A stretch of 47,650 nt of DNA from a virus, in the IMG/VR virus record IMGVR_UViG_3300042295_001659, positions 1-47,650 of that record; one strand, written 5' to 3'. Below the pieces are notes generated by a model, which saw only the letters and a program-made list of their open reading frames with translations, ran no database searches and had not been told where the DNA came from. Made by a program: the position numbers and the translations under genes. Positions 1 through 47,650 of the stretch are shown piece by piece (within the stretch, counting starts at the first letter, position 1; each line of letters starts with the position of its first letter).

Positions 1-252
1 GCAACTAATTGGTAGGGCTCGACTCGTCCCGAAATTAGCAGCCACGGGAGAAGCGAGGCCAAGCCAACCGTTCCATAGACACGTAAACAGATCGTCAAGC
101 AACGTTGGATCGTCATTGGTTACTGCCGCCGCTTTTGCTATTCGATTGAACATCGCCTTTGGGGTTTCCCCAGGAAGGAGATAACCCGCTGAAAGCGTTT
201 GTAGACCCTCGTCAGACAACCATTCGGGAACAACAAGAGAGTGATCTGTCAT
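1..252 (-). CDS. nrdA: Ribonucleotide reductase large (alpha) subunit, N-terminal part
   Basis: Partial gene: it starts at 252 and runs off the left edge of the window, leaving 84 residues. The class I enzyme reduces ribonucleotides to deoxyribonucleotides together with NrdB, supplying dNTPs for phage replication. The visible segment ends in a stretch reading SPVAANFGTSRALPISC, the typical NrdA sequence around the first redox-active cysteine (C225 in the E. coli enzyme), here residue 84. Because that cysteine lies so close to the start, there is no room for the N-terminal ATP-cone that allosterically switches most class Ia enzymes. The start overlaps the nrdB stop in an ATGA junction (4 nt), so the two are translationally coupled. 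The family call rests on one motif plus the adjacent nrdB. Confidence 0.85.
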   Translation of the reverse strand, partial: MTDHSLVVPEWLSDEGLQTLSAGYLLPGETPKAMFNRIAKAAAVTNDDPTLLDDLFTCLWNGWLGLASPVAANFGTSRALPISC

Positions 253-1223
253 GAAAGAACGAGGTTGATGTTACGAAGATTGACTGAGCTGAAGTCCTGC
301 GTAGGCTTCGAGATGTAGTTGCTACCATCTTTGGACTGCGCAAAGAAGTCGGTTGAGGTAGCGCCCGCCATGAGTGGGTGGAACCAGTCCTTTATTCGGT
401 TGGCTCCTTCGCTGTCGAAAAGAAAAGAGCGGTCAATGCCCAGAGCACGAAGGCGGTCATTGGCACGAAAAAGGATGTACTGTTTGAGGTCATAAGCTGT
501 GATGTTTGTCAACGAGCGATTCTCGAAGATTTTGTCGATGAAGGCGTACTCGTTTTGAACAACCTGCTGAAAACCCTCAAAGATCTCGTTCGTCTCCTCT
601 TCGGTAAGAGGTTCTTCCACCACCAGATCCCGAAACAGAGCGATACCGCCATCACTATGCTGTTGCTCATCTAGTGCTGACCATGAGATGATCTGGCTGA
701 TGCCTTTGTATTTGCCGCTGAGGTTGAGAGAGAGGAGAGCAGCAAATGAACTGAAAAGGCTAACACCCTCTCCAGCACCTGAAAATACTGCCAATGCGAC
801 TTTATCTCCCTTCTCAGAGAGGAAATAGTCGATCTTTTGTCGTGCGACGGGATCACCGAGGAATGCTTCAAATTCATCGATCCCAAGGGTGTCAGAGAGC
901 AGATTGTAGGACTCGGCGTGCACCACTTCAGAGAAGGAGAATGCACGAGCCATGGCGGCGATCTCGTGTTTAGGGAACATCTGAGGGATGCTGGCCCAGT
1001 GGTCACCGATGTAACACTCAAGCTGGGTGAAACCACGAAGGATTCCGCCGATAATTTCTCTCTCATCCACGCTAGCATTTTGCCAGTCGCGGACATCTGA
1101 TTCAAAGGAGACCTCTTGGGGTCTCCACACCGAAGCCACAGCTTTCTGATAGACTTCGAAATACTTTGGGAATTCAAACTTCCCGTCAATTTTATAGGGC
1201 TGCCGATACTTTCGGATGCTCAT
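249..1223 (-). CDS. nrdB: Ribonucleotide reductase small (beta) subunit
   Basis: A 324-residue class I ribonucleotide reductase radical-generating subunit, a normal length for the family. All expected metal ligands are visible: E69 (TQLECYIGDHW), E99 and H102 (SEVVHAESY), E152 (GAGEGV), and E186 and H189 (DEQQH). Tyr106 lies four residues after H102, the position of the radical-bearing Tyr122 in E. coli, so this looks like a canonical tyrosyl-radical di-metal enzyme and not a metal-free variant. It overlaps nrdA by 4 nt downstream and the upstream gene by 32 nt, forming an operon driven from the extended -10 box near 1820. Phage RNR genes boost dNTP supply during infection, which is common in cyanophages. 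Confidence 0.95.
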   Translation of the reverse strand: MSIRKYRQPYKIDGKFEFPKYFEVYQKAVASVWRPQEVSFESDVRDWQNASVDEREIIGGILRGFTQLECYIGDHWASIPQMFPKHEIAAMARAFSFSEVVHAESYNLLSDTLGIDEFEAFLGDPVARQKIDYFLSEKGDKVALAVFSGAGEGVSLFSSFAALLSLNLSGKYKGISQIISWSALDEQQHSDGGIALFRDLVVEEPLTEEETNEIFEGFQQVVQNEYAFIDKIFENRSLTNITAYDLKQYILFRANDRLRALGIDRSFLFDSEGANRIKDWFHPLMAGATSTDFFAQSKDGSNYISKPTQDFSSVNLRNINLVLS

Positions 1224-1797
1224 CCTTTACCTTTGTTGATCGCTTGAGGGCCCGCTGACTGAGGTATTCTTCCCGAACCGGACGATGAACCTCTTCGTCC
1301 CACCATGAAGGAGGCTCGGTGTAACGCCAAACGGCGTAACCTTTCGTCTCGTTCACGTAGCGCTGATAAGAACCAACGCGGTCGCTTTCGTTCTTGAACT
1401 GGGCAGGCATTGCCAGTGGGAACGGAGTGTGTGATTTGAAATGTTCTGACGGAAGGCCGTGCTTCTCCTCGTAGATTTGTGCGATCTGAAAGAGAGCAGG
1501 GAGAATGCCGTGATTTTTCCCGTATCGCTCAGTGTAAGCCGCGCAGAGCCCGAATGCGTGGAGCAATAGCCACGCTACGTTCGCTGGGTCTTCATACTGC
1601 CACTTCGTGCAGGGATGGTTGGCAAAACCTTTGGTGCCGTACACACCGCCGTCAGGCTTTTGAATGAGAATACCGTGTGTGTTGAAGGCCCATGGAGCGA
1701 GCATCTGAAGGCTCTCCACAGGCATTTTCACTACCAACTTATCCGGAAGCATCCTTGCGGCAAGGATTGGATCTTCGTCGACAGCAAAAATGTTCAT
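1192..1797 (-). CDS. Conserved phage protein with MNIF-DEDP N-terminus, function unknown
   Basis: A 201-residue protein that opens MNIFAVDEDPILAARMLPDK and continues with a VVKMPVESLQML segment, then NHPCTKW and a YTERYGK helix. I recognise this overall pattern from other phage genomes. I have an unverified recollection that relatives are sometimes labelled pyrimidine-dimer glycosylase-like, but I see no direct catalytic evidence and do not assign that function. No signal peptide or membrane segment is visible, and the C-terminus is basic and low-complexity. It is the first gene after a strong extended -10 promoter (1820-1828) and overlaps nrdB by 32 nt, so it is co-expressed with the dNTP-synthesis genes. 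A DNA-metabolism or repair role would fit that context but is inference. Confidence 0.8.
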   Translation of the reverse strand: MNIFAVDEDPILAARMLPDKLVVKMPVESLQMLAPWAFNTHGILIQKPDGGVYGTKGFANHPCTKWQYEDPANVAWLLLHAFGLCAAYTERYGKNHGILPALFQIAQIYEEKHGLPSEHFKSHTPFPLAMPAQFKNESDRVGSYQRYVNETKGYAVWRYTEPPSWWDEEVHRPVREEYLSQRALKRSTKVKDEHPKVSAAL

Positions 1798-1819
1798 AGC
1801 GTTGTTTGGTTTCTTATTA

Positions 1820-1828
1820 ATTATACCA
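1820..1828 (-). promoter_or_regulatory. Extended -10 promoter for the nrd operon
   Basis: On the minus strand this reads TGGTATAAT, a perfect sigma-70 extended -10 box (TGn then TATAAT), ending 22 nt before the start codon of the gene at 1797. It sits in a short gap between two operons. Similar boxes precede other metabolic and replication genes in this window. Confidence 0.7.
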
Positions 1829-1848
1829 CGCGCCCAGACGGGTACACC

Positions 1849-2010
1849 TCAGCCTTCCAGCTTGGCATAGGCCGTCATGCGCTCAACCTCTTTCTCGACA
1901 AGGGCTTCGAGGGCTTTTCTCTCGGTTCTCTGGGCGAGCCACCCGATGACCCAGAAGGCCACCGCTTGGCCGGCGAGACTTCCGAAGAAGGCGGCGAAGA
2001 AGAGGCTCAT
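1849..2010 (-). CDS. Small membrane protein, 53 residues
   Basis: A small gene with an ATG that overlaps the TGA of the preceding gene (ATGA). The product begins MSLFFAAFFGSLAGQAVAFW and has one hydrophobic segment at about residues 2-25, followed by a charged amphipathic helix rich in Arg, Lys and Glu (28-50). This suggests a single-pass inner-membrane protein with a cytoplasmic tail. It is the last gene of a four-gene unit that also encodes the putative ADP-ribosyltransferase. A holin or a small virion-membrane protein are possibilities, but nothing in the sequence decides between them. Confidence 0.7.
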   Translation of the reverse strand: MSLFFAAFFGSLAGQAVAFWVIGWLAQRTERKALEALVEKEVERMTAYAKLEG

Positions 2011-2156
2011 TTGAAGGTCTTGACGAAGAATTTGATGAAGGAATCCATATCCTTGGCATTGCGGGCCTCCTTGATGAAGACCGCCTGCTCATCTGGTCTC
2101 AGTCCCTGAATGAGAATTGAGAGTTGCCGACTGTTGCTTGGTTCGTTGATGTCCAT
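2007..2156 (-). CDS. Small hypothetical protein, 49 residues
   Basis: A 49-residue protein starting MDINEPSNSRQLSILIQG, mixed charge and probably helical, ending in a Lys/Phe-rich tail (FIKFFVKTFK). The ATG lies one base past the TAA of the upstream gene, and its stop overlaps the next ATG in an ATGA junction. That packed spacing on both sides is the main support for it being a real gene. It has no cysteines and no membrane segment. Function unknown. Confidence 0.7.
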   Translation of the reverse strand: MDINEPSNSRQLSILIQGLRPDEQAVFIKEARNAKDMDSFIKFFVKTFK

Positions 2157-2157
2157 G

Positions 2158-3933
2158 TTAGATCTGTGCGTCGACGGCTTGAATTGTGGCGCCGCGGTTG
2201 AGAATTACGAAGTAGTCCTCCTCGTATCCCTGAGGGACCTGATATGCGTGCACTCCCATTATAGCAGCGGCGTGGCCTGTGTCGTTGACAGGGACACCAG
2301 TTCGTTCTTTGGCCTGTCGTTGAATTTCGAAAGACCAATTGACGTAGTTGTCGAATCTCTCCTGCTGTGTTGTTCCCTCAAATGTCTTCACATTCGCATC
2401 GTTGCGGAAGGCGAAGGCGGTCACACGAGCATCAACTCCCTCGGCAGAGCCAGCATAATCTCGTGCTGTCTTCTCCGCTTGCTTGCGGTTGGAGTTGCTG
2501 ACTGGAGAGGCGGCGTAAGTGCCGTTTCCGTAGATTCCCTGGCCAGGATAATGAACTCCCCCATCATTGCCTAAACCGCGGAACTGGTCGGCAAATTGTT
2601 GTTCGGTGACTCCACGATAGAGGATGATCGGGTCGCCATTCGACTTCTTCAGGAGATCATCGCGGCGCTCAAGATCCCCGCGAGTGGCGACAACGACGGG
2701 CTTGGCGTCGTAGCCCTGCGCCTTGTAAATATCCGCGAGAGGGATAAAGTCGCGCTGTCTCTCAAGGCGGATGAGTTCGCCATTGAGAGTCATGCGGCGA
2801 TCGTCCATCGCCTGATAACCCTTCGTCTTTCTCTCCTCCCACGGCAAACCCTCGAGCTTTTTGAGCTTCTTGTCGAGCTCCTCAACCTCTTTCTTCTTCT
2901 CGAGATACTCACCAACCTTGGGGCCGAGCTTGCTGGTCGGGACGGGTTTACTCGAGCCAGGGGTGGAGGTGTAGGTGGGGGAGTTCTTTACTGCTTGTTG
3001 AGCACTCACGCCGAGAGCTTTCCGCTTCTCCATCTCAGCGCGAACGAGCTTCACGCGATAGGCTCGAAGAGCAACGAGTTTGTTACGATGCTCGATGGTG
3101 TCGAGCTCCGGATTCTCCATGAAGCTCTTCAGAGTTTTGATGCTCTGAGTGACGCTCTCGATGTCTTTGCCATACCACTGGTTCGGCAAGTCGTCGATCA
3201 TCTTCGAGATCTCCTTCCGGCGCTGCTCCTTCGGCATCTTGAGGCCTTGCTGACGCTCACGTTCCGCCCTCTCGAGGCGGTTCTTTTTCATGGCCTCAGG
3301 CTCTTCCTTCCACAGTTTGATTGTGGCTTTGGCGTGGGCATCGTCTGAAGGAAGATTATTGGCTTTGAATCGCTTATTAAGCTCATTCGCCTCCCTCCCA
3401 ACTCTCGAGGGTGGGTGGCCAAGTTCCTTGGCGTACTTATCACGGATATAATCCATGCTCTGCTTCTGAGCTTCGAGAATTCTCTTTCTCTCAGCCCACT
3501 CCTGAGCCTTCGTCTTTGGCGGCGCGGCGGCCATCGCTTTGTCCACCTTCGCCGCCACTTTCGGATTCACTGGACGAGCAACTTTCGCCGCGGGTGTGGC
3601 TGAAGGCTGAGCTCCCTTCTTGGCAATTATATCGTCAATTTTCTTCTTCTGATAATCGTAGAGGCGGGGATCCTCACGGAGTTGCTTCAGTTGGCCCACC
3701 GAGAGAGCCAGGAGACGCTTCTCGCTCCCGACCTTGGCACCACCCAACTTCCCAGCTTTCTGCGCAGCTGGAGCTGCCTGAGGAGCCTGCGAGGCCTCTT
3801 TCGCCCCGATCTCAGTGCCACTCTTGCATTTTCCGGCGGTGCCATAGACGGTGCCATTAGGCCGCTGACACCTGGTGAAGTCGAAGTAACCTCCATCCGC
3901 TGTCTGACGGAAGACCTCTTCGAGGTATTTCAT
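2158..3933 (-). CDS. Putative ADP-ribosyltransferase with Cys-motif N-terminus and coiled-coil middle
   Basis: A 591-residue protein in three parts. Residues about 17-42 carry the pattern DFTRCxRPNGTxYGT followed by GxCKSG, also present in the neighbouring protein encoded at 3930-4526. The middle (about 45-400) is rich in Lys, Glu and Ala and probably helical or coiled coil. The C-terminal region (from about 430) resembles an R-S-E type ADP-ribosyltransferase: YRG at 439-441 (candidate NAD-binding Arg440), GIYGNGTYAAS around 466-476 (the STS-like strand), and an acidic EED near 571 that could supply the catalytic Glu. No signal peptide is present. T4-type phages inject an ADP-ribosyltransferase (Alt) that modifies host proteins, and a similar role is plausible here. 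The enzyme call is moderate because I cannot align the fold; the operon context suggests late expression. Confidence 0.55.
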   Translation of the reverse strand: MKYLEEVFRQTADGGYFDFTRCQRPNGTVYGTAGKCKSGTEIGAKEASQAPQAAPAAQKAGKLGGAKVGSEKRLLALSVGQLKQLREDPRLYDYQKKKIDDIIAKKGAQPSATPAAKVARPVNPKVAAKVDKAMAAAPPKTKAQEWAERKRILEAQKQSMDYIRDKYAKELGHPPSRVGREANELNKRFKANNLPSDDAHAKATIKLWKEEPEAMKKNRLERAERERQQGLKMPKEQRRKEISKMIDDLPNQWYGKDIESVTQSIKTLKSFMENPELDTIEHRNKLVALRAYRVKLVRAEMEKRKALGVSAQQAVKNSPTYTSTPGSSKPVPTSKLGPKVGEYLEKKKEVEELDKKLKKLEGLPWEERKTKGYQAMDDRRMTLNGELIRLERQRDFIPLADIYKAQGYDAKPVVVATRGDLERRDDLLKKSNGDPIILYRGVTEQQFADQFRGLGNDGGVHYPGQGIYGNGTYAASPVSNSNRKQAEKTARDYAGSAEGVDARVTAFAFRNDANVKTFEGTTQQERFDNYVNWSFEIQRQAKERTGVPVNDTGHAAAIMGVHAYQVPQGYEEDYFVILNRGATIQAVDAQI

Positions 3934-4526
3934 CCCATCTCCTTCATGCGTTGACGAAGTTCACGATCAGCTTTGCGCTGAGCCGGGGTCATCATTGCAC
4001 GCTGCTCCTTATCATACTGGCGCCCACGGGCCCTAGCCGCTTTGTCATTTTCGCGGTCCGCCTGCTTCAACGCACGCTCAGCGTCGTTAGCGGCTTTGAT
4101 AGCCTCCTTGTAGCGAGCGCGCAGTTCTTTGTTTTTGGGGTCCTTCTTCAGTTCTTTCTCAACGCTGCGGTAGTTTTTCTCGGCTTCCTTCATTGCACGT
4201 GCGGCTCCCTTTGCTTTCTCTGAGCTCTGACGGTGTGCATCCTTGAGCTGGTTCTTATCCACAGGTGCTTTTGCTACGCGCGGCGCCTTAGCTTTAGGCA
4301 CAGCAGGAGCTTTAGCCTCAGCAGGACCCGATTGGCTGCCGCTCTTGCACTGACCACGTGTGCCGTAATATGTGCCGTTCGGACGCATGCAACGTGTGAA
4401 GTCGTAGACTTCTCCCTCTTCTGAAAAGTCGTATGCGCGCTCAGATGCGGCCAGTTGGAAGAGTTGCAGAGCTTCCTCTGAGAAGCCACCGAGGTTGGTC
4501 ATGAGAACGTCAGATTCCGTGTACAT
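3930..4526 (-). CDS. Helical protein sharing the FTRC/CKSG motif, function unknown
   Basis: A 198-residue protein with the pattern DFTRCxRPNGTxYGT followed by GxCKSG at about residues 42-65, nearly the same as in the next gene. It continues with a Pro/Ala/Lys linker and a long highly charged helical region (about 95-198) typical of a coiled coil. It overlaps the putative ADP-ribosyltransferase gene by 4 nt (ATGA). The longest reading starts at 4526, but a GGGTAATA promoter-like motif ends only 1 nt before that ATG, so translation may really begin at the ATG at 4502 (MTNLGGF). It may be a structural or packaged internal protein, but this is inference from the shared motif and operon. Confidence 0.7.
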   Translation of the reverse strand: MYTESDVLMTNLGGFSEEALQLFQLAASERAYDFSEEGEVYDFTRCMRPNGTYYGTRGQCKSGSQSGPAEAKAPAVPKAKAPRVAKAPVDKNQLKDAHRQSSEKAKGAARAMKEAEKNYRSVEKELKKDPKNKELRARYKEAIKAANDAERALKQADRENDKAARARGRQYDKEQRAMMTPAQRKADRELRQRMKEMG

Positions 4527-4527
4527 G

Positions 4528-4535
4528 TATTACCC
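4528..4535 (-). promoter_or_regulatory. Candidate late promoter (GGGTAATA), minus strand
   Basis: On the minus strand this reads GGGTAATA, one mismatch from the GGGTAAAA octamer found upstream of structural genes here. It lies back to back with a perfect plus-strand copy at 4538-4545, separated by two bases, so together they form the inverted repeat TTACCCACGGGTAA. It would serve the operon 4526-1849. Confidence 0.45.
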
Positions 4536-4537
4536 AC

Positions 4538-4545
4538 GGGTAAAA
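4538..4545 (+). promoter_or_regulatory. Candidate late promoter (GGGTAAAA), plus strand
   Basis: A perfect GGGTAAAA octamer that ends 7 nt before the ATG at 4553. If it is a -10-like element the transcript would be nearly leaderless for that ATG, so a slightly later start is possible. It is the only perfect copy serving a plus-strand gene, and it faces the minus-strand copy at 4528-4535. Confidence 0.5.
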
Positions 4546-4552
4546 CGCGGTT

Positions 4553-5365
4553 ATGGAAAAGATCGGAAGAATAGATATCGGAACCCCGGTAATCGAGAGA
4601 TTGCCGCCTCCCGTGATGCTGAGGCCTGAGCTCCCATCTCTAGCCATCCCAAAACCTGTGGTTGATGTGCCGCAGCCGAGAGTGGAATATCCCACTTTCC
4701 TACTCCCCCCACCGCTCTCCGCCCCAACTCCGCAAACTTCGGGGGAAACCGAAAAGTCGGCTCCAAAGAGGGAGAAGGATGTGGTGAAACCCCAACCTCA
4801 ATCGCCCCCCGTAATTCCACCAACACCCCAAGTCATTTTGCCCCCACAGCCACCTATTGAGATGGTTGAGTCACCAAAACCGATCGAAACTCAAAACACA
4901 ATTGAGATTGCGGGCCATGACATCAACGTTCCCACAGTGAAGGAGGTTGCTCAAGCTTCGACCACAGCCGTCATCGGAACCTCCGCAACTTTGGCGACCG
5001 CTATGATCTTCAATCAGGCAAGACGAGTCATGGGCGAGACTGTGAGTAAGGCCGTGAGGAATAAATTCAAGATCAAACTGAAGTACGTGAAGCCGGTCCT
5101 CCATATGGTTTATGAGAAGGACGGTGTTACCGTGTTGGAGTATTCTGAGGAGGGAGTGAAGACTCTTGCCACCTCTATCGAGAACCCAGAGCAATTTTTA
5201 CGAGACCTCATCCAATCAGACGAACTCTTCGAGGCGGACCATCGCATCGTCATCGACGAACCGATCAAAGCGCACTTCACGCGTGAAGGAGCGAAGAGGT
5301 TTAACTACTTCGCCCCATCAAAGAAGATGGCCAGAAGATTGGCCGCAAGAATCACTTTCGGTTGA
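4553..5365 (+). CDS. Proline-rich, probably membrane- or virion-associated protein
   Basis: A 270-residue protein on the plus strand. Residues 1-120 are very proline-rich (PPPVMLRPELP, PPPLSAPTP, VILPPQPP). A hydrophobic Ala/Thr-rich segment at about 130-155 (AVIGTSATLATAMIFN) could cross a membrane, and the basic C-terminal half (165-270) looks globular. I recognise the layout (proline-rich arm, then a membrane segment) from cyanophage genomes, where such proteins are thought to be structural; this is recollection, not a search. It is preceded by a GGGTAAAA motif and converges with the minus-strand gene ending at 5352, overlapping it by 14 nt. No enzymatic motif is visible. Confidence 0.75.
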   Translation: MEKIGRIDIGTPVIERLPPPVMLRPELPSLAIPKPVVDVPQPRVEYPTFLLPPPLSAPTPQTSGETEKSAPKREKDVVKPQPQSPPVIPPTPQVILPPQPPIEMVESPKPIETQNTIEIAGHDINVPTVKEVAQASTTAVIGTSATLATAMIFNQARRVMGETVSKAVRNKFKIKLKYVKPVLHMVYEKDGVTVLEYSEEGVKTLATSIENPEQFLRDLIQSDELFEADHRIVIDEPIKAHFTREGAKRFNYFAPSKKMARRLAARITFG

Positions 5366-5882
5366 CGACCACATCGGCACAAACGGCGTAGTAAGGCGAT
5401 TGTGGGTGGAAGTCGATTCCTGACTTTTTAGCCTCACCACACTTCAGTAGACGCACTAACTCAAAGTCGAGTTTGGCTTTGGCGGTCTCAGCGATCTGCC
5501 TATTTGTTTCGGCTTTCGCCCTCTCCTTGCAGAGGGCCACAGCCTCATTGTCGAGGGGCACACTAAAGGTGGCAGCGATTCCTGGACTCAGTGAGTGGGA
5601 TCCGTAAGATTCTGGGTCCCACGGTTGATTAACAAAAGTGTTTACAAATGGGGATATGCTGAGTGAGGCGCCTTGGCACACGACTCCAGAGCCAAAACTC
5701 TGAGACATGTAAGGACCATTCAAGACTTGCACGCCTTGGTTGATAACGCTTCCAGACGATGAAGCGGATGGTCCCGCAATGTTAGTCACCGGTTTTTCTT
5801 GTGCGAAAACCGGCAGAACTATTGCGTAAACACAGAGAGGGATTTGGTATAGGAGTCTTGCTCTGTTGTGCGCTCTATCCAT
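5352..5882 (-). CDS. Secreted protein with signal peptide, unknown function
   Basis: A 176-residue protein with a Sec-type signal: basic start (MDRAHNRARLL), hydrophobic core (IPLCVYAIVLPV) and a likely cleavage after VFA at about residue 27. The mature part opens with a Ser/Gly/Asn-rich stretch including GVQVLNGPY, then a helical Ala/Lys/Glu region and a C-terminus with GIDFHPQSPYYAVC. Four cysteines lie in the mature part and could form disulfides outside the cytoplasm. A good Shine-Dalgarno (AAAGAGAC just before the ATG) supports the start, although it overlaps the upstream gene by 64 nt. It is the last of three consecutive signal-peptide genes. I have a sense of similar proteins in other cyanophages, function unknown. 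Confidence 0.8.
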   Translation of the reverse strand: MDRAHNRARLLYQIPLCVYAIVLPVFAQEKPVTNIAGPSASSSGSVINQGVQVLNGPYMSQSFGSGVVCQGASLSISPFVNTFVNQPWDPESYGSHSLSPGIAATFSVPLDNEAVALCKERAKAETNRQIAETAKAKLDFELVRLLKCGEAKKSGIDFHPQSPYYAVCADVVVNRK

Positions 5883-6178
5883 GTCTCTTTTGCAACCCCT
5901 GGGCTCATGATCGTTTCACTGAACTGAAAAGGAGCGCCCTGTGTCTGAATTGTGTAATTTGCTCCTGGCTTGGGGTTTGCGGGGATATTGATATTCGTGC
6001 CGGTCACGGTGTACGAGGTGCCGGTTGTGTAGTCGATCTGATGGACCGACTCGGTTACTTTAGTTTTTGTGGTTGTGCTGCTATCCACAGTGCCCCTAGT
6101 AAAATTGGGGACGACAGCTTGAGCCATCGCCCCCATGGGCACACCTAGCAGCATGAGAGCCACTAGGAGGATTTTCAT
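5819..6178 (-). CDS. Secreted Thr-rich protein, paralogue of the upstream gene
   Basis: A 119-residue protein with a clear signal peptide (MKILLVALMLLGVPMGAMAQ, cleavage expected after AMA at about residue 19). The mature part is Thr/Ser-rich and beta-like. Its segment TSYTVTGTNINIP and the later FQFSET match ATYTVSGTNVDVT and FSFSET in the protein of the gene at 6175-6582, so the two are diverged tandem duplicates. The ATG overlaps the upstream TGA by 4 nt. Small soluble secreted beta proteins in a phage could be virion surface decorations or act in the host periplasm; neither is shown by the sequence. Confidence 0.8.
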   Translation of the reverse strand: MKILLVALMLLGVPMGAMAQAVVPNFTRGTVDSSTTTKTKVTESVHQIDYTTGTSYTVTGTNINIPANPKPGANYTIQTQGAPFQFSETIMSPGVAKETWIERTTEQDSYTKSLSVFTQ

Positions 6179-6582
6179 TCGAACACGCTCAGCTCGATAG
6201 AGCGCTGGATGACTCCCTCTGAGCCGGGACCACCAGCTGTGATTGTGGCCACATTTGTTGGACTCAGGGTTCCTGCGAGGGTTCCTGCAGTGCCAGCGGT
6301 ATGAACCTGAGTTGAGGTGTCGGCAATAGCGGTCGTCTCTGAGAAAGAGAAAGCTTGGCCGTTGGTGAAGACGTCGTAGGAACCCGCTGTTCCTACCTTA
6401 CCGAGTGTGGTAACGTCAACGTTTGTTCCGGAGACCGTGTAGGTCGCTGATGTCGGGGTTGTGACAGTAACAGTGGGGTTTACAGTTAGTTGCACCGAAT
6501 CGGTGATAACGTTGCGAATCTCAGCTGCGTGAGTTGCGCCTGCAAACAGGACAGTGGTTGCCAGAAGTGTTAAACGCTTCAT
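6175..6582 (-). CDS. Secreted Thr/Val-rich protein with signal peptide
   Basis: A 135-residue protein with a signal peptide (MKRLTLLATTVLFAGATHAA, cleavage after THA or HAA). The mature chain is rich in Thr, Val, Ser and Gly with alternating beta-strand character, including ATYTVSGTNVDVT and QAFSFSETT. It is a paralogue of the next gene downstream. It is the first gene after a perfect GGGTAAAA motif (6605-6612), whose end lies 22 nt before the ATG, which places this trio with the late-type units. No catalytic motif is seen. Confidence 0.8.
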   Translation of the reverse strand: MKRLTLLATTVLFAGATHAAEIRNVITDSVQLTVNPTVTVTTPTSATYTVSGTNVDVTTLGKVGTAGSYDVFTNGQAFSFSETTAIADTSTQVHTAGTAGTLAGTLSPTNVATITAGGPGSEGVIQRSIELSVFE

Positions 6583-6604
6583 GGGTAACCGTAATTGTAT
6601 TAGA

Positions 6605-6612
6605 TTTTACCC
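6605..6612 (-). promoter_or_regulatory. Candidate late promoter (GGGTAAAA)
   Basis: Perfect octamer on the minus strand, 22 nt upstream of the signal-peptide gene starting at 6582. Its GGGTAA part also encodes the last Gly and the stop codon of the small gene at 6607-6750, so the signal and the coding sequence share bases. Confidence 0.55.
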
Positions 6613-6750
6613 TTGGCCACGGTAGCGCTTTTTACGAGGGCGACTGGGGGTGGCGGCAAGGTTGGTATTCCGAGAGCGGCCTTGAGCCGACATCTTCGGC
6701 TTGCTCTCAATCAGTTTACCACCAGAGAGGGATGTTTTAGGTTTCGCCAT
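6607..6750 (-). CDS. Small basic protein, 47 residues
   Basis: A 47-residue, very basic protein starting MAKPKTSLSGGKLIESKPK and ending RKKRYRGQG. Its ATG lies inside the end of the preceding gene (14 nt overlap). I recognise this MAKPKTSLSGGKLIE-type protein as a short conserved protein in cyanophages with no known function. The charge suggests nucleic-acid or membrane-surface binding, which is inference. Its last codons overlap the candidate late promoter for the following operon. Confidence 0.8.
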   Translation of the reverse strand: MAKPKTSLSGGKLIESKPKMSAQGRSRNTNLAATPSRPRKKRYRGQG

Positions 6751-6982
6751 TGGTTACTCGTTGTGAGTGTTCAAGTAGTGTGCGCATGAACTCCCGTTGG
6801 AATGCAGCTTGCCGCTCGGGAGTCTCTTGGAAATAAGCGAGCCACTCAGCACACTCAGTGTCATCGGGAGCACTTAAGTGAATGAGTAACCCGCCGTCTT
6901 CCGTGTCCTCAAACTCAACTGATAAATCATCAAGGGCCGACGGACGCGGCCACCAGATCTCAGTTGGGTTGGCGTAATCCAT
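6737..6982 (-). CDS. Small acidic hypothetical protein
   Basis: An 81-residue acidic protein beginning MDYANPTEIWWPRPSALDD, with a beta-like segment (VEFEDTEDGGLLIHLS) and a C-terminal amphipathic helix. It has no membrane segment and no recognised motif. It overlaps the 31-residue membrane-peptide gene by 1 nt (TGATG) and the basic-protein gene by 14 nt, placing it in the hli transcription unit. Function unknown. Confidence 0.75.
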   Translation of the reverse strand: MDYANPTEIWWPRPSALDDLSVEFEDTEDGGLLIHLSAPDDTECAEWLAYFQETPERQAAFQREFMRTLLEHSQRVTNGET

Positions 6983-7077
6983 CAGACGTCGTACGTTTTC
7001 GAGAGTTGGTTAACTGAGTGGAACAGCAGGACCAACCAGATTATAGACGTGGTGGTGAAGAGGAAACCGGTTCCCAT
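6982..7077 (-). CDS. 31-residue membrane peptide directly following hli
   Basis: A 31-residue reading frame starting MGTGFLFTTTSIIWLVLLFH with a single hydrophobic helix at about residues 4-20 and a short polar tail. Its ATG overlaps the hli stop (ATGA) and its TGA overlaps the next ATG (TGATG), which argues strongly for translation. The size resembles one-helix photosystem or cytochrome b6f subunits (Psb/Pet families), but the sequence matches none that I can recall. A thylakoid-membrane partner of the Hli protein is an attractive but unproven idea. Confidence 0.65.
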   Translation of the reverse strand: MGTGFLFTTTSIIWLVLLFHSVNQLSKTYDV

Positions 7078-7277
7078 CACCAGATTCCGGGGATGATTTG
7101 TCCAGTCAGTGCGTAGGCGCCCATGGCTGCAATCACGCCCAGCATCGCCAGACGGCCATTGAGCATTTCAGCTTTTTCGTTGTGAGTCACGGAGAAGTCC
7201 TTGTTGGGATCGATGTACATTTTAGGTTCTTTGGCCCAGGCATTCATTTGGCCAAATTCATTTTTGGTTACGGTCAT
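7077..7277 (-). CDS. hli: High-light-inducible protein (chlorophyll-binding one-helix protein)
   Basis: A 66-residue protein with the diagnostic motif AEMLNGRLAMLGVIAAMGAY at residues 36-55 (ExxNGRxAMxG), the chlorophyll a/b-binding-like helix of Hli/SCP proteins. These bind pigment and protect photosystems from excess light. Cyanophages carry them to keep the host's photosynthesis running during infection. The N-terminal 35 residues are soluble and lead into the single thylakoid helix, and the protein ends TGQIIPGIW, typical of the phage form. An extended -10 box at 7302-7310 ends 24 nt upstream of the start. The gene is followed without a gap by the 31-residue membrane peptide. Confidence 0.97.
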   Translation of the reverse strand: MTVTKNEFGQMNAWAKEPKMYIDPNKDFSVTHNEKAEMLNGRLAMLGVIAAMGAYALTGQIIPGIW

Positions 7278-7301
7278 GTCTGAGCCGCAGAGTACACCAA
7301 T

Positions 7302-7310
7302 AGTGTAACA
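7302..7310 (-). promoter_or_regulatory. Extended -10 promoter for hli
   Basis: On the minus strand this reads TGTTACACT (TGn plus TACACT), 24 nt upstream of the hli ATG. It lies in the 54-nt gap between hli and the preceding small gene. No convincing -35 is visible, as expected for an extended -10 promoter. Confidence 0.55.
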
Positions 7311-7331
7311 AGTGTTAACTCCCAGTACACC

Positions 7332-7475
7332 TCACTCTTCCGACTTTTCTTCCTTTTCGCGCTTCTTCTGAAGCTTGCGGAACTGAAGCCACTTCTTGAA
7401 GTATTCCAGCTCAGCAGCGGAGTAGAGCTCTGGATGCTTGAGAGCGATCTTAACCAGTTTCTTCTTCTTTGTCAT
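7332..7475 (-). CDS. Small charged protein, 47 residues
   Basis: A 47-residue, Lys/Glu-rich helical protein starting MTKKKKLVKIALKHPELYSA and ending in an acidic/basic tail. The pattern LKHPELY followed by ELEYFKKWLQ is one I recognise from small conserved cyanophage proteins. The ATG overlaps the speD stop (ATGA), so it is co-translated with speD. Function unknown. Confidence 0.8.
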   Translation of the reverse strand: MTKKKKLVKIALKHPELYSAAELEYFKKWLQFRKLQKKREKEEKSEE

Positions 7476-7825
7476 CGTTCAATCACCGTGATGTCAAGGT
7501 GAGAGCGGCACATGGCGGTGCAGAAGAACTCGGCGATTTGCCGTGAGTCCCTACCACCACACGTGAACACATCCACAGCCGCTTTCCCTTCTTCGGGCCA
7601 CGTGTGGATGCTGATGTGTGATTCGGCCAGCAAGATGATGCCGGTCAGCCCCTGGGGGTCAAATTGGTGGATTTGTGGCTCATAGAGAGCCGCCAAACCA
7701 AAAGTGGTGACGGTTCGTCTGAACGCGTCCTCCAGCCTTTCCCTGCTATTCAGGTCTGCAAAATCGGCCCCAGAAATGTGGGCTAACGCGTGCTTGCCAA
7801 GTCCCAATTCACAAAATCTCCGCAT
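7472..7825 (-). CDS. speD: S-adenosylmethionine decarboxylase proenzyme
   Basis: A 117-residue protein of the prokaryotic AdoMet decarboxylase family, which makes decarboxylated AdoMet, the aminopropyl donor for spermidine. The proenzyme cleaves itself to form a pyruvoyl group. The cleavage site ESHISIHTWPE is present, with the E68-S69 bond expected to break and His74 conserved, and FTCGG supplies Cys89. The length matches the bacterial class. SpeD is a known cyanophage auxiliary metabolic gene. No spermidine synthase gene is visible in this window, so the product probably feeds a host enzyme. It overlaps the upstream gene by 17 nt and the next by 4 nt. Confidence 0.95.
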   Translation of the reverse strand: MRRFCELGLGKHALAHISGADFADLNSRERLEDAFRRTVTTFGLAALYEPQIHQFDPQGLTGIILLAESHISIHTWPEEGKAAVDVFTCGGRDSRQIAEFFCTAMCRSHLDITVIER

Positions 7826-8006
7826 GGATGAGTTGGTAATTACTGTCTAAACTAAGTAAGGTCTCCTTGTCGAAGAAGAAAATGTCATAGTCGGTGCCGC
7901 TTGGAAAGAACACCTCGTATTGAGTCTCAGTTTCGTTGAAGATGAAAGCCTCTTCGCCCTCACCCCCCAAAACTGGATACATTTTGATCTTTCTGATTCG
8001 ACCCAT
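7809..8006 (-). CDS. Small hypothetical protein upstream of speD
   Basis: A 65-residue protein starting MGRIRKIKMYPVLGGEGEE. The basic N-terminus is followed by an acidic beta-rich part (AFIFNETETQYEVFFPSG, then DYDIFFFDKE). A TTG one codon earlier is possible, but the ATG is preferred. It overlaps the thioredoxin-like gene by 47 nt and speD by 17 nt, so it belongs to the same unit. No recognised domain. Confidence 0.7.
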   Translation of the reverse strand: MGRIRKIKMYPVLGGEGEEAFIFNETETQYEVFFPSGTDYDIFFFDKETLLSLDSNYQLIHAEIL

Positions 8007-8313
8007 CAATGATCTCCGCCAACTTCTCTTTCAGTTCCTTGGCGGTTTGTTCGCCAACGATGTGGCCAAGATATTTTTTACCCTCAGTGACGATGTATGC
8101 TGGAAGATCCAAGGTGTAGTCCGCGTTGCACGCGTACTGCTCCACATATTGGGCGATCATGCACTCAAACGCGTTCTCGTTATTGAGGCTGAGGAGATTA
8201 TCTAAGTTGACCGCTTCGGTCTTCAAATCCAACTCCGAAACGACAGACTTATCGTACGCGCCCATGGCCTCACACACGGGGCAATTCAAATCGAAAACTT
8301 TAGTGACGAGCAT
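7960..8313 (-). CDS. Thioredoxin-like protein (CPVC active site)
   Basis: A 117-residue protein with an N-terminal beta strand leading directly into the redox motif CPVC (C11, C14) and a later cis-proline-type element LPAYIV (P71), the two landmarks of the thioredoxin fold. Cys51 and Cys62 are extra. It is short compared with standard thioredoxin, closer to glutaredoxin or phage NrdH-like size. It could donate electrons to the phage ribonucleotide reductase, but that partner is inferred from the presence of nrdAB. It overlaps the upstream membrane-protein gene by 14 nt. Confidence 0.8.
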   Translation of the reverse strand: MLVTKVFDLNCPVCEAMGAYDKSVVSELDLKTEAVNLDNLLSLNNENAFECMIAQYVEQYACNADYTLDLPAYIVTEGKKYLGHIVGEQTAKELKEKLAEIIDGSNQKDQNVSSFGG

Positions 8314-8533
8314 GGCAGTTTAGAAAGTACTTGTATTCAGCGATACTGTTCTCACTCCAGCGAATGACGTCACAGCCCTTGTAAGTGTCCACAACCTCAA
8401 AGTTATTCTTGGATGCAGACGCATTGGGTGTTGCCGGCTTGAGAATTACATAAAACAGAAAGTAGATGGTTGAAAGGGAGGTCATCCCAATTACCGCACC
8501 AAGCATGGTGCCACGGCCGAAGTGGTCATTCAT
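8300..8533 (-). CDS. Small membrane protein with Cys-containing C-terminal domain
   Basis: A 77-residue protein taken from the ATG at 8533 (MNDHFGRGTMLGAV), which overlaps the preceding gene by 8 nt. A transmembrane segment spans about residues 10-32 (AVIGMTSLSTIYFLFYVIL), followed by a short domain with FEVVDTYKGCDVIRW and ending YFLNCHARH. The two cysteines might pair. I recognise the KGCDVIRW-type tail from small cyanophage membrane proteins of unknown function. Confidence 0.75.
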   Translation of the reverse strand: MNDHFGRGTMLGAVIGMTSLSTIYFLFYVILKPATPNASASKNNFEVVDTYKGCDVIRWSENSIAEYKYFLNCHARH

Positions 8534-8741
8534 TGCCACCCTCCAGCTCGGCAGCAATAGCAAGAATATCGCGAACGTTTACAACGGCAAGTCCGTGATC
8601 TCCGTCCACGTGATAGTTGTCGTATCCGGCCTGCTTAGCTAACGCGCGGAGGGCGGCTGCTGCAATCTCGTTAATTTGTGCAGGCCAGATTTTAAGTATG
8701 GCACTGTACACCGCCTGCGCGGCGGGGGAGAGGTCAGTCAT
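8526..8741 (-). CDS. Small hypothetical protein, family A copy 1 (LSPAAQAV)
   Basis: A 71-residue protein starting MTDLSPAAQAVYSAILKIWP and ending in a helix AIAAELEGGNE. The same N-terminal and C-terminal blocks occur in the protein encoded at 10221-10451, so these are paralogues with a diverged middle. The conserved block is also near-identical at the DNA level around the start codon. It overlaps the upstream gene by 4 nt and the downstream gene by 8 nt. Function unknown; I recall similar LSPAAQAV proteins in Synechococcus phages. Confidence 0.8.
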   Translation of the reverse strand: MTDLSPAAQAVYSAILKIWPAQINEIAAAALRALAKQAGYDNYHVDGDHGLAVVNVRDILAIAAELEGGNE

Positions 8742-9073
8742 TCGGGCAGCGCCTCCAGGGCGCGGCGGATGGTATCTACCTCGGATTCACTCCATAGATC
8801 TTTTGGATACTTGAGTGTCTCCAACGCCTGCTCCTTCAAGCTCGGCGGTTTAGGCCGGCGGGCGGTGCGGAGAAACCTGTGTACGTTGGACTCGCAAAGC
8901 ACTTCGTTAGAGAGCCACTCACAGCAAGCATCCAATTCGCAATCGGCGCCCCACTCGGCGGCGCGAGCGGCGATGAACTCTGAATACCCGTAAGGCTCAA
9001 AGTGAGTGCCTATCGCATCTTGATTCCACTCACGCACCAGCTCTGGCGGTGGGGTGAGTTTGGGGTCAGTCAT
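8738..9073 (-). CDS. Hypothetical protein, family B copy 1 (TPPPELV ... CCEWL)
   Basis: A 111-residue protein from the ATG at 9073 (MTDPKLTPPPELVREW). Blocks in order: TPPPELV near the N-terminus, AAEWGADCELDACCEWL in the middle, RRPKPPSLKEQALE, and the end IRRALEALPE. The same blocks in the same order occur in the protein at 9541-9900, so this is a duplicated gene. The adjacent cysteines and the basic-proline block suggest a small interaction module but no known fold. It overlaps its neighbours by 4 and 8 nt. Confidence 0.8.
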   Translation of the reverse strand: MTDPKLTPPPELVREWNQDAIGTHFEPYGYSEFIAARAAEWGADCELDACCEWLSNEVLCESNVHRFLRTARRPKPPSLKEQALETLKYPKDLWSESEVDTIRRALEALPE

Positions 9074-9329
9074 TGTTCTCATCTCTTACAACTACAAAGT
9101 GGCGTTGCGCCTCGGCGGGCAATTGATCGTAAACTTTCTGCTCGTCACGCAAGGATTTGTTCCAGGCTTGCACCATCAGCAGGTACATGCAGAGGGAGAG
9201 TTCGTAGGTGGTGATATCGGGTTTGGGGCGATACTTGAAACTTCGCCCATCCTCAAGCGCCTCCTGCAGGGAGGTATCCCCAAAGAAGTGAGCGAAGAAG
9301 TTAGCTGCGGTTCGATCGGTGTCAGTCAT
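9066..9329 (-). CDS. Small hypothetical protein (87 residues)
   Basis: An 87-residue protein starting MTDTDRTAANFFAHFFGDTS, mixed helix, with a YRPKPDITTYELSLCMYLLM segment that is hydrophobic but probably buried, not transmembrane. The start at 9329 overlaps the upstream stop in an ATGA junction. Function unknown; it is part of the small-gene run behind the sigma factor gene. Confidence 0.75.
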   Translation of the reverse strand: MTDTDRTAANFFAHFFGDTSLQEALEDGRSFKYRPKPDITTYELSLCMYLLMVQAWNKSLRDEQKVYDQLPAEAQRHFVVVRDENND

Positions 9330-9544
9330 TGCCGCCCCCATCGTTCCAGCACAGCGCGACCAAAGCGTTCCGCTTCTGCGTACAAAGCGAAATACCCCGC
9401 TTTTTCGTCCCACAGTGCATCCAGCTCCTCATCTGTTGGTTCAGAGGTTGCAAGCACCCACTCCCCCCCATTCCACATTTCAATGAGAGAGTTGTTCGGT
9501 TCTCCCTGCCATCTGAACTCTCCTGCATAAGGTTGATCAGTCAT
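9326..9544 (-). CDS. Small hypothetical protein (72 residues)
   Basis: A 72-residue acidic, tryptophan-rich protein beginning MTDQPYAGEFRWQGEPNNSL, with a C-terminal helix (FALYAEAERFGRAVLERWG). It overlaps both neighbours by 4 nt. No recognised motif; it may bind a partner protein through the exposed Trp-rich part, which is speculation. Confidence 0.75.
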   Translation of the reverse strand: MTDQPYAGEFRWQGEPNNSLIEMWNGGEWVLATSEPTDEELDALWDEKAGYFALYAEAERFGRAVLERWGRQ

Positions 9545-9900
9545 TCGGGCAAAGCCTCAATGGCGCGGCGGATGATGCTGCTATCAAACGTCATTTCTTC
9601 ACACCATTCCTCTGCCTCGTACCTCTTAAGTGCCTCCAGCGCCTGCTCCTTCAAGCTCGGCGGCTTGGGGCGGCGGGCGGCGCGGAGCTGTGGCTTTAGA
9701 TCGCCAACATCATCTAGCCACTCACAGCACGCCTCCAGCTCCTGGTCGGCACCCCATTGGGCGGCCTCGGTCAGTCTTTTTGCATAGGTTTCATCTGCTA
9801 CGGATCTTGCACGATGGCAGCCAAGGCCAAGCCCATGCGGTGCATCCATCCACTGCTCCACCAGCTCCGGCGGTGGGGTGATGGGGTGTTGGTCAGTCAT
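9541..9900 (-). CDS. Hypothetical protein, family B copy 2 (TPPPELV ... CCEWL)
   Basis: A 119-residue paralogue of the gene at 8738-9073: MTDQHPITPPPELVEQWMDA, then AAQWGADQELEACCEWLDD, RRPKPPSLKEQALEALK, and IRRALEALPE at the end. A longer frame extends upstream to 10035 without an aligned counterpart, and the paralogue supports the ATG at 9900. It overlaps the previous gene by 8 nt. Function unknown. Confidence 0.8.
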   Translation of the reverse strand: MTDQHPITPPPELVEQWMDAPHGLGLGCHRARSVADETYAKRLTEAAQWGADQELEACCEWLDDVGDLKPQLRAARRPKPPSLKEQALEALKRYEAEEWCEEMTFDSSIIRRAIEALPE

Positions 9901-10084
9901 TGCATGCCTCCTCTCTAAGTTCAGTTGTAATCCAATCAATCCGAGGACCAAACTCCTCCTCCAACCATATCGCCACTTCTCGAATTGCAGCGCGTGCTTC
10001 CGGTTGGCCAGTTGTTTTTGAACGTGCGTATTCAACGTAGATTGCGTGTTGAACCCGATTCACTAACGAGTCGTCGTCATTCAT
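9893..10084 (-). CDS. Small hypothetical protein (63 residues)
   Basis: A 63-residue acidic helical protein starting MNDDDSLVNRVQHAIYVEYA and ending ITTELREEACND. The ATG at 10084 overlaps the preceding TGA (ATGA), which decides the start against a longer frame extending to 10174. No recognised domain. Confidence 0.7.
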   Translation of the reverse strand: MNDDDSLVNRVQHAIYVEYARSKTTGQPEARAAIREVAIWLEEEFGPRIDWITTELREEACND

Positions 10085-10224
10085 TGCGAAACTCTCCGAA
10101 ACTCTTCCATAAACTCTGGACCCATTAGTTCTTCGATCTCCCCTGGCTTCAGGTTGTTGATCAGCTTCATGCACTCCTTGAATCGACGATCGTTCTCCTC
10201 CTCGTCGGGGATGCTGTCAGTCAT
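10081..10224 (-). CDS. Small acidic protein (47 residues)
   Basis: A 47-residue protein beginning MTDSIPDEEENDRRFKECMK, strongly charged and helical, ending EEFRRVSQ. Both ends are ATGA junctions with neighbouring genes, which supports translation. It may be a small regulator or anti-host protein, as small acidic phage proteins often are, but nothing in the sequence specifies this. Confidence 0.7.
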   Translation of the reverse strand: MTDSIPDEEENDRRFKECMKLINNLKPGEIEELMGPEFMEEFRRVSQ

Positions 10225-10451
10225 TGTGTCTCCAGTTCGTCGGCGATGGCGAGGATTGCCTCGCGAATGGCTTCATTTCTTGCGTCCATGCCAAAGTCAA
10301 ACTCACCGTGACCGGTGTAACAAGAGTAGTGCTCAGGAGCAACCTGATCCGCAGCAGCTCGTAGGGAGGCGGCGATGTCATCATTCCTGTACCAGGTTTT
10401 GCGGCCAGTAGCATCAAGCACTGCCTGCGCGGCGGGGGAGAGGTTAGTCAT
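10221..10451 (-). CDS. Small hypothetical protein, family A copy 2 (LSPAAQAV)
   Basis: A 76-residue paralogue of the gene at 8526-8741: MTNLSPAAQAVLDATGRKTW at the start and AILAIADELETQ at the end, with an unrelated, longer middle. The start at 10451 is chosen by matching the paralogue, though an in-frame ATG at 10460 exists. It lies directly downstream of the sigma factor gene and begins the small-gene run. Confidence 0.8.
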   Translation of the reverse strand: MTNLSPAAQAVLDATGRKTWYRNDDIAASLRAAADQVAPEHYSCYTGHGEFDFGMDARNEAIREAILAIADELETQ

Positions 10452-10459
10452 AGCTTTCA

Positions 10460-11068
10460 TCAAACGTAAGCCTCCAGTTCGGGATACAGCTTGCGAGCGC
10501 GATTGCGGAACTTGACCACATAAGATTGGACTGCCTGTTTGGTGAGGCCATACTTCTCAGCGATCTCGAAGTTACGAAGCTCACGGTTGCCGAACAGGCC
10601 GAACTTATCGCACAGAATTTGGGCACGCTTGGTATCGATGCCACCGCAGATCTCAACCATCATGTTGTGAATGATTTGAGAGGGCGGATCCATCTTCAGC
10701 TCCTTGCTCTCGGAGGGGTCCTCGAGGCGCTTGGCGAGGTCGGACTGCTCCACAGAAGTGGTGAAGTGAGGATGCTTCAGTTCGCGTCGAGCGAACGATT
10801 GAACACCACCACGAACGTAGGTGAACGCCAGAGTTAGGAAGCGAAAGCCACGCTCAGGCTCGAAAGCGAGGGCGGCCCGATGAACAGCGAGACGGCCTTC
10901 CTGAACGAGATCGTCGTACATGTGCGCAGGAGCCATCCAACCGTACTTGCGTGCGTACTTGTGAATCAGTGGCTCGTACTTCCGAATGAGGCGAGAGGTT
11001 GCTCGCTCGTCACCCAGCTTCACACGGGTCACCAGTTCCAGTTCTTCTGCGCGAGTGAGGTTTGCCAT
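10460..11068 (-). CDS. Phage-encoded sigma-70 family RNA polymerase sigma factor
   Basis: A 202-residue protein with both core-binding and DNA-binding parts of a sigma factor. Region 2 covers about residues 26-95: RLIRKYEPLIHKYARKYG, then DDLVQEGRLAVHRAALAFE and FRFLTLAFTYVRGGVQSF (the -10-recognising segment). Region 4 lies at about 142-195, with a helix-turn-helix FEIAEKYGLTKQAVQSYV. Region 1.1 is absent and the middle is short, as in group 3-4 sigmas. It would redirect host RNA polymerase, in the manner of T4 gp55. The gene has its own host-type extended -10 promoter overlapped by a palindrome. It is the best candidate reader of the GGGTAAAA motif in this window, which is inference. Confidence 0.88.
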   Translation of the reverse strand: MANLTRAEELELVTRVKLGDERATSRLIRKYEPLIHKYARKYGWMAPAHMYDDLVQEGRLAVHRAALAFEPERGFRFLTLAFTYVRGGVQSFARRELKHPHFTTSVEQSDLAKRLEDPSESKELKMDPPSQIIHNMMVEICGGIDTKRAQILCDKFGLFGNRELRNFEIAEKYGLTKQAVQSYVVKFRNRARKLYPELEAYV

Positions 11069-11094
11069 CAAGTGTTTCTTTTCTTTCTAGGATC

Positions 11095-11103
11095 ATTGTA
11101 CCA
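11095..11103 (-). promoter_or_regulatory. Extended -10 promoter for the sigma factor gene
   Basis: On the minus strand this reads TGGTACAAT (TGn plus TACAAT), 26 nt before the start codon at 11068. The palindrome at 11107-11120 lies just upstream, across the spacer region. Confidence 0.6.
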
Positions 11104-11106
11104 CGG

Positions 11107-11120
11107 CCAAGGGCCCTTGG
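11107..11120. promoter_or_regulatory. Perfect 14-bp palindrome upstream of the sigma promoter (possible operator)
   Basis: The sequence CCAAGGGCCCTTGG is a perfect inverted repeat beginning 3 bp upstream of the extended -10 box of the sigma gene. It could be an operator bound by a dimeric repressor, or part of a hairpin ending the upstream transcript. It lacks a T-tract, so a terminator is less likely. Confidence 0.4.
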
Positions 11121-11143
11121 AAACAGGGGCCTGTGCCACTTCG

Positions 11144-11371
11144 TCAACTGGCCTCCAGGCCGTCCATCGCCAAATCTAATTGTTTTTCCCGTTTCTCCCA
11201 AGTATCTCCACCTTCCTCTCCTCGGCATGGGTTCGCACATGGTTTTGAGGCATCGACTCGGTTGCACACCAAACCTGCCAGATCAATCTCACGAGCTGGT
11301 TTGCCTGTGGCCCAATATAACTGTCCACCTAACCAGTGAGCTCCGCATGTCTCACACGTCTTGGTCTCCAT
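11144..11371 (-). CDS. Small zinc-ribbon-like protein
   Basis: A 75-residue protein from the ATG at 11371 (METKTCETCGAHWLGGQLYW) with a CxxC pair and later cysteines in LVCNRVDASKPCANPCRG, together a plausible metal-binding arrangement of five to six cysteines, then GGDTWEKRE. I recognise the CGAHWLGGQLYWATG/NPCRG arrangement from cyanophage hypotheticals. It overlaps the dCMP deaminase gene by 20 nt. It probably binds zinc; its role is unknown. Confidence 0.75.
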   Translation of the reverse strand: METKTCETCGAHWLGGQLYWATGKPAREIDLAGLVCNRVDASKPCANPCRGEEGGDTWEKREKQLDLAMDGLEAS

Positions 11372-11876
11372 TGAGATCAGCCTCCGAATAGTAAAGGATT
11401 CGCACTCCAGACTCAACCAAAATATCACTGGCGATTCGGAAATTCGTCCTCCACCTTTCCGGAGAGTGCGCCGGATTTGGACAAACAACCACCTTCACTC
11501 CGGCTTGAATCAGGGCAGCTGCGCACTGACTGCAGGGCGGGAAGGTTACGTACGCGGTGCAGGATTCTGTGTTAGCACCGTTTTTTGCCGCGTTGAACAG
11601 CGCGTTCTTTTCGGCGTGCACGACAACTGAGAGCTTGTACTCTCGATTGGCGTACAAATCAAGTGAGTCGGACAGTGTGGCTGGGAAGCCATTGTATCCT
11701 GTAGCCAGAATACGGCGATCCTTCACCAACACGCAACCAACCGTTGTCCCTGGATCTTTCGACCACGACTGGACTTCCTCAGCAATGCGGAGAAACCTAA
11801 GATCCCACTTATCCAAAAAGCGGTTGCGGGAGTTCTGTGAGTTCTGCAAGTGCGAAGGTGAAGTTGGTTGTGACAT
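11352..11876 (-). CDS. dCMP deaminase
   Basis: A 174-residue zinc-dependent deoxycytidylate deaminase, converting dCMP to dUMP, the substrate for thymidylate synthase; the phage thyX is at 25721-26545. The zinc motif is complete: H87-A-E89 (VVHAEKNALF) and P114-C115-x-x-C118 (TFPPCSQC). The region around KWDLRFLRIAEEVQSWS starts the conserved domain at about residue 23. The ATG at 11876 gives a 68-nt overlap with the upstream gene, so a TTG near 11817 is an alternative start, although no clear Shine-Dalgarno supports it. Part of the operon from the promoter at 12076. Confidence 0.92.
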   Translation of the reverse strand: MSQPTSPSHLQNSQNSRNRFLDKWDLRFLRIAEEVQSWSKDPGTTVGCVLVKDRRILATGYNGFPATLSDSLDLYANREYKLSVVVHAEKNALFNAAKNGANTESCTAYVTFPPCSQCAAALIQAGVKVVVCPNPAHSPERWRTNFRIASDILVESGVRILYYSEADLNGDQDV

Positions 11877-12054
11877 CTTCTTTCGAGTCGTAGTCAATGT
11901 GGTAGTCGTTCGACATTTCAACGAAGCCGTTCCAATGCCCCCGAAGTTCGGAAAGACCAAATTCCACTTGGATGAAGGAGAGAAGCAGAGCGACCTCCTC
12001 GTCCACCGTGGCAAGTTCGAAGATGTCATCGAGACAGCATTGGGAAGCTTTCAT
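11809..12054 (-). CDS. Small hypothetical protein (81 residues)
   Basis: An 81-residue acidic protein starting MKASQCCLDDIFELATVDEE, mostly helical with a hydrophobic core segment (VALLLSFIQVEFGL). It is the first gene downstream of an extended -10 box and overlaps the dCMP deaminase start. No recognised motif and no membrane prediction from inspection. Confidence 0.65.
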   Translation of the reverse strand: MKASQCCLDDIFELATVDEEVALLLSFIQVEFGLSELRGHWNGFVEMSNDYHIDYDSKEDVTTNFTFALAELTELPQPLFG

Positions 12055-12075
12055 CGTGGGTTGTCAGACATCCCT

Positions 12076-12084
12076 ATTGTATCA
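12076..12084 (-). promoter_or_regulatory. Extended -10 promoter for the dCMP deaminase operon
   Basis: On the minus strand this reads TGATACAAT (TGn plus TACAAT), 21 nt before the ATG at 12054, in the short gap after the gene ending at 12105. Confidence 0.55.
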
Positions 12085-12104
12085 TGTTGGGGACAAAAGG
12101 ACAC

Positions 12105-12611
12105 TCAATTGGACTCAAAGAGAAGATTTTCCTCCTCCATGTCCTCCCACATCAGGAATGCGAGATCGATGTAGAATCTCAGCTCGTTTTTGGTCGTTCC
12201 GATGAGTTTGCCCCAGTGCTTGACGATGTGACTGAAGATCTCGACGTCCACATCAAATCGGGACGCGTTAATTTGTGGCATTATGACTGAGGTTCGTCCA
12301 ACTCCGTTGGTCTCACCACGGTAGTGGACTGACACTCCCTTAATCCCGTAGTAGTGCGGGATGCGATAAATCTCCTGAACGTGGTCCGCGTGAGACAAAA
12401 ACGCGACAAACCGCTGATATTCGGGATCCTCGACCACCAGCTGACGAAAGAGAGCCATAGCGTCATCATGCATGTCAAGATGCGCGTGCTCATCTGGATC
12501 CACAGTGATGTGGGCACCGTAGAATTCGGTCGCGTGATGACCAGACTCACCTCGTTTGGCGATGAGGTCTTTAAGTTGTGCTGTGGGATCTGCGAGACGT
12601 GACCTTGACAT
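12105..12611 (-). CDS. Hypothetical protein (168 residues)
   Basis: A 168-residue soluble protein starting MSRSRLADPTAQLKDLIAKR. It is rich in His and Asp (HHATEFYGAHITVDPDEHAH), which could bind metal, then has IPHYYGIKGVSVHYRGET and an acidic C-terminus (MWEDMEEENLLFESN). It lies at the end of the replication operon that starts with the helicase. I do not recognise the family. Confidence 0.75.
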   Translation of the reverse strand: MSRSRLADPTAQLKDLIAKRGESGHHATEFYGAHITVDPDEHAHLDMHDDAMALFRQLVVEDPEYQRFVAFLSHADHVQEIYRIPHYYGIKGVSVHYRGETNGVGRTSVIMPQINASRFDVDVEIFSHIVKHWGKLIGTTKNELRFYIDLAFLMWEDMEEENLLFESN

Positions 12612-12614
12612 TGT

Positions 12615-12827
12615 TTAGGAAGCGCTTGGGAAGAAGCCGCTGCTAGTGTGGGGCTTGGGTTGTTGTTTTGTTCGAGGCGTTAATGTGTCCTCTTTTTGAG
12701 GATATTTGGCAATGTTGTCAATTATCTCGTTGACTTTGCCCTTACTTTCGTTAGAGAAATCCCCGAAATATCTCGCGACGCTTCCATCGTCTGGTGCGTC
12801 AGATTGGACATTAAGAACTCCTGCCAT
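12615..12827 (-). CDS. Small hypothetical protein overlapped by the GIY-YIG gene
   Basis: A 70-residue protein from the ATG at 12827 (MAGVLNVQSDAPDDGSVARY), preceded by a strong Shine-Dalgarno (AGAGG) at good spacing. The middle is charged and helical (KGKVNEIIDNIAKYPQKED) and the tail is Thr/Pro/Ser-rich. Its first 105 nt overlap the 3' end of the GIY-YIG endonuclease gene in another frame, so the gene probably existed before the endonuclease inserted upstream. Function unknown. Confidence 0.65.
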   Translation of the reverse strand: MAGVLNVQSDAPDDGSVARYFGDFSNESKGKVNEIIDNIAKYPQKEDTLTPRTKQQPKPHTSSGFFPSAS

Positions 12828-13420
12828 TGGACCTCTTTCTTTAACGAAGTGCAAATTCCCCGTTTTTTCTGGACACGGGTTATTCCTGATTTGTCTGAGA
12901 CTATTCCTGTCACAAGACACATCCAGCGCTTTGCGCGAGACTTTTTAACCTTTTCAACGTGCTCATTAGACAGAGGAACTCCGGTTAGTGCTTCGCTGAC
13001 CTTTCTTTTGTGTTCATCTGAACAGGTCCAAGAACGCCCGTAATTAGGATTCAGCGAACCTAATTTGGACAACCTCATATTTTTCCTATGACTTTCAGTC
13101 TTTGGCTTACTCATTTTCTCCAGTGTTAGAGGAGTATGAGGTCTACCAGTAACATCAAATCCGGTCGATGACTGATACGCTTGATTTGCGAATGAAAGGT
13201 CTGTTACAACATTGAGAGACCGCTGCCATTGAATTTCTGCCTGAAGGGCTGCTTTTGCTGACTTATAGACCCCTAGAATGATCTTCCCTACGGGGGAAAA
13301 TGAGGGATCAGAACAGGACCCTAAATAGAGATCGTAGGGATTGTCAGTAGAGTGCTTCCCAACATAGTTTCTCCCGTCAGGCCCCTCCTCATAAGCAAGG
13401 TAGACGGTATGGTAAGTCAT
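12722..13420 (-). CDS. GIY-YIG homing endonuclease (Seg-like)
   Basis: A 232-residue protein. The N-terminal GIY-YIG nuclease fold is visible as TVYLAY (residues 5-10) and NYVGKHS (18-24), with Glu62 a candidate metal ligand. Residues about 103-165 hold DNA-binding repeats (NUMOD3-like: GSLNPNYGRSW, SDEHKRKVSEALTG), and 166-189 (MCLVTGIVSDKSGITRVQKK) match the C-terminal minor-groove module of Seg-type enzymes. No flanking intron is visible, so it is a free-standing mobile gene. The last 35 residues run over the next gene in a different frame and look non-conserved. It overlaps the upstream gene by 4 nt. Confidence 0.85.
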   Translation of the reverse strand: MTYHTVYLAYEEGPDGRNYVGKHSTDNPYDLYLGSCSDPSFSPVGKIILGVYKSAKAALQAEIQWQRSLNVVTDLSFANQAYQSSTGFDVTGRPHTPLTLEKMSKPKTESHRKNMRLSKLGSLNPNYGRSWTCSDEHKRKVSEALTGVPLSNEHVEKVKKSRAKRWMCLVTGIVSDKSGITRVQKKRGICTSLKKEVQWQEFLMSNLTHQTMEASRDISGISLTKVRAKSTR

Positions 13421-13800
13421 CCTAGTGGCAGACGAAGTGAGGGAACGTAGCCATTCTCGCTCACACGACGAACGCCGATGATAAACTTGGCTTTGAAGTA
13501 CTCACCCTCTTTCGGGATGAGGTAGCTCCACTTGATAATTTGCCAGAGCGGAACCAGAAAGAAAGAATACTCCAGGCTCTCACAACCTTTCGCGTAGAGT
13601 TTGCAGAGAAGGCGGGGAGTGAATAACGAGCAGAACACCTCCACCTCATGGATCTCACCGATCTTGTCGGCGAGATTTGCTGGATCGTCCACGCACTGAA
13701 ACCCTTCGGACTCCAGCTGATGTTTTAGGCGAAGCTGCTTTTGGGCTTCATAGGAGAATGCGTCCACGGGGTCTGTAGATGGGGAAGTGGGTATTGTCAC
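13417..13800 (-). CDS. Hypothetical protein (127 residues, GTG start)
   Basis: A 127-residue protein taken from a GTG at 13800 that overlaps the helicase TGA (GTGA). A longer frame from an ATG at 13887 would overlap the helicase by 91 nt and is less likely. A GGGG purine run before the GTG can serve as ribosome-binding site. The product includes EGFQCVDDPANLADKIGEIH and a hydrophobic SFFLVPLWQIIKWSYLIP segment. It is soluble overall and unrecognised. Its position directly after the helicase suggests a replication accessory role, which is inference. Confidence 0.65.
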   Translation of the reverse strand: MTIPTSPSTDPVDAFSYEAQKQLRLKHQLESEGFQCVDDPANLADKIGEIHEVEVFCSLFTPRLLCKLYAKGCESLEYSFFLVPLWQIIKWSYLIPKEGEYFKAKFIIGVRRVSENGYVPSLRLPLG

Positions 13801-15779
13801 TGTTTTACCCCACCGTACACTTTCTCCTTGGCCTGTCGACGAATCTTCTCCGCTCGGTCGGGTGAGTACTTCTGATTGTTGAGCCATTCGTCGTAGGTTT
13901 TGGATGCTGGGTTGAGAAGTCGTTCTTTGTCTTGATCGCTCATGGTGTCAAGAAGGAATTGAGCCTCCTCCATGATCTCATCTTCGGCGTGGCGAGTGTT
14001 TTCCCAGTTCTCGATGACATAAGTCATGCCACCGCCAACCTTGAAACCATCACGCATCACGATCCGCTCCATCATGGTTTTCACCAGTTCTGGGGCTGTC
14101 TTGTTGTTGTACATGGTGGCCTCCTCTTCCGAGTAGAAGTCAAGGCACTTGCTGACAGATTCCCACCGCAGTTCACGGAATCCCTGATAGTAGTGGGTGC
14201 TAGGACGACCAGCGGCCTCCCACTGCTTTTTCATCTTGGACATCAGATCCACACAACTGGGATCAACACCCACAAAGTAGAGGGACTTTAGGTGATCAGC
14301 TAGGATGTGTGGAGTCAGTTCCGGCATCTGATACGAGTCAACGCCAGTCCGTGCTGCGTGTGCGAAAGCCATTGCATTGACGAGCGCCTGCGAGACGTCC
14401 GCTTTGAAGCGGATCCTCTGGCGGGTCGTCCAGTACCGCACTTCAACCTGGAGCCGGTTAATTGACGGATCTTCAACATCCGTAATGACTTCCCAGAAGC
14501 GGTCAGTCGCGAGCCGTAGACACCAGAGGTAAAGAGCCTCAGGAGAGACCCCGAGTTTCTGGGCCAGAAAAGGAATATGCGCACGCGGCCTGAGGTCAGG
14601 AGAACCCTCCGACGCAGTGCCCTGTAGGTGCTTTTGATTCTTGAATACCTCGTACTCCCGATAAGTTGAGAGGATCTTGATGCGATCGATAATCCCAGGG
14701 TCAAGCTCGTAGGCAAAGTTCGCATTCCAATCGTTTGAGTTAACGATGATCGTGCAACGCGGCCAGATTTGCTCCGAGTTCTGGAATTTTTCCTCCGTCT
14801 GGAATAGGCCATTCGTGATCAGGATCTTGGTTTCTTCAGCGGACAGGAATGCCCGCAGGGATTTCATCGCGGTGTCATCTTTGTACGCAATGTCTGCAGT
14901 TGCTGCCGCCTTGAGACCGAATCGGTCTTCAGTGGACTTGAAGGTGTGAGTGTTGAAGCCACACTTTGAGAATGCGGCGGTCATGCCGTTGAACACCGTG
15001 GATTTGCCAAGGCCCGCATCCTTACCGACAACCACAGCCGCCATACGAGCCGTGTGATCTACTGGAGTGGAGAAGCCTGGAGGAAGGTGATTGGCACGGC
15101 CGACACCAACACGACCGAGAATCAGCTTGAGCAACTCACGTTCAGCGTGAGGGAAGATGGTGAATACGTCTTCGAGTCCGACGTCATAGAGAGCGGAATC
15201 AAACCACTTTCGTGCAGGAACCCAAATGCGAGGATTTCGAACAGAGTGGTTACCAGTAAGGGAGCCGTCAGGATCGAATGTTTGACCATAGTCCAGAACG
15301 TCGTGAATGTTCTGATTCGACTGAATGCGCCTCATCTTCAGCAGACGGTCTGTGAAGGAGAATAGATCGGATTCACCACCCTTTGGACGGAAAAGTGGTT
15401 GCCAGAAGTCACGCACCTCACTCTCAGCGCCGTCAAAGACCGCTTCGATACGCGCAAAATCCTCCAGAGTGGAGATATCCTGGAGGGGCTGGAAGCTGGC
15501 TGGATAGTTGATCCCTTTGACCGGCGGTGGGGAGGCCGGCTTCAGAATACGATGATTGATATGCTCCGCGCCTTCGCAGAGTTCAACAGTGTAGAAGTGG
15601 GTTTTTAGAAGTTGAACGCCTTTTGTGTAGAGCTCAGAAAGCGCACTCGCTTTGGGTTTGTCTTCGCTCTTTTTGTCCTTTTTGAAACGCTCGCCGCGCG
15701 GCTTACGCTCTTTAACTTCGTTGATGATGCTGACAGACTGCGGATCTGTAAGTGGTCCGCCGCTGTACTTGTCCGACAT
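13797..15779 (-). CDS. SF3-type (D5-like) replicative helicase
   Basis: A 660-residue protein from the ATG at 15779 (MSDKYSGGPLTDPQ). The ATPase core has a Walker A GKDAGLGKST at about 252-261, a Walker-B-like ADIAYKDDT at 295-303, and a sensor strand TIIVNSND at 343-350, followed by a DRIKIL arginine-containing element. This order matches superfamily 3 helicases of the DUF5906/D5 type that unwind phage and virus replication forks. The N-terminal 240 residues have no obvious primase metal site. The C-terminal part is helical and may bind DNA. It heads an operon with its own promoter at 15808, after a strong terminator. T4-like cyanophages use a gp41-type (SF4) helicase, so this points to a different lineage. 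Confidence 0.8.
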   Translation of the reverse strand: MSDKYSGGPLTDPQSVSIINEVKERKPRGERFKKDKKSEDKPKASALSELYTKGVQLLKTHFYTVELCEGAEHINHRILKPASPPPVKGINYPASFQPLQDISTLEDFARIEAVFDGAESEVRDFWQPLFRPKGGESDLFSFTDRLLKMRRIQSNQNIHDVLDYGQTFDPDGSLTGNHSVRNPRIWVPARKWFDSALYDVGLEDVFTIFPHAERELLKLILGRVGVGRANHLPPGFSTPVDHTARMAAVVVGKDAGLGKSTVFNGMTAAFSKCGFNTHTFKSTEDRFGLKAAATADIAYKDDTAMKSLRAFLSAEETKILITNGLFQTEEKFQNSEQIWPRCTIIVNSNDWNANFAYELDPGIIDRIKILSTYREYEVFKNQKHLQGTASEGSPDLRPRAHIPFLAQKLGVSPEALYLWCLRLATDRFWEVITDVEDPSINRLQVEVRYWTTRQRIRFKADVSQALVNAMAFAHAARTGVDSYQMPELTPHILADHLKSLYFVGVDPSCVDLMSKMKKQWEAAGRPSTHYYQGFRELRWESVSKCLDFYSEEEATMYNNKTAPELVKTMMERIVMRDGFKVGGGMTYVIENWENTRHAEDEIMEEAQFLLDTMSDQDKERLLNPASKTYDEWLNNQKYSPDRAEKIRRQAKEKVYGGVKQ

Positions 15780-15805
15780 GTGGTTTAGGGATAAGTGTGA
15801 CAAAT

Positions 15806-15820
15806 CTAGTGTAGCACTAG
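15806..15820 (-). promoter_or_regulatory. Extended -10 promoter (15808-15816) inside a palindrome, helicase operon
   Basis: On the minus strand TGCTACACT (TGn plus TACACT) occupies 15808-15816, 28 nt before the helicase ATG. The promoter lies inside the perfect inverted repeat CTAGTG-TAG-CACTAG (15806-15820), which could be an operator that blocks RNA polymerase when bound. Confidence 0.5.
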
Positions 15821-15850
15821 ACAGAAAAGAAAGGGGAGCCGAAGCTCCCC
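15821..15850 (-). terminator. Rho-independent terminator after the ssDNA-binding protein gene
   Basis: On the minus strand GGGGAGC, loop TTCG, GCTCCCC forms a perfect 7-bp stem with the very stable UUCG tetraloop, followed by a T-rich run (TTTCTTTTCTGT). It starts 7 nt after the stop codon of the gene at 15857-16816 and ends just upstream of the helicase promoter. It insulates the two units. Confidence 0.85.
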
Positions 15851-15856
15851 AAATGG

Positions 15857-16816
15857 TCAGAAGTCGATGTCAAAAGACTCATCGTCTTTGACAAACGAGG
15901 AGCACTTCAGCACGCATTTTGCGGTGGCGAAGCCATTCCACTCGCCGTGCTCTTTCACGGAGAGGAAAGCAGGTTTGTCGGGAGTGATCTCAGGATCAGC
16001 CGCCAACACCTTCTTGAGTTGGTTGTTAGGCTTCACAACGCAGAAATCGGTGATTTCTACCTCCACATCCTGCCATTCGCCATCCACTTGAGTACGAGTG
16101 GGAGCTGCGAAAGGTTCGGTAACCACAGCCTGCAGGTAGTACTGCATGCCGTATTCGCTGTCCTTTGCACGGTAGCTGGTGATCTTGTACTCACCGATAG
16201 GCATGTGTGCCACTTTGATGAACGGACCTTGAAGGCGTTCACCGGAGGACTCACCACGCTTGGAGGGATCAGAGGCTACTTGAACCTGCTCTGCAATAGC
16301 ATCAGGGTTTTCAGAGAGCAGCACGTCCAGCACGTCGCTGGTGAGCTTATTCTCGTAGTCGGCGCTCCGAATGGGCACCGGAAGAGTGAACAGGGTACCG
16401 CCCGAAGAGAACGCGACGGACAACACGGGCTCGGTATACTTACCGATCTGTTCCTCTTTGAAGGAAAGTTTCAGACCCTTTTGGCCCTGCGATGCAGCGA
16501 GTTTTCCGCCGTCGACGCTCAGAGCGATGTCCTCATCTCCCCAGCGAATGATTAGACCTTTGTCCTCAGTGGAGAAGACAGTGGGACTGTAGAGGCGCTT
16601 GAAAGTGCCATTGGCGTCAGAACGTACGGTGAAGGTTGAGGCTTCATCCGAGAGTTCATTGCCTGTCAGACCAGTGTAGATTGCACCGAGTGCCTCTTTG
16701 TAGGTTGCAGGGAGGGCGCGGTTTGGGATGTCAGTGTAAGCTTTTTGGTACTGACGAGCCTCAAGACGGGCGCGGTTTTTGTCGTCGAGTTGAGGCTGAA
16801 CTTTGAAAGTTTTCAT
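15857..16816 (-). CDS. Candidate single-stranded DNA-binding protein with acidic tail
   Basis: A 319-residue protein, beta-rich, with no catalytic motif. It ends DDESFDIDF, an acidic tail plus hydrophobic tip like that of single-stranded-DNA-binding proteins (bacterial SSB ends DDDIPF). The middle has OB-like segments with aromatic and basic residues (KVAHMPIGEYKITSYRAK, MQYYLQAVVTEPF). The gene stands alone between its own promoter (16881-16889) and a strong terminator, has a 5' hairpin in its leader, and lies next to the helicase. All of this fits an abundant replication protein such as T4 gp32. The assignment rests on tail, composition and context, not on a recognised domain. Confidence 0.55.
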   Translation of the reverse strand: MKTFKVQPQLDDKNRARLEARQYQKAYTDIPNRALPATYKEALGAIYTGLTGNELSDEASTFTVRSDANGTFKRLYSPTVFSTEDKGLIIRWGDEDIALSVDGGKLAASQGQKGLKLSFKEEQIGKYTEPVLSVAFSSGGTLFTLPVPIRSADYENKLTSDVLDVLLSENPDAIAEQVQVASDPSKRGESSGERLQGPFIKVAHMPIGEYKITSYRAKDSEYGMQYYLQAVVTEPFAAPTRTQVDGEWQDVEVEITDFCVVKPNNQLKKVLAADPEITPDKPAFLSVKEHGEWNGFATAKCVLKCSSFVKDDESFDIDF

Positions 16817-16849
16817 CGAAATGGAATCTAGAGAAAATTCCTGTTGAAT

Positions 16850-16867
16850 CCCGAACTAAGCTTCGGG
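16850..16867 (-). promoter_or_regulatory. 5' leader hairpin of the candidate SSB mRNA
   Basis: CCCGAA-CTAAGC-TTCGGG is an inverted repeat with 6-bp arms. It falls about 7 nt after the expected transcription start from the promoter at 16881-16889 and 34 nt before the ATG. No T-tract follows. It could stabilise the mRNA 5' end or serve as a translational operator. Confidence 0.5.
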
Positions 16868-16880
16868 CAGGAACATTCTA

Positions 16881-16889
16881 ATTATACCA
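16881..16889 (-). promoter_or_regulatory. Extended -10 promoter for the candidate SSB gene
   Basis: On the minus strand this reads TGGTATAAT, identical to the nrd-operon box at 1820-1828. It sits immediately after the stop of the tail gene ending at 16892 and 65 nt before the ATG at 16816, leaving an unusually long leader for this genome. Confidence 0.7.
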
Positions 16890-16891
16890 CA

Positions 16892-18217
16892 TCAGGCTGG
16901 AGGTAAACCCAGACGCTCCCGCCACGCGTAATTCTCCCAATTGTTCAGAGTTTGGAGCGAGTTGGCCTTCTCGATGAATTTCTTGGATTCCTCAGGGTAC
17001 ATTGGTTTACTGAGGCCAAATGTGCGGGACGCCTCAATTGAGACGCCTACTGTCGCTCCCTGTTGGGAGTAGGACACAGCGAGAACCTTATAGTCCTCGA
17101 TCTGAGTCGAGCCGGTTTTTAAGCTCGGAATGTAAACGATGTCCTGAGGCTTAATCCCCACAATGGCGGGACACATGAAGAGCTGGGCTTGAAGCTTGAC
17201 ACCCTCCTCCTCTTTGTTCAGTGCTTGCTTCTGAGGCCCATTGGGATTCTCAGAGAATTCCATCCCCTTGACGTTTGACGGACTGGATGGCCTCTGTGTG
17301 CCTTGCTTTCCAGCCTCCTGTCCCTTTGCAGTCTCCTCATTCGCTTTTGTTGGGTTGGTTCCAGGAGCAGGCTTGGGCTTTTTGGGGATTGGGTTGCTAG
17401 CCGATTGGACCGGTTTGGAGTCAAGGTTTGACGTAGGTGGCGTGTAACTCACCTTGCGATTGAACGATGTGATGATTCCTGGGCCCAGAATGTAACCGTA
17501 CCTCTCATTGGCCTTGATCGTGCCCTTAGGGGGAAACTGCACCGTCCCACACTTGCTCTTAGCCTCCCAAGTGTACGGAGCCCACGCCACCAATTCGGCC
17601 TCATTGCCAATGTTAGTGAGTGACAGGGTGTTTCCGAGTTGCTGCTGAAGGGTCTGGGTCATGGACCCATTTGTTTGGTCTTTGAATTGGACCCTTTTGA
17701 TCTTCACCTCTTTTGCGTCTTTCTCGGCGCATTTCGACATGGAAAGCTTCAACGAGTTCGGAAACTGGTTCTCGATGTCTTTCTGAGCCTGAACCGCGTC
17801 CTTGCCTTTGTCTAAGTCTTTCTCAGCGTAATTGATCGAGGCAGATGACTTTGTGGCGTTTGTCTTGAATGCTGAAATCGCAGACAACTCCACCTTGACT
17901 GACATCTCCACACCATAGGAAATTTCCACACCAGAGTAGTAGAAGAAGAACTCTATCTCAGGCCCGCCCTGATACCAGAATTTTATCGTAATCTTCTCTT
18001 TGTACTTTTGTGTGGCTAGCTCCTCAAACACTTTGTAGGCTGGCCCACTCGGGTTCCACATAAAACCGCCTGTTGGAGAGGAGTTTCCGTCGGCGGGCAG
18101 AGAAACTTCCGCGTCGTAAGCGATCGGTTCAGGCACCTTACTCCCGGGAAAGGTGTAAGCGGAGAGATTTGTGTCTCCCCACTTGATGGTAACCTGCGGA
18201 ACGATTAGATTTGCCAT
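16892..18217 (-). CDS. Tail protein, candidate baseplate hub component
   Basis: A 441-residue protein directly downstream of the tape measure gene, the usual place for hub or tail-lysin proteins. It begins MANLIVPQVTIKWGDTNLSA, has beta-rich N- and C-terminal domains (for example KLQAQLFMCPAIVGIKPQDI and IEDYKVLAVSYSQQG), and a Pro/Lys/Asn-rich flexible linker at about residues 265-330. The C-terminal part resembles the late-control gpD/gp27-type hub pattern only in general character. No peptidase or lysozyme motif is visible. Part of the late operon driven from 24159. Confidence 0.55.
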   Translation of the reverse strand: MANLIVPQVTIKWGDTNLSAYTFPGSKVPEPIAYDAEVSLPADGNSSPTGGFMWNPSGPAYKVFEELATQKYKEKITIKFWYQGGPEIEFFFYYSGVEISYGVEMSVKVELSAISAFKTNATKSSASINYAEKDLDKGKDAVQAQKDIENQFPNSLKLSMSKCAEKDAKEVKIKRVQFKDQTNGSMTQTLQQQLGNTLSLTNIGNEAELVAWAPYTWEAKSKCGTVQFPPKGTIKANERYGYILGPGIITSFNRKVSYTPPTSNLDSKPVQSASNPIPKKPKPAPGTNPTKANEETAKGQEAGKQGTQRPSSPSNVKGMEFSENPNGPQKQALNKEEEGVKLQAQLFMCPAIVGIKPQDIVYIPSLKTGSTQIEDYKVLAVSYSQQGATVGVSIEASRTFGLSKPMYPEESKKFIEKANSLQTLNNWENYAWRERLGLPPA

Positions 18218-18220
18218 ATC

Positions 18221-21200
18221 TTACGCGAATGAGTTGTTCTGAAGTTGCTGCACCTTCTTCGAAGTGTAATCCCATACCATCTCTGCAACCGCACGTGGAT
18301 CTTGAACCCCCGAGATGTTGTTGGTGAGGTTTAGGGTGACGGGTGAATTGCCCCACTCTGACGAATTTGAGGTTACTGAGGCAATCGAAGCGCCGGCGGG
18401 AGCCATCATTCTCTCATAAGCCATCGCCGCGTTGGCGTTGGAGAACATTGTTGGGCTGCCCGGTCCACGACCAAAAGCGACGTGAACGTGGTTGTAGTGC
18501 GCTGCCGCTGCGTACGGAGGAACCTTTTTCCCGTTCTTGATACCAAAACCGAGGGGAGTATAGATGAGTTCGGTCAGTGAGGTACCATAGGTGGCGGCCA
18601 TCTTTTGTGCGAAAGCCATCATCTGCGGTGTTGGGCCCGTACCGTTAGAGTAGTCACGCGCACGGTTTGCACCATGGTAGCCGGGATCTCCAGGACGGTA
18701 ACCTGAAGTGATCTGCAGTCCCATGCTTTGAGCGAGAGCGGAGGCTGCTCCGAGGCTGCCCTTTCCTCCTCCGAGAGCGCCGCCGCCCATTCCCATACCA
18801 CCAGCAGCAGCTGTAGCCTTAATTGCGGAAAGAATCCTAGCATCGCCCTGAACACTCACCTGGATGGAACGATTGATCGCAGCAACCGTCATTTTTTGGT
18901 TTTGGGCAAATACTGTGGACAAATGGTTGAATCCTCTCGTTAAAGCCGCAACGACATCGCCCAGAGTATTGTTTAGTCCGCCGGCAGCGGGGATGATTGT
19001 CTCACTGTCGTTGGCGATTACGAGATTAGAGCCTTTTGGCTTATTGGCCATCTCATAGTTGATTGCCTGACCCAGGTTTCCTGCGAAAGGTCGAGCCGAG
19101 CCTTTTGCTAGCGCTGTCCATTCTCCGGAACTGCTCATCCACCCCTTTACCCCATTGCGGGTGAGATACCCGCCTCTCCCGCCAGACCCCGCGTCATTTG
19201 TTGTTCTCCGGTTCTCCTCGTAACCGGCCCTGAATCCGGCCATAGCTCCTTTCAACCAGTTTCCAGCGTCAGCGAGGGCTTTCATAAAGCCTTCTCTTGC
19301 GGCTGTTGCCAGGCGTCCCCAGCTAGAAGGATCGGATAAAACAGCAGCAATTTTGCCAATTGCCCCACCAATGGCAACTTTGACTCCTTGCCACCAGTTA
19401 TTGATTTTTCCAGGTAAACTACTGAACCAAATTCCTACACCGTCTGCCCAGTTCTGCAGCTTAGCTACTGTGGCTCCAATGGCCTTTCCTAGGTCAAAGG
19501 ATGAAATGCCCTCTTTAAGCCTATTAAGCCCATTTCCTAAGGCTGGTCCGATCTTGGCAAGATTCTCACCAAGCCAGCTCCCAATAGTTGAACCCAGCAT
19601 CCCACCGGCAACTGCTCCCACACCGGGAATAGGAATGAGTGCCTGTCCAATGGCGGCCCCAGCCAGTCCACCAGCTAGTCCGCCACCAGCTGACATACCA
19701 GCTCCGAGGTTGCTTTTTCCTTTGGCTTTTTGCGCAGCGAAATCTAAACCGGCGAAAGCAATGCTTAGAAGTGGTAATCTTTTACCAAGAGTCGTCACTG
19801 CTTTACCCGCCTTCGCGAGTTGCGGAGCATGAGTCGCAAGAGCAATCATTCCGGCGGCGATCGTGCTCACCCCCTTCATCTTAAGGTTTTTTGCGGCCCC
19901 CATCGCCTTTGCAACACCGGGGAGTCTGGCTCCAACACCTGCTGCATTTGCGGCTTGACCTGCAACGCCACCTCTTACTGCCGCGCCGAGGCCACCAGTA
20001 ATTGCACCACCGCCTGCTCCTCTAGGTAATTTTAGGCCCCTACCAACAAGGCCCATGGCGATTTTGCCAATAGCGTGGATTAGGAGTGGTGTGGCACCAG
20101 CAATGACCGCACTAACAAACGGCGGGCCAAAAGCAAGTGCCAGTGCTCCAAGAACGAATGGGCGCGCTTCCTCAGATGACAAAACAGACAGCAGAATGTC
20201 AGAGAGTTTTCTTAGGAAGGCGAAGAGTCCATCTTGAATTCCTTGTCGAGCTTTCTCAAAAGATCCGGGTTCCTTGAATGCCTCCATGAACCCTTGAAGA
20301 AACTCACTCTGAATTTTGCCCATCGCCCCTTTCGGGTCTGTCAGCATTCGAGCAAGATCGGCCATCGTCTCACCGAGAGTCTTGAAGATCTCTCCAACAA
20401 TTCTGCCAAATCCTTGCGCCTGGGTGACATCTCCTGCTCGCATGTCAGAAGCGACGTTGCGAAGCGTGACCGTCAATGGACCAAAAACGCGGTCGGTGAA
20501 CTCAATAATGCCCACAGCGAATTGGCTCCACACTGGGCCAATCGCACTCAGAGCATTTGTCAGTCCTTGAACAAGATTGGTGAAAGCGAAACTGAACGCT
20601 TTGAACGGGGTGCTGATTTTATCAGCGCCATCCTTGATGAGTTTGTCCCTTGTCAGGGTCGCTTGAGCAATATCATTTCTGAGTTGCTCTTTGCGCTTCT
20701 CATCGATTTTTACATCTTTGAGTTCCGTCTCATACGCCGCGATCCTCTTATCGTAGACCTTCTTAATCGCCGCATTGACATTGCCCTGTTCCTTCTTCGT
20801 GAAGGTGACGGCCATCCCCAAGATGCCCGCTGAGGGGTTGAAGATGGTGTCCTGAAGTCCTTGCAGTGATCCTGTGAGACTCTGCGCCATCGCCGCAGTC
20901 GACTCACTCGACATCGACTTGTTGAAGGCCTCCATCATTTTCGCCATACGCACGGCGTCGGTGGCATTCATCATCTCGGCCTTCTTCATCCCTCGGCCGG
21001 CAAATCCTGCCTGCTCGAGGTTCTTCATCAACATGATGTTGTCGGTGAAGAAGTCGATTGTGGTATCGATCTTGCCGCGTGTGACAAGGCCTTCAATACC
21101 AGCCGCCACACGGAACCCAGCTGATCCCGTTCCCTGGGAGAACAACGCTGCTTTTTCTAGGAACTGACCGTATTGAACAGCCGACGACTCGATCTTTTTA

Positions 21201-22012
21201 GGATCGATGTCCTTCATCGCGGTGCCTTTCTTTACACCCTGGGCCGCCAACATCAGCGGACCCATAGTGTCAAGGGTGTACCTCTGCAGTTCTATAACTT
21301 TAGCGGTCGGCGCTGCAGACGTACGGATCATCTCCGATACTTGCCTGTCATACGCCTTGTACATCTTTTCGGCGTCATTGTAGTCGCCTTTAAACCCAGC
21401 TAGACCGAAGGATCCCTGAATACCAGATGCCGCCTTAACATCGGCGAGCTCATCTTGCATCGCGTCCTTGAAGGTCTTTGCTACAATACCAGCCCCTTTT
21501 TGGGCTGTATTGACCATAGTCCCCATTCCGCGACTGAAGCCATTTGACATCGCGTCGCCAAAACGACTCAGACCCTCAGCTTTCAGAAGGGTTGTCATCA
21601 GGTCGTCGGCTTGACGGTTGGCGCGGCCTGCCGCCTCGCCAATTCCCATCACCTCATCACGAGCCCTGCCAGCAGCACGCGCAGCCGCTTCTAGTGACTC
21701 ACCGATGCCATCGAGTCCTTTAACTCCTTCGCCAATTTGAGAAACCGTATCCCTTACCTTACCAGCGGCTTTAGCAGCATCACCAAGTGAATTCTCAAGA
21801 CTGCGCACCCCTTTGGAAGCGCCTGAGAAGGTCTTGTCAAAATTCTTCGACAGACGGTTGAAGTCCTTATCGATCGACTTCAGACCCTGAGAGAAATCTT
21901 TGGTAAACGACTTGTTTAACTTCTCAATCTGCGTTTGAAGCTTCTTGAGTTTGGGAGTTATGTTATCCTTAAAATTCCCAACTAACGTAAATGTCTGCGT
22001 ATTCTCCGCCAT
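18221..22012 (-). CDS. Tape measure protein with C-terminal M15-type peptidase domain
   Basis: A 1263-residue protein, the largest in the tail module. The N-terminal 200 residues are coiled coil (LKKLQTQIEKLNKSFTKDF), and the middle has hydrophobic Gly/Ala segments (near 640-700 and 770-830) typical of tape measure proteins that line the tail tube and enter the host membrane. Near the C-terminus is a VanY/M15-like zinc peptidase signature: TSGYRPGD at about 1102-1109, then His1113 and Asp1120 (H-x6-D) and HYNHVHVAF with His1175/His1177. This should cut peptide bridges in peptidoglycan during DNA injection. By the usual tape-measure scaling the length suggests a tail up to roughly 180 nm. Confidence 0.9.
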   Translation of the reverse strand: MAENTQTFTLVGNFKDNITPKLKKLQTQIEKLNKSFTKDFSQGLKSIDKDFNRLSKNFDKTFSGASKGVRSLENSLGDAAKAAGKVRDTVSQIGEGVKGLDGIGESLEAAARAAGRARDEVMGIGEAAGRANRQADDLMTTLLKAEGLSRFGDAMSNGFSRGMGTMVNTAQKGAGIVAKTFKDAMQDELADVKAASGIQGSFGLAGFKGDYNDAEKMYKAYDRQVSEMIRTSAAPTAKVIELQRYTLDTMGPLMLAAQGVKKGTAMKDIDPKKIESSAVQYGQFLEKAALFSQGTGSAGFRVAAGIEGLVTRGKIDTTIDFFTDNIMLMKNLEQAGFAGRGMKKAEMMNATDAVRMAKMMEAFNKSMSSESTAAMAQSLTGSLQGLQDTIFNPSAGILGMAVTFTKKEQGNVNAAIKKVYDKRIAAYETELKDVKIDEKRKEQLRNDIAQATLTRDKLIKDGADKISTPFKAFSFAFTNLVQGLTNALSAIGPVWSQFAVGIIEFTDRVFGPLTVTLRNVASDMRAGDVTQAQGFGRIVGEIFKTLGETMADLARMLTDPKGAMGKIQSEFLQGFMEAFKEPGSFEKARQGIQDGLFAFLRKLSDILLSVLSSEEARPFVLGALALAFGPPFVSAVIAGATPLLIHAIGKIAMGLVGRGLKLPRGAGGGAITGGLGAAVRGGVAGQAANAAGVGARLPGVAKAMGAAKNLKMKGVSTIAAGMIALATHAPQLAKAGKAVTTLGKRLPLLSIAFAGLDFAAQKAKGKSNLGAGMSAGGGLAGGLAGAAIGQALIPIPGVGAVAGGMLGSTIGSWLGENLAKIGPALGNGLNRLKEGISSFDLGKAIGATVAKLQNWADGVGIWFSSLPGKINNWWQGVKVAIGGAIGKIAAVLSDPSSWGRLATAAREGFMKALADAGNWLKGAMAGFRAGYEENRRTTNDAGSGGRGGYLTRNGVKGWMSSSGEWTALAKGSARPFAGNLGQAINYEMANKPKGSNLVIANDSETIIPAAGGLNNTLGDVVAALTRGFNHLSTVFAQNQKMTVAAINRSIQVSVQGDARILSAIKATAAAGGMGMGGGALGGGKGSLGAASALAQSMGLQITSGYRPGDPGYHGANRARDYSNGTGPTPQMMAFAQKMAATYGTSLTELIYTPLGFGIKNGKKVPPYAAAAHYNHVHVAFGRGPGSPTMFSNANAAMAYERMMAPAGASIASVTSNSSEWGNSPVTLNLTNNISGVQDPRAVAEMVWDYTSKKVQQLQNNSFA

Positions 22013-22019
22013 GTTCTAA

Positions 22020-22781
22020 TTACCTACCTGGTGTAGCTGGAGTGTTTCGGGTCGCGTTAGCTGTGTTCACAGCTGTGTTTTGAGCCGCGGCTTGCTGTTG
22101 AGCAGTATCGAGATTTCCACCAAGAGCTTGGTCTCGTCCGCTATCAATTTGATAGTCTGGGACCTGACGAAACGCCACGCTCACTTTAGCTCGTGTAGTG
22201 GATCCGGTCAAATCGCGCATCTCCTCTTTGAAGTCGATGCTTTCGATGACGTAGTTTCCGTAGGTTCGTCCACTTCCCGGACCCTGTCCAGCGTATACCG
22301 TGTAAACTGGTACGTTCACGAATCCGCTCTTCGAGTCGAGGACAACTTCCTGCATTCTGAAGAGATCCTCAATCGGCTGGAGAACCTGCTTCCCGAGTGT
22401 GAAACCCTCCATCAGAGCGTCTCCCAACGTCAGTTCGCCGGCGTTGAGACTGCTGACAGTCACTGGGGGATTGTTGGTTCCGAAGATAGAAACCTGATTT
22501 ACTTCGGCAGACTGGGAGTACCCGACATCAGCCGGAGCGGTAATGAAAACGAAAGAGGTGGAGTTCGATCCCGCTGCGGGGGTATTGAGTAGATCTCCGC
22601 CGTAGTCCGGGATGTTAGGAGATGTTCCGAATCCACCAAAATTCTTGGCGTTTTTGGCCCAACTGTCTGTCAATGACGAGTCAAGATTCAGACTGCCAAT
22701 TCCAGCCGAGTTAGAGTAGTTTGACAGATTTGCGTACGATGCGTCAGCCGCACTAATTCCTGAGAATCCTGAGAATGACAT
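22020..22781 (-). CDS. Tail or baseplate protein (gp53/XkdP-like position)
   Basis: A 253-residue protein just upstream of the tape measure gene. The N-terminus is Ser/Asn/Ala-rich (MSFSGFSGISAADASYANLS), followed by a compact beta domain (about 70-200, including YGNYVIESIDFKEEMRDLTG and KVSVAFRQVPDY) and a Gln/Ala/Thr-rich tail. The phrase IESIDFKEEMRD followed by a beta strand is reminiscent of XkdP/gp53-like tail proteins, but there is no LysM motif. It overlaps the upstream gene by 1 nt (TAATG). Function inferred from position. Confidence 0.6.
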   Translation of the reverse strand: MSFSGFSGISAADASYANLSNYSNSAGIGSLNLDSSLTDSWAKNAKNFGGFGTSPNIPDYGGDLLNTPAAGSNSTSFVFITAPADVGYSQSAEVNQVSIFGTNNPPVTVSSLNAGELTLGDALMEGFTLGKQVLQPIEDLFRMQEVVLDSKSGFVNVPVYTVYAGQGPGSGRTYGNYVIESIDFKEEMRDLTGSTTRAKVSVAFRQVPDYQIDSGRDQALGGNLDTAQQQAAAQNTAVNTANATRNTPATPGR

Positions 22782-23494
22782 TACCAGTTCACCGGAAGTT
22801 TGAATGCGTTAGTGGCCACACCACCAGAAGTTCTGTAGTTTGCTCCGAAGTTGCGTCCACCCACATTCAAACCAGATCCAGGACCTGCTAAAGCTGCCCG
22901 ACCCTTTAAGGAGTCTAAACTCGGGATAGTGCCTGCAAAATCGGCTGAGAAGTTCGTGTTTTCTGAGAATGCGGGAGCACTTTGGGGCTGCGCTTGAGTC
23001 TGTGGTCCAGCGTTGCAAGGGACCACTGAGAACACGATGTCAGTTAGGGTGTAAGCTCCGCCGCCGTATTCAGAATCGGGAAGCTGATTGACGATCCCCA
23101 TTGGTACGCTGATTGACCCGCGATTTGCGGTGCCAGAGGGAGCAAGACCGGAAACTAGATTAGAACCGATGCCGCCGCCAAGAAAGTTTGAAAGCCCCTG
23201 CTCAACGAAACCCCTTGTGGCATTGATGCCTACAACGGCGACTTGGGTCGTGACCGCATTAACCAGTCCGTTGCCGACGGACGGTGGCACCAATGAACTT
23301 ACCTGGCTCAGAAGGTAGTTAGATCCGTCATCTAACGTGAAACCACTAGCGTTCTGTACCGCTCCAGACAGGATGGGATTGACTGAGAAAGCAGCCTTAC
23401 TTGTTAGTGAGTTGGAAATACCGGTGGAGAAATCATTGCCTACACCGGCGATGATGGTATTGACGAGGCCACCACCAAAATTCGTGAAACTCAC
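22781..23494 (-). CDS. Tail-module structural protein, unknown family (GTG start)
   Basis: A 237-residue Gly/Asn/Ser-rich protein beginning with GTG (read as MSFTNFGGGLVNTIIAGVG) that overlaps the previous stop as GTGA. It has hydrophobic alanine and glycine segments but no clear membrane helix and no catalytic motif. The opening MSF(T/S) and Gly/Ser composition resemble the next gene, so both may be components of the same baseplate or tail-tip assembly. Part of the late operon from 24159. Confidence 0.6.
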   Translation of the reverse strand: MSFTNFGGGLVNTIIAGVGNDFSTGISNSLTSKAAFSVNPILSGAVQNASGFTLDDGSNYLLSQVSSLVPPSVGNGLVNAVTTQVAVVGINATRGFVEQGLSNFLGGGIGSNLVSGLAPSGTANRGSISVPMGIVNQLPDSEYGGGAYTLTDIVFSVVPCNAGPQTQAQPQSAPAFSENTNFSADFAGTIPSLDSLKGRAALAGPGSGLNVGGRNFGANYRTSGGVATNAFKLPVNW

Positions 23495-24132
23495 TTCTTC
23501 TTCCTCTTCGTATCAGCTGCTGGCTTGAAGAGCTTATCCCGAGAGGCTTTTTCAAGGTGGTACGCAAGATGCCAGTCTCCAGCATCATCCTTACACAGCT
23601 CAAAGTTAAAACGTTTTTTATCGTGCTCGAACGTTCCTACGAACTTATCTTCCTGCCGGCAGAAGCCACCAGCTTTACTCGGGGCCTTTCCGCTTGAATC
23701 TCCTACACTGTCGATTTCCTGCCCGAAAACAGATTCAATGGCAGACTTAAACATTCTCCCAATACGATTTCCGTATTCCATCTCGGTGACTTCAGCAAAG
23801 TCCTCACTATCATAGATGAGTCCTTCCTCGTCGTCCCTGTGATACACCTCATCGAGGGAGATGCTTTCAATGTCTTCAGGATTGGGCCACTCTTCCGGGT
23901 CCACCTTTGCCAGTTGGTGGATCGCCTCCTCAACCTGCCAGTCCTCGAGTTCTTCAGTGAATTCAAAAGTGTGGATGCATCCCAGAAGTGAGATGTCGCC
24001 GTCGCTGTACTCGTGTGTCAAATACTTCGAGTAGGACTCGGGAATACGCGCAAAAACGCCGCCCGAACCCTGAAGGAGGGTTTGGACAGCGCGCAATGCC
24101 TGAGTCTGATACTGACTGTCTAGACTGTGCAT
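23491..24132 (-). CDS. Acidic protein at the head of the tail operon
   Basis: A 213-residue acidic protein starting MHSLDSQYQTQALRAVQTLL with a basic end (DTKRKKK). It has a long Glu/Asp-rich middle and an SAIESVFGQEID segment. It is the first gene after the perfect GGGTAAAA motif at 24159-24166, and its start is preceded by an untranslated stretch of 26 nt. Position before the tape measure would suit a tail assembly chaperone, but I see no programmed frameshift (slippery heptamer) and the sequence is not recognised. Confidence 0.6.
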   Translation of the reverse strand: MHSLDSQYQTQALRAVQTLLQGSGGVFARIPESYSKYLTHEYSDGDISLLGCIHTFEFTEELEDWQVEEAIHQLAKVDPEEWPNPEDIESISLDEVYHRDDEEGLIYDSEDFAEVTEMEYGNRIGRMFKSAIESVFGQEIDSVGDSSGKAPSKAGGFCRQEDKFVGTFEHDKKRFNFELCKDDAGDWHLAYHLEKASRDKLFKPAADTKRKKK

Positions 24133-24158
24133 CCTAGACTGATTATGCTTTGTGTATC

Positions 24159-24166
24159 TTTTACCC
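24159..24166 (-). promoter_or_regulatory. Candidate late promoter (GGGTAAAA), tail operon
   Basis: Perfect octamer on the minus strand, 26 nt before the ATG at 24132. It shares bases with the stop codon of the 2OG-oxygenase gene (Leu-Gly-stop). It would drive five tail genes, 24132 down to 16892. Confidence 0.6.
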
Positions 24167-24766
24167 CAATTTAGACAGATCTATCCACGACAACAATTCA
24201 GGATCACCTGTGATTCCCCAAGGAACAGCGTCGAATGACAAGGTTTTACGATCGCTTTCCAACTGATGAGGATCCACGCAGTGAACAAGCGAGGAAGGAA
24301 ATAAGATGAGTTTTCCTTTTTCTGTCTTGTTCTGGTATAAGTTATGTGAGAAGTTCATTGGCAGCAACACGTCAGAAGTTGACATATCCGCCCATATTGT
24401 GGGTTTGCTAAAATGGGTTGAGGAATTCGAGTCTGTTAGATAAAGGATTCCCGAGATCCAGGAGTTCGGGTGGGTGTGGGGGTGGTGACCGTTGCCAATG
24501 GACGACTTATTCGCCCATGACATGAGGATCTTAAACTCACTTCGCCTAAGTCCGAGATCGGTTCCAGCCTCGTTAAGGCAGGAGTGGAACCACTCAAAGA
24601 GACCCGACAATTCGGGCCTCAGATGAATGAATCGATCCTCGCTTTGATCAGCGTATCTTAAATTGTTCTCGTATGCCAAATCATCCGTAATGGAAAGAGT
24701 CGTTTCTAAAAGTTCATCGCTAATTTCAAACTCGTAAATCCATTCTGAAATGATTTCCTTTCTCAC
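24161..24766 (-). CDS. Putative 2-oxoglutarate/Fe(II)-dependent oxygenase
   Basis: A 201-residue protein starting at a GTG (24766) that overlaps the exonuclease stop (GTGA). It has the double-stranded beta-helix dioxygenase signature: HHPHTHPNSWISGILYL around residues 94-110 supplies His97/His99, then LILFPSSLVHCV with His162, and Arg173 for binding 2-oxoglutarate. The family oxidises substrates such as proteins, nucleic acids or small molecules, and relatives are frequent in cyanophages with unknown targets. It is the last gene of the DNA-metabolism operon, ending where the tail-operon promoter begins. Confidence 0.85.
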   Translation of the reverse strand: MRKEIISEWIYEFEISDELLETTLSITDDLAYENNLRYADQSEDRFIHLRPELSGLFEWFHSCLNEAGTDLGLRRSEFKILMSWANKSSIGNGHHPHTHPNSWISGILYLTDSNSSTHFSKPTIWADMSTSDVLLPMNFSHNLYQNKTEKGKLILFPSSLVHCVDPHQLESDRKTLSFDAVPWGITGDPELLSWIDLSKLG

Positions 24767-25746
24767 AATTTAACGGGAGCCTCAATTCCAATTGCGGCGA
24801 AAGCGCGAAGTGCCTTCTCATAATGGTCAGGGCGGTCGTTAGCTTTAGGATCGTTTAAGGTCTCTAGAAGGGAAGGAAAGTCCGGAAATACCGCCTCGAT
24901 GTTCCAGTCAGGGTTGGCGTCACATAGATCAAATAGGCATTTAGGTGAACCGGGCGGAAGATTATCGCCCATGTCACCGTGTAGGACCTTATACTCAGCA
25001 AGATTCTTAGGGTGATCGAGTTCGTAACCCATTCTGTGTAGAGTGTGTTCTTTAACACCCAGCTCACCAACAAAACGCTCTTGGATTTTTTCTGATGGGA
25101 ACGGCACTCGCGTGTTCGCAAAGTAGACTCGATGGGACTCATCGACAAGTTGCGACCAGTCGCGATCAAGCGTGGAGAGAAGTATCTGACGCTTTTGCAC
25201 GACTTCACCCGTTTTGTCCCTCGATGCACGATAGATAGCACCCGCGAAGTCGTCAGCTTCGTACCCCTCATGTGTGAAGACCCCGTAATACTCACGACAG
25301 TAGTCTATCCCCTCATTAAACACCAACCAAAAATCGTCAGTTTTGTCGCCACGCGTCCCCTTGTAGTTCGTCTTCAGAGTCTCACGCGGAACTTTCTGAG
25401 CCTCAGCGTAGTTATCCCACGCCTGAGCCACTACCTCACTACCCGACATGAACTTGTCACGCCAGTAGTTACCAGTGTCACGGTACCTCGAGTCGGCAAC
25501 GATGACGAATCGGTAGGAGTGGCGGGGGAGCATGTCAGGACCGCGTTGGATCTTGGCAGCCCACGCAGCTCGAATCAGCTTTTTAGCCGCCTCTTCCGAG
25601 ACTAGCTTACTTACTTTGTCTGTGTACCAACGAAGGATGTCGTGGCAATATACGTGGAAGTCGACCACAACGAGGGGAGCAGGTGTCCGCTCCAGCTCGA
25701 AGATCTCTTCCAGTTTGGTCCTAGTCGGAAGTGCTCGTACGGTCAT
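24763..25746 (-). CDS. FEN/5'-3' exonuclease family nuclease
   Basis: A 327-residue protein of the flap-endonuclease family (T4 RNase H, T5 exonuclease), which removes RNA primers and flaps during lagging-strand synthesis. Visible motifs: Asp29 (VVVDF), Asp85 (IVADSRYR), YKGTRGDK at 128-135, EGYEADDF with Glu163, Asp165 and Asp166, STLDRDW with Asp194 and Asp196, and the helix-hairpin-type HGDMGDNLPPG at 256-266. Length and motif order are normal. It overlaps thyX by 26 nt. Confidence 0.9.
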   Translation of the reverse strand: MTVRALPTRTKLEEIFELERTPAPLVVVDFHVYCHDILRWYTDKVSKLVSEEAAKKLIRAAWAAKIQRGPDMLPRHSYRFVIVADSRYRDTGNYWRDKFMSGSEVVAQAWDNYAEAQKVPRETLKTNYKGTRGDKTDDFWLVFNEGIDYCREYYGVFTHEGYEADDFAGAIYRASRDKTGEVVQKRQILLSTLDRDWSQLVDESHRVYFANTRVPFPSEKIQERFVGELGVKEHTLHRMGYELDHPKNLAEYKVLHGDMGDNLPPGSPKCLFDLCDANPDWNIEAVFPDFPSLLETLNDPKANDRPDHYEKALRAFAAIGIEAPVKL

Positions 25747-26545
25747 TCTTCATTGCTTTGATGGTGGCAATCTCTGCTTGAAGTTCGATGACTTCCTTCT
25801 TGAGACGATCAGTTTCATTCACTTCTGTATTGTAGCTCCAGTCGAGTGAGTTGTACACCGTTGGAAACACTCCTGCGAAGACTTGCTTGCAGGCTTGGGC
25901 GAGTTCGACGTGTTCGTACTGGGCAACCCCGATGTCATCGCGAACACCAATGTAATGTATCCAACTCCGGCAACTACCAGTAACGTAGACTCGAGAATAC
26001 ACACCTTGCGGCAGAACGAAACGAGCGATCTCTTTAGCGATCCCTCGCTTGAGGAGGTCTTCATAAGCGTGAAGAGCGACTGTGTACGTGGTTGCCATGG
26101 TGTTCCACATGGCGTCAGTGAGACTCCCCTCGGTGGTAGGAATGCTGTTTTGACGATTCTTCTCGTCTTGGACTCGAGCCTCCTCAGGAACGTAAAAGAG
26201 GTTGAAATGCGCTGACAAATCGCCAGTGTAGTTCTTCATGAACTGCTGATCTTCGTAGCGCCCAGAAAACTGCTGGAAGCAAAAACTTCGATGGCGCAGA
26301 AGCTGAACAGCAATGGCAAGTGGGGTTACTATCTCCACCGTCATACTCGCCTGCTCAAACACTGACCAATGCCCATGTTTAGCACAGTAGTTAAGCAGAC
26401 GCTCAACATTAGGATTAGTTTGATCCTTACTCGTCACACGGGCAATATAGCCCATTATGGCCTCAGGATCAGGGGTGTGACTAACAAGGCGAGCTTTACT
26501 TGAGCCTTCAATGAACCACGGATTAGTGTTTTCTAAAGTAGCCAT
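25721..26545 (-). CDS. thyX: Flavin-dependent thymidylate synthase
   Basis: A 274-residue protein from the ATG at 26545 (MATLENTNPWFIEGSSK). It carries the ThyX signature RHR-x7-S (Arg84, His85, Arg86 ... Ser94, RHRSFCFQQFSGR), preceded by HGHWSVFEQASMT. ThyX makes dTMP from dUMP using FAD, NADPH and methylenetetrahydrofolate, completing the path from the phage dCMP deaminase. The C-terminus has a helical extension. The first 23 nt overlap the HNH gene upstream, and a longer upstream frame (to 26641) is not needed. Confidence 0.95.
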   Translation of the reverse strand: MATLENTNPWFIEGSSKARLVSHTPDPEAIMGYIARVTSKDQTNPNVERLLNYCAKHGHWSVFEQASMTVEIVTPLAIAVQLLRHRSFCFQQFSGRYEDQQFMKNYTGDLSAHFNLFYVPEEARVQDEKNRQNSIPTTEGSLTDAMWNTMATTYTVALHAYEDLLKRGIAKEIARFVLPQGVYSRVYVTGSCRSWIHYIGVRDDIGVAQYEHVELAQACKQVFAGVFPTVYNSLDWSYNTEVNETDRLKKEVIELQAEIATIKAMKNDRTSTSD

Positions 26546-26978
26546 CTGTTTTGCGAGGATTTTTGTCGGGGCGCCCTTTGCGGGATGTGGATCTTTTGGG
26601 AATACCCCATTCAATGAGGTAGTTGTTAATGCATCGAGCACTAGTATTGTAGCGTTCAGCGATGGTTACAGTGCTGTCACCTTTGAGGTAGGCCTCAATA
26701 ATTTCCTCCTTCTTTTCTCTTACGTCTGACCGATACTTTCTTTTTGTCCATGGCCTGTTTTGCCTCATCCGTTCTCCTGCTGCTTTAAGGCAGGCTTGTT
26801 GAAGATCCTTTGGTAGAAGCTTCCATCCTGGCTGTCTGAAATCTACCATAGGCGCAATTTCAGGAAATAGGACCAAATCTAAAGCATGATCGTAAGCATG
26901 TTCATATTCTGACTTCCACTCAACGTAATCGTCTGTGCCACCTCTACTTCTAGCAATAATGTGGTGGAGATGCATCAT
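26523..26978 (-). CDS. HNH-type endonuclease with helix-turn-helix domain (putative homing endonuclease)
   Basis: A 151-residue protein starting MMHLHHIIARSRGGTDD, with a His-His core and the HxxxxDH/HAYDHALDL element of HNH nucleases. Residues about 95-125 form a helix-turn-helix (GDSTVTIAERYNTSARCINN) that could recognise DNA. The C-terminus is basic (RKGRPDKNPRK). The stop overlaps thyX by 23 nt and the start overlaps the upstream TGA (ATGA). Compact HNH-HTH fusions are typical free-standing homing endonucleases. The active-site call is moderate. Confidence 0.7.
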   Translation of the reverse strand: MMHLHHIIARSRGGTDDYVEWKSEYEHAYDHALDLVLFPEIAPMVDFRQPGWKLLPKDLQQACLKAAGERMRQNRPWTKRKYRSDVREKKEEIIEAYLKGDSTVTIAERYNTSARCINNYLIEWGIPKRSTSRKGRPDKNPRKTDGYFRKH

Positions 26979-27244
26979 TTGTTACCAAAGTCGTAGCAGA
27001 ACGGCGAACCGTCCTCATTGAATGTTAGTATATCACCACCACAGCCCGGGTAATACGATTCTTCTTTACGTTTTACTAGCTGGATGTTCTCGCCATCCTC
27101 AAAGAGGTAGCCACAAGCCACCAGAAATCGCTGAAAATACTCGCACATCTCCTCAATAGAGCGCTCAGGAACATCCATTACGACTTCGAATGGTGGCTCA
27201 AAGTCCTGAGTCTCAGAGTAGCGAAAGGTTATTTTGGTTTGCAT
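26975..27244 (-). CDS. Small hypothetical protein (89 residues)
   Basis: An 89-residue acidic protein starting MQTKITFRYSETQDFEPPFE with a beta-hairpin look, a helix (SIEEMCEYFQRFLVACGYLF) and a C-terminal part with YYPGCGGD. I recognise small phage proteins of this general form (beta strand, then a helix with FxRFLxAxGY) but know no function. It lies 3 nt after the exonuclease stop, inside the DNA-metabolism operon. Confidence 0.7.
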   Translation of the reverse strand: MQTKITFRYSETQDFEPPFEVVMDVPERSIEEMCEYFQRFLVACGYLFEDGENIQLVKRKEESYYPGCGGDILTFNEDGSPFCYDFGNK

Positions 27245-27247
27245 GGC

Positions 27248-27868
27248 TCAAAAATCGATGTCGATAAGATCGGCGTTTTGAGTGGCTTCATCGAAGAGAC
27301 CCGCCATCTTTTGAATCACCTTGAGAGTGCTCAGACAGTCACTGAGCGCGTCATGGCCCATCATCCCACTGAGTTGTGGCAGTTTCTGCCACTTTACATC
27401 CTCTTTCTTGGTCGACCACTCACCAACCCAGTTCGAATACTGGTCCATGGCACAGGAAGCGTTGGCAATTTTAGGCCGAGGCTCCTCATACTTATCGAAC
27501 ATGTGCATCAGAAGGGAGATATCAAAGTCGGCGTTATAGGCGACGATGTGCTTTCCTTCGAGATACTTGGCGATGATCTTTGCGACTTGAAGAAAGAACG
27601 GCTTATCCTGAACCATCTCATTTGTGATGCCGTGAATGGCCTGCACCTCAGCATCCATGGGCCGATCAGGCTTCAGCATCATTGTAAGGACCGGACGCCC
27701 TGCTGTGTTGATGACGCTAAGCTGAACGATCTCAGTGTGAGGGTTAACCCGCAGGATCCCCGTTGTCTCCACGTCCAGGATCACCGTGTTTGGGTCGGCC
27801 AGTCGGTCGATCGCCCACTGCTTGGCTTTCGATTTCTTCTCTGACAGATTCGGCGTAGTCGTTGCCAA
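27248..27868 (-). CDS. DnaQ-like 3'-5' exonuclease (TTG start)
   Basis: A 206-residue DEDD-family exonuclease. Catalytic motifs: Asp32 and Glu34 (LDVETTG, Exo I), then HGIT, YNADFD with Asp114 and Asp116 (Exo II), and His172 with Asp177 (HDALSD, Exo III, DEDDh type). It may proofread for the phage polymerase or process DNA ends. No ATG is available near the start, but TTG at 27868 has a strong Shine-Dalgarno (GGAGAG) at good spacing. The C-terminus is NADLIDIDF, an acidic-hydrophobic tip shared with two other proteins in this window. The N-terminal overlap with the upstream gene is 125 nt. Confidence 0.9.
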   Translation of the reverse strand: MATTTPNLSEKKSKAKQWAIDRLADPNTVILDVETTGILRVNPHTEIVQLSVINTAGRPVLTMMLKPDRPMDAEVQAIHGITNEMVQDKPFFLQVAKIIAKYLEGKHIVAYNADFDISLLMHMFDKYEEPRPKIANASCAMDQYSNWVGEWSTKKEDVKWQKLPQLSGMMGHDALSDCLSTLKVIQKMAGLFDEATQNADLIDIDF

Positions 27869-28019
27869 TTCGTTCTCTCCAGTCTAGGATTTTGCACACC
27901 GTCTCTTCCAGGGTGGTGGCGTACCCGGATACTTTATCAATGCTATCGGGACCATCGTAGAGGGTCCAGAAGTAGATAGTGCGGCCGTTGCGCCACATAT
28001 CGTAGATTTCGATCTTCAT
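27744..28019 (-). CDS. Small hypothetical protein (91 residues)
   Basis: A 91-residue protein starting MKIEIYDMWRNGRTIYFWTL; it has a beta-rich N-terminus and an unstructured Gly/Asp/Pro-rich tail. The last 125 nt overlap the exonuclease gene, and the low-complexity tail may be read-through of the overlap. It joins the upstream gene through an ATGA junction. I recognise no domain. Confidence 0.65.
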   Translation of the reverse strand: MKIEIYDMWRNGRTIYFWTLYDGPDSIDKVSGYATTLEETVCKILDWRERIGNDYAESVREEIESQAVGDRPTGRPKHGDPGRGDNGDPAG

Positions 28020-28396
28020 TGTCCTACGGGAAGGATACTGAAGTCATGCGTGCCTTTGAGGCCACGGGTTTTACTTTTTCCGCCAAGGCGAAGATACGCA
28101 TAAACGCTGCCAGTGAAGTTGATTCGTGAGTTTTGCTCGAGCGGGATGCCTAAACGCTTCAAGTGCCGCGTCAAACACCAGAGGTGACTGAGCGGCACGG
28201 ATTCCCCGAGCGGGATGGGTGTGACGATGAGATTCACAAGGAGAACGGTCTCTAAATGTTTCTTTTTTGGGTGAAGACGAAACTCCTTGATCCTCCCCGT
28301 CACTTCAACAAGCTGGTCCTCGAGAGGCTCCAGAACTTCACGGTAATCGGGTGAGTAAATCCGTTCCTCAGGCGGAATGGACGTTGTATGGCTCAC
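28016..28396 (-). CDS. Predicted nucleic-acid-binding (OB-like) protein
   Basis: A 126-residue protein from a GTG at 28396, with ATT codons around it and a weak Shine-Dalgarno, so the start is uncertain. The chain looks like an OB barrel: EDQLVEVTGRIKEF, then LETVLLVNLIVTPIPLG, and SRINFTGSVYAYLRLGG, followed by a conserved-looking GKSKTRGLKG. Similar VTGRIKEF/VYAYLRLGGKS proteins occur in cyanophages. It is the first gene of the DNA-metabolism operon behind the extended -10 box at 28426, so nucleic-acid binding is a reasonable inference. Confidence 0.6.
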   Translation of the reverse strand: MSHTTSIPPEERIYSPDYREVLEPLEDQLVEVTGRIKEFRLHPKKKHLETVLLVNLIVTPIPLGESVPLSHLWCLTRHLKRLGIPLEQNSRINFTGSVYAYLRLGGKSKTRGLKGTHDFSILPVGQ

Positions 28397-28404
28397 ATAT
28401 GTGT

Positions 28405-28412
28405 GGGTAACA
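28405..28412 (+). promoter_or_regulatory. Possible late promoter (GGGTAACA), plus strand
   Basis: One mismatch from GGGTAAAA, 25 nt before the plus-strand ATG at 28438, the same spacing as the perfect copies. A single-mismatch match is weak evidence alone. Confidence 0.3.
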
Positions 28413-28425
28413 ACTCTACAGAACC

Positions 28426-28434
28426 AGTATACCA
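28426..28434 (-). promoter_or_regulatory. Extended -10 promoter for the DNA-metabolism operon
   Basis: On the minus strand this reads TGGTATACT (TGn plus TATACT), with a 29-nt gap to the GTG at 28396. It lies in the divergent gap facing the plus-strand gene at 28438. Confidence 0.5.
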
Positions 28435-28437
28435 CAA

Positions 28438-29186
28438 TGGACGCGAAAGAAACCCTCGGCCTAAACAAAGGCGAGTTCACCAAGAAGGTCAGTCGTATCA
28501 TCGACAACAACCGTGCGAACTCCCGTCTGATTGGGGAACCACGAGATTTTATTCTCCGCGTCTGCCGACTTTCCTCGCGATGGGAGAAGTTGGCGCAGAA
28601 GCCCGACACTGTCGTTTATCTCCGCTATTTTGAAATGGCGGGTGGGAGAAAAGTGAAGATGCTGTCGCTTGAGGGTGGCGGCAGCAAGCAACCCATTCCA
28701 AAAGCGAAGTTGGTGGAAGCACTCTACCCCACCAAGAAAATCGCCACGACCGCCACTCTCGAGGAGAAACACTTCAACACGGTGAAAGCGGCCATGCGGA
28801 GGGGCGTGGAAAAGCAGATGAAGGATTATAAGGCCACGACGAGCTACCCGATCGAGTGTATGGTGACGGGGAAGCTCCTAAGGAAGGGAGTGCGAGTGGA
28901 TATCGATCACTACGGGAAGCCGTTCGCGCAGATCGCCGACGAGTGGGTGCAACACAACATGCTCACCTACTGTGATATTGTTCTGTGCGGGCCACCAACG
29001 GGGAAGCGAATCAAGGATGATGCTCTGTGGACATCATGGCAGGAGTGGCACAGGGAGCACGCCCGACTTGCTGTGGTGTGTGCGAAAGCAAATAGATCAA
29101 AAGGCGCTGCGGGTTACGCAACGCCTGTGGAGTTGATCGGTTCTTTCAAACCTCAAGCTGAGGATGAGATCGATCTTGATTTTTGA
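28438..29186 (+). CDS. Putative HNH/DCL-like nucleic-acid-binding protein
   Basis: A 249-residue protein on the plus strand from the ATG at 28438 (MDAKETLGLNKGEFTKKVSR). The C-terminal half has YPIECMVTGKLLRKGVRVDI followed by DHYGKPFAQIADEWV. The cysteine and the VDIDHYGKPF element recall HNH/DCL-type (DUF3223-like) domains found in phage and plant plastid proteins; catalysis is not shown. The N-terminal half is basic and could bind DNA or RNA. The protein ends in AEDEIDLDF, an acidic-hydrophobic tail matching two other DNA-metabolism proteins here. It converges on the zinc-ribbon gene with zero gap (29186/29187). Confidence 0.55.
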
Positions 29187-29339
29187 TCACCACTTACCAA
29201 CCGGGCACTGCTGATTGGGGAGTCTTACTTTCAAGGGCATAAAGCACCCGCACTTTTTGCACTGACGAGTTAATTCGAAGAAATGCTCGCATTGCAGGCA
29301 TGTCTTCATCTTGTCAATGGCGCTTCTATTAGACTCCAT
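29187..29339 (-). CDS. Small zinc-ribbon protein (50 residues)
   Basis: A 50-residue protein with CLQCEHF, CKKCGCF and a late Cys (CPVGKW), giving two CxxC-type knuckles plus a sixth cysteine: a compact zinc ribbon. It starts MESNRSAIDKMKT, and I recognise the CxxC-MP-K-CP-W pattern from small cyanophage proteins. Its start overlaps the upstream gene by 11 nt and its stop abuts the plus-strand gene. Likely zinc-binding; role unknown. Confidence 0.8.
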   Translation of the reverse strand: MESNRSAIDKMKTCLQCEHFFELTRQCKKCGCFMPLKVRLPNQQCPVGKW

Positions 29340-29790
29340 TTTTAAGTTCTTCTAGGGCCTGATTGAAAATATCGTCGTCTTCGATAGACACGTAGGACAG
29401 AATGGCGCCCAGATCAAAATCCGAACCCTCAACGACTGGTTTAACCTGACTATAGATAGCGTCCCTGAGCGTGGGATCGCCATTTTCTGCGAGGTACAGT
29501 GCGACTAAAAGTATGCTTGCGGTGATCTTTCCTAGAATGTTTGTCTCGGATTGGCTAGGAGCGGGAATATCAGCAAGCTTGGAGACTCGTTTACTGCCAG
29601 CCTCAATGAGAGGATTCACAGCATTCGAAGGAACCGAGGCAGCAGTAAAAAACTCCGGATCGTACTTGGCGACCTCTTCGTCAATTTGGTCGAGAGAGAA
29701 GTTCGACTGAACGGGCACGGCTGCCCAAGAGCCATCTGAAAACTCAACTTCAATCTGGCCGGGCATCACCCGCTTTACTGTGTATTCCAT
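29329..29790 (-). CDS. Hypothetical protein next to the fibre genes (153 residues)
   Basis: A 153-residue protein beginning MEYTVKRVMPGQIEVEFSDG, which looks like a small beta barrel, then a Pro/Ser/Ala linker and a helical C-terminus (SILLVALYLAENGDP). It overlaps the zinc-ribbon gene and is separated by 48 nt from the fibre gene at 29839, with a weak TATTAT box at 29812-29817. It could be a fibre-associated or assembly protein, but nothing decides this. Confidence 0.6.
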   Translation of the reverse strand: MEYTVKRVMPGQIEVEFSDGSWAAVPVQSNFSLDQIDEEVAKYDPEFFTAASVPSNAVNPLIEAGSKRVSKLADIPAPSQSETNILGKITASILLVALYLAENGDPTLRDAIYSQVKPVVEGSDFDLGAILSYVSIEDDDIFNQALEELKNGV

Positions 29791-29838
29791 GGAACTAAGA
29801 GAGGCACTACGATAATAGTGCCCCAGTTGTCGAGTAAA

Positions 29839-30927
29839 CTATCCAGCGCGGCCGAGTAGATTTCCAGCAACGACGAAGTTCACATTCGTACCACCAACAA
29901 CGTAGAATCCAGCAGCACCGCCACCAGCACCAGCAGCTCCACCGCCGTTGTTTCCGTTTGCACCTGTGCCGCCTGTATCGCCGTTCACGCCAATCGCTCC
30001 ACCTGATCCACCGGTACCACCGGCACCAGCGTTTATGCCACCAGCCGCGCCAGCTTGGCCCGTCTGATTTGCACCATCAGATCCAGCTCCACGGCCACCT
30101 GAACCACCTGCGCCACCGCCGGTGAACACCGTTGTGGTCCTAGCGCAGTCGTTACAAATCAGAAGGAGGAACGGTCCTGGGACACCAACACAGTTACTAC
30201 GGCAGAACGCGCCAGCGCCGAACTTCGTGTTACAGGAGTTATCGCAGTTACTCTGAACCTGACTTACCTGGTTACCTGCGCCAAGACCCTCTGTCGTGGT
30301 GTATGAACCACCACCACCTACACCACCGACTCCACCGCCGCCACCACCACCACCGATGGTGCCATAGTTAAACATGGCAATGGCGTTTTGCACCACCATC
30401 GCCGTCCCGCCTACTCCACTGTTGGCAGTTCCGCCGGCGCCAATGATGGAGCCTCGGTTTTCCACCTGGAATGAGCCACCACCAGCACCAGCCGGGATGG
30501 TAAGTGAAGCGGTTCCGGAACTAAGGGAGCCAACGGTTACGCCGGAGTTGATTACAAGTCTCTTATTTCGATTCTGACCCCATGTTGTGAACAGCGTGGA
30601 AACGTTAACGTTATTTACGTTGCTGCTAATGACGACAGTTTCGGCGTCGATATTGGTATACGCCTTAATCTCTGCAGCTGTTACCTGGTAGTTTGCACCA
30701 GCCCTTGCGATGAGATAGGTATCTGTGCCTAAAACATTACTCGCATTTCCAAGAAGGTACTCCTTAAATGCAGTAGCAGTTACTTTCGATGAAGTGCCTC
30801 CCCTAGAAGTAATGAATAGATTTCCTCCATTCATTGTTTGGATTCTTGCTGCCAAACTGGAGGCGGTGAGTTTATAATTCTGCCCACCTTGACTAACAAT
30901 GAACAGATCGCTGCCTTGAATTGCCAT
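29839..30927 (-). CDS. Glycine-rich tail fibre or adhesin protein
   Basis: A 362-residue protein. Residues 1-90 contain three tandem repeats of the form (N)LFI(V/T)S(Q/R)GG...KVTA (for example GSDLFIVSQGG, GNLFITSRGG, TDTYLIARAG). Then a beta segment and extremely Gly-rich blocks (190-208, 270-350). Inside the Gly-rich part, residues 228-261 hold six cysteines (228, 232, 242, 246, 258, 261). Gly-rich tip domains are known in T-even-type adhesins (gp38), where polyglycine loops bind host receptors, so this is a candidate receptor-binding protein. It closes the fibre unit that starts at 31388. Confidence 0.75.
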   Translation of the reverse strand: MAIQGSDLFIVSQGGQNYKLTASSLAARIQTMNGGNLFITSRGGTSSKVTATAFKEYLLGNASNVLGTDTYLIARAGANYQVTAAEIKAYTNIDAETVVISSNVNNVNVSTLFTTWGQNRNKRLVINSGVTVGSLSSGTASLTIPAGAGGGSFQVENRGSIIGAGGTANSGVGGTAMVVQNAIAMFNYGTIGGGGGGGGVGGVGGGGSYTTTEGLGAGNQVSQVQSNCDNSCNTKFGAGAFCRSNCVGVPGPFLLLICNDCARTTTVFTGGGAGGSGGRGAGSDGANQTGQAGAAGGINAGAGGTGGSGGAIGVNGDTGGTGANGNNGGGAAGAGGGAAGFYVVGGTNVNFVVAGNLLGRAG

Positions 30928-31388
30928 TAGGGGAGAGCGGGGAGAGAACTGATATCGATGCTAAGAGTTACACCGCCTGAGAGTCCGCCCCCTGCAAGTC
31001 CAGACCCAGCTGTAACTCCGGTGATAGCATTGACCCATTGAGTAGCTGACCCATTTGTCCGAAGAAATTTCCCTGACTGCCCACTTTGGTTAGGGAGAAT
31101 AGCTGCAGCAGCGGCTGCTTGAGAAGTTGCGCCAGTTCCGCCGTTTGCGACACCAAGCACGCCACTCATGGTCATGGTCCCAGTTTGGGTCACTGGACTG
31201 TCTGAAAAGACCAAACCAGTTGAACCACCGGAGACGCCCACTGAGGTTACCGTACCGATAGGCTGTCCACCAGCACTGGCCGAAATTGTACCGTCTGGCG
31301 TAATGGAAATGTTAGTTCCGGCTTTAATGGCACCAACAACCCCGGGACCTCCGGGGACTTCCATCAGCTGAGCTTTATTGAGAGCCAT
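30927..31388 (-). CDS. Tail fibre protein, short (AQ-M-PGGPG N-terminus)
   Basis: A 153-residue protein starting MALNKAQLMEVPGGPGVVGA, the N-terminal anchor shared with the genes at 31433 and 36124, then AGTNISITPDGTIS and repeats of the GVxxGTGATSQAAA type (VANGGTGATSQAAAA) known from phage fibres. It overlaps the Gly-rich protein by 1 nt and is the first gene after the GGGTAAAA at 31421-31428. It looks like a truncated or linker fibre subunit. Confidence 0.75.
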   Translation of the reverse strand: MALNKAQLMEVPGGPGVVGAIKAGTNISITPDGTISASAGGQPIGTVTSVGVSGGSTGLVFSDSPVTQTGTMTMSGVLGVANGGTGATSQAAAAAAILPNQSGQSGKFLRTNGSATQWVNAITGVTAGSGLAGGGLSGGVTLSIDISSLPALP

Positions 31389-31420
31389 ATTCAGCTATTG
31401 AAAAGACCTGATTGAAACAG

Positions 31421-31428
31421 TTTTACCC
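31421..31428 (-). promoter_or_regulatory. Candidate late promoter (GGGTAAAA), fibre unit 30927-31388
   Basis: Perfect octamer on the minus strand, 32 nt before the ATG at 31388, lying 5 nt after the stop codon of the preceding fibre gene. Confidence 0.55.
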
Positions 31429-31432
31429 TTTA

Positions 31433-33091
31433 TCACGAGTACAGCAAAATCCCGTAGAATGTCGCGCCAGCGGGAGGTATCTCGGAGAAGGTTATTAAGT
31501 TGTTAGAGAGTGTGTATGAGTTTGGCGGTTGGGCCACGCCACCTACAAAAATTAGAAGGTCACTTGGAAGTGGATTTATAAGCGGTGCTCCTGCAGTTGT
31601 TAGTGCGAATGAAGATGAAATACCATTAAAACTAATTTGGTCAATCACTCTTGGCGGATTAACCGTGATCAGTCCCGTTTGATCGACTGTGATGCCCTTG
31701 CCTATTTTTACGCCCCCAATTTGAATTGACGTTGCCGCTGTGAGATCCAGCACACCAGAACCGTCGACACGAAGACCATTTCCTCCAGGAACGATGACAC
31801 CACCGAGGTTGCTCGGGTTTGAAGGATTCAGGTTCGCAACAAGCGTTCTGCCATCTGATGTCGACGATCTCACAGAAATTGACAGACCAACATCACTGAC
31901 AAGGTTGGAGACGCACTGAATCAGACGAGCGTTCAAGTCCTGGTTGCTGTCTTGAACATTCGTTCTCCCATTGACGGCGGGATTGAGGGACACATTTGCC
32001 GCACTTGTTGTGGTGTTGTCAAACGCGATGGGAACCCAGACGGAAGAGGTTGTTCCCTCGCAAATGAACCAGTCGCCTGGCTTGTACGGGTTCGCCGGAG
32101 GAGCCAATCCCGGGGGACTCTGCGATCCACCAGTGACAACGATGACGTAATAGTTGTCGATGCTGACCGAAGGATTTGGACAGTTTGAGCCCACCACAAA
32201 ACCCTTCCCCTGGGCGGAAGGCGTTACATAGACCAGTGTTCCGGTCAAACAATTGTATGTCCCCGCAAGAACTTGTTGTCCAGACAGCTGATCAATTCTA
32301 TTGCTGAGATCGTTTCCCGCTTTCTGCGTAATGGCAAGTGATTCTGATTGCCCCGCAACAGAATTCGTGAGTTGAACCGTACCCGCACCGGAAAGAGAGG
32401 CGGGATCCACATTGAGTGTAAGTGTGGTCCCCTCGTAGACTGGCTGAGCCGCCGAAACATTCAGGGTTACGCCCGTTCCCGACCCGGACTTAACGGCTTT
32501 TTGAACTCGATCATTCGTTTGCGCCTCGAGTTGAGTAAGCGCTTCTTGGGCGTTTGAGGCTAGAGGGATGCCCGGAATAGCCGAAACTAGCACATTCTGG
32601 GCTGGAATGTACCGATCGTCAAACGCGATTAGGAACCAGACTGACTGGGAACCATTGGACTCACAAATCCACCAATCCCCAGGAGAAGACGGTTGAGAAG
32701 AGCTCGGCCCGATGTTTCCACCTATCGTTACAATGACATAGTAGTTGTCAATTGTTGGTGATGGAGCGGGCAGGTTCTGACCAACAGAAAATCCCGCTGA
32801 GGATCCGGCTGCGGTGGCGTAGCTCAGGACACCGAGATTAGCGTTGTACAAGCCCGCCAGAATGGTGCTTCCGCTTAAACTTTGAATCTGTGCTTCAAGT
32901 TGAGAAATCGCTTCTTGGACGTTAGAAGCAGAAATTCCGGAAACAGGCGAAATGGAAACAGTTGTCGCAGGAGCACCAGGCCAGCTGATAACGCCATCAG
33001 CAGTTATGGTAATGTACGAACCTTCCCGAATAGCTCCAATTGAACCCGGACCTCCGGGTGGATCCATGTACTGAGCTCTTGTTAAAGCCAT
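31433..33091 (-). CDS. Tail fibre protein with two GTYN/DNYYVIV modules
   Basis: A 552-residue fibre protein. It starts MALTRAQYMDPPGGPGSIGA (anchor), and holds two copies of a module of about 120 residues that begins LAGxYNxxxGxLxY and continues DNYYVIV and GDWxICE, ending IPGxxxxxNxQxALxQLE. A fibre repeat of the IGGVKIGKGITVDQ type follows, then the C-terminal beta domain (LLIFVGGVAQPPNSYTLSNN ... PPAGATFYG). Structural; it presumably trimerises. The gene overlaps the next by 1 nt. Confidence 0.8.
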   Translation of the reverse strand: MALTRAQYMDPPGGPGSIGAIREGSYITITADGVISWPGAPATTVSISPVSGISASNVQEAISQLEAQIQSLSGSTILAGLYNANLGVLSYATAAGSSAGFSVGQNLPAPSPTIDNYYVIVTIGGNIGPSSSQPSSPGDWWICESNGSQSVWFLIAFDDRYIPAQNVLVSAIPGIPLASNAQEALTQLEAQTNDRVQKAVKSGSGTGVTLNVSAAQPVYEGTTLTLNVDPASLSGAGTVQLTNSVAGQSESLAITQKAGNDLSNRIDQLSGQQVLAGTYNCLTGTLVYVTPSAQGKGFVVGSNCPNPSVSIDNYYVIVVTGGSQSPPGLAPPANPYKPGDWFICEGTTSSVWVPIAFDNTTTSAANVSLNPAVNGRTNVQDSNQDLNARLIQCVSNLVSDVGLSISVRSSTSDGRTLVANLNPSNPSNLGGVIVPGGNGLRVDGSGVLDLTAATSIQIGGVKIGKGITVDQTGLITVNPPRVIDQISFNGISSSFALTTAGAPLINPLPSDLLIFVGGVAQPPNSYTLSNNLITFSEIPPAGATFYGILLYS

Positions 33092-36000
33092 CAGAAGAGA
33101 ACTCCGTAGAACTCAGTGTTTACAGCGGGAGGACCTGTGAAAGTGATGGTGCTGCCAGCCACTGAGTAGGCATCACCAGCGGTCTGAACCACGCCCCCAA
33201 GAACAATCAATACGGCGGCGTCATTTGCCGGTGTCACTGCTGTTCCGCCAATTGCCAAAGTGTAGGAGACACGTGAGCCGTCAAATTGTGTCTTCAAGCT
33301 GTCGAGTTTTTGAGGAGGAACAGCGGGAATGGTTGAAATTGTGCCATCAGCAGTGACGCTGATCCCGCTTCCCACCTTAACGCCACCAATTTGCCCAGCA
33401 GTAGCCGGTACGATGCCAATTGTGCCATCAGTTGTGACATTGATTCCGCTTCCTACCTTAACCCCACCGATTTCCCCGGCGGTGGCCGGTACGATACCAA
33501 TTGTGCCGTCAGCTGTGACGTTGACTCCACTTCCCACCTTAACACCACCGATCTGCCCGGTAGTCGCGGGAGTGATACCAATTGTGACATCTCCGACTCC
33601 AGTTGTAGGCTCAACGCTGACTCCTGGACTTGAAGAAATTTTTGAAACGCCAACATCTGGAATGTCGACCGAAATTGTTCCGGTCAAATCCACACTGATT
33701 CCAGCACCGATCTTAACGGAGCCAAGAACGCTGTTCGACGCAATAGCCGCGGCTAATCCTCCTGCAGGGGCGAGAACCAGGCCATTGTTTGGCGTGACAA
33801 AAACACCACCGATGTCTGTGGAATTTGCGGGGTTGAGGGTCAGACCAACATTGTTCCCAAATGTGGCGCTATTGGGAAGAGTGGTGATGCTGATTCCATT
33901 ATTGCTGCTGTTGATGTCAGTGATGCACTGATCGACTTGTGCCTCAATTTGCTCAAGTGCAGTTTGGACATTTGTCGCAGTGAGACCGGGAATAGGGGAA
34001 ACATTGACTTGCGTTGCATCAACGACGCGGTTTTCGTAGTCAATTGTAATCCACGCGGCGACTCCACCCTCATTTTCAACAATGAACCAGTCTCCTGACT
34101 GAACACCAGTGGCAGGAATTACTGCGCCGGGAGGTCCAAATCCACCACCGACAATAACGATGAGATAGTAGTTATCAGGAACTCGTCCAGCTGGAGGAGC
34201 CTGTTGACCGGGAACCAAACCAGCGGCCGTTCCAGCGGGTGTGACCGCGGAAACGGTTCCCGTGTTGGAGTTGTACGTTCCGGCCAGAATGTTGGCACCA
34301 GTAAGTGCATCAACTTTTGTGTTGAGCCTACTCACCGCCAACTGGGTTATGGCGAGATCTTCGGAATTACCAGTGATGTCATTTGTGAGTTGGACAATAC
34401 CGCGATTCGCGAGAGTCGCGTTGTCGAGCCCGATACTCAGGGTCGTACCATCATATGAGGTTAAACCTGGTGCTGTAACATCAACCTGAATTCCCCCACT
34501 CGTGGTTTTAACGAACTCAATTCGATCTTGAACTTGAAGCTCGATCGCCTCAAGCGCACGTTGAACGTTCGAAACGAATTCGATTCCAGGGATTTCTGTT
34601 ACGGAGACGTTCTCGGCTTGAGCGCCGATATTTTCGAAATCAATCAGGAACCATACAGCGGGCACCTGATCGGATTGGCAGATGTACCAGTCTCCTGCGC
34701 CCGCCTTTTGAGGCCCATTTGGTCCCTGATCACCGCCGACTGTTACGATGACGTAGTAGTTATCCAGAGCCGCAGAAGGTGCGGGCAGATTTTGACCAAC
34801 AACGAGTCCCTTCGATACACCAGCAGGCGTAGCGTAAACCACCACACCCTGACGTGCATCGTAAGTTCCTGCCAAGATGTTGCTTCCTGTGAGAGCGTCG
34901 ATCTTGTTATTCAGGATGTTTGCGCCGACTTGGTTGAGGGCTACAGTTTCATCTGTTCCTTGGGGATCGCTAGTTAAACGAACACTGAAGACGCCAGTGT
35001 CGTTCTCATAATTAAGTCCGATGCCGGGAACAACACCGCCGATCGTGCTATTGCCGATATCGGCCGGATCGAGAAAAGCGGGGACGAGACTGATTTCTCC
35101 ACGAGTTGTGATAGGACCACCTGTGAGTCCAACTCCGGTGTCGAGGAGATAGATTCCGCCGCTTCCACCACCAAGAAGATTGGACCCGCCGCCGCCAGTT
35201 TCAACCCATTGAGACCCATTCAGGTCTTGATAGAAGATGTAGAACAGTCCATCATCCGAATCCCACCAAAGCTGACCAGGATACGGATTATTCGGTTTTG
35301 TTTCAGAGATTGATGCGCCACCAATCGGAGTTCTGAAGAGTTGGGTTACCTGGAAAAGGGCGTTTTGGACATTCGTTGCCGTCAGCGGAGCAGATGGAAT
35401 ATACTTAATGTCTTTCGCTTGAAGTTCACTGGCCGCATTTACTTCTGACCAACGAGAAGTTTCTGAGACAATCCAGTTTCCGACCTCAATGTTAACATCA
35501 GGTGCGTTGTAGTCTCCTGCGATGTAAGGGTTGCCCGCGACAGTGACAATAAAGAAGTCACCACCGTTTTTTGGTCCTGGGGCCGGGAGTTCTTGTCCAA
35601 TCTGGTATCCCAGCCTCTGACCAGTGATACTCACATAAGAAATGTCACCTTCAGCGGCATTGTAGTATCCGCACCAGATTAGGGCGTCTGTTTGAAGTTG
35701 GGATGTCTGAGCTTGAAGATCATTTAGAGCGGCAACAACATTTACACGATCCTGAACCGTGCAATCTGCGAGGTTACCAATTTGATCTTGAAGTGATTTA
35801 CCAGCTTTTGCTGTTAGAGCCTGTGTGGAGCTGATGCTTGTTGTAGTGTCGTTGAGTTGGACTATGCCCGGCACAAAAACTGTGGCATCACGAATGGGGA
35901 TGTTCGCCGCATCAGTTACCCGACCGGCTACATCAACTGTGAATTGTCCGACTGTGATACTGTCACCGTATCGCCCGGGGGTGACTCCTGTAGCCACCCC

Positions 36001-36117
36001 TACAATACGCCACATTCCGGTACTTGACTCCCATTTGTATTGAGTGACCCCCTCAGGGCATGGGTTCGGATACAGCTGTCCGTTTAGGGGGTTTTCGGGG
36101 AAGTTCAGAAGTGCCAT
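33091..36117 (-). CDS. Large tail fibre protein with tandem 27-residue repeats
   Basis: A 1008-residue protein starting MALLNFPENPLNGQLYPNPC, the FP-NP-GQLYP anchor shared with three other fibre genes. It has three copies of the DNYY(V/L)IV/GDW-type module (about residues 150-250, 400-520 and 600-720), a string of near-identical 27-residue units IGGVKVGSGxxVTxDGTIGI around residues 840-930, and the C-terminal beta domain (VLIVLGGVVQTAGDAYSV ... PPAVNTEFYG). Likely a long, possibly multivalent fibre subunit. It overlaps the next gene by 1 nt. Confidence 0.8.
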   Translation of the reverse strand: MALLNFPENPLNGQLYPNPCPEGVTQYKWESSTGMWRIVGVATGVTPGRYGDSITVGQFTVDVAGRVTDAANIPIRDATVFVPGIVQLNDTTTSISSTQALTAKAGKSLQDQIGNLADCTVQDRVNVVAALNDLQAQTSQLQTDALIWCGYYNAAEGDISYVSITGQRLGYQIGQELPAPGPKNGGDFFIVTVAGNPYIAGDYNAPDVNIEVGNWIVSETSRWSEVNAASELQAKDIKYIPSAPLTATNVQNALFQVTQLFRTPIGGASISETKPNNPYPGQLWWDSDDGLFYIFYQDLNGSQWVETGGGGSNLLGGGSGGIYLLDTGVGLTGGPITTRGEISLVPAFLDPADIGNSTIGGVVPGIGLNYENDTGVFSVRLTSDPQGTDETVALNQVGANILNNKIDALTGSNILAGTYDARQGVVVYATPAGVSKGLVVGQNLPAPSAALDNYYVIVTVGGDQGPNGPQKAGAGDWYICQSDQVPAVWFLIDFENIGAQAENVSVTEIPGIEFVSNVQRALEAIELQVQDRIEFVKTTSGGIQVDVTAPGLTSYDGTTLSIGLDNATLANRGIVQLTNDITGNSEDLAITQLAVSRLNTKVDALTGANILAGTYNSNTGTVSAVTPAGTAAGLVPGQQAPPAGRVPDNYYLIVIVGGGFGPPGAVIPATGVQSGDWFIVENEGGVAAWITIDYENRVVDATQVNVSPIPGLTATNVQTALEQIEAQVDQCITDINSSNNGISITTLPNSATFGNNVGLTLNPANSTDIGGVFVTPNNGLVLAPAGGLAAAIASNSVLGSVKIGAGISVDLTGTISVDIPDVGVSKISSSPGVSVEPTTGVGDVTIGITPATTGQIGGVKVGSGVNVTADGTIGIVPATAGEIGGVKVGSGINVTTDGTIGIVPATAGQIGGVKVGSGISVTADGTISTIPAVPPQKLDSLKTQFDGSRVSYTLAIGGTAVTPANDAAVLIVLGGVVQTAGDAYSVAGSTITFTGPPAVNTEFYGVLF
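33320..33590 (-). repeat. Tandem 81-bp repeats in the fibre gene
   Basis: Three or more copies of an 81-bp unit: the marker TTCC(C/T)ACCTTAAC recurs at 33369, 33450 and 33531. Each encodes one 27-residue unit of a fibre repeat. Point differences separate the copies, and tandem identity makes unit number likely to vary by recombination or slippage. Confidence 0.75.
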
Positions 36118-36123
36118 CGGTTA

Positions 36124-38847
36124 TCAGAATGGAGTCGTGTCAATTGCAATGCGTCCCCAAGTGTTTGGAGCTACACAGATGTATAAATAGCCATTATCCC
36201 AAGTGATTTCACCAGTGCTTCCAGTGTCGCCAGAACTCGAAGGAGTGAATGACGTGGAGAGCACAATGGAGCCACCGCTGACCGTCAGAGCGTTAGAACC
36301 AGCAGGTCCTCCTGAGTTAACGACAACCGGACCAGTTAGAGTCGGGCTGTTCAGAGGAGCATAAGTCGAAGCCGCTGCAGTTGTAGTCAGCAAACCAAGT
36401 TGCGCTGCCGTCCTCCAAGAAGGAAGGCCGCCATTTACAGCCAGAACCGAGCCAGCTGTCCCAATAGGTAGGGAGGCGGGTGTGTTAGCGGCCGAGGCGT
36501 AAACAATGTCTCCCGTAACATCAAGTAATGTAGAGGAGATTGTTCCAGGGAAAGTCTGTGTTCCAGTAAATGTTATGTTGCCCGTCATTGTTCCGCCTGT
36601 CAGCGGAAGCTGTTGGGCGGCGAGGTTATAGGCCTGACGAACCGAGTTCGGAGTTGCGGCAGTCGTTGTAGAAGTGCTGGCAACTCCATCAAAGAGTTGA
36701 ACAACACCCACTGCCGACGTGCTGGCAACGGGGAACGGTTGAGTTCCAGCGAACACAATATCGCCAGTCATCGTACCGCCTGTAAGTGGCAGTGTGCCTG
36801 TGAATGTTTGGGTTCCAGAGAACACGATGTCGCCAGTCATCGTGCCACCCGTGAGTGGCAATGTACCTGCGAATGTTTGAGTTCCAGCGAATACAATATC
36901 GCCAGTCATCGTACCGCCTGTGAGCGGCAGTGAAGCAGCACCGCCAGCCGCGCTGATCACGCCAGAACCGTTGATGGTAATCGTCGTTCCGTCAGGCCGA
37001 ACAACACCGAGAGCCAAAGTCGTGGCTGTGGGGAAGGTCTGTGTGCCGGCAAATACGATATTGCCGGTCATTGTGCCGCCTGTCAGAGGCAGGGCATTGG
37101 ATGTTCCCGCGTTTTGGAATGTTACAACTCCGGACCCGTTTGTGGTTAGAACTTGACCTGCAACGCCGTCAGTGGTGGGATACGTGATCCCTCCGGCAAT
37201 GATTTGACCGACCGTGGCTATGCCTGTAGTACCGTTGAGCCTTATTTTTTCTACATAGGAGGCACCACTGCCTAGGCCAACGCTGATGAATCCCCCTCCA
37301 GTTACAGTCGCGCTAGGAGTTCCAAATCCAACGATGTTGATGCCAGGATCCCCACTACCATTATCGATAGTTAGTTTGTCAGGGCTCAATTGTAATAGAC
37401 TGGTTGAAGCTGTATTAGCTACGGAAAGTCCAACTGCTGCTGAATTTAGAAGAACAGCGATACTGTTATTCGTCGTAGCCCCAACATTTGTGACTTGCTG
37501 TAGAGAGCCAACGGTGGTCACAGCAGAAATAGTCCCAGCACTGTCGATGTTTATCGAAGTGCCATCGGGTTTGACTACTCCAGTGGTTGAAAGTGTGGCG
37601 ACGGGGAAAGTTTGGGAACCAGCAAATGTGATATTGCCAGTCATTGTCCCGCCTGAGGCCGGCAGAACACTTGTGAATGTGAGATTTTTTGATCCGTTTG
37701 TCGTCAGTACCTGTCCGGCAATGCCGTCAGCCGTGGGATACGAGAATCCTGAGGCAGTCAATCGGTTCGGGATATTGACACCGACTGTGGAAATCACACA
37801 TTGTTCATCAAGACCAGTGCTAAGTGTAACACCCGTGTTACCTACCAGAAGCAGGCGTTGCCCCGTGGTAGTTGTGGTTACCACTCCATCAATGCCATTG
37901 GCACCCATCGAGAGAACTAGAGTGCCTGGGCTGGTCTGACTAAAAATGCGAAGACGGCCTCCGGCTGTCTCAAAACCAATAGTCGGAACGTTGTTAACAA
38001 AACCTGTTAGCCCCTGATAGTCAAGGGTATTCTTTACTGTTCCAGCAGGGTCCGAGTCAAAAGTAAGAAGTTTATTTGTGGTTGCACCTGCAGTTGTGAC
38101 ACTTTGTAGGGTTCCTCCAAGAGCGTTGAGGGTCCCGTCTGGGTCTACGGACAGATTCGTCCCGACTTTGATGCTTCCAAGGGAACCTGCACTTGCAATC
38201 GCTGCAGACAATGTGACAGTTCCACTTGTGCCTCCACCAACTAAACCCGCTCCAGGAAGGACACCTACGATCGTTCCGCCACTTCCTGTGGCGTTGATCG
38301 TTCCATCAGCAGCAATTGTGCAGCCTGCCCCAGCTTTAACCCCACCAATGCCGCCGCTAACCGGTGGAGACAAATTTAACTGGCCATCTGCAGCTAGAGA
38401 AAGTCCCGAAGTCGCCGCTGTGGGAACATAGACGCCGCCTAATTGATTGCTTGCACTACCGCTAGGTCGCAGAGCAACATTGAACGAGCCTCCTCCAAAC
38501 GCCGTAACAAGAATGCCAAGTCCAGCGGTAATTTGGACGTTGTTGACTGCCCGAATTACGCCGTTGCTATCAATTGAAACACCGGATCCATCAATGGTCC
38601 TAACGCCACCAATAGTAGTTGAAGTTGGAGGAAGAAGGCCCAAGAACACCTGAGGTCCCTGTCCGCCACCTTGAAGGCCATTTGTTGCGACAATGTCAGA
38701 GACAGTTCCACCGCCCCCAGTGAGACTGATCGTTCCGTCGGCGGAAATTGCAACACCACTCCCCGCTTTTACAGCACCAATGGGGACCGGTCCTACGGCG
38801 CCAGACGGCGCAGCCATGAATTGGGCTTTAGTAAAAGCGTTTGTCAT
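36124..38847 (-). CDS. Tail fibre protein with 23-residue LPLTGGTMTG repeats
   Basis: A 907-residue protein starting MTNAFTKAQFMAAPSGAVGP, the third member of the AQ-M anchor group. The first 350 residues carry IGGVKAG-type beta repeats, and the region from about residue 390 contains repeated LPLTGGTMTGxIxFAGTQTF units, known from phage fibres. The C-terminus has a segment ITWDNGYLYICVAPNTWGRI. Structural role; repeats probably form a beta-helical shaft. It heads a unit of three fibre genes behind the GGGTAAAA at 38869. Confidence 0.8.
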   Translation of the reverse strand: MTNAFTKAQFMAAPSGAVGPVPIGAVKAGSGVAISADGTISLTGGGGTVSDIVATNGLQGGGQGPQVFLGLLPPTSTTIGGVRTIDGSGVSIDSNGVIRAVNNVQITAGLGILVTAFGGGSFNVALRPSGSASNQLGGVYVPTAATSGLSLAADGQLNLSPPVSGGIGGVKAGAGCTIAADGTINATGSGGTIVGVLPGAGLVGGGTSGTVTLSAAIASAGSLGSIKVGTNLSVDPDGTLNALGGTLQSVTTAGATTNKLLTFDSDPAGTVKNTLDYQGLTGFVNNVPTIGFETAGGRLRIFSQTSPGTLVLSMGANGIDGVVTTTTTGQRLLLVGNTGVTLSTGLDEQCVISTVGVNIPNRLTASGFSYPTADGIAGQVLTTNGSKNLTFTSVLPASGGTMTGNITFAGSQTFPVATLSTTGVVKPDGTSINIDSAGTISAVTTVGSLQQVTNVGATTNNSIAVLLNSAAVGLSVANTASTSLLQLSPDKLTIDNGSGDPGINIVGFGTPSATVTGGGFISVGLGSGASYVEKIRLNGTTGIATVGQIIAGGITYPTTDGVAGQVLTTNGSGVVTFQNAGTSNALPLTGGTMTGNIVFAGTQTFPTATTLALGVVRPDGTTITINGSGVISAAGGAASLPLTGGTMTGDIVFAGTQTFAGTLPLTGGTMTGDIVFSGTQTFTGTLPLTGGTMTGDIVFAGTQPFPVASTSAVGVVQLFDGVASTSTTTAATPNSVRQAYNLAAQQLPLTGGTMTGNITFTGTQTFPGTISSTLLDVTGDIVYASAANTPASLPIGTAGSVLAVNGGLPSWRTAAQLGLLTTTAAASTYAPLNSPTLTGPVVVNSGGPAGSNALTVSGGSIVLSTSFTPSSSGDTGSTGEITWDNGYLYICVAPNTWGRIAIDTTPF
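36730..36935 (-). repeat. Tandem 69-bp repeats in the fibre gene
   Basis: The marker TCGCCAGTCATCGT recurs at 36761, 36830 and 36899, spacing 69 bp, with less regular copies near 36580 and 37070. Each copy encodes a 23-residue LPLTGGTMTG unit. Confidence 0.7.
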
Positions 38848-38868
38848 CTCTTCAATCAGTTAATACAG

Positions 38869-38876
38869 TTTTACCC
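38869..38876 (-). promoter_or_regulatory. Candidate late promoter (GGGTAAAA), fibre unit 31433-38847
   Basis: Perfect octamer on the minus strand, 21 nt before the ATG at 38847, fused to the Gly-stop of the preceding gene. The bases after it (CTGTATTAACTG) are AT-rich, as near a start site. Confidence 0.6.
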
Positions 38877-39359
38877 GAGTTGACCCAGGATTTGAATGAT
38901 CTCTTCTCCCGTGGTAGCGGCGTCAATGTTAGTTTGAACCTGAGTTTGGAGAGTACTGATTCCCGACAGGAACTCCACAGCCGCTAATTGTTCAGCTGTT
39001 CTCTCATCCTCTGGCGTGGCAATTGCCAATTGCAATTGGTAATCATTGGTAATGGAAAGGCCAAGTAGACCAGTATTGTACTGGTTTTGCCAATAATTGG
39101 AATTGGTGTCCGTGGCAATATCTTTTGCTTGGGCCAAGTCGTACGACCAAACAGGTGCTCCGCCTGAGATCTCTAGAAGTAACGACGGATAGATATAAGA
39201 AGCGTTTGGGAGAGATGCCTTAGGAACGATCAAGTATCCAATACCAAAAGGATCGAGATACTTGAAAGCGTATTCCTCAAGTGTGTCATTTCCAGGGGAA
39301 ACGATCACAACCGGCGCCGGAGCGGGCATTGAGGGGTTGGGATAAATAATTACGTTCAT
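38871..39359 (-). CDS. Putative fibre assembly protein (162 residues)
   Basis: A 162-residue protein starting MNVIIYPNPSMPAPAPVVIV and including FGIGYLIVPKASLPNASYIY and VWSYDLAQAKDIATDTN, then a C-terminal helix. This form, with an N-terminal NVIIYP strand and a W-x(4)-AK-IA helix, resembles small tail-fibre-associated or assembly proteins encoded next to fibre genes in other phages (DUF4376-like). It lies between two fibre genes. Function inferred from position. Confidence 0.55.
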   Translation of the reverse strand: MNVIIYPNPSMPAPAPVVIVSPGNDTLEEYAFKYLDPFGIGYLIVPKASLPNASYIYPSLLLEISGGAPVWSYDLAQAKDIATDTNSNYWQNQYNTGLLGLSITNDYQLQLAIATPEDERTAEQLAAVEFLSGISTLQTQVQTNIDAATTGEEIIQILGQLG

Positions 39360-39361
39360 TG

Positions 39362-40405
39362 TCAGAATACTGGTGTGTCGATGATTGCGATATCGAACCC
39401 AACGAGTCCTCCCTTTAATCCGATATTGTATAAGCCCGCGTTGCTCCAGTCATTCCACAAAAGCGTGGTCCCACTGGAGTTCCGGAAGCCTTGCGTGGTG
39501 AATGACAGGAGCTGAAAGTCGCAGTAAGTAACGGCTTTTCCCGCACAAGTGATAGACTGGTTCTTCTCACCAGTACCCGGTGGAAGCTCCGACTGAGTTC
39601 CAGTAAGCAGACCGTAATTAGTGTTGGCTAGAGCGTTTTGGAATGTAATACGAACAATAGGATTATTAGGGTCATTGATGAATGACACTGACGAAATGTT
39701 GTATGACTCAAGTATTGTGAAAGTCGCCGGCGTCGAACCTTGATCGCATGAAACGCAGACATAGGCCAAAATGGCTGCTTTAGCCAAAGATCCATCAACT
39801 GAGATTGTGCCATCAGGCGCAATTGCAATGCCCGCGCCAACACGCACCGAACCAACACTCAATCGAGTGGCCAAAGCTGCTGAGATCGTACCAGTTGATG
39901 TCAACGGTGACGGCGAACCGATAAGACCGGGGCCAACGTTGATACTTTGAACACCGAATCGTGCTGTGGGGATCGAGATGATGCCTGCAACATCAACATC
40001 GATGTTGTCACCAACAATCACTCCACCTTCTGTGGTTTTAGAGGCTGGTTCAAGATCGATTTGGCCTGTGGTAGTGATTGGGCCTCCAGAAAGACCTGCT
40101 CCAGTCAGAATTCGAGTGACTGTACCCGAGCTTGCGTCAGGAGGAATGTTGTCGAGTTTGGATTTGTCGGCAGCGGACATGCTTCCCGCTGCGTTGATTG
40201 TCGCGGGGAGAATAGAAACGACGGCGTCTTCGGTTCCATTCGATACCACAATTGGCAGGAGGCCCGTGACTGACTGAACCCCCAATGGAGAGAAAATCAG
40301 CCAAGCTTGAAAGGGCTGGCTCCACATGTACTGGAGAGCACCAGGTTGCGCCGGAACCGGATAGAGTTGCCCATCGACTGGGTTGAGGGGGAAAATGTAA
40401 GCCAT
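39362..40405 (-). CDS. Tail fibre protein (FP-NP-GQLYP anchor)
   Basis: A 347-residue protein starting MAYIFPLNPVDGQLYPVPAQ. Residues about 50-215 contain GGxITTTGxIxLxPAS and IxVxIDGTI-type fibre repeats; the C-terminal part (from about 220) is a distinct beta domain with VRITFQNALANTNYGLLTG. Likely one of several alternative fibre subunits. It overlaps the next fibre gene by 1 nt. Confidence 0.75.
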   Translation of the reverse strand: MAYIFPLNPVDGQLYPVPAQPGALQYMWSQPFQAWLIFSPLGVQSVTGLLPIVVSNGTEDAVVSILPATINAAGSMSAADKSKLDNIPPDASSGTVTRILTGAGLSGGPITTTGQIDLEPASKTTEGGVIVGDNIDVDVAGIISIPTARFGVQSINVGPGLIGSPSPLTSTGTISAALATRLSVGSVRVGAGIAIAPDGTISVDGSLAKAAILAYVCVSCDQGSTPATFTILESYNISSVSFINDPNNPIVRITFQNALANTNYGLLTGTQSELPPGTGEKNQSITCAGKAVTYCDFQLLSFTTQGFRNSSGTTLLWNDWSNAGLYNIGLKGGLVGFDIAIIDTPVF

Positions 40406-41169
40406 TACTCGAGAGACACTCCGTAAAATGTGGCTCCAGCTGGGGGAGCGGTTGTGAATAGGATGAGGGAACCGTTTGTTGTGAAGTTAGTTGGGGCGGC
40501 TTGAACAACACCTCCAACAAAAATGAGAAGAGATGAGGTGGAATTGGGCGTGTACGGCACACCCGAAACCGTCATCGTGAACGATAGTTGAGCCCCGTTA
40601 AACTGTGGAGCCAAGGTGTCCAAAACTATGAAGAAACCCGTGCTAACAGTGTTAATTGTTCCGTCGGGGTCAATGGTGATCCCCTTTCCGGCCTTAACTC
40701 CCCCTAAACCGTTATTTCTCGGTGGAGTCAGAGAGATCACGCCTTGAGAACTTACCTGAGTTCCTGCGCCCGGTTGAACTCCCCCGAGAGAAATATCCGT
40801 GGCGGGGAGGAGATTGATGGTACCAGTTGTTGTGATAGTTTGGTTTGCGCCTGGAGCACCAATTCCGATACCGGCAGTAACCCGGGTCACGGAGCCAGCT
40901 CCGGACGGTGGGATAGACTCAACTTTCCGCTTGTCTTCAGCCGACATTGAGCCAGACTGGGTGACAGTTGCGGGTCGTATCGCAACGATGGGATCCCTCG
41001 GTGGACCATCAATGAAGATCGGCGCCTGTCCACTAACACTCTGGATCGTATTAGTTACGGTTAACCAGGTTCCTTTTGTGGCGTTGTAAGTGTATTGTTG
41101 AGCGCCAGGGATCGGAGGGTCTGGATAAAGCTGGCCATCAATGGGATTGTTTGGGAAATTAAGAGCCAT
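40405..41169 (-). CDS. Tail fibre protein, short (FP-NP-GQLYP anchor)
   Basis: A 254-residue protein starting MALNFPNNPIDGQLYPDPPI with a single set of fibre repeats ([37 protein letters not shown]) and the shared C-terminal domain (LLIFVGGVVQAAPTNFTTNG ... PPAGATFYG). It is the shortest complete fibre with both modules, so it defines the minimal unit. Confidence 0.8.
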   Translation of the reverse strand: MALNFPNNPIDGQLYPDPPIPGAQQYTYNATKGTWLTVTNTIQSVSGQAPIFIDGPPRDPIVAIRPATVTQSGSMSAEDKRKVESIPPSGAGSVTRVTAGIGIGAPGANQTITTTGTINLLPATDISLGGVQPGAGTQVSSQGVISLTPPRNNGLGGVKAGKGITIDPDGTINTVSTGFFIVLDTLAPQFNGAQLSFTMTVSGVPYTPNSTSSLLIFVGGVVQAAPTNFTTNGSLILFTTAPPAGATFYGVSLE

Positions 41170-41170
41170 A

Positions 41171-42268
41171 TTAGAACCCCAAAGCCTGCCCGTTAAAAGT
41201 CGCCCCAGCCGGCGGAGCTGAAGAGAAAACGATATTACTTCCGTTTAGTGAGTACGCAATGTTTGGTGTTTGAAGAATACCACCAACTGCGACAAAAAGT
41301 GAGTTTGGAGAGGATGGAGCATAGACCTGACCGCCAACTCTCATTGGGAAACTTGTTTGAACGCCGTTGAAAGAAGCGGAGATGTCGTCAATTTGTTGGA
41401 ATGACTGACCGTTTGGAATAAACAAGCGCCCACTGAAGGTTGTTCCGATCGGTGGTGGAGCAACGAAACGGATTTCTTGATTGTTGATAACGGCGAAAGT
41501 CGCAGGAGAAGGCTGCAGAATTCCACCTAGAACGATGAAGAGGTTGGCAGGCTGTGAGACTGTGGCGGCGTTTCCACCGATCCTTAGCGGGAATTGTGTA
41601 CGCGTTCCATCAAAGAGCGTGCTGACATCGTCAAGCAGCGCAAATGATCCCGTAGAAGAACCTTGCCCAGCGGCACTAATGGTACCATCGGGAGCGATTG
41701 TGATATTGTTTCCCGCCTTAACGCCACCGATATTTCCATCAGTCGGAGGACGCAAAAATATAGTGCCGGTAGTTGTTATGGTTCCGCCGCCGAGTCCTGA
41801 ACCCGCTGTGATTTGGGTCACTCCGGAAAAGGCTTCGAGTGTGCCATCGGGGAGAATTGTTACCCCTGCGCCAGGTTTGACTCCACCGATCTCGTTTCCA
41901 GTTGCGGGCTTGAGGCTGAGAGTGCCACTTACAGTGATTGGGCCACCTGTCAGGCCCGTGCCGGAGTTTACGCGCGTAACGGAACCGACTCCCGTTGTGG
42001 GGATGGAATCCAATTTTTGTTTGTCGGTAGCTGAGAGTGAACCAGCGGCAGAAGTAGTTGCGGGGCGGATGTTAACAACTGGGACTGTGGCGGTACCAGT
42101 AATTACAATAGGCTCATTACCTAGAACCTGCAGAACGGCTCCGGAAACAAGGACCCAAACGCCTTTGGCCTGTATCCATTTGTACTGAAAAGTCCCAGGG
42201 ATCGCAGGATTGGGATACACCTGGCCATCAAATGGCTGATCTGGGAAATTATACGGAGTAAATGCCAT
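41171..42268 (-). CDS. Tail fibre protein with duplicated C-terminal domain
   Basis: A 365-residue protein starting MAFTPYNFPDQPFDGQVYPN (anchor), then fibre repeats (LTGGPITVSGTLSLKPA, GLGGGTITTTGTIFLRPP, IGGVKAGNNITIAPDGTI). It then carries two tandem copies of the C-terminal domain: LFDGTRTQFPLRIGG ... PPIGTTFSG and SFNGVQTSFPMRVGG ... PPAGATFNG. The duplication is a clear internal module copy. It heads a four-gene unit behind the GGGTAAAA at 42302. Confidence 0.8.
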   Translation of the reverse strand: MAFTPYNFPDQPFDGQVYPNPAIPGTFQYKWIQAKGVWVLVSGAVLQVLGNEPIVITGTATVPVVNIRPATTSAAGSLSATDKQKLDSIPTTGVGSVTRVNSGTGLTGGPITVSGTLSLKPATGNEIGGVKPGAGVTILPDGTLEAFSGVTQITAGSGLGGGTITTTGTIFLRPPTDGNIGGVKAGNNITIAPDGTISAAGQGSSTGSFALLDDVSTLFDGTRTQFPLRIGGNAATVSQPANLFIVLGGILQPSPATFAVINNQEIRFVAPPPIGTTFSGRLFIPNGQSFQQIDDISASFNGVQTSFPMRVGGQVYAPSSPNSLFVAVGGILQTPNIAYSLNGSNIVFSSAPPAGATFNGQALGF

Positions 42269-42301
42269 GCTGTAGGCTAAGAGATGGCCGAGTTAAGTAA
42301 G

Positions 42302-42309
42302 TTTTACCC
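42302..42309 (-). promoter_or_regulatory. Candidate late promoter (GGGTAAAA), fibre unit 38871-42268
   Basis: Perfect octamer on the minus strand starting directly after the TGA of the collar-type fibre gene ending at 42310, 33 nt before the ATG at 42268. Confidence 0.55.
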
Positions 42310-43221
42310 TCAGTAGCGAATGACTGGAAGAAGGGCAATGTTTTCAGGCCGAGTTTCGCTGTTTCCAGTGATTTCGGTGTTTGGGATGTTTGTTGTGGCA
42401 ACGTTAATGCTCACATTTGTGAAAGCGTCACCGGCAACCACGTTTGATTGCGCATTTGCCAATAGGAGGTTCGCAGGATCTGTGGCGACCACCATATCGG
42501 TGTTCATAGAACTCAGTACAAATTTAACATTTCGATAGAAAATGGAAGTACTGGTGACGTCCATGCGCAAGAGACCGCTATTGCTTCGGCTATAGCCGTC
42601 CGCCCAGCCAGTGTGACTAAGGTCAACAATGTCGTGTTGGTGGCCGGGGTCAGTTACGCTATGGTTATGCCCGAAATCAATGATCTCGTGGATGTGGCCG
42701 GGATCTGTAACACCGTGGAGGTGGCCCGGATCTGTTATAGTATGGGTGTGAGTAATTGGTTGTAAACCGTGAGTGTGATCGCCTACTCCATCTCCCTGAA
42801 GTGAACCGAACTCCCGAGTGGGATCGAGTGGGCTTACGGGTCCCCACCCACGAACAAATCTACCGACTAGATTCGGGAGATTGAAGGTGGAAACACCGTC
42901 TCCCTCCCCGTAGACGGTTCCAATAGCGCGGAACAACTGGGAGTACTGAACTCTTGAAACCTGAGATCCATCACACAGGAGGTATCCCTCAGGTGCCCTA
43001 GTAGAACAAAACCACATCACCGCACCGGCTGGGATCACTCCACCAGAGATCACGGGCACAAACTCGCCAATGGAGTTTCCAGCACGAAGCCAAGCAGCCA
43101 AGTGGTGTGACTCATTACTGCCATCGTCGGGAGTAACAAATTTGCTCGTCTCGTCGATGTAGAGGACAAAAACGAGAGTTTTTTCTTTGTTGGCGTGTTG
43201 CGCTGCTTTGATGATTGTCAT
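42310..43221 (-). CDS. Tail-collar-domain fibre protein with HxH repeats
   Basis: A 303-residue protein starting MTIIKAAQHANKEKTLVFVL. Residues about 65-130 form a phage tail-collar domain (MWFCSTRAPEGYLLCDGSQV, then YSQLFRAIGTVYGEGDG, FNLPNLVGRFVRGWG). A row of HTHTITDPGHLHGVTDPGH-type repeats with about six His-x-His pairs follows, of the sort that binds metal (iron) in long fibres. The C-terminus carries GNSETRPENIALLPVIRY, the end typical of collar proteins. Likely host-contact fibre. Confidence 0.85.
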   Translation of the reverse strand: MTIIKAAQHANKEKTLVFVLYIDETSKFVTPDDGSNESHHLAAWLRAGNSIGEFVPVISGGVIPAGAVMWFCSTRAPEGYLLCDGSQVSRVQYSQLFRAIGTVYGEGDGVSTFNLPNLVGRFVRGWGPVSPLDPTREFGSLQGDGVGDHTHGLQPITHTHTITDPGHLHGVTDPGHIHEIIDFGHNHSVTDPGHQHDIVDLSHTGWADGYSRSNSGLLRMDVTSTSIFYRNVKFVLSSMNTDMVVATDPANLLLANAQSNVVAGDAFTNVSINVATTNIPNTEITGNSETRPENIALLPVIRY

Positions 43222-43222
43222 G

Positions 43223-44143
43223 TTAGAATCTGATGTATGGAAGCAGCGAGAGGTTGAATGGACGAGTTTGGAATCCTCCCTCGGAATCAGTCTCTATGAT
43301 ATTAGTTACTGCGGGATCAACCGTGATGCCTGTAAAATTGATCAAATCGGACACATTTGCTTCACCAATCCCTGTTAGCAAGTTAGCTGATGCTTCTACA
43401 ACGGATAGGTTCGCGCCGCTTTTTACTGTATCAGGGGAGTAGTAACCGTAAACGGGACTATTGTTGTCAAAATAAGGAGTGATAACCGCCGCACTTGACC
43501 CAATCTGAATGCCGAAGAACAAGTTGTCTTCGTACATATCAATACTATGCGCGTGAGTAGGATCAGTCACAGTATGCGAGTGGCCAGGATCATCACCGAC
43601 ATGGGTGTGGCCAGGATCATTCACCGCGTGAAGGTGTCCTGGGTCGTTGACCACGTGAGTGTGGCCGGGATCTGTAATAGAGTGACGGTGTGCGGCGAGA
43701 AGATTTTCCTGTGCACTTCCAAATTGTCTGCCTGGGTCTAGGGGATTAACTGGACCCCACCCACGAATGAACTTTCCGCGGAGATCGGGAAGGTTGAAAG
43801 TCGTTGAGCCATTCCCCAAACCGAATGTTGTACCGATCGTGGCAAAAAGTTTTGGATATTGCTGACGCTTCACTTGACTTCCGTCACAGAGCAACCAACC
43901 AGACGGAACACGATTGGAGGCATACCAGATGAGGGAGCCAGGTGGAACTGTCCCTCCAGGAACTGGCGGAACGTATGGGCCAATATTCCCACCGCCGGAG
44001 GCCCACGCGGCAAGAATGTTAGCTTGGCCCGAGCCATTATTCGGGACTACAAACCAAGTTTCCCCGGTATCGAGGAGAACAAAGACGAGAGTATTTTCGG
44101 CGTTTGCGTAACGTGCCGATGTGATGCGAACGTTTGTGGGCAT
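43223..44143 (-). CDS. Tail-collar-domain fibre protein with HxH repeats
   Basis: A 306-residue protein from the ATG at 44143 (MPTNVRITSARYANAENTLV), a paralogue of the next gene. The collar domain (LIWYASNRVPSGWLLCDGSQ ... FNLPDLRGKFIRGWG) is followed by about seven HxH units with a ten-residue spacing (DPGHTHVVNDPGHLHAVNDP). It ends ETDSEGGFQTRPFNLSLLPY. Start chosen because it lies just after the upstream stop; a longer frame to 44206 overlaps the neighbour. Confidence 0.85.
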   Translation of the reverse strand: MPTNVRITSARYANAENTLVFVLLDTGETWFVVPNNGSGQANILAAWASGGGNIGPYVPPVPGGTVPPGSLIWYASNRVPSGWLLCDGSQVKRQQYPKLFATIGTTFGLGNGSTTFNLPDLRGKFIRGWGPVNPLDPGRQFGSAQENLLAAHRHSITDPGHTHVVNDPGHLHAVNDPGHTHVGDDPGHSHTVTDPTHAHSIDMYEDNLFFGIQIGSSAAVITPYFDNNSPVYGYYSPDTVKSGANLSVVEASANLLTGIGEANVSDLINFTGITVDPAVTNIIETDSEGGFQTRPFNLSLLPYIRF

Positions 44144-44144
44144 T

Positions 44145-44942
44145 TTAGGTTCGAATGATCGGCAGGAGGGCGATGTTTTGCGGGCGTGGACCACCAACAA
44201 CCCCAAAATGATCTACAGTCATTCCCGTTTGTGCTTGCTGCAAGGTAATGCCCGTCACTTTAGTCGCGAGAGTAACGCCAGTGAAAGCGATTTCCACCGT
44301 GGTTCCAGTCACGTTGGAGTTAACCATTGTGATTCCCGTTTTACCTTGAGGATTAGTATAGTTTGGGAAATCGAAGCTGAACTTTACAGTTCTGAAGAAG
44401 TCAGTGGCAGGATTGCGTGAGTACTGGCTAGGGATGGGAGCGTAAGTTTCTGTAGCAGAGTTGCTAAACGAACTATATCCGTGGGTTACAAATCCGAACT
44501 TATAAGGGCTGCCTTCCCCACCGTATCCTGTTCTATGAAAGTGGTTTGAAGTATTGGTGTGAGTGTGGTTAGAGGATGTATCGTGAGAGTGGGAACCGCT
44601 GCTTGTGGGGTGTTCGTGGCCGGGATCGGTCACGCCGTGAGTGTGGGTTTGATTCGCGAACATCCCATGGATGTGCTCCTTGTTGATGCCGTCCTGATAA
44701 GTGAAGTTCTCACGTCCAGCATCCCCGATACTCATCGCGAAGCGGCCAACAAGATCCGGAAGCCCAATGGTGGTCGTACCGTCTCCTCCGTATGTGTTAC
44801 CGATATACGCGGCCAAAGCCGGTTGATCACCTACTGTCACCAGCCTTCCGTCACATAGTAGCCAGCCCACCGGCACTTCCGGTGCGGCTGACCACATAAT
44901 AGTTCCAGTGGGTACTCCTAAGTTGCTTGGGATGGCTGCCAT
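44145..44942 (-). CDS. Tail-collar-domain fibre protein
   Basis: A 265-residue protein starting [20 protein letters not shown]; the collar domain follows at once (MWSAAPEVPVGWLLCDGRLV ... IGLPDLVGRFAMSIGD), with a His-rich linker (HIHGMFANQTHTHGVTDPGH and a SHSHDTSSNHTHTN stretch) and the end GPRPQNIALLPIIRT. It overlaps the upstream gene by 1 nt. It lacks the N-terminal AENTLVFVL anchor of the two genes downstream. Confidence 0.85.
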   Translation of the reverse strand: MAAIPSNLGVPTGTIMWSAAPEVPVGWLLCDGRLVTVGDQPALAAYIGNTYGGDGTTTIGLPDLVGRFAMSIGDAGRENFTYQDGINKEHIHGMFANQTHTHGVTDPGHEHPTSSGSHSHDTSSNHTHTNTSNHFHRTGYGGEGSPYKFGFVTHGYSSFSNSATETYAPIPSQYSRNPATDFFRTVKFSFDFPNYTNPQGKTGITMVNSNVTGTTVEIAFTGVTLATKVTGITLQQAQTGMTVDHFGVVGGPRPQNIALLPIIRT

Positions 44943-46546
44943 TATGACCAGCAGATGATTGTGTAGTCGTAGCCGAGGATGGTCTGGCCACCATTAGTAT
45001 TTCCAGTGAATTGAAGGTTGATTGTGTAGCTGAGGTTCGAAGGGAGATTTGATTGACCCCAAGATTGACTTGCGGGGACGCTTAAAAGTACATTGTTGGT
45101 CACCCGTACAGAAGCCAGACTGGCGGAGTAGCTCGTTCCCCCATAAGCACCGTTGCTCGAGAAGTTGATCTGAGGCTCGATAGTGGGTATGTTGAACTCG
45201 TTAGGAGACGTCAGACTCATATCAACTGTGATGAAGAACGCAGTGGTTCCAGCAGGCAGATTGATACTTGCGTATGTGGTCGTGTTTGGATAAATGCCTT
45301 GAGCGATGGTGTAGGCTTGGCTGCTTGCAATAATCGTTGGGGCACCGGTAGGTCCCGCAGGACCGGTCAAACCTTGAGGTCCAGTGGGTCCCTGAGGTCC
45401 AACAGGTCCAACAGGGCCAGCGGCCCCTGTGCTCCCAGTTGCCCCAGTAGGTCCGGGCAAACCTTGAATCCCTTGTGGTCCTTGTGGTCCAGTGGGACCA
45501 GCGGGTCCAATGGGTCCCTGAGGGCCAGTCGCCCCAGCAGGTCCTGTAGGACCCGGGGTCCCTTGAATTCCTTGAGGGCCTTGGATTACACCGGCATCAT
45601 TCCATTGCGTGCCATCGTAGATCCACAGAGTGTTGGTGGCGGTAACAGTGTAAGCGTCGCCTTGAGTCGCTGAAGCTGGGAGATCACCAGAGGTAGCGAC
45701 TGTCCCCAAGAAGAGAACACCGGGACCGGGCTGACCTGCTGGTCCTGTGGGACCGGGAACGCCCTGTGGGCCTTGGATGCCTGTCGGTCCTTGCGGTCCG
45801 ATTGGGCCAGCTCCACCGACAGGTCCAGTGGGACCTTCGGGACCAATAGGGCCCCGAGGACCAACTTTCTCAGCGTAGATTGTCTCGTCGACTATCTCAG
45901 CGATAGTCCAGGAGGAGTACAGTTGCCGAACTTTCCCTGTGTTGGTGTTGCCGCCGCCAGTTCCCGTGAGCCTGACTTTGATACTTACGTCTTCTGTCGG
46001 TACGTAAATGTAACTAAGGGTTGGAACTGAGTTTTGGCCATCCACCACAGGCGGATTTTGGCCGGTTTCAGTAGCCCTGATGTTCAAGTTGTTAATGTTT
46101 TCACCAGGAAGGAGCCCTGCATTGGTGTCAGCATTAACGAGGGTGAACTGAATGTAGTTCTCCGCATTGGCGATGAAGTTCACGCCAACGGTCAGGTCGA
46201 TTTGATAGGCGCGACCTCCCGTCAACTGCACAGAAGTGCCAGCGTTCAAAGAGAGGCCAAAGGCGGACGCAGAGCCCCAAGTTGTGATGTCTTGCTGATA
46301 TGCTACAACGGCTTCAGTCTCGATGTAGCAAGAGATGTATGAGGGAGGTCCAGGAACCGGAACCGGCGCGGGAACATACGGGGCGATCTGACCGCCGCCG
46401 CGAACCCAATTAAGCAGCTGCTGTGTCCGTGGATTCTCAAACTGGTTTGGATAAACGATAGCGGTGGTAGCATCAATGTAAGTGACTAAAACCGCCGACT
46501 GATTAGTTGAATAGGCGTAAGCCGCTGTGGAGATATTGGGCAACAT
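44942..46546 (-). CDS. Collagen-like tail fibre protein
   Basis: A 534-residue protein starting [20 protein letters not shown], whose N-terminal part has [16 protein letters not shown] like the collar-type fibres. A beta domain (about 75-225) follows, then Gly-x-y collagen-like stretches at about 230-283 ([17 protein letters not shown]) and 325-400 ([17 protein letters not shown]), separated by a small [10 protein letters not shown] domain, and a C-terminal beta domain. Collagen-like repeats form triple helices and are common in phage fibres as rigid linkers. Confidence 0.9.
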
Positions 46547-46548
46547 AA

Positions 46549-47650
46549 TCAGCTCTTAATGATGGGCAGAAGGGCCACGTTAAGCGGACGAGTTTCCGTG
46601 CCGCCAGTGGAGTTAACAGGGGTCGAATTAACATTGCCCTGATCGTTCGGGTTCAGCATCTGGATGTTTCCGTTGTTGGGACGGCCTTGGCTGGTCATCT
46701 GAGTGGTCGGAGCGGCGATAGCCTCGATCTGACCACCATACGCAACGCCACCGTAACCAAGCGTTGGCATCGTTAGAGCGTGGACGTGGGAGCGGAACGA
46801 ATCGTTTTGGTAGGAACCGAAAAGGCGGCTATTATCTGCGCCACCCGTTGATCGGTTATCCCAACCTCTGACAAACTGGCCGCGAAGATCCGGTATTTGG
46901 AATTGGGTTGGAGGAACTGAAATTCCAGTATAAGTGCGTCCGATTGCGGCGTATAGTGCGGGGTACGTGGCCGTCTCAAGTACAGAACCGTTGCAATAGA
47001 ACCAACCAGCAGGTGGGGTTTGGCCAGCGTACCACTGGACGGTTCCAGCGGGGAGGAAACCAGGAGGAACGGGGTCAACGGCCAATACGCCGCTTGGCGA
47101 GACGTTCAGGCCCGTGCCAACAATCACACCACCAATCGAGGAGGGTGTTGCAGCCTCGATGAAGAGAGCACCGTCGCCAGTGACCCCAGTGCCAGCCCCA
47201 GGCTTAACTCCACCAATTTGGCTTGAAGTGGCCGAAGCAAGACCGATGGTGCCAGTTGTGGTGATTGGACCGCCGGTGATACCGGGGCCAGTCTGAATTT
47301 GAGATACTGTGCCCGTTCCTGGGCCAGCCATATTGATTGTTCCGTCTGGGTCAATCGTGACGTTGATCCCTGGCTTCACACCACCGATTTCGTTGGCAGA
47401 GGCTGGCTTAAGGATAAGTGTGCCTTGAGTGGTGATTGGTTGACCATTTAGGGTTGTGAGACCAGTTCCCGTGTCGATCTTCGATACGGATCCACCTTGT
47501 CCGGCATTGATTGCGCCAGCGCCAGCGATTTGGATCCAAAGCCGTGTAGGTCCACCATCGTTGTAGAGAACGAACAGGGATCCGGTGGAGTCATTCCACC
47601 ACAGTGTTCCAGCGGCCGTGATAGCTGGGTCGGGTTGTTGATCGGAGATG
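46549..47650 (-). CDS. Tail fibre with collar domain, cut by the window edge
   Basis: Partial gene: the frame stays open to the right edge (about 366 residues present) and begins beyond it. The visible N-terminal part reads [20 protein letters not shown], a typical fibre attachment segment, followed by fibre repeats ([50 protein letters not shown]). A collar domain ([20 protein letters not shown] ... [16 protein letters not shown]) leads to the end [18 protein letters not shown]. An internal Met at 47379 is not the start. Last of the visible fibre array. Confidence 0.85.

Follow-up and report, generated by a model that had tools for sequence, protein, structure and literature searches.

A two-cysteine N-terminal tag on otherwise different phage proteins: a candidate loading module for virion-delivered effectors

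The stretch of DNA analysed here (the window) is a 47.65 kb virus record in which two overlapping minus-strand genes, ORF A and ORF B, encode proteins that carry a similar cysteine-containing motif near the N-terminus, referred to below as the type A tag. The genes and their features are arranged as follows:

2158..3933, minus strand: ORF A, 591 aa, with the Cys tag, a basic linker region and an ADP-ribosyltransferase (ART)-like C-terminal domain
2161..2745, minus strand: ART-like C-terminal domain of ORF A, residues ~397-591, with invariant YRG, GIYG and DY...LNRG
3805..3882, minus strand: type A tag of ORF A, DFTRCQRPNGTVYGTAGKCKSGTEIG, containing both cysteines of the protein
3930..4526, minus strand: ORF B, 198 aa, with a leader, the Cys tag and a basic body that is probably coiled-coil
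4326..4403, minus strand: type A tag of ORF B, DFTRCMRPNGTYYGTRGQCKSGSQSG, containing both cysteines of the protein
4419..4427, minus strand: second FSE motif of the ORF B leader, YDFSEEGE, a candidate head-protease site
4476..4484, minus strand: first FSE motif of the ORF B leader, GGFSEEAL

The stop codon of ORF B and the start codon of ORF A overlap in an ATGA (GGATGAAA), and both frames are open. The first-pass annotation had placed both genes correctly, and its observation that these adjacent proteins have an N-terminal cysteine motif in common is borne out, with 19 of 26 tag residues identical and no cysteines in either protein outside the tag (C22 and C36 in ORF A, C46 and C60 in ORF B). 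From its tag onward ORF B has a pI of 10.1, and its real start is probably the second ATG, at 4502, giving 190 aa, because homologues begin M-x-x-LGGF[ST]EEAL. A six-frame scan of the window finds no third copy of the tag. ORF A contains one copy (residues ~71-107), and its homologue in stretch L098 two copies, of a short helical segment, LxxLxxLRxDxRLxxYQKKKIDxIIA, that is possibly a small linker or DNA-binding module; similar repeats are present in a tagged kinase-like protein (L054).

The window is probably a fragment of a cyanophage like Synechococcus phage S-CBWM1, judging from a primase that is 55% identical to that of S-CBWM1 and from the gene order primase, dCMP deaminase, sigma factor and ribonucleotide reductase (RNR) beta, which is that of S-CBWM1. 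No head genes are recognised in the window, and the S-CBWM1 capsid protein has no match there. Downstream of ORF A and ORF B lie a pyrimidine-dimer-glycosylase-like gene and RNR beta, syntenic with S-CBWM1. Because the tag genes thus adjoin nucleotide-metabolism and DNA-repair genes, the late-type operon proposed in the first pass cannot be claimed; no T4-like late promoter was found near the pair, and sigma-70 and terminator matches there are at chance level only.

The C-terminal domain of ORF A is plausibly ART-like, though the support from modelling is weak. Here, the transferase-like character suggested earlier is retained on the strength of fold matches that are weak but consistent, while a Pfam ART match is absent; the Pfam ART families matched by other tagged proteins are PF03496 and PF01129. 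The only profile matches of ORF A are phrog_16619 and, weakly, phrog_25212, and a sequence search of the domain against solved structures gave nothing relevant. The domain model has a pLDDT of 64, its best Foldseek match is cholix toxin (weak, E 0.06), and VIA-align gives weak matches with Z ~5 over 116-141 residues to many ART toxins. With respect to the catalytic residues of R-S-E or H-Y-E transferases, YRG and GIYG are invariant among homologues of the domain and the last acidic position is [EQ]D, but the S-T-S motif is not clear. Membership of the family of T4 Alt, which the first pass had named as a parallel for injection with the DNA, was considered and rejected for ORF A, which does not match the Alt-like RNA polymerase ADP-ribosyltransferase family phrog_802; it is another tagged protein, in L036, that matches this family (E 6e-9). 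The C-terminal part of ORF A is homologous to part of the P-SS2 minor head protein ORF030 (34% identity, E 2e-21). Mass spectrometry of purified P-SS2 virions detected ORF030 with an average of 96.5 peptides, and the authors name it major capsid protein (PMC2784084). That peptide count is for the whole of ORF030, and the available text is silent on coverage of the part homologous to ORF A (PMC2784084). One of the weak matches of ORF A to ART folds is PDB 9k3a_B (Z 4.7), a pre-ejectosome protein of cyanophage A4 and a possible precedent for an ART-like domain inside a cyanophage particle.

The type A tag has the consensus DFxRCx[RK]P[DN]G[ST]xYGTxGxC[RK]xG, and at least 119 IMG/VR stretches carry it as a correctly spaced DNA pattern. 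The same pattern gives 3 matches in the genomes of 84,980 prokaryote species, one of them apparently by chance, and among 50,697 phage records convincing matches occur in S-CBWM1 alone (two entries, one phage), in gp39, annotated as an NMN adenylyltransferase, and in gp165. Across 20 tag records there are 1 to 15 copies per record, where one record, G009, is apparently a mirrored assembly and so is counted double; along this contig of 40,250 bases (L024, L043) the tag positions are mirrored, probably as an inverted-duplicate assembly. The first tag cysteine, although it lies outside the search pattern, is invariant in 121 of 121 distinct cores, and the residues invariant across divergent genomes are C, G, Y-G-T, G, C and G. 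Modelling predicts a helix, an irregular stretch with FSE and then a strand-turn-strand hairpin, with the first cysteine inside the first strand and the second just past the second strand; no convincing structural match to this fold was found, nor any description of the tag among the open papers examined. L128, from a Prochlorococcaceae MAG contig of 83 kb, also encodes a tag-like motif (336-539), in a protein that appears to have a signal peptide.

The tag is a swappable module on effector-type proteins. Leaders of 84 aa that are 93-99% identical sit on at least six bodies with no detectable similarity to one another, while a protein in L098 has a body 75% identical to ORF A over 534 aa but an ORF B-like leader (L098, like the other relatives of ORF A in L049, L068 and L057, was recovered through the tag search). 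In L070 and L310, a single polypeptide consists of a tag, an NMNAT-like domain, a second tag and a second domain, and large tagged multi-domain proteins, present in L041 and L082, include some with both type A and type B tags, the latter described below. The first-pass notion of one N-terminal tag on otherwise different proteins is strongly supported and extends to many unrelated bodies in many phages, where kinases, ARTs, NMNAT-like domains and coiled coils are attached to it. Among 99 tagged proteins, Pfam matches comprise protein kinase (12), ADPrib_exo_Tox (8, best E 1.8e-14), ART (7), other kinase families and cytidylyltransferase-like domains (4), tallies in which one protein may match several related families. 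Other tagged bodies, identified by eye only, contain HExxH or are HNH-like. Taken by its domains, this cargo resembles known injected effectors.

The bodies behind the tag are almost free of cysteine. Type A bodies contain 19 Cys in 31,860 aa (0.06%), with none at all in 112 of 122, as compared with 1.23% in untagged ORFs on the same contigs, a set of mechanical ORFs that may include some spurious ones; the depletion holds in composition-matched bins. Within S-CBWM1, cysteine makes up 1.37% of annotated non-virion enzymes, 0.63% of annotated virion proteins and 0.09% of tagged proteins outside the tag. Capsid and tape-measure proteins are Cys-free too. Long Cys-free ORFs of the window include 4553-5365 (plus strand), 18221-22012, 22020-22781 and 40405-42268 (all minus strand), and among its Cys-free ORFs are a tape-measure-like one and two tail-fibre-like ones.

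A second motif, the type B tag, follows the same cysteine rule with four cysteines, C-x2-G-x2-C[GN]-x2-C[IV]-x5-C. It is found in at least 120 IMG/VR stretches (L193-L306) on kinases and other proteins, whose bodies have 0.11% Cys, and is absent from the window. In S-CBWM1 (L159, L160) it is N-terminal in three kinases and gp106 and lies close to the N-terminus in gp174; the annotation of gp161 leaves out its type B tag, the likely start being near 117830. The three tagged kinases have zero Cys outside the tag, against 7 in 293 aa for the untagged kinase gp173, and kinase annotation is associated with the tag in this phage (3/4 vs 4/174, p ~1e-4, a post hoc comparison). A homologue of gp174 in S-TIM5 is an annotated virion protein, but it lacks the type B tag and is therefore uninformative on the tag.

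A tripeptide, F[STAG]E, recurs in the leaders of tagged proteins and in the head protease of the same phages. In S-CBWM1 this head maturation protease is gp170 (phrog_976, E 4e-67), which has a long C-terminal part, labelled scaffold from its architecture. Homologues occur in 10 of 19 other tag records (11/20 counting S-CBWM1), and these records also have the capsid protein in common; the capsid gene of G002, G006, G007 and G010 is matched in separate pieces, as if interrupted by an intron or intein. In the protease-scaffold, F[STAG]E is observed 63 times where shuffles predict 10.1, a stronger enrichment than for any other tripeptide class tested, and includes a near-invariant GTLxF[SA]EGE site. 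Upstream of type A tags it is observed 107 times versus 12.5 expected, these shuffle and Poisson figures being descriptive, since they treat related sequences as independent and overstate that independence because the tags are inherited modules. Per 100 aa, the tripeptide occurs 1.77 times in leaders, 0.138 times in untagged ORFs and 0.090 times in bodies, a ~13-fold enrichment of leaders, most often ~6-10 residues ahead of the tag Cys. It is present in 82 of 131 leaders and absent from 49, those of ORF A and gp39 among them, and modestly enriched before type B tags (10 vs 4.4). Within S-CBWM1, gp170 has the most copies, and among proteins with at least two the tagged gp165, whose gene lies a short way upstream of those for sheath, portal, protease and capsid, has the highest density; many tag genes are not adjacent to head genes. 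No site of this type lies near the N-terminus of the major capsid protein. A derivation of the leader from the scaffold C-terminus was rejected, as profile comparison gave no homology beyond the tripeptide. The protease-scaffolds (L181-L190 and gp170) have just 2-5 Cys, mostly with one in [NS][YF]CEGL[ED]FGTL immediately before the conserved FSE site; this cysteine is a possible thiol partner of the tag.

We propose, with a probability of roughly 0.6, that the type A tag is a module for loading effectors that the virion delivers. Four features point indirectly to packaging: F[STAG]E is enriched in both leaders and head protease-scaffold, tagged bodies have hardly any cysteine, the C-terminal domain of ORF A has a homologue in a virion protein of P-SS2 detected by mass spectrometry, and the cargo is of the injected-effector type. 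Cleavage, thiol chemistry and delivery are, like packaging itself, what we infer. The packaging role first suggested for the window pair thus gains indirect support from these features and loses the late-operon argument, which fails here; a literature search found no virion proteomics for S-CBWM1 or any tagged protein. In the proposed mechanism, the N-terminal leader, made up of a short helix and an F-[S/A]-E-containing linker, would carry the protein into the prohead, where the phage head maturation protease would trim it after Glu, as T4 gp21 does with capsid targeting sequences. Cleavage cannot be obligatory for every tagged protein, because the ORF A leader is without F[STAG]E. A compact two-cysteine hairpin would remain on the protein after trimming, and its thiols may provide the cargo with its sole disulfide, metal site or cross-link; this would account for the scarcity of other cysteines in the bodies. 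Kinases, ADP-ribosyltransferases, NMNAT-like enzymes and basic coiled coils, carried as cargo, would enter the host along with the DNA at infection. For the overlapping genes of the window, ORF A would supply an ART-like cargo, and the basic coiled coil of ORF B would be either cargo or a core protein. If this is true, the type A tag would be a new signal for capsid loading, and for many cyanophages and related phages a sequence tag would allow the injected effectors, which currently have to be found one by one through virion proteomics, to be listed from DNA; it also raises the chemical question of why tagged proteins lost nearly all other cysteines.

A more elaborate scheme, to which we give only tentative credence, is a thiol-based capsid loading code. 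Here, type A (C-x13-C) and type B would be interchangeable marks, the cargo would be purged of cysteine so that only the tag cross-links or binds metal, the head protease would trim both scaffold and leader, and release in the host would be by redox. The cysteines could instead be a redox switch, the tag pair being read by host thioredoxin or the light-dependent redox state to toggle effectors that are made in the cell and never packaged. Two invariant cysteines on an otherwise Cys-free protein would suit such a switch, as would a cargo of enzymes, but tags on coiled coils, the different four-Cys motif of type B with the same Cys rule, and the F[STAG]E common to leaders and head protease-scaffold are left unexplained, and we consider the switch unlikely. 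Comparably improbable is an address outside the capsid, whereby the tag binds a host or phage structure in the cell (nucleoid, membrane or RNA polymerase) or an outer part of the virion (tail or baseplate). One tag on many bodies is expected from any common docking site; however, the motif link to the scaffold points to the head, and a tail or host partner is not indicated. That leader and tag persist as a swap-promoting recombination cassette with little protein function is very improbable: frequent leader swapping and many copies per genome fit, but specific tag residues are conserved across divergent genomes, and cysteines are purged far from the tag, a pattern accounted for by selection on protein chemistry but not by recombination.

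The loading module would resemble the capsid targeting of T4 and P1, although membership in either system is not established. Both T4 gp21 (L/I-X-E) and phiKZ gp175 (S/A-X-E) cleave after the Glu of a short motif (PMC9026906). The gp21-processed T4 internal proteins (IPI-III and Alt) and the tagged proteins both have an N-terminal leader on otherwise different proteins, a Glu-ending motif that recurs in the scaffold or core protein of the phage concerned, and ARTs among the cargo. The T4 internal protein leaders are 10-19 residues long with L/I-X-E, whereas those of tagged proteins mostly exceed this length and usually contain F[SA]E, with F[STAG]E rather than L/I-X-E as the enriched motif; the tagged proteins further differ in their two-Cys module, up to 15 tags per record, Cys-free bodies and a packaging that is so far putative. 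In phage P1, the N-terminal 30 residues of DarB suffice to direct a reporter into the capsid, but DarB is one large cargo without a short tagged family, and a Cys tag is not reported for it. Polyvalent and MuF-fused effectors are likewise phage-borne, predicted to be injected and built from the same kinds of domain. In contrast, the two proteins of the window are short, their tag is separable, and they have one recognisable domain (ORF A) or none (ORF B) in place of the two or more effector domains of a polyvalent protein; the word "cysteine" is absent from the polyvalent-protein paper. P-SS2 ORF030, a virion protein of 1500 aa, has its ART-like region fused to a head protein and lacks the Cys tag. 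By eye, ORF030 (L003 3470-7969) contains an apparent MuF-type domain, a zeta-like kinase and a second ART-like region.

Follow-up and report, generated by a model that had tools for sequence, protein, structure and literature searches.

The octamer GGGTAAAA as a probable late promoter core in cyanophages related to Synechococcus phage S-CBWM1

Octamer copies and the genes that follow them

The window, a stretch of 47,650 nt from an IMG/VR virus record, comes from a cyanophage related to Synechococcus phage S-CBWM1. Exact copies of the octamer GGGTAAAA were found to start at position 4538 on the plus strand and at positions 6605, 8076, 13803, 24159, 31421, 38869, and 42302 on the minus strand. 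These eight copies compare with 1.05 expected on both strands, close to an earlier note on this DNA that counted about eight against about 1.5 by chance. Among 100 dinucleotide shuffles of the window the maximum was four copies, and none reached eight. Seven of the copies are located just 5′ of gene starts and the eighth (8076) within coding sequence, which confirms the excess at gene starts in the window as a real observation. One-mismatch matches, exact ones included, were not enriched (31 versus 32.2 expected), and the signal is therefore carried by the exact word. This lack of enrichment is what chance or base composition would predict, an explanation that is ruled out for practical purposes by the shuffles and by enrichment found independently in S-CBWM1 and in further lineages (see below).

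The plus-strand copy (4538–4545) lies 7 nt 5′ of the ATG at 4553 of a gene for a proline-rich protein. It faces a one-mismatch variant, GGGTAATA, on the minus strand (4528–4535), and the close relative G001 contains two perfect divergent copies at the counterpart of this pair. The variant probably serves gene 3930–4526, whose true start, judged from sequence, is probably an ATG located 24 nt into the longest ORF. In G001, this frame has its first start codon at the ATG of MSNLGGF, to which MTNLGGF corresponds in the window. On the minus strand, the copy at 6605–6612 precedes the ATG at 6582 (small secreted-type proteins) by 22 nt, the same distance as in G001, and the copy at 24159–24166 precedes the ATG at 24132 of the tail operon by 26 nt. 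The orthologue of the 24132 gene was shown to have an octamer site 5′ in all nine contigs compared (eight exact, and GGGTAAGT in G018). Three further copies precede fibre units: 31421–31428 (32 nt before the ATG at 31388), 38869–38876 (21 nt before the ATG at 38847, with the upstream gene terminating at the TAA of the octamer), and 42302–42309 (33 nt before the ATG at 42268, likewise 33 nt in G001). Octamers precede similar fibre starts in G001, though genes 31388 and 38847 aligned only partly there and their sites could not be projected.

The six positions described so far had been given correctly in the earlier note, as had the 7–33 nt range of their spacings (7, 22, 26, 32, 21, and 33 nt), but the note missed a seventh site, also kept in relatives, at the junction between the primase and the next gene (13803–13810, minus strand). 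The start of this next gene may be GTG 13800, 2 nt from the octamer, or GTG 13767, 35 nt from it. The exact octamer was found 5′ of the post-primase gene in seven contigs, 25–35 nt before the codon equivalent to GTG 13767, with GGGTATAA in its place in G020, and the window, G001, and S-CBWM1 have a common Met-Thr-like start 2–4 nt after the octamer. The copy at 8076–8083 (minus strand) is located inside ORF 7960–8313, where it is read as codons GGT AAA AAA. It was taken as a coding coincidence and not counted as a site; the G001 copy is also intragenic, in similar surrounding sequence. As the earlier note had stated, a T4-type TATAAATA was not found in a matching place, the single copy in the window being within a gene, and the relatives in a set of eight genomes contained 0–2 copies each.

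Enrichment and conservation in related phages

In S-CBWM1 (177 genes, with one gene within an intron excluded and a gene spanning the record start cut there), 33 of 34 octamer copies were on the coding strand and 22 were located 60–10 nt before starts, compared to 0.93 expected. GGTAAAA was the top 7-mer by upstream enrichment in this genome. Pooling of eight contigs (the window, S-CBWM1, and six IMG/VR relatives) showed 91 of 157 copies at 12–70 nt before a start (5.1 expected), whereas the reversed word used as control had none of its 21 copies there. The variants GGGTATAA and GGGTAAGT were enriched too. Thus, by the comparison with start codons that the earlier note had proposed, the octamer is far commoner near starts than elsewhere, both in the window and in relatives. 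Near copies (G003, the second part of G004, G006, and G007; 91–99.7%) were represented in the pool by G003 only; the likeness between G020 and G022 is 82.7% across 48 kb. Gene starts outside S-CBWM1 came from a crude caller, which on a piece of S-CBWM1 gave 46 of 52 stops and 33 of 52 starts identical to the annotation, and the spacings carry that error. Contigs were read in 20-kb pieces, at whose seams sites can be lost, and G001 was covered except for its last 226 bases.

Octamer sites recur 5′ of the orthologous protease and sheath genes and most portal genes across nine contigs (G003 and G004b, a near copy of it, among them), at protein identities of about 30–70%. The distances are rough where the projection starts well inside the query protein, as for the G020 sheath (from residue 1121). 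In addition, octamer counts were one-sided (e.g., 0/19, 18/0, and 21/0) in the ten records with a close relative of the gp055-type sigma described below, while three records with a distant sigma only contained 7, 1, and 7 octamers versus 5, 1, and 12 reversed words. This count covers 13 of 15 sigma-bearing records, each counted whole, and includes G005, G008, and G011, which entered without a likeness comparison.

Farther from this group, no octamer was found upstream of starts in S-TIM5 (0 of 11 in about 150 of 172 kb), A-HIS1 (0 of 4 in 50 of 56 kb), Mic1 (0 of 7 in 50 of 93 kb), or the distant contig G017 (0 of 2). The upstream word of S-TIM5 differs (GTTTAAAG), and its sigma is SigF-like. 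In G023, which is close to the window by NrdB, one of six octamers was upstream of a start called by the crude caller. In G014 the octamer was not enriched genome-wide (one of five upstream), and the relaxed word GGGTAWA was upstream in 4 of 17 cases in the structural part versus 0 of 31 elsewhere, by a split chosen post hoc. No report of the motif in cyanophages (as GGGTAAAA, GGTAAAAT, or GGTAAAA) was found among titles and abstract openings, a search that Xu 2018 (S-CBWM1) and Sabehi 2012 (S-TIM5) lay outside.

Organization of the element

The distance from octamer to start codon peaked at 21–23 nt (30 of 96 sites). A signature resembling an initiator, with T at −1 in 43 and A at +1 in 53 of the 96 sites, was found 6–7 nt after the octamer. 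No −35 element was detected, as no column exceeded 0.08 bit over −50 to −2 in the 96 sites; S-CBWM1 alone (33 sites) showed two weak upstream columns at −28 (0.21 bit) and −12 (0.28 bit). TAGGC, for which shuffling gave 1.7, was present in none of the 96 regions spanning −28 to −9 relative to the octamer, and GTTTAA in none of the 96 sites, and a two-part promoter of SigF or SigB type was rejected on these counts. TTGA (14 of 96 versus 5.5 shuffled) and GTTT (11 of 96 versus 5.2) were somewhat in excess at −28 to −9 at no fixed position, an excess to which the stops of upstream genes may contribute. Sigma70-like −10 words gave little signal in the window and G001, being upstream in 1 of 29 (TACAAT), 5 of 30 (TACACT), 2 of 20 (TATAAT), and 1 of 15 cases (TATACT).

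A signal at RNA level (ribosome binding, stop and restart, or processing) would agree with the sense orientation of the good copies, with the 18 of 96 sites in which the upstream gene terminates at the octamer TAA, and with a Shine-Dalgarno word that is clear in only 22 and weak in 23 of the 96. However, nearly all 96 sites have a spacing of at least 21 nt, which is too far for a ribosome-binding site and led us to reject that role, the preceding gene is over before the octamer in 70 of 96 sites, and the −1T/+1A signature stands at a fixed distance after the octamer. An RNA-level signal is therefore considered very unlikely. Instead, enrichment, strand, spacing, conservation at orthologues, the initiator-like signature, and the absence of an upstream element together argue that GGGTAAAA is, very probably, a promoter element. 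The octamer, with GGGTAWRD as its wider form, would be a −10-type core and the sole strongly conserved element; it would occupy about −14 to −7, with transcription starting about 7 nt after it and, for the most frequent spacing, leaders about 15 nt long.

As a separate observation, an ATG was found 6–7 nt after the octamer in 7 of 157 copies, which brings leaderless mRNAs to mind but is too thin for a claim.

Genes served

For S-CBWM1, a site of the form [AG]GGTAAAA within 100 nt was found at 10 of 20 virion-named genes, a set picked by us from annotation names, compared to 26 of 157 other genes (p = 0.0015); the remaining 10 virion-named genes had no nearby site. A block at 27.4–47.5 kb, picked after viewing the map, contained 2 of 39 genes with a site versus 34 of 138 elsewhere (p = 0.006). 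These data suggest that the octamer is a promoter of one element that serves virion genes for the most part. The proposal in the earlier note of a non-T4 late promoter core is thus strongly supported by enrichment, spacing, and conservation as regards the promoter element, and as regards lateness indirectly, by gene-class bias. From this bias in the sequences, the promoters likely form a late class, which would drive virion and other late genes in S-CBWM1-like cyanophages of estuarine type, with early and middle genes on host sigma70-type promoters.

Sigma factors that may read the element

The window encodes a phage sigma (10460–11068, minus strand) of the type of S-CBWM1 gp055, with a region 2 and a C-terminal domain resembling region 4, and the earlier note had named it as a possible reader. 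S-CBWM1 gp045 is a second phage sigma, for which the best NCBIfam matches were SigBFG (2.8e-14) and cyanobacterial SigF (3.2e-12). Its scores were far under the curated cut-offs (53.4 versus 234.35 bits for TIGR02980 and 46.6 versus 261 bits for PRK07408), and gp045 is by sequence a distant SigB/SigF relative only. A profile of 22 members of this family matched S. aureus sigmaB over positions 10–199 (whole-sequence E = 3e-11). This match reaches residue 226 of the 256-residue sigmaB and so stops before region 4.2, while the remaining matches to sigmas end at 188–202 or earlier, none going past position 202. The top match of this search was not a sigma but the repeat protein 8vd6 (CAP REPEAT), matched over a 29-residue stretch. 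Regions 2, 3, and 4.1, as named by us, are alignable to sigmaB, and in most members about 20 residues remain past the sigma match, modelled as one long helix. The structure model was of middling confidence (pLDDT 74.5, pTM 0.46), and its best 50 Foldseek matches included sigma factors and models containing them, at TM about 0.3 by query length, with little bearing on region 4.2.

The gp045-type sigma was found at 29 loci. It directly follows nrdA in eight of nine contigs whose NrdB is 85–94% identical to that of the window, the ninth (L090) ending inside nrdA. It was present in nine of ten loci found via the window sigma, the tenth (G001) ending before nrdB. The window itself is cut within the start of nrdA (1–252, minus strand), encoding the large subunit of ribonucleotide reductase; this fragment showed 64% identity to S-CBWM1 NrdA over 76 residues and matched the NCBIfam model of subunit alpha (1.2e-16). 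By this gene order, the gp045-type gene of the window phage should lie just beyond the window end, next to nrdA.

A reading of the same promoter by the gp055-type sigma is supported by the presence of this type in 23 of 29 gp045 loci (no more than 6.5 kb is available on the relevant side in the remaining six) and by a AGGTAAAA 24 nt 5′ of S-CBWM1 gp055, as might be expected for an autoregulated late sigma. The gp055 types also gave weak SigBFG scores (1.5e-7 for the window and 4.9e-10 for S-CBWM1) and a SigF score of 1.6e-8, and family resemblance therefore favours gp045 but leaves gp055 a candidate. Almost every motif-bearing contig with room for both types contains both, so co-occurrence cannot tell the two readers apart. 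However, the best matches of the gp055 type among solved structures were RpoS and SigA/RpoD, and the best family score was to RpoS for the window sigma and to a general sigma70/ECF model for S-CBWM1 gp055. In the model of the gp055 type, a C-terminal helical domain fills the place of region 4, which would predict a −35 element, while none was found in 96 sites. Moreover, the window sigma gene is preceded by TACAAT and not by the octamer, and G023 (34.8 kb), of the close lineage of the window, contains a gp045-type gene and six octamers and no gp055 type, although this contig possibly stops right before the gp055 locus. The window sigma is thus an unlikely reader, and its assignment in the earlier note is probably wrong.

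A host group 3 SigF, with the phage borrowing a host regulon, would account for the shared core, as the −12 element of Synechocystis SigF is GGTAA in the part of PMC2758279 that describes it. A TAGGC near −32 likewise belongs to the SigF core, yet it is absent from the 96 regions, and this alternative is considered quite improbable.

The odds lean somewhat towards the gp045-type sigma as reader of GGGTAAAA, judged by family resemblance and the missing −35 element. In G014, the gp045 homologue has 44% identity and a nearly identical region 2.4, yet the octamer is not enriched genome-wide. The gp045-type sigma, having kept regions 2, 3, and 4.1 and with no recognizable −35-reading region 4.2, would bring host core RNA polymerase to the octamer. 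We put the probability of the whole explanation, a phage-specific late promoter class with a GGGTAAAA core read by this sigma, at roughly 0.64.

Comparison with known systems

The late promoter element of T4 is TATAAATA, read by gp55 together with gp33 and the clamp gp45. The proposed system resembles it in its short single −10-type element without an upstream element, in a phage sigma acting on host polymerase, and in the virion genes served; with GGTAAAAT in place of TATAAATA, TAAA is common to both in a register that is putative. It differs in having GG where T4 has TA and in a proposed sigma that is SigB/SigF-like and keeps regions 3 and 4.1. No gp33 or clamp is named among the product names of the S-CBWM1 annotation. 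T4 late promoters likewise have no −35 element, as described in excerpts of PMC2988020. The sigmaB −10 element is given as GGGWAW in an excerpt of PMC11156646, and as GGGTAT for B. subtilis in one of PMC9847131. In SigB promoters of Bacillus and Staphylococcus (GTTTWW, about 14–15 nt, GGGWAW), the GGGWAW fits the GGGTAA of the octamer exactly, and S. aureus sigmaB is the best solved sigma relative of gp045, but the GTTTWW element is lacking here. Synechocystis SigF has the GGTAA core in common with the octamer, and gp045 is also picked up by the model for cyanobacterial SigF; the difference is again its upstream TAGGC. Ma-LMM01, also a cyanophage, has three expression classes, which are described as sigma70-like, with no phage-specific motif found according to excerpts of PMC5780444.

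We tentatively propose, as somewhat short of an even chance, that a captured SigB/SigF-type sigma lost its −35-reading helix and reads the one-element GGGTAAAA, so that the logic of T4 gp55 may have been re-invented independently from another sigma family; S-TIM5-like phages would have a sister system based on GTTTAAAG. Confirmation of the reader would mean that phages came by one-element late promoters on more than one occasion, and would make the gp045 type available as a sigma naturally devoid of region 4.2, with which promoter recognition could be studied in the absence of a −35 contact. The comparison names a testable sigma–promoter pair and makes a late-gene map readable from sequence alone for a group of mostly uncultured cyanophages, of which one cultured member, S-CBWM1, was found. 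Besides, the GGGTAAAA sites help to place some gene starts.

Octamer Copies in the Window

The octamer GGGTAAAA was found in eight exact copies in the window, a virus record of 47,650 bases, compared to 1.05 expected, and none of 100 shuffles reached this number. Together with the evidence from relatives below, its distribution argues for a real, conserved and phage-specific single-element promoter, which is most likely late. All six copies placed ahead of genes by an earlier note were recovered by the exact-match count. A seventh copy, at 13803 (−), falls where the primase gene ends, ahead of the next gene (13417–13887), for which either of two starts, 13800 or 13767, is possible; this gene is immediately followed by a homing-endonuclease-like gene (12722–13420). 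The eighth, at 8076 (−), is located within an ORF (7960–8313), where it encodes Gly-Lys-Lys, and has a counterpart amid similar coding sequence in the closely related contig G001. A one-mismatch octamer at 4528 (−) faces the opposite way to 4538 (+), and G001 contains two perfect, divergent octamers at the equivalent position. The start of the 3930–4526 gene is doubtful, as the first start codon in G001 corresponds to the ninth codon position in the window.

The primase, tape measure, sigma, NrdB, ThyX and dCMP deaminase proteins point to a phage. The closest named relative was the cultured Synechococcus cyanophage S-CBWM1 (55.5% identity for primase and 44.3% for sigma), in which these genes are arranged in a similar order (ThyX, tape measure, primase, dCMP deaminase, sigma, NrdB, NrdA). 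Bases 1–252 are the start of nrdA (64% to S-CBWM1 NrdA over 76 residues; NCBIfam, 1.2e-16), so that the window ends inside this gene. A collagen-like, Gly-Pro-Thr-rich tail-fibre-type protein is encoded at 44942–46546.

Enrichment and Conservation in Relatives

Among the 34 octamers of S-CBWM1 (177 annotated genes), 33 were on the coding strand and 22 lay entirely inside the region 60–10 nt before starts (0.93 expected); GGTAAAA was the most enriched of all upstream 7-mers (29/47 compared to 1.3 expected). When the window, S-CBWM1 and six IMG/VR relatives were pooled, 91 of 157 octamers were found 12–70 nt ahead of a start, compared to 5.1 expected, as the earlier note had proposed checking; the reversed octamer was found there in 0 of 21 cases (0.68 expected). 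Among all 8-mers, GGGTAAAA or its one-base shift ranked first upstream of starts in the window and G001 taken together, S-CBWM1, G003, G009, G004b and G020, and second in G018 (after AAGGGTAA) and G022 (after CCCCCTTT). The octamer was counted in full in 13 of the 15 sigma-bearing records. All ten with a close relative of the gp055-type sigma (the window's 10460–11068 product), which include S-CBWM1 itself and several near copies of each other, showed one-sided counts (10/1, 33/1, 0/19, 30/6, 0/5, 0/11, 10/0, 18/0, 18/3, and 21/0). The three records with a distant sigma only contained 7, 1, and 7 octamers vs. 5, 1, and 12 reversed words.

Orthologues were projected with tblastn in nine contigs. 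Before the gene after primase, an exact octamer was present 25–35 nt ahead of the codon matching GTG 13767 in seven contigs (window, G001, S-CBWM1, G003, G004b, G009, and G018) and was replaced by GGGTATAA in G020; tblastn gave no orthologue in G022. The tail-operon gene (23491–24132) was preceded by the exact octamer in eight contigs and by GGGTAAGT in G018. The protease had it in all six contigs where the gene was found (S-CBWM1, G004b, G009, G018, G020, and G022), the sheath in the same six (69–108 nt upstream), and the portal in five of the six. These five include G020 and G022, in which the octamer is located 14 nt inside the projected portal start; in G018 the portal has GGGTAAGA instead. 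For ThyX, primase, terminase and NrdB, no orthologue had an exact octamer from 140 nt upstream to 30 nt inside the projected start, although a few near words were present, e.g., GGGTAAAG 69 nt ahead of S-CBWM1 NrdB. Some virion genes also missed the octamer: the major head gene and gp096 had an exact octamer in S-CBWM1 only, and the window's tape measure gene was without one.

Anatomy of the Element

In 96 sites with an octamer 12–70 nt before a start, spacing to the start codon peaked at 21–23 nt (30 sites). No column between −50 and −2 upstream exceeded 0.08 bit in these 96 sites; two weak columns (−28 and −12) were seen in S-CBWM1 alone (33 sites). A was favoured directly 5′ of the octamer (50/96), and on the 3′ side the sixth base was T in 43, the seventh A in 53 and the ninth A in 49. 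T followed by A is the pattern expected of a −1 pyrimidine and +1 purine at a putative transcription start. Taking the seventh base as +1 would place the octamer at about −14 to −7 and, by the T4 late promoter register, the T4 late element occupies the same place as the last seven bases of the octamer and the next base. An excerpt of PMC2988020 describes the T4 late promoter as 8 bp without a −35 element. Variants were tolerated, GGGTAAAG being upstream in 12/43, GGGTATAA in 7/18, GGGTAAGT in 7/22 and AGGTAAAA in 6/26 cases (about 0.5–1.1 expected for each). Five octamer or near-octamer sites in S-CBWM1 (26663, 65888, 126639, 132342, and 135704) share an upstream repeat block (GATGTGAAAGATT, CTGTCCC), a pattern reminiscent of duplication of the promoter as a unit.

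Candidate Reader Sigma Factors

The gp055-type sigma, proposed in the earlier note as the possible reader, has region 2; where region 4 would be expected, its model shows a helical domain at the C-terminus (pLDDT 82.7). RpoS and SigA/RpoD were its best solved-structure matches, and it also scored weakly with SigB/SigF models. A lone GGGTAAAA element calls for a SigB/SigF-like region 2 without a −35-reading helix, and a second phage sigma, the gp045 type, fits this better. In S-CBWM1 the latter is located after nrdA (109152–109877), and 29 gp045-type loci were found. The best NCBIfam models were SigB/SigF/SigG (2.8e-14) and cyanobacterial SigF (3.2e-12), both scores falling well under cut-off. 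A 22-member profile aligned to S. aureus sigmaB, ending at residue 226 of 256; by our assignment this stretch would comprise regions 2, 3, and 4.1, short of region 4.2. The top row of the profile search, the repeat protein 8vd6, was set aside because the match covers just 29 residues. The gp045 structure model was of middling confidence. Excerpts of the sources give the sigmaB −10 element as GGGWAW (PMC11156646) or GGGTAT (PMC9847131) and the Synechocystis SigF −12 element as GGTAA (PMC2758279).

The gp045 type was present at nine of ten loci fetched via the gp055 type, the tenth (G001) stopping before nrdB. Since the two types occur together, co-occurrence is unable to choose the reader. In eight of nine contigs with NrdB 85–94% identical to that of the window, the gp045 type directly followed nrdA, and the ninth contig stops within nrdA; a copy belonging to the window would sit just beyond the window's end. 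G023 (34.8 kb, the window's close lineage) had gp045 and six octamers, one of them near a called start, and no gp055 type, although it may stop just short of that locus. G014 had a gp045 homologue, yet general octamer enrichment was absent (1/5 upstream); relaxed GGGTAWA was upstream in 4/17 cases in the structural part vs. 0/31 elsewhere, by a post hoc split. S-TIM5 differs in that it encodes a SigF-like sigma (gp108, E 4e-11; 27% to gp045 over 124 residues), but has GTTTAAAG as its upstream word (22/34 compared to 0.9 expected in 150 of 172 kb), which resembles the SigB −35 consensus GTTTAA. The gp045-type sigma is most likely the reader, an argument from fit and not proof. A phage sigma with a phage late promoter is already a known kind, of which this system is a variant; the GGGTAAAA promoter was not reported in the literature searched, the two likeliest papers lying outside the search.

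Timing and Other Candidate Promoter Classes

The proposal of a late promoter core agrees with the S-CBWM1 genes: [AG]GGTAAAA was found ≤100 nt upstream of 10/20 virion-type genes, a set picked by us from names, vs. 26/157 others (p = 0.0015). Within 27.4–47.5 kb, a block of many small unknown genes picked after viewing the map, it preceded 2/39 genes vs. 34/138 elsewhere (p = 0.006). The first 160 kb of G004 (277 kb) contained six octamers, one near a start, and the last 117 kb contained 30, with 19 near starts, a distribution that reads as an early/late-split layout. By eye, the first 160 kb appears to have a separate class, a TTGTTT-N17-TATAAT-like promoter with a hairpin. Its repeated cassettes consist of a GGGCGGTTT-type stem followed by TTGTTTCTGC-loop-GCAGAAACGGTATA, resembling by eye a sigma70-like promoter with the hairpin as spacer; AGAAACGG was upstream in 14/26 cases there, compared to 0.5 expected. 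These cassettes are candidates for early promoters that carry their own operator. Near 2698, 11209, 17582, 23074, and 28448 in S-CBWM1, a GGGCGG/CCGCCC-type stem precedes TAAGCTGACT and either AGTCA or GTCA; this cassette may be an early promoter whose operator is palindromic.
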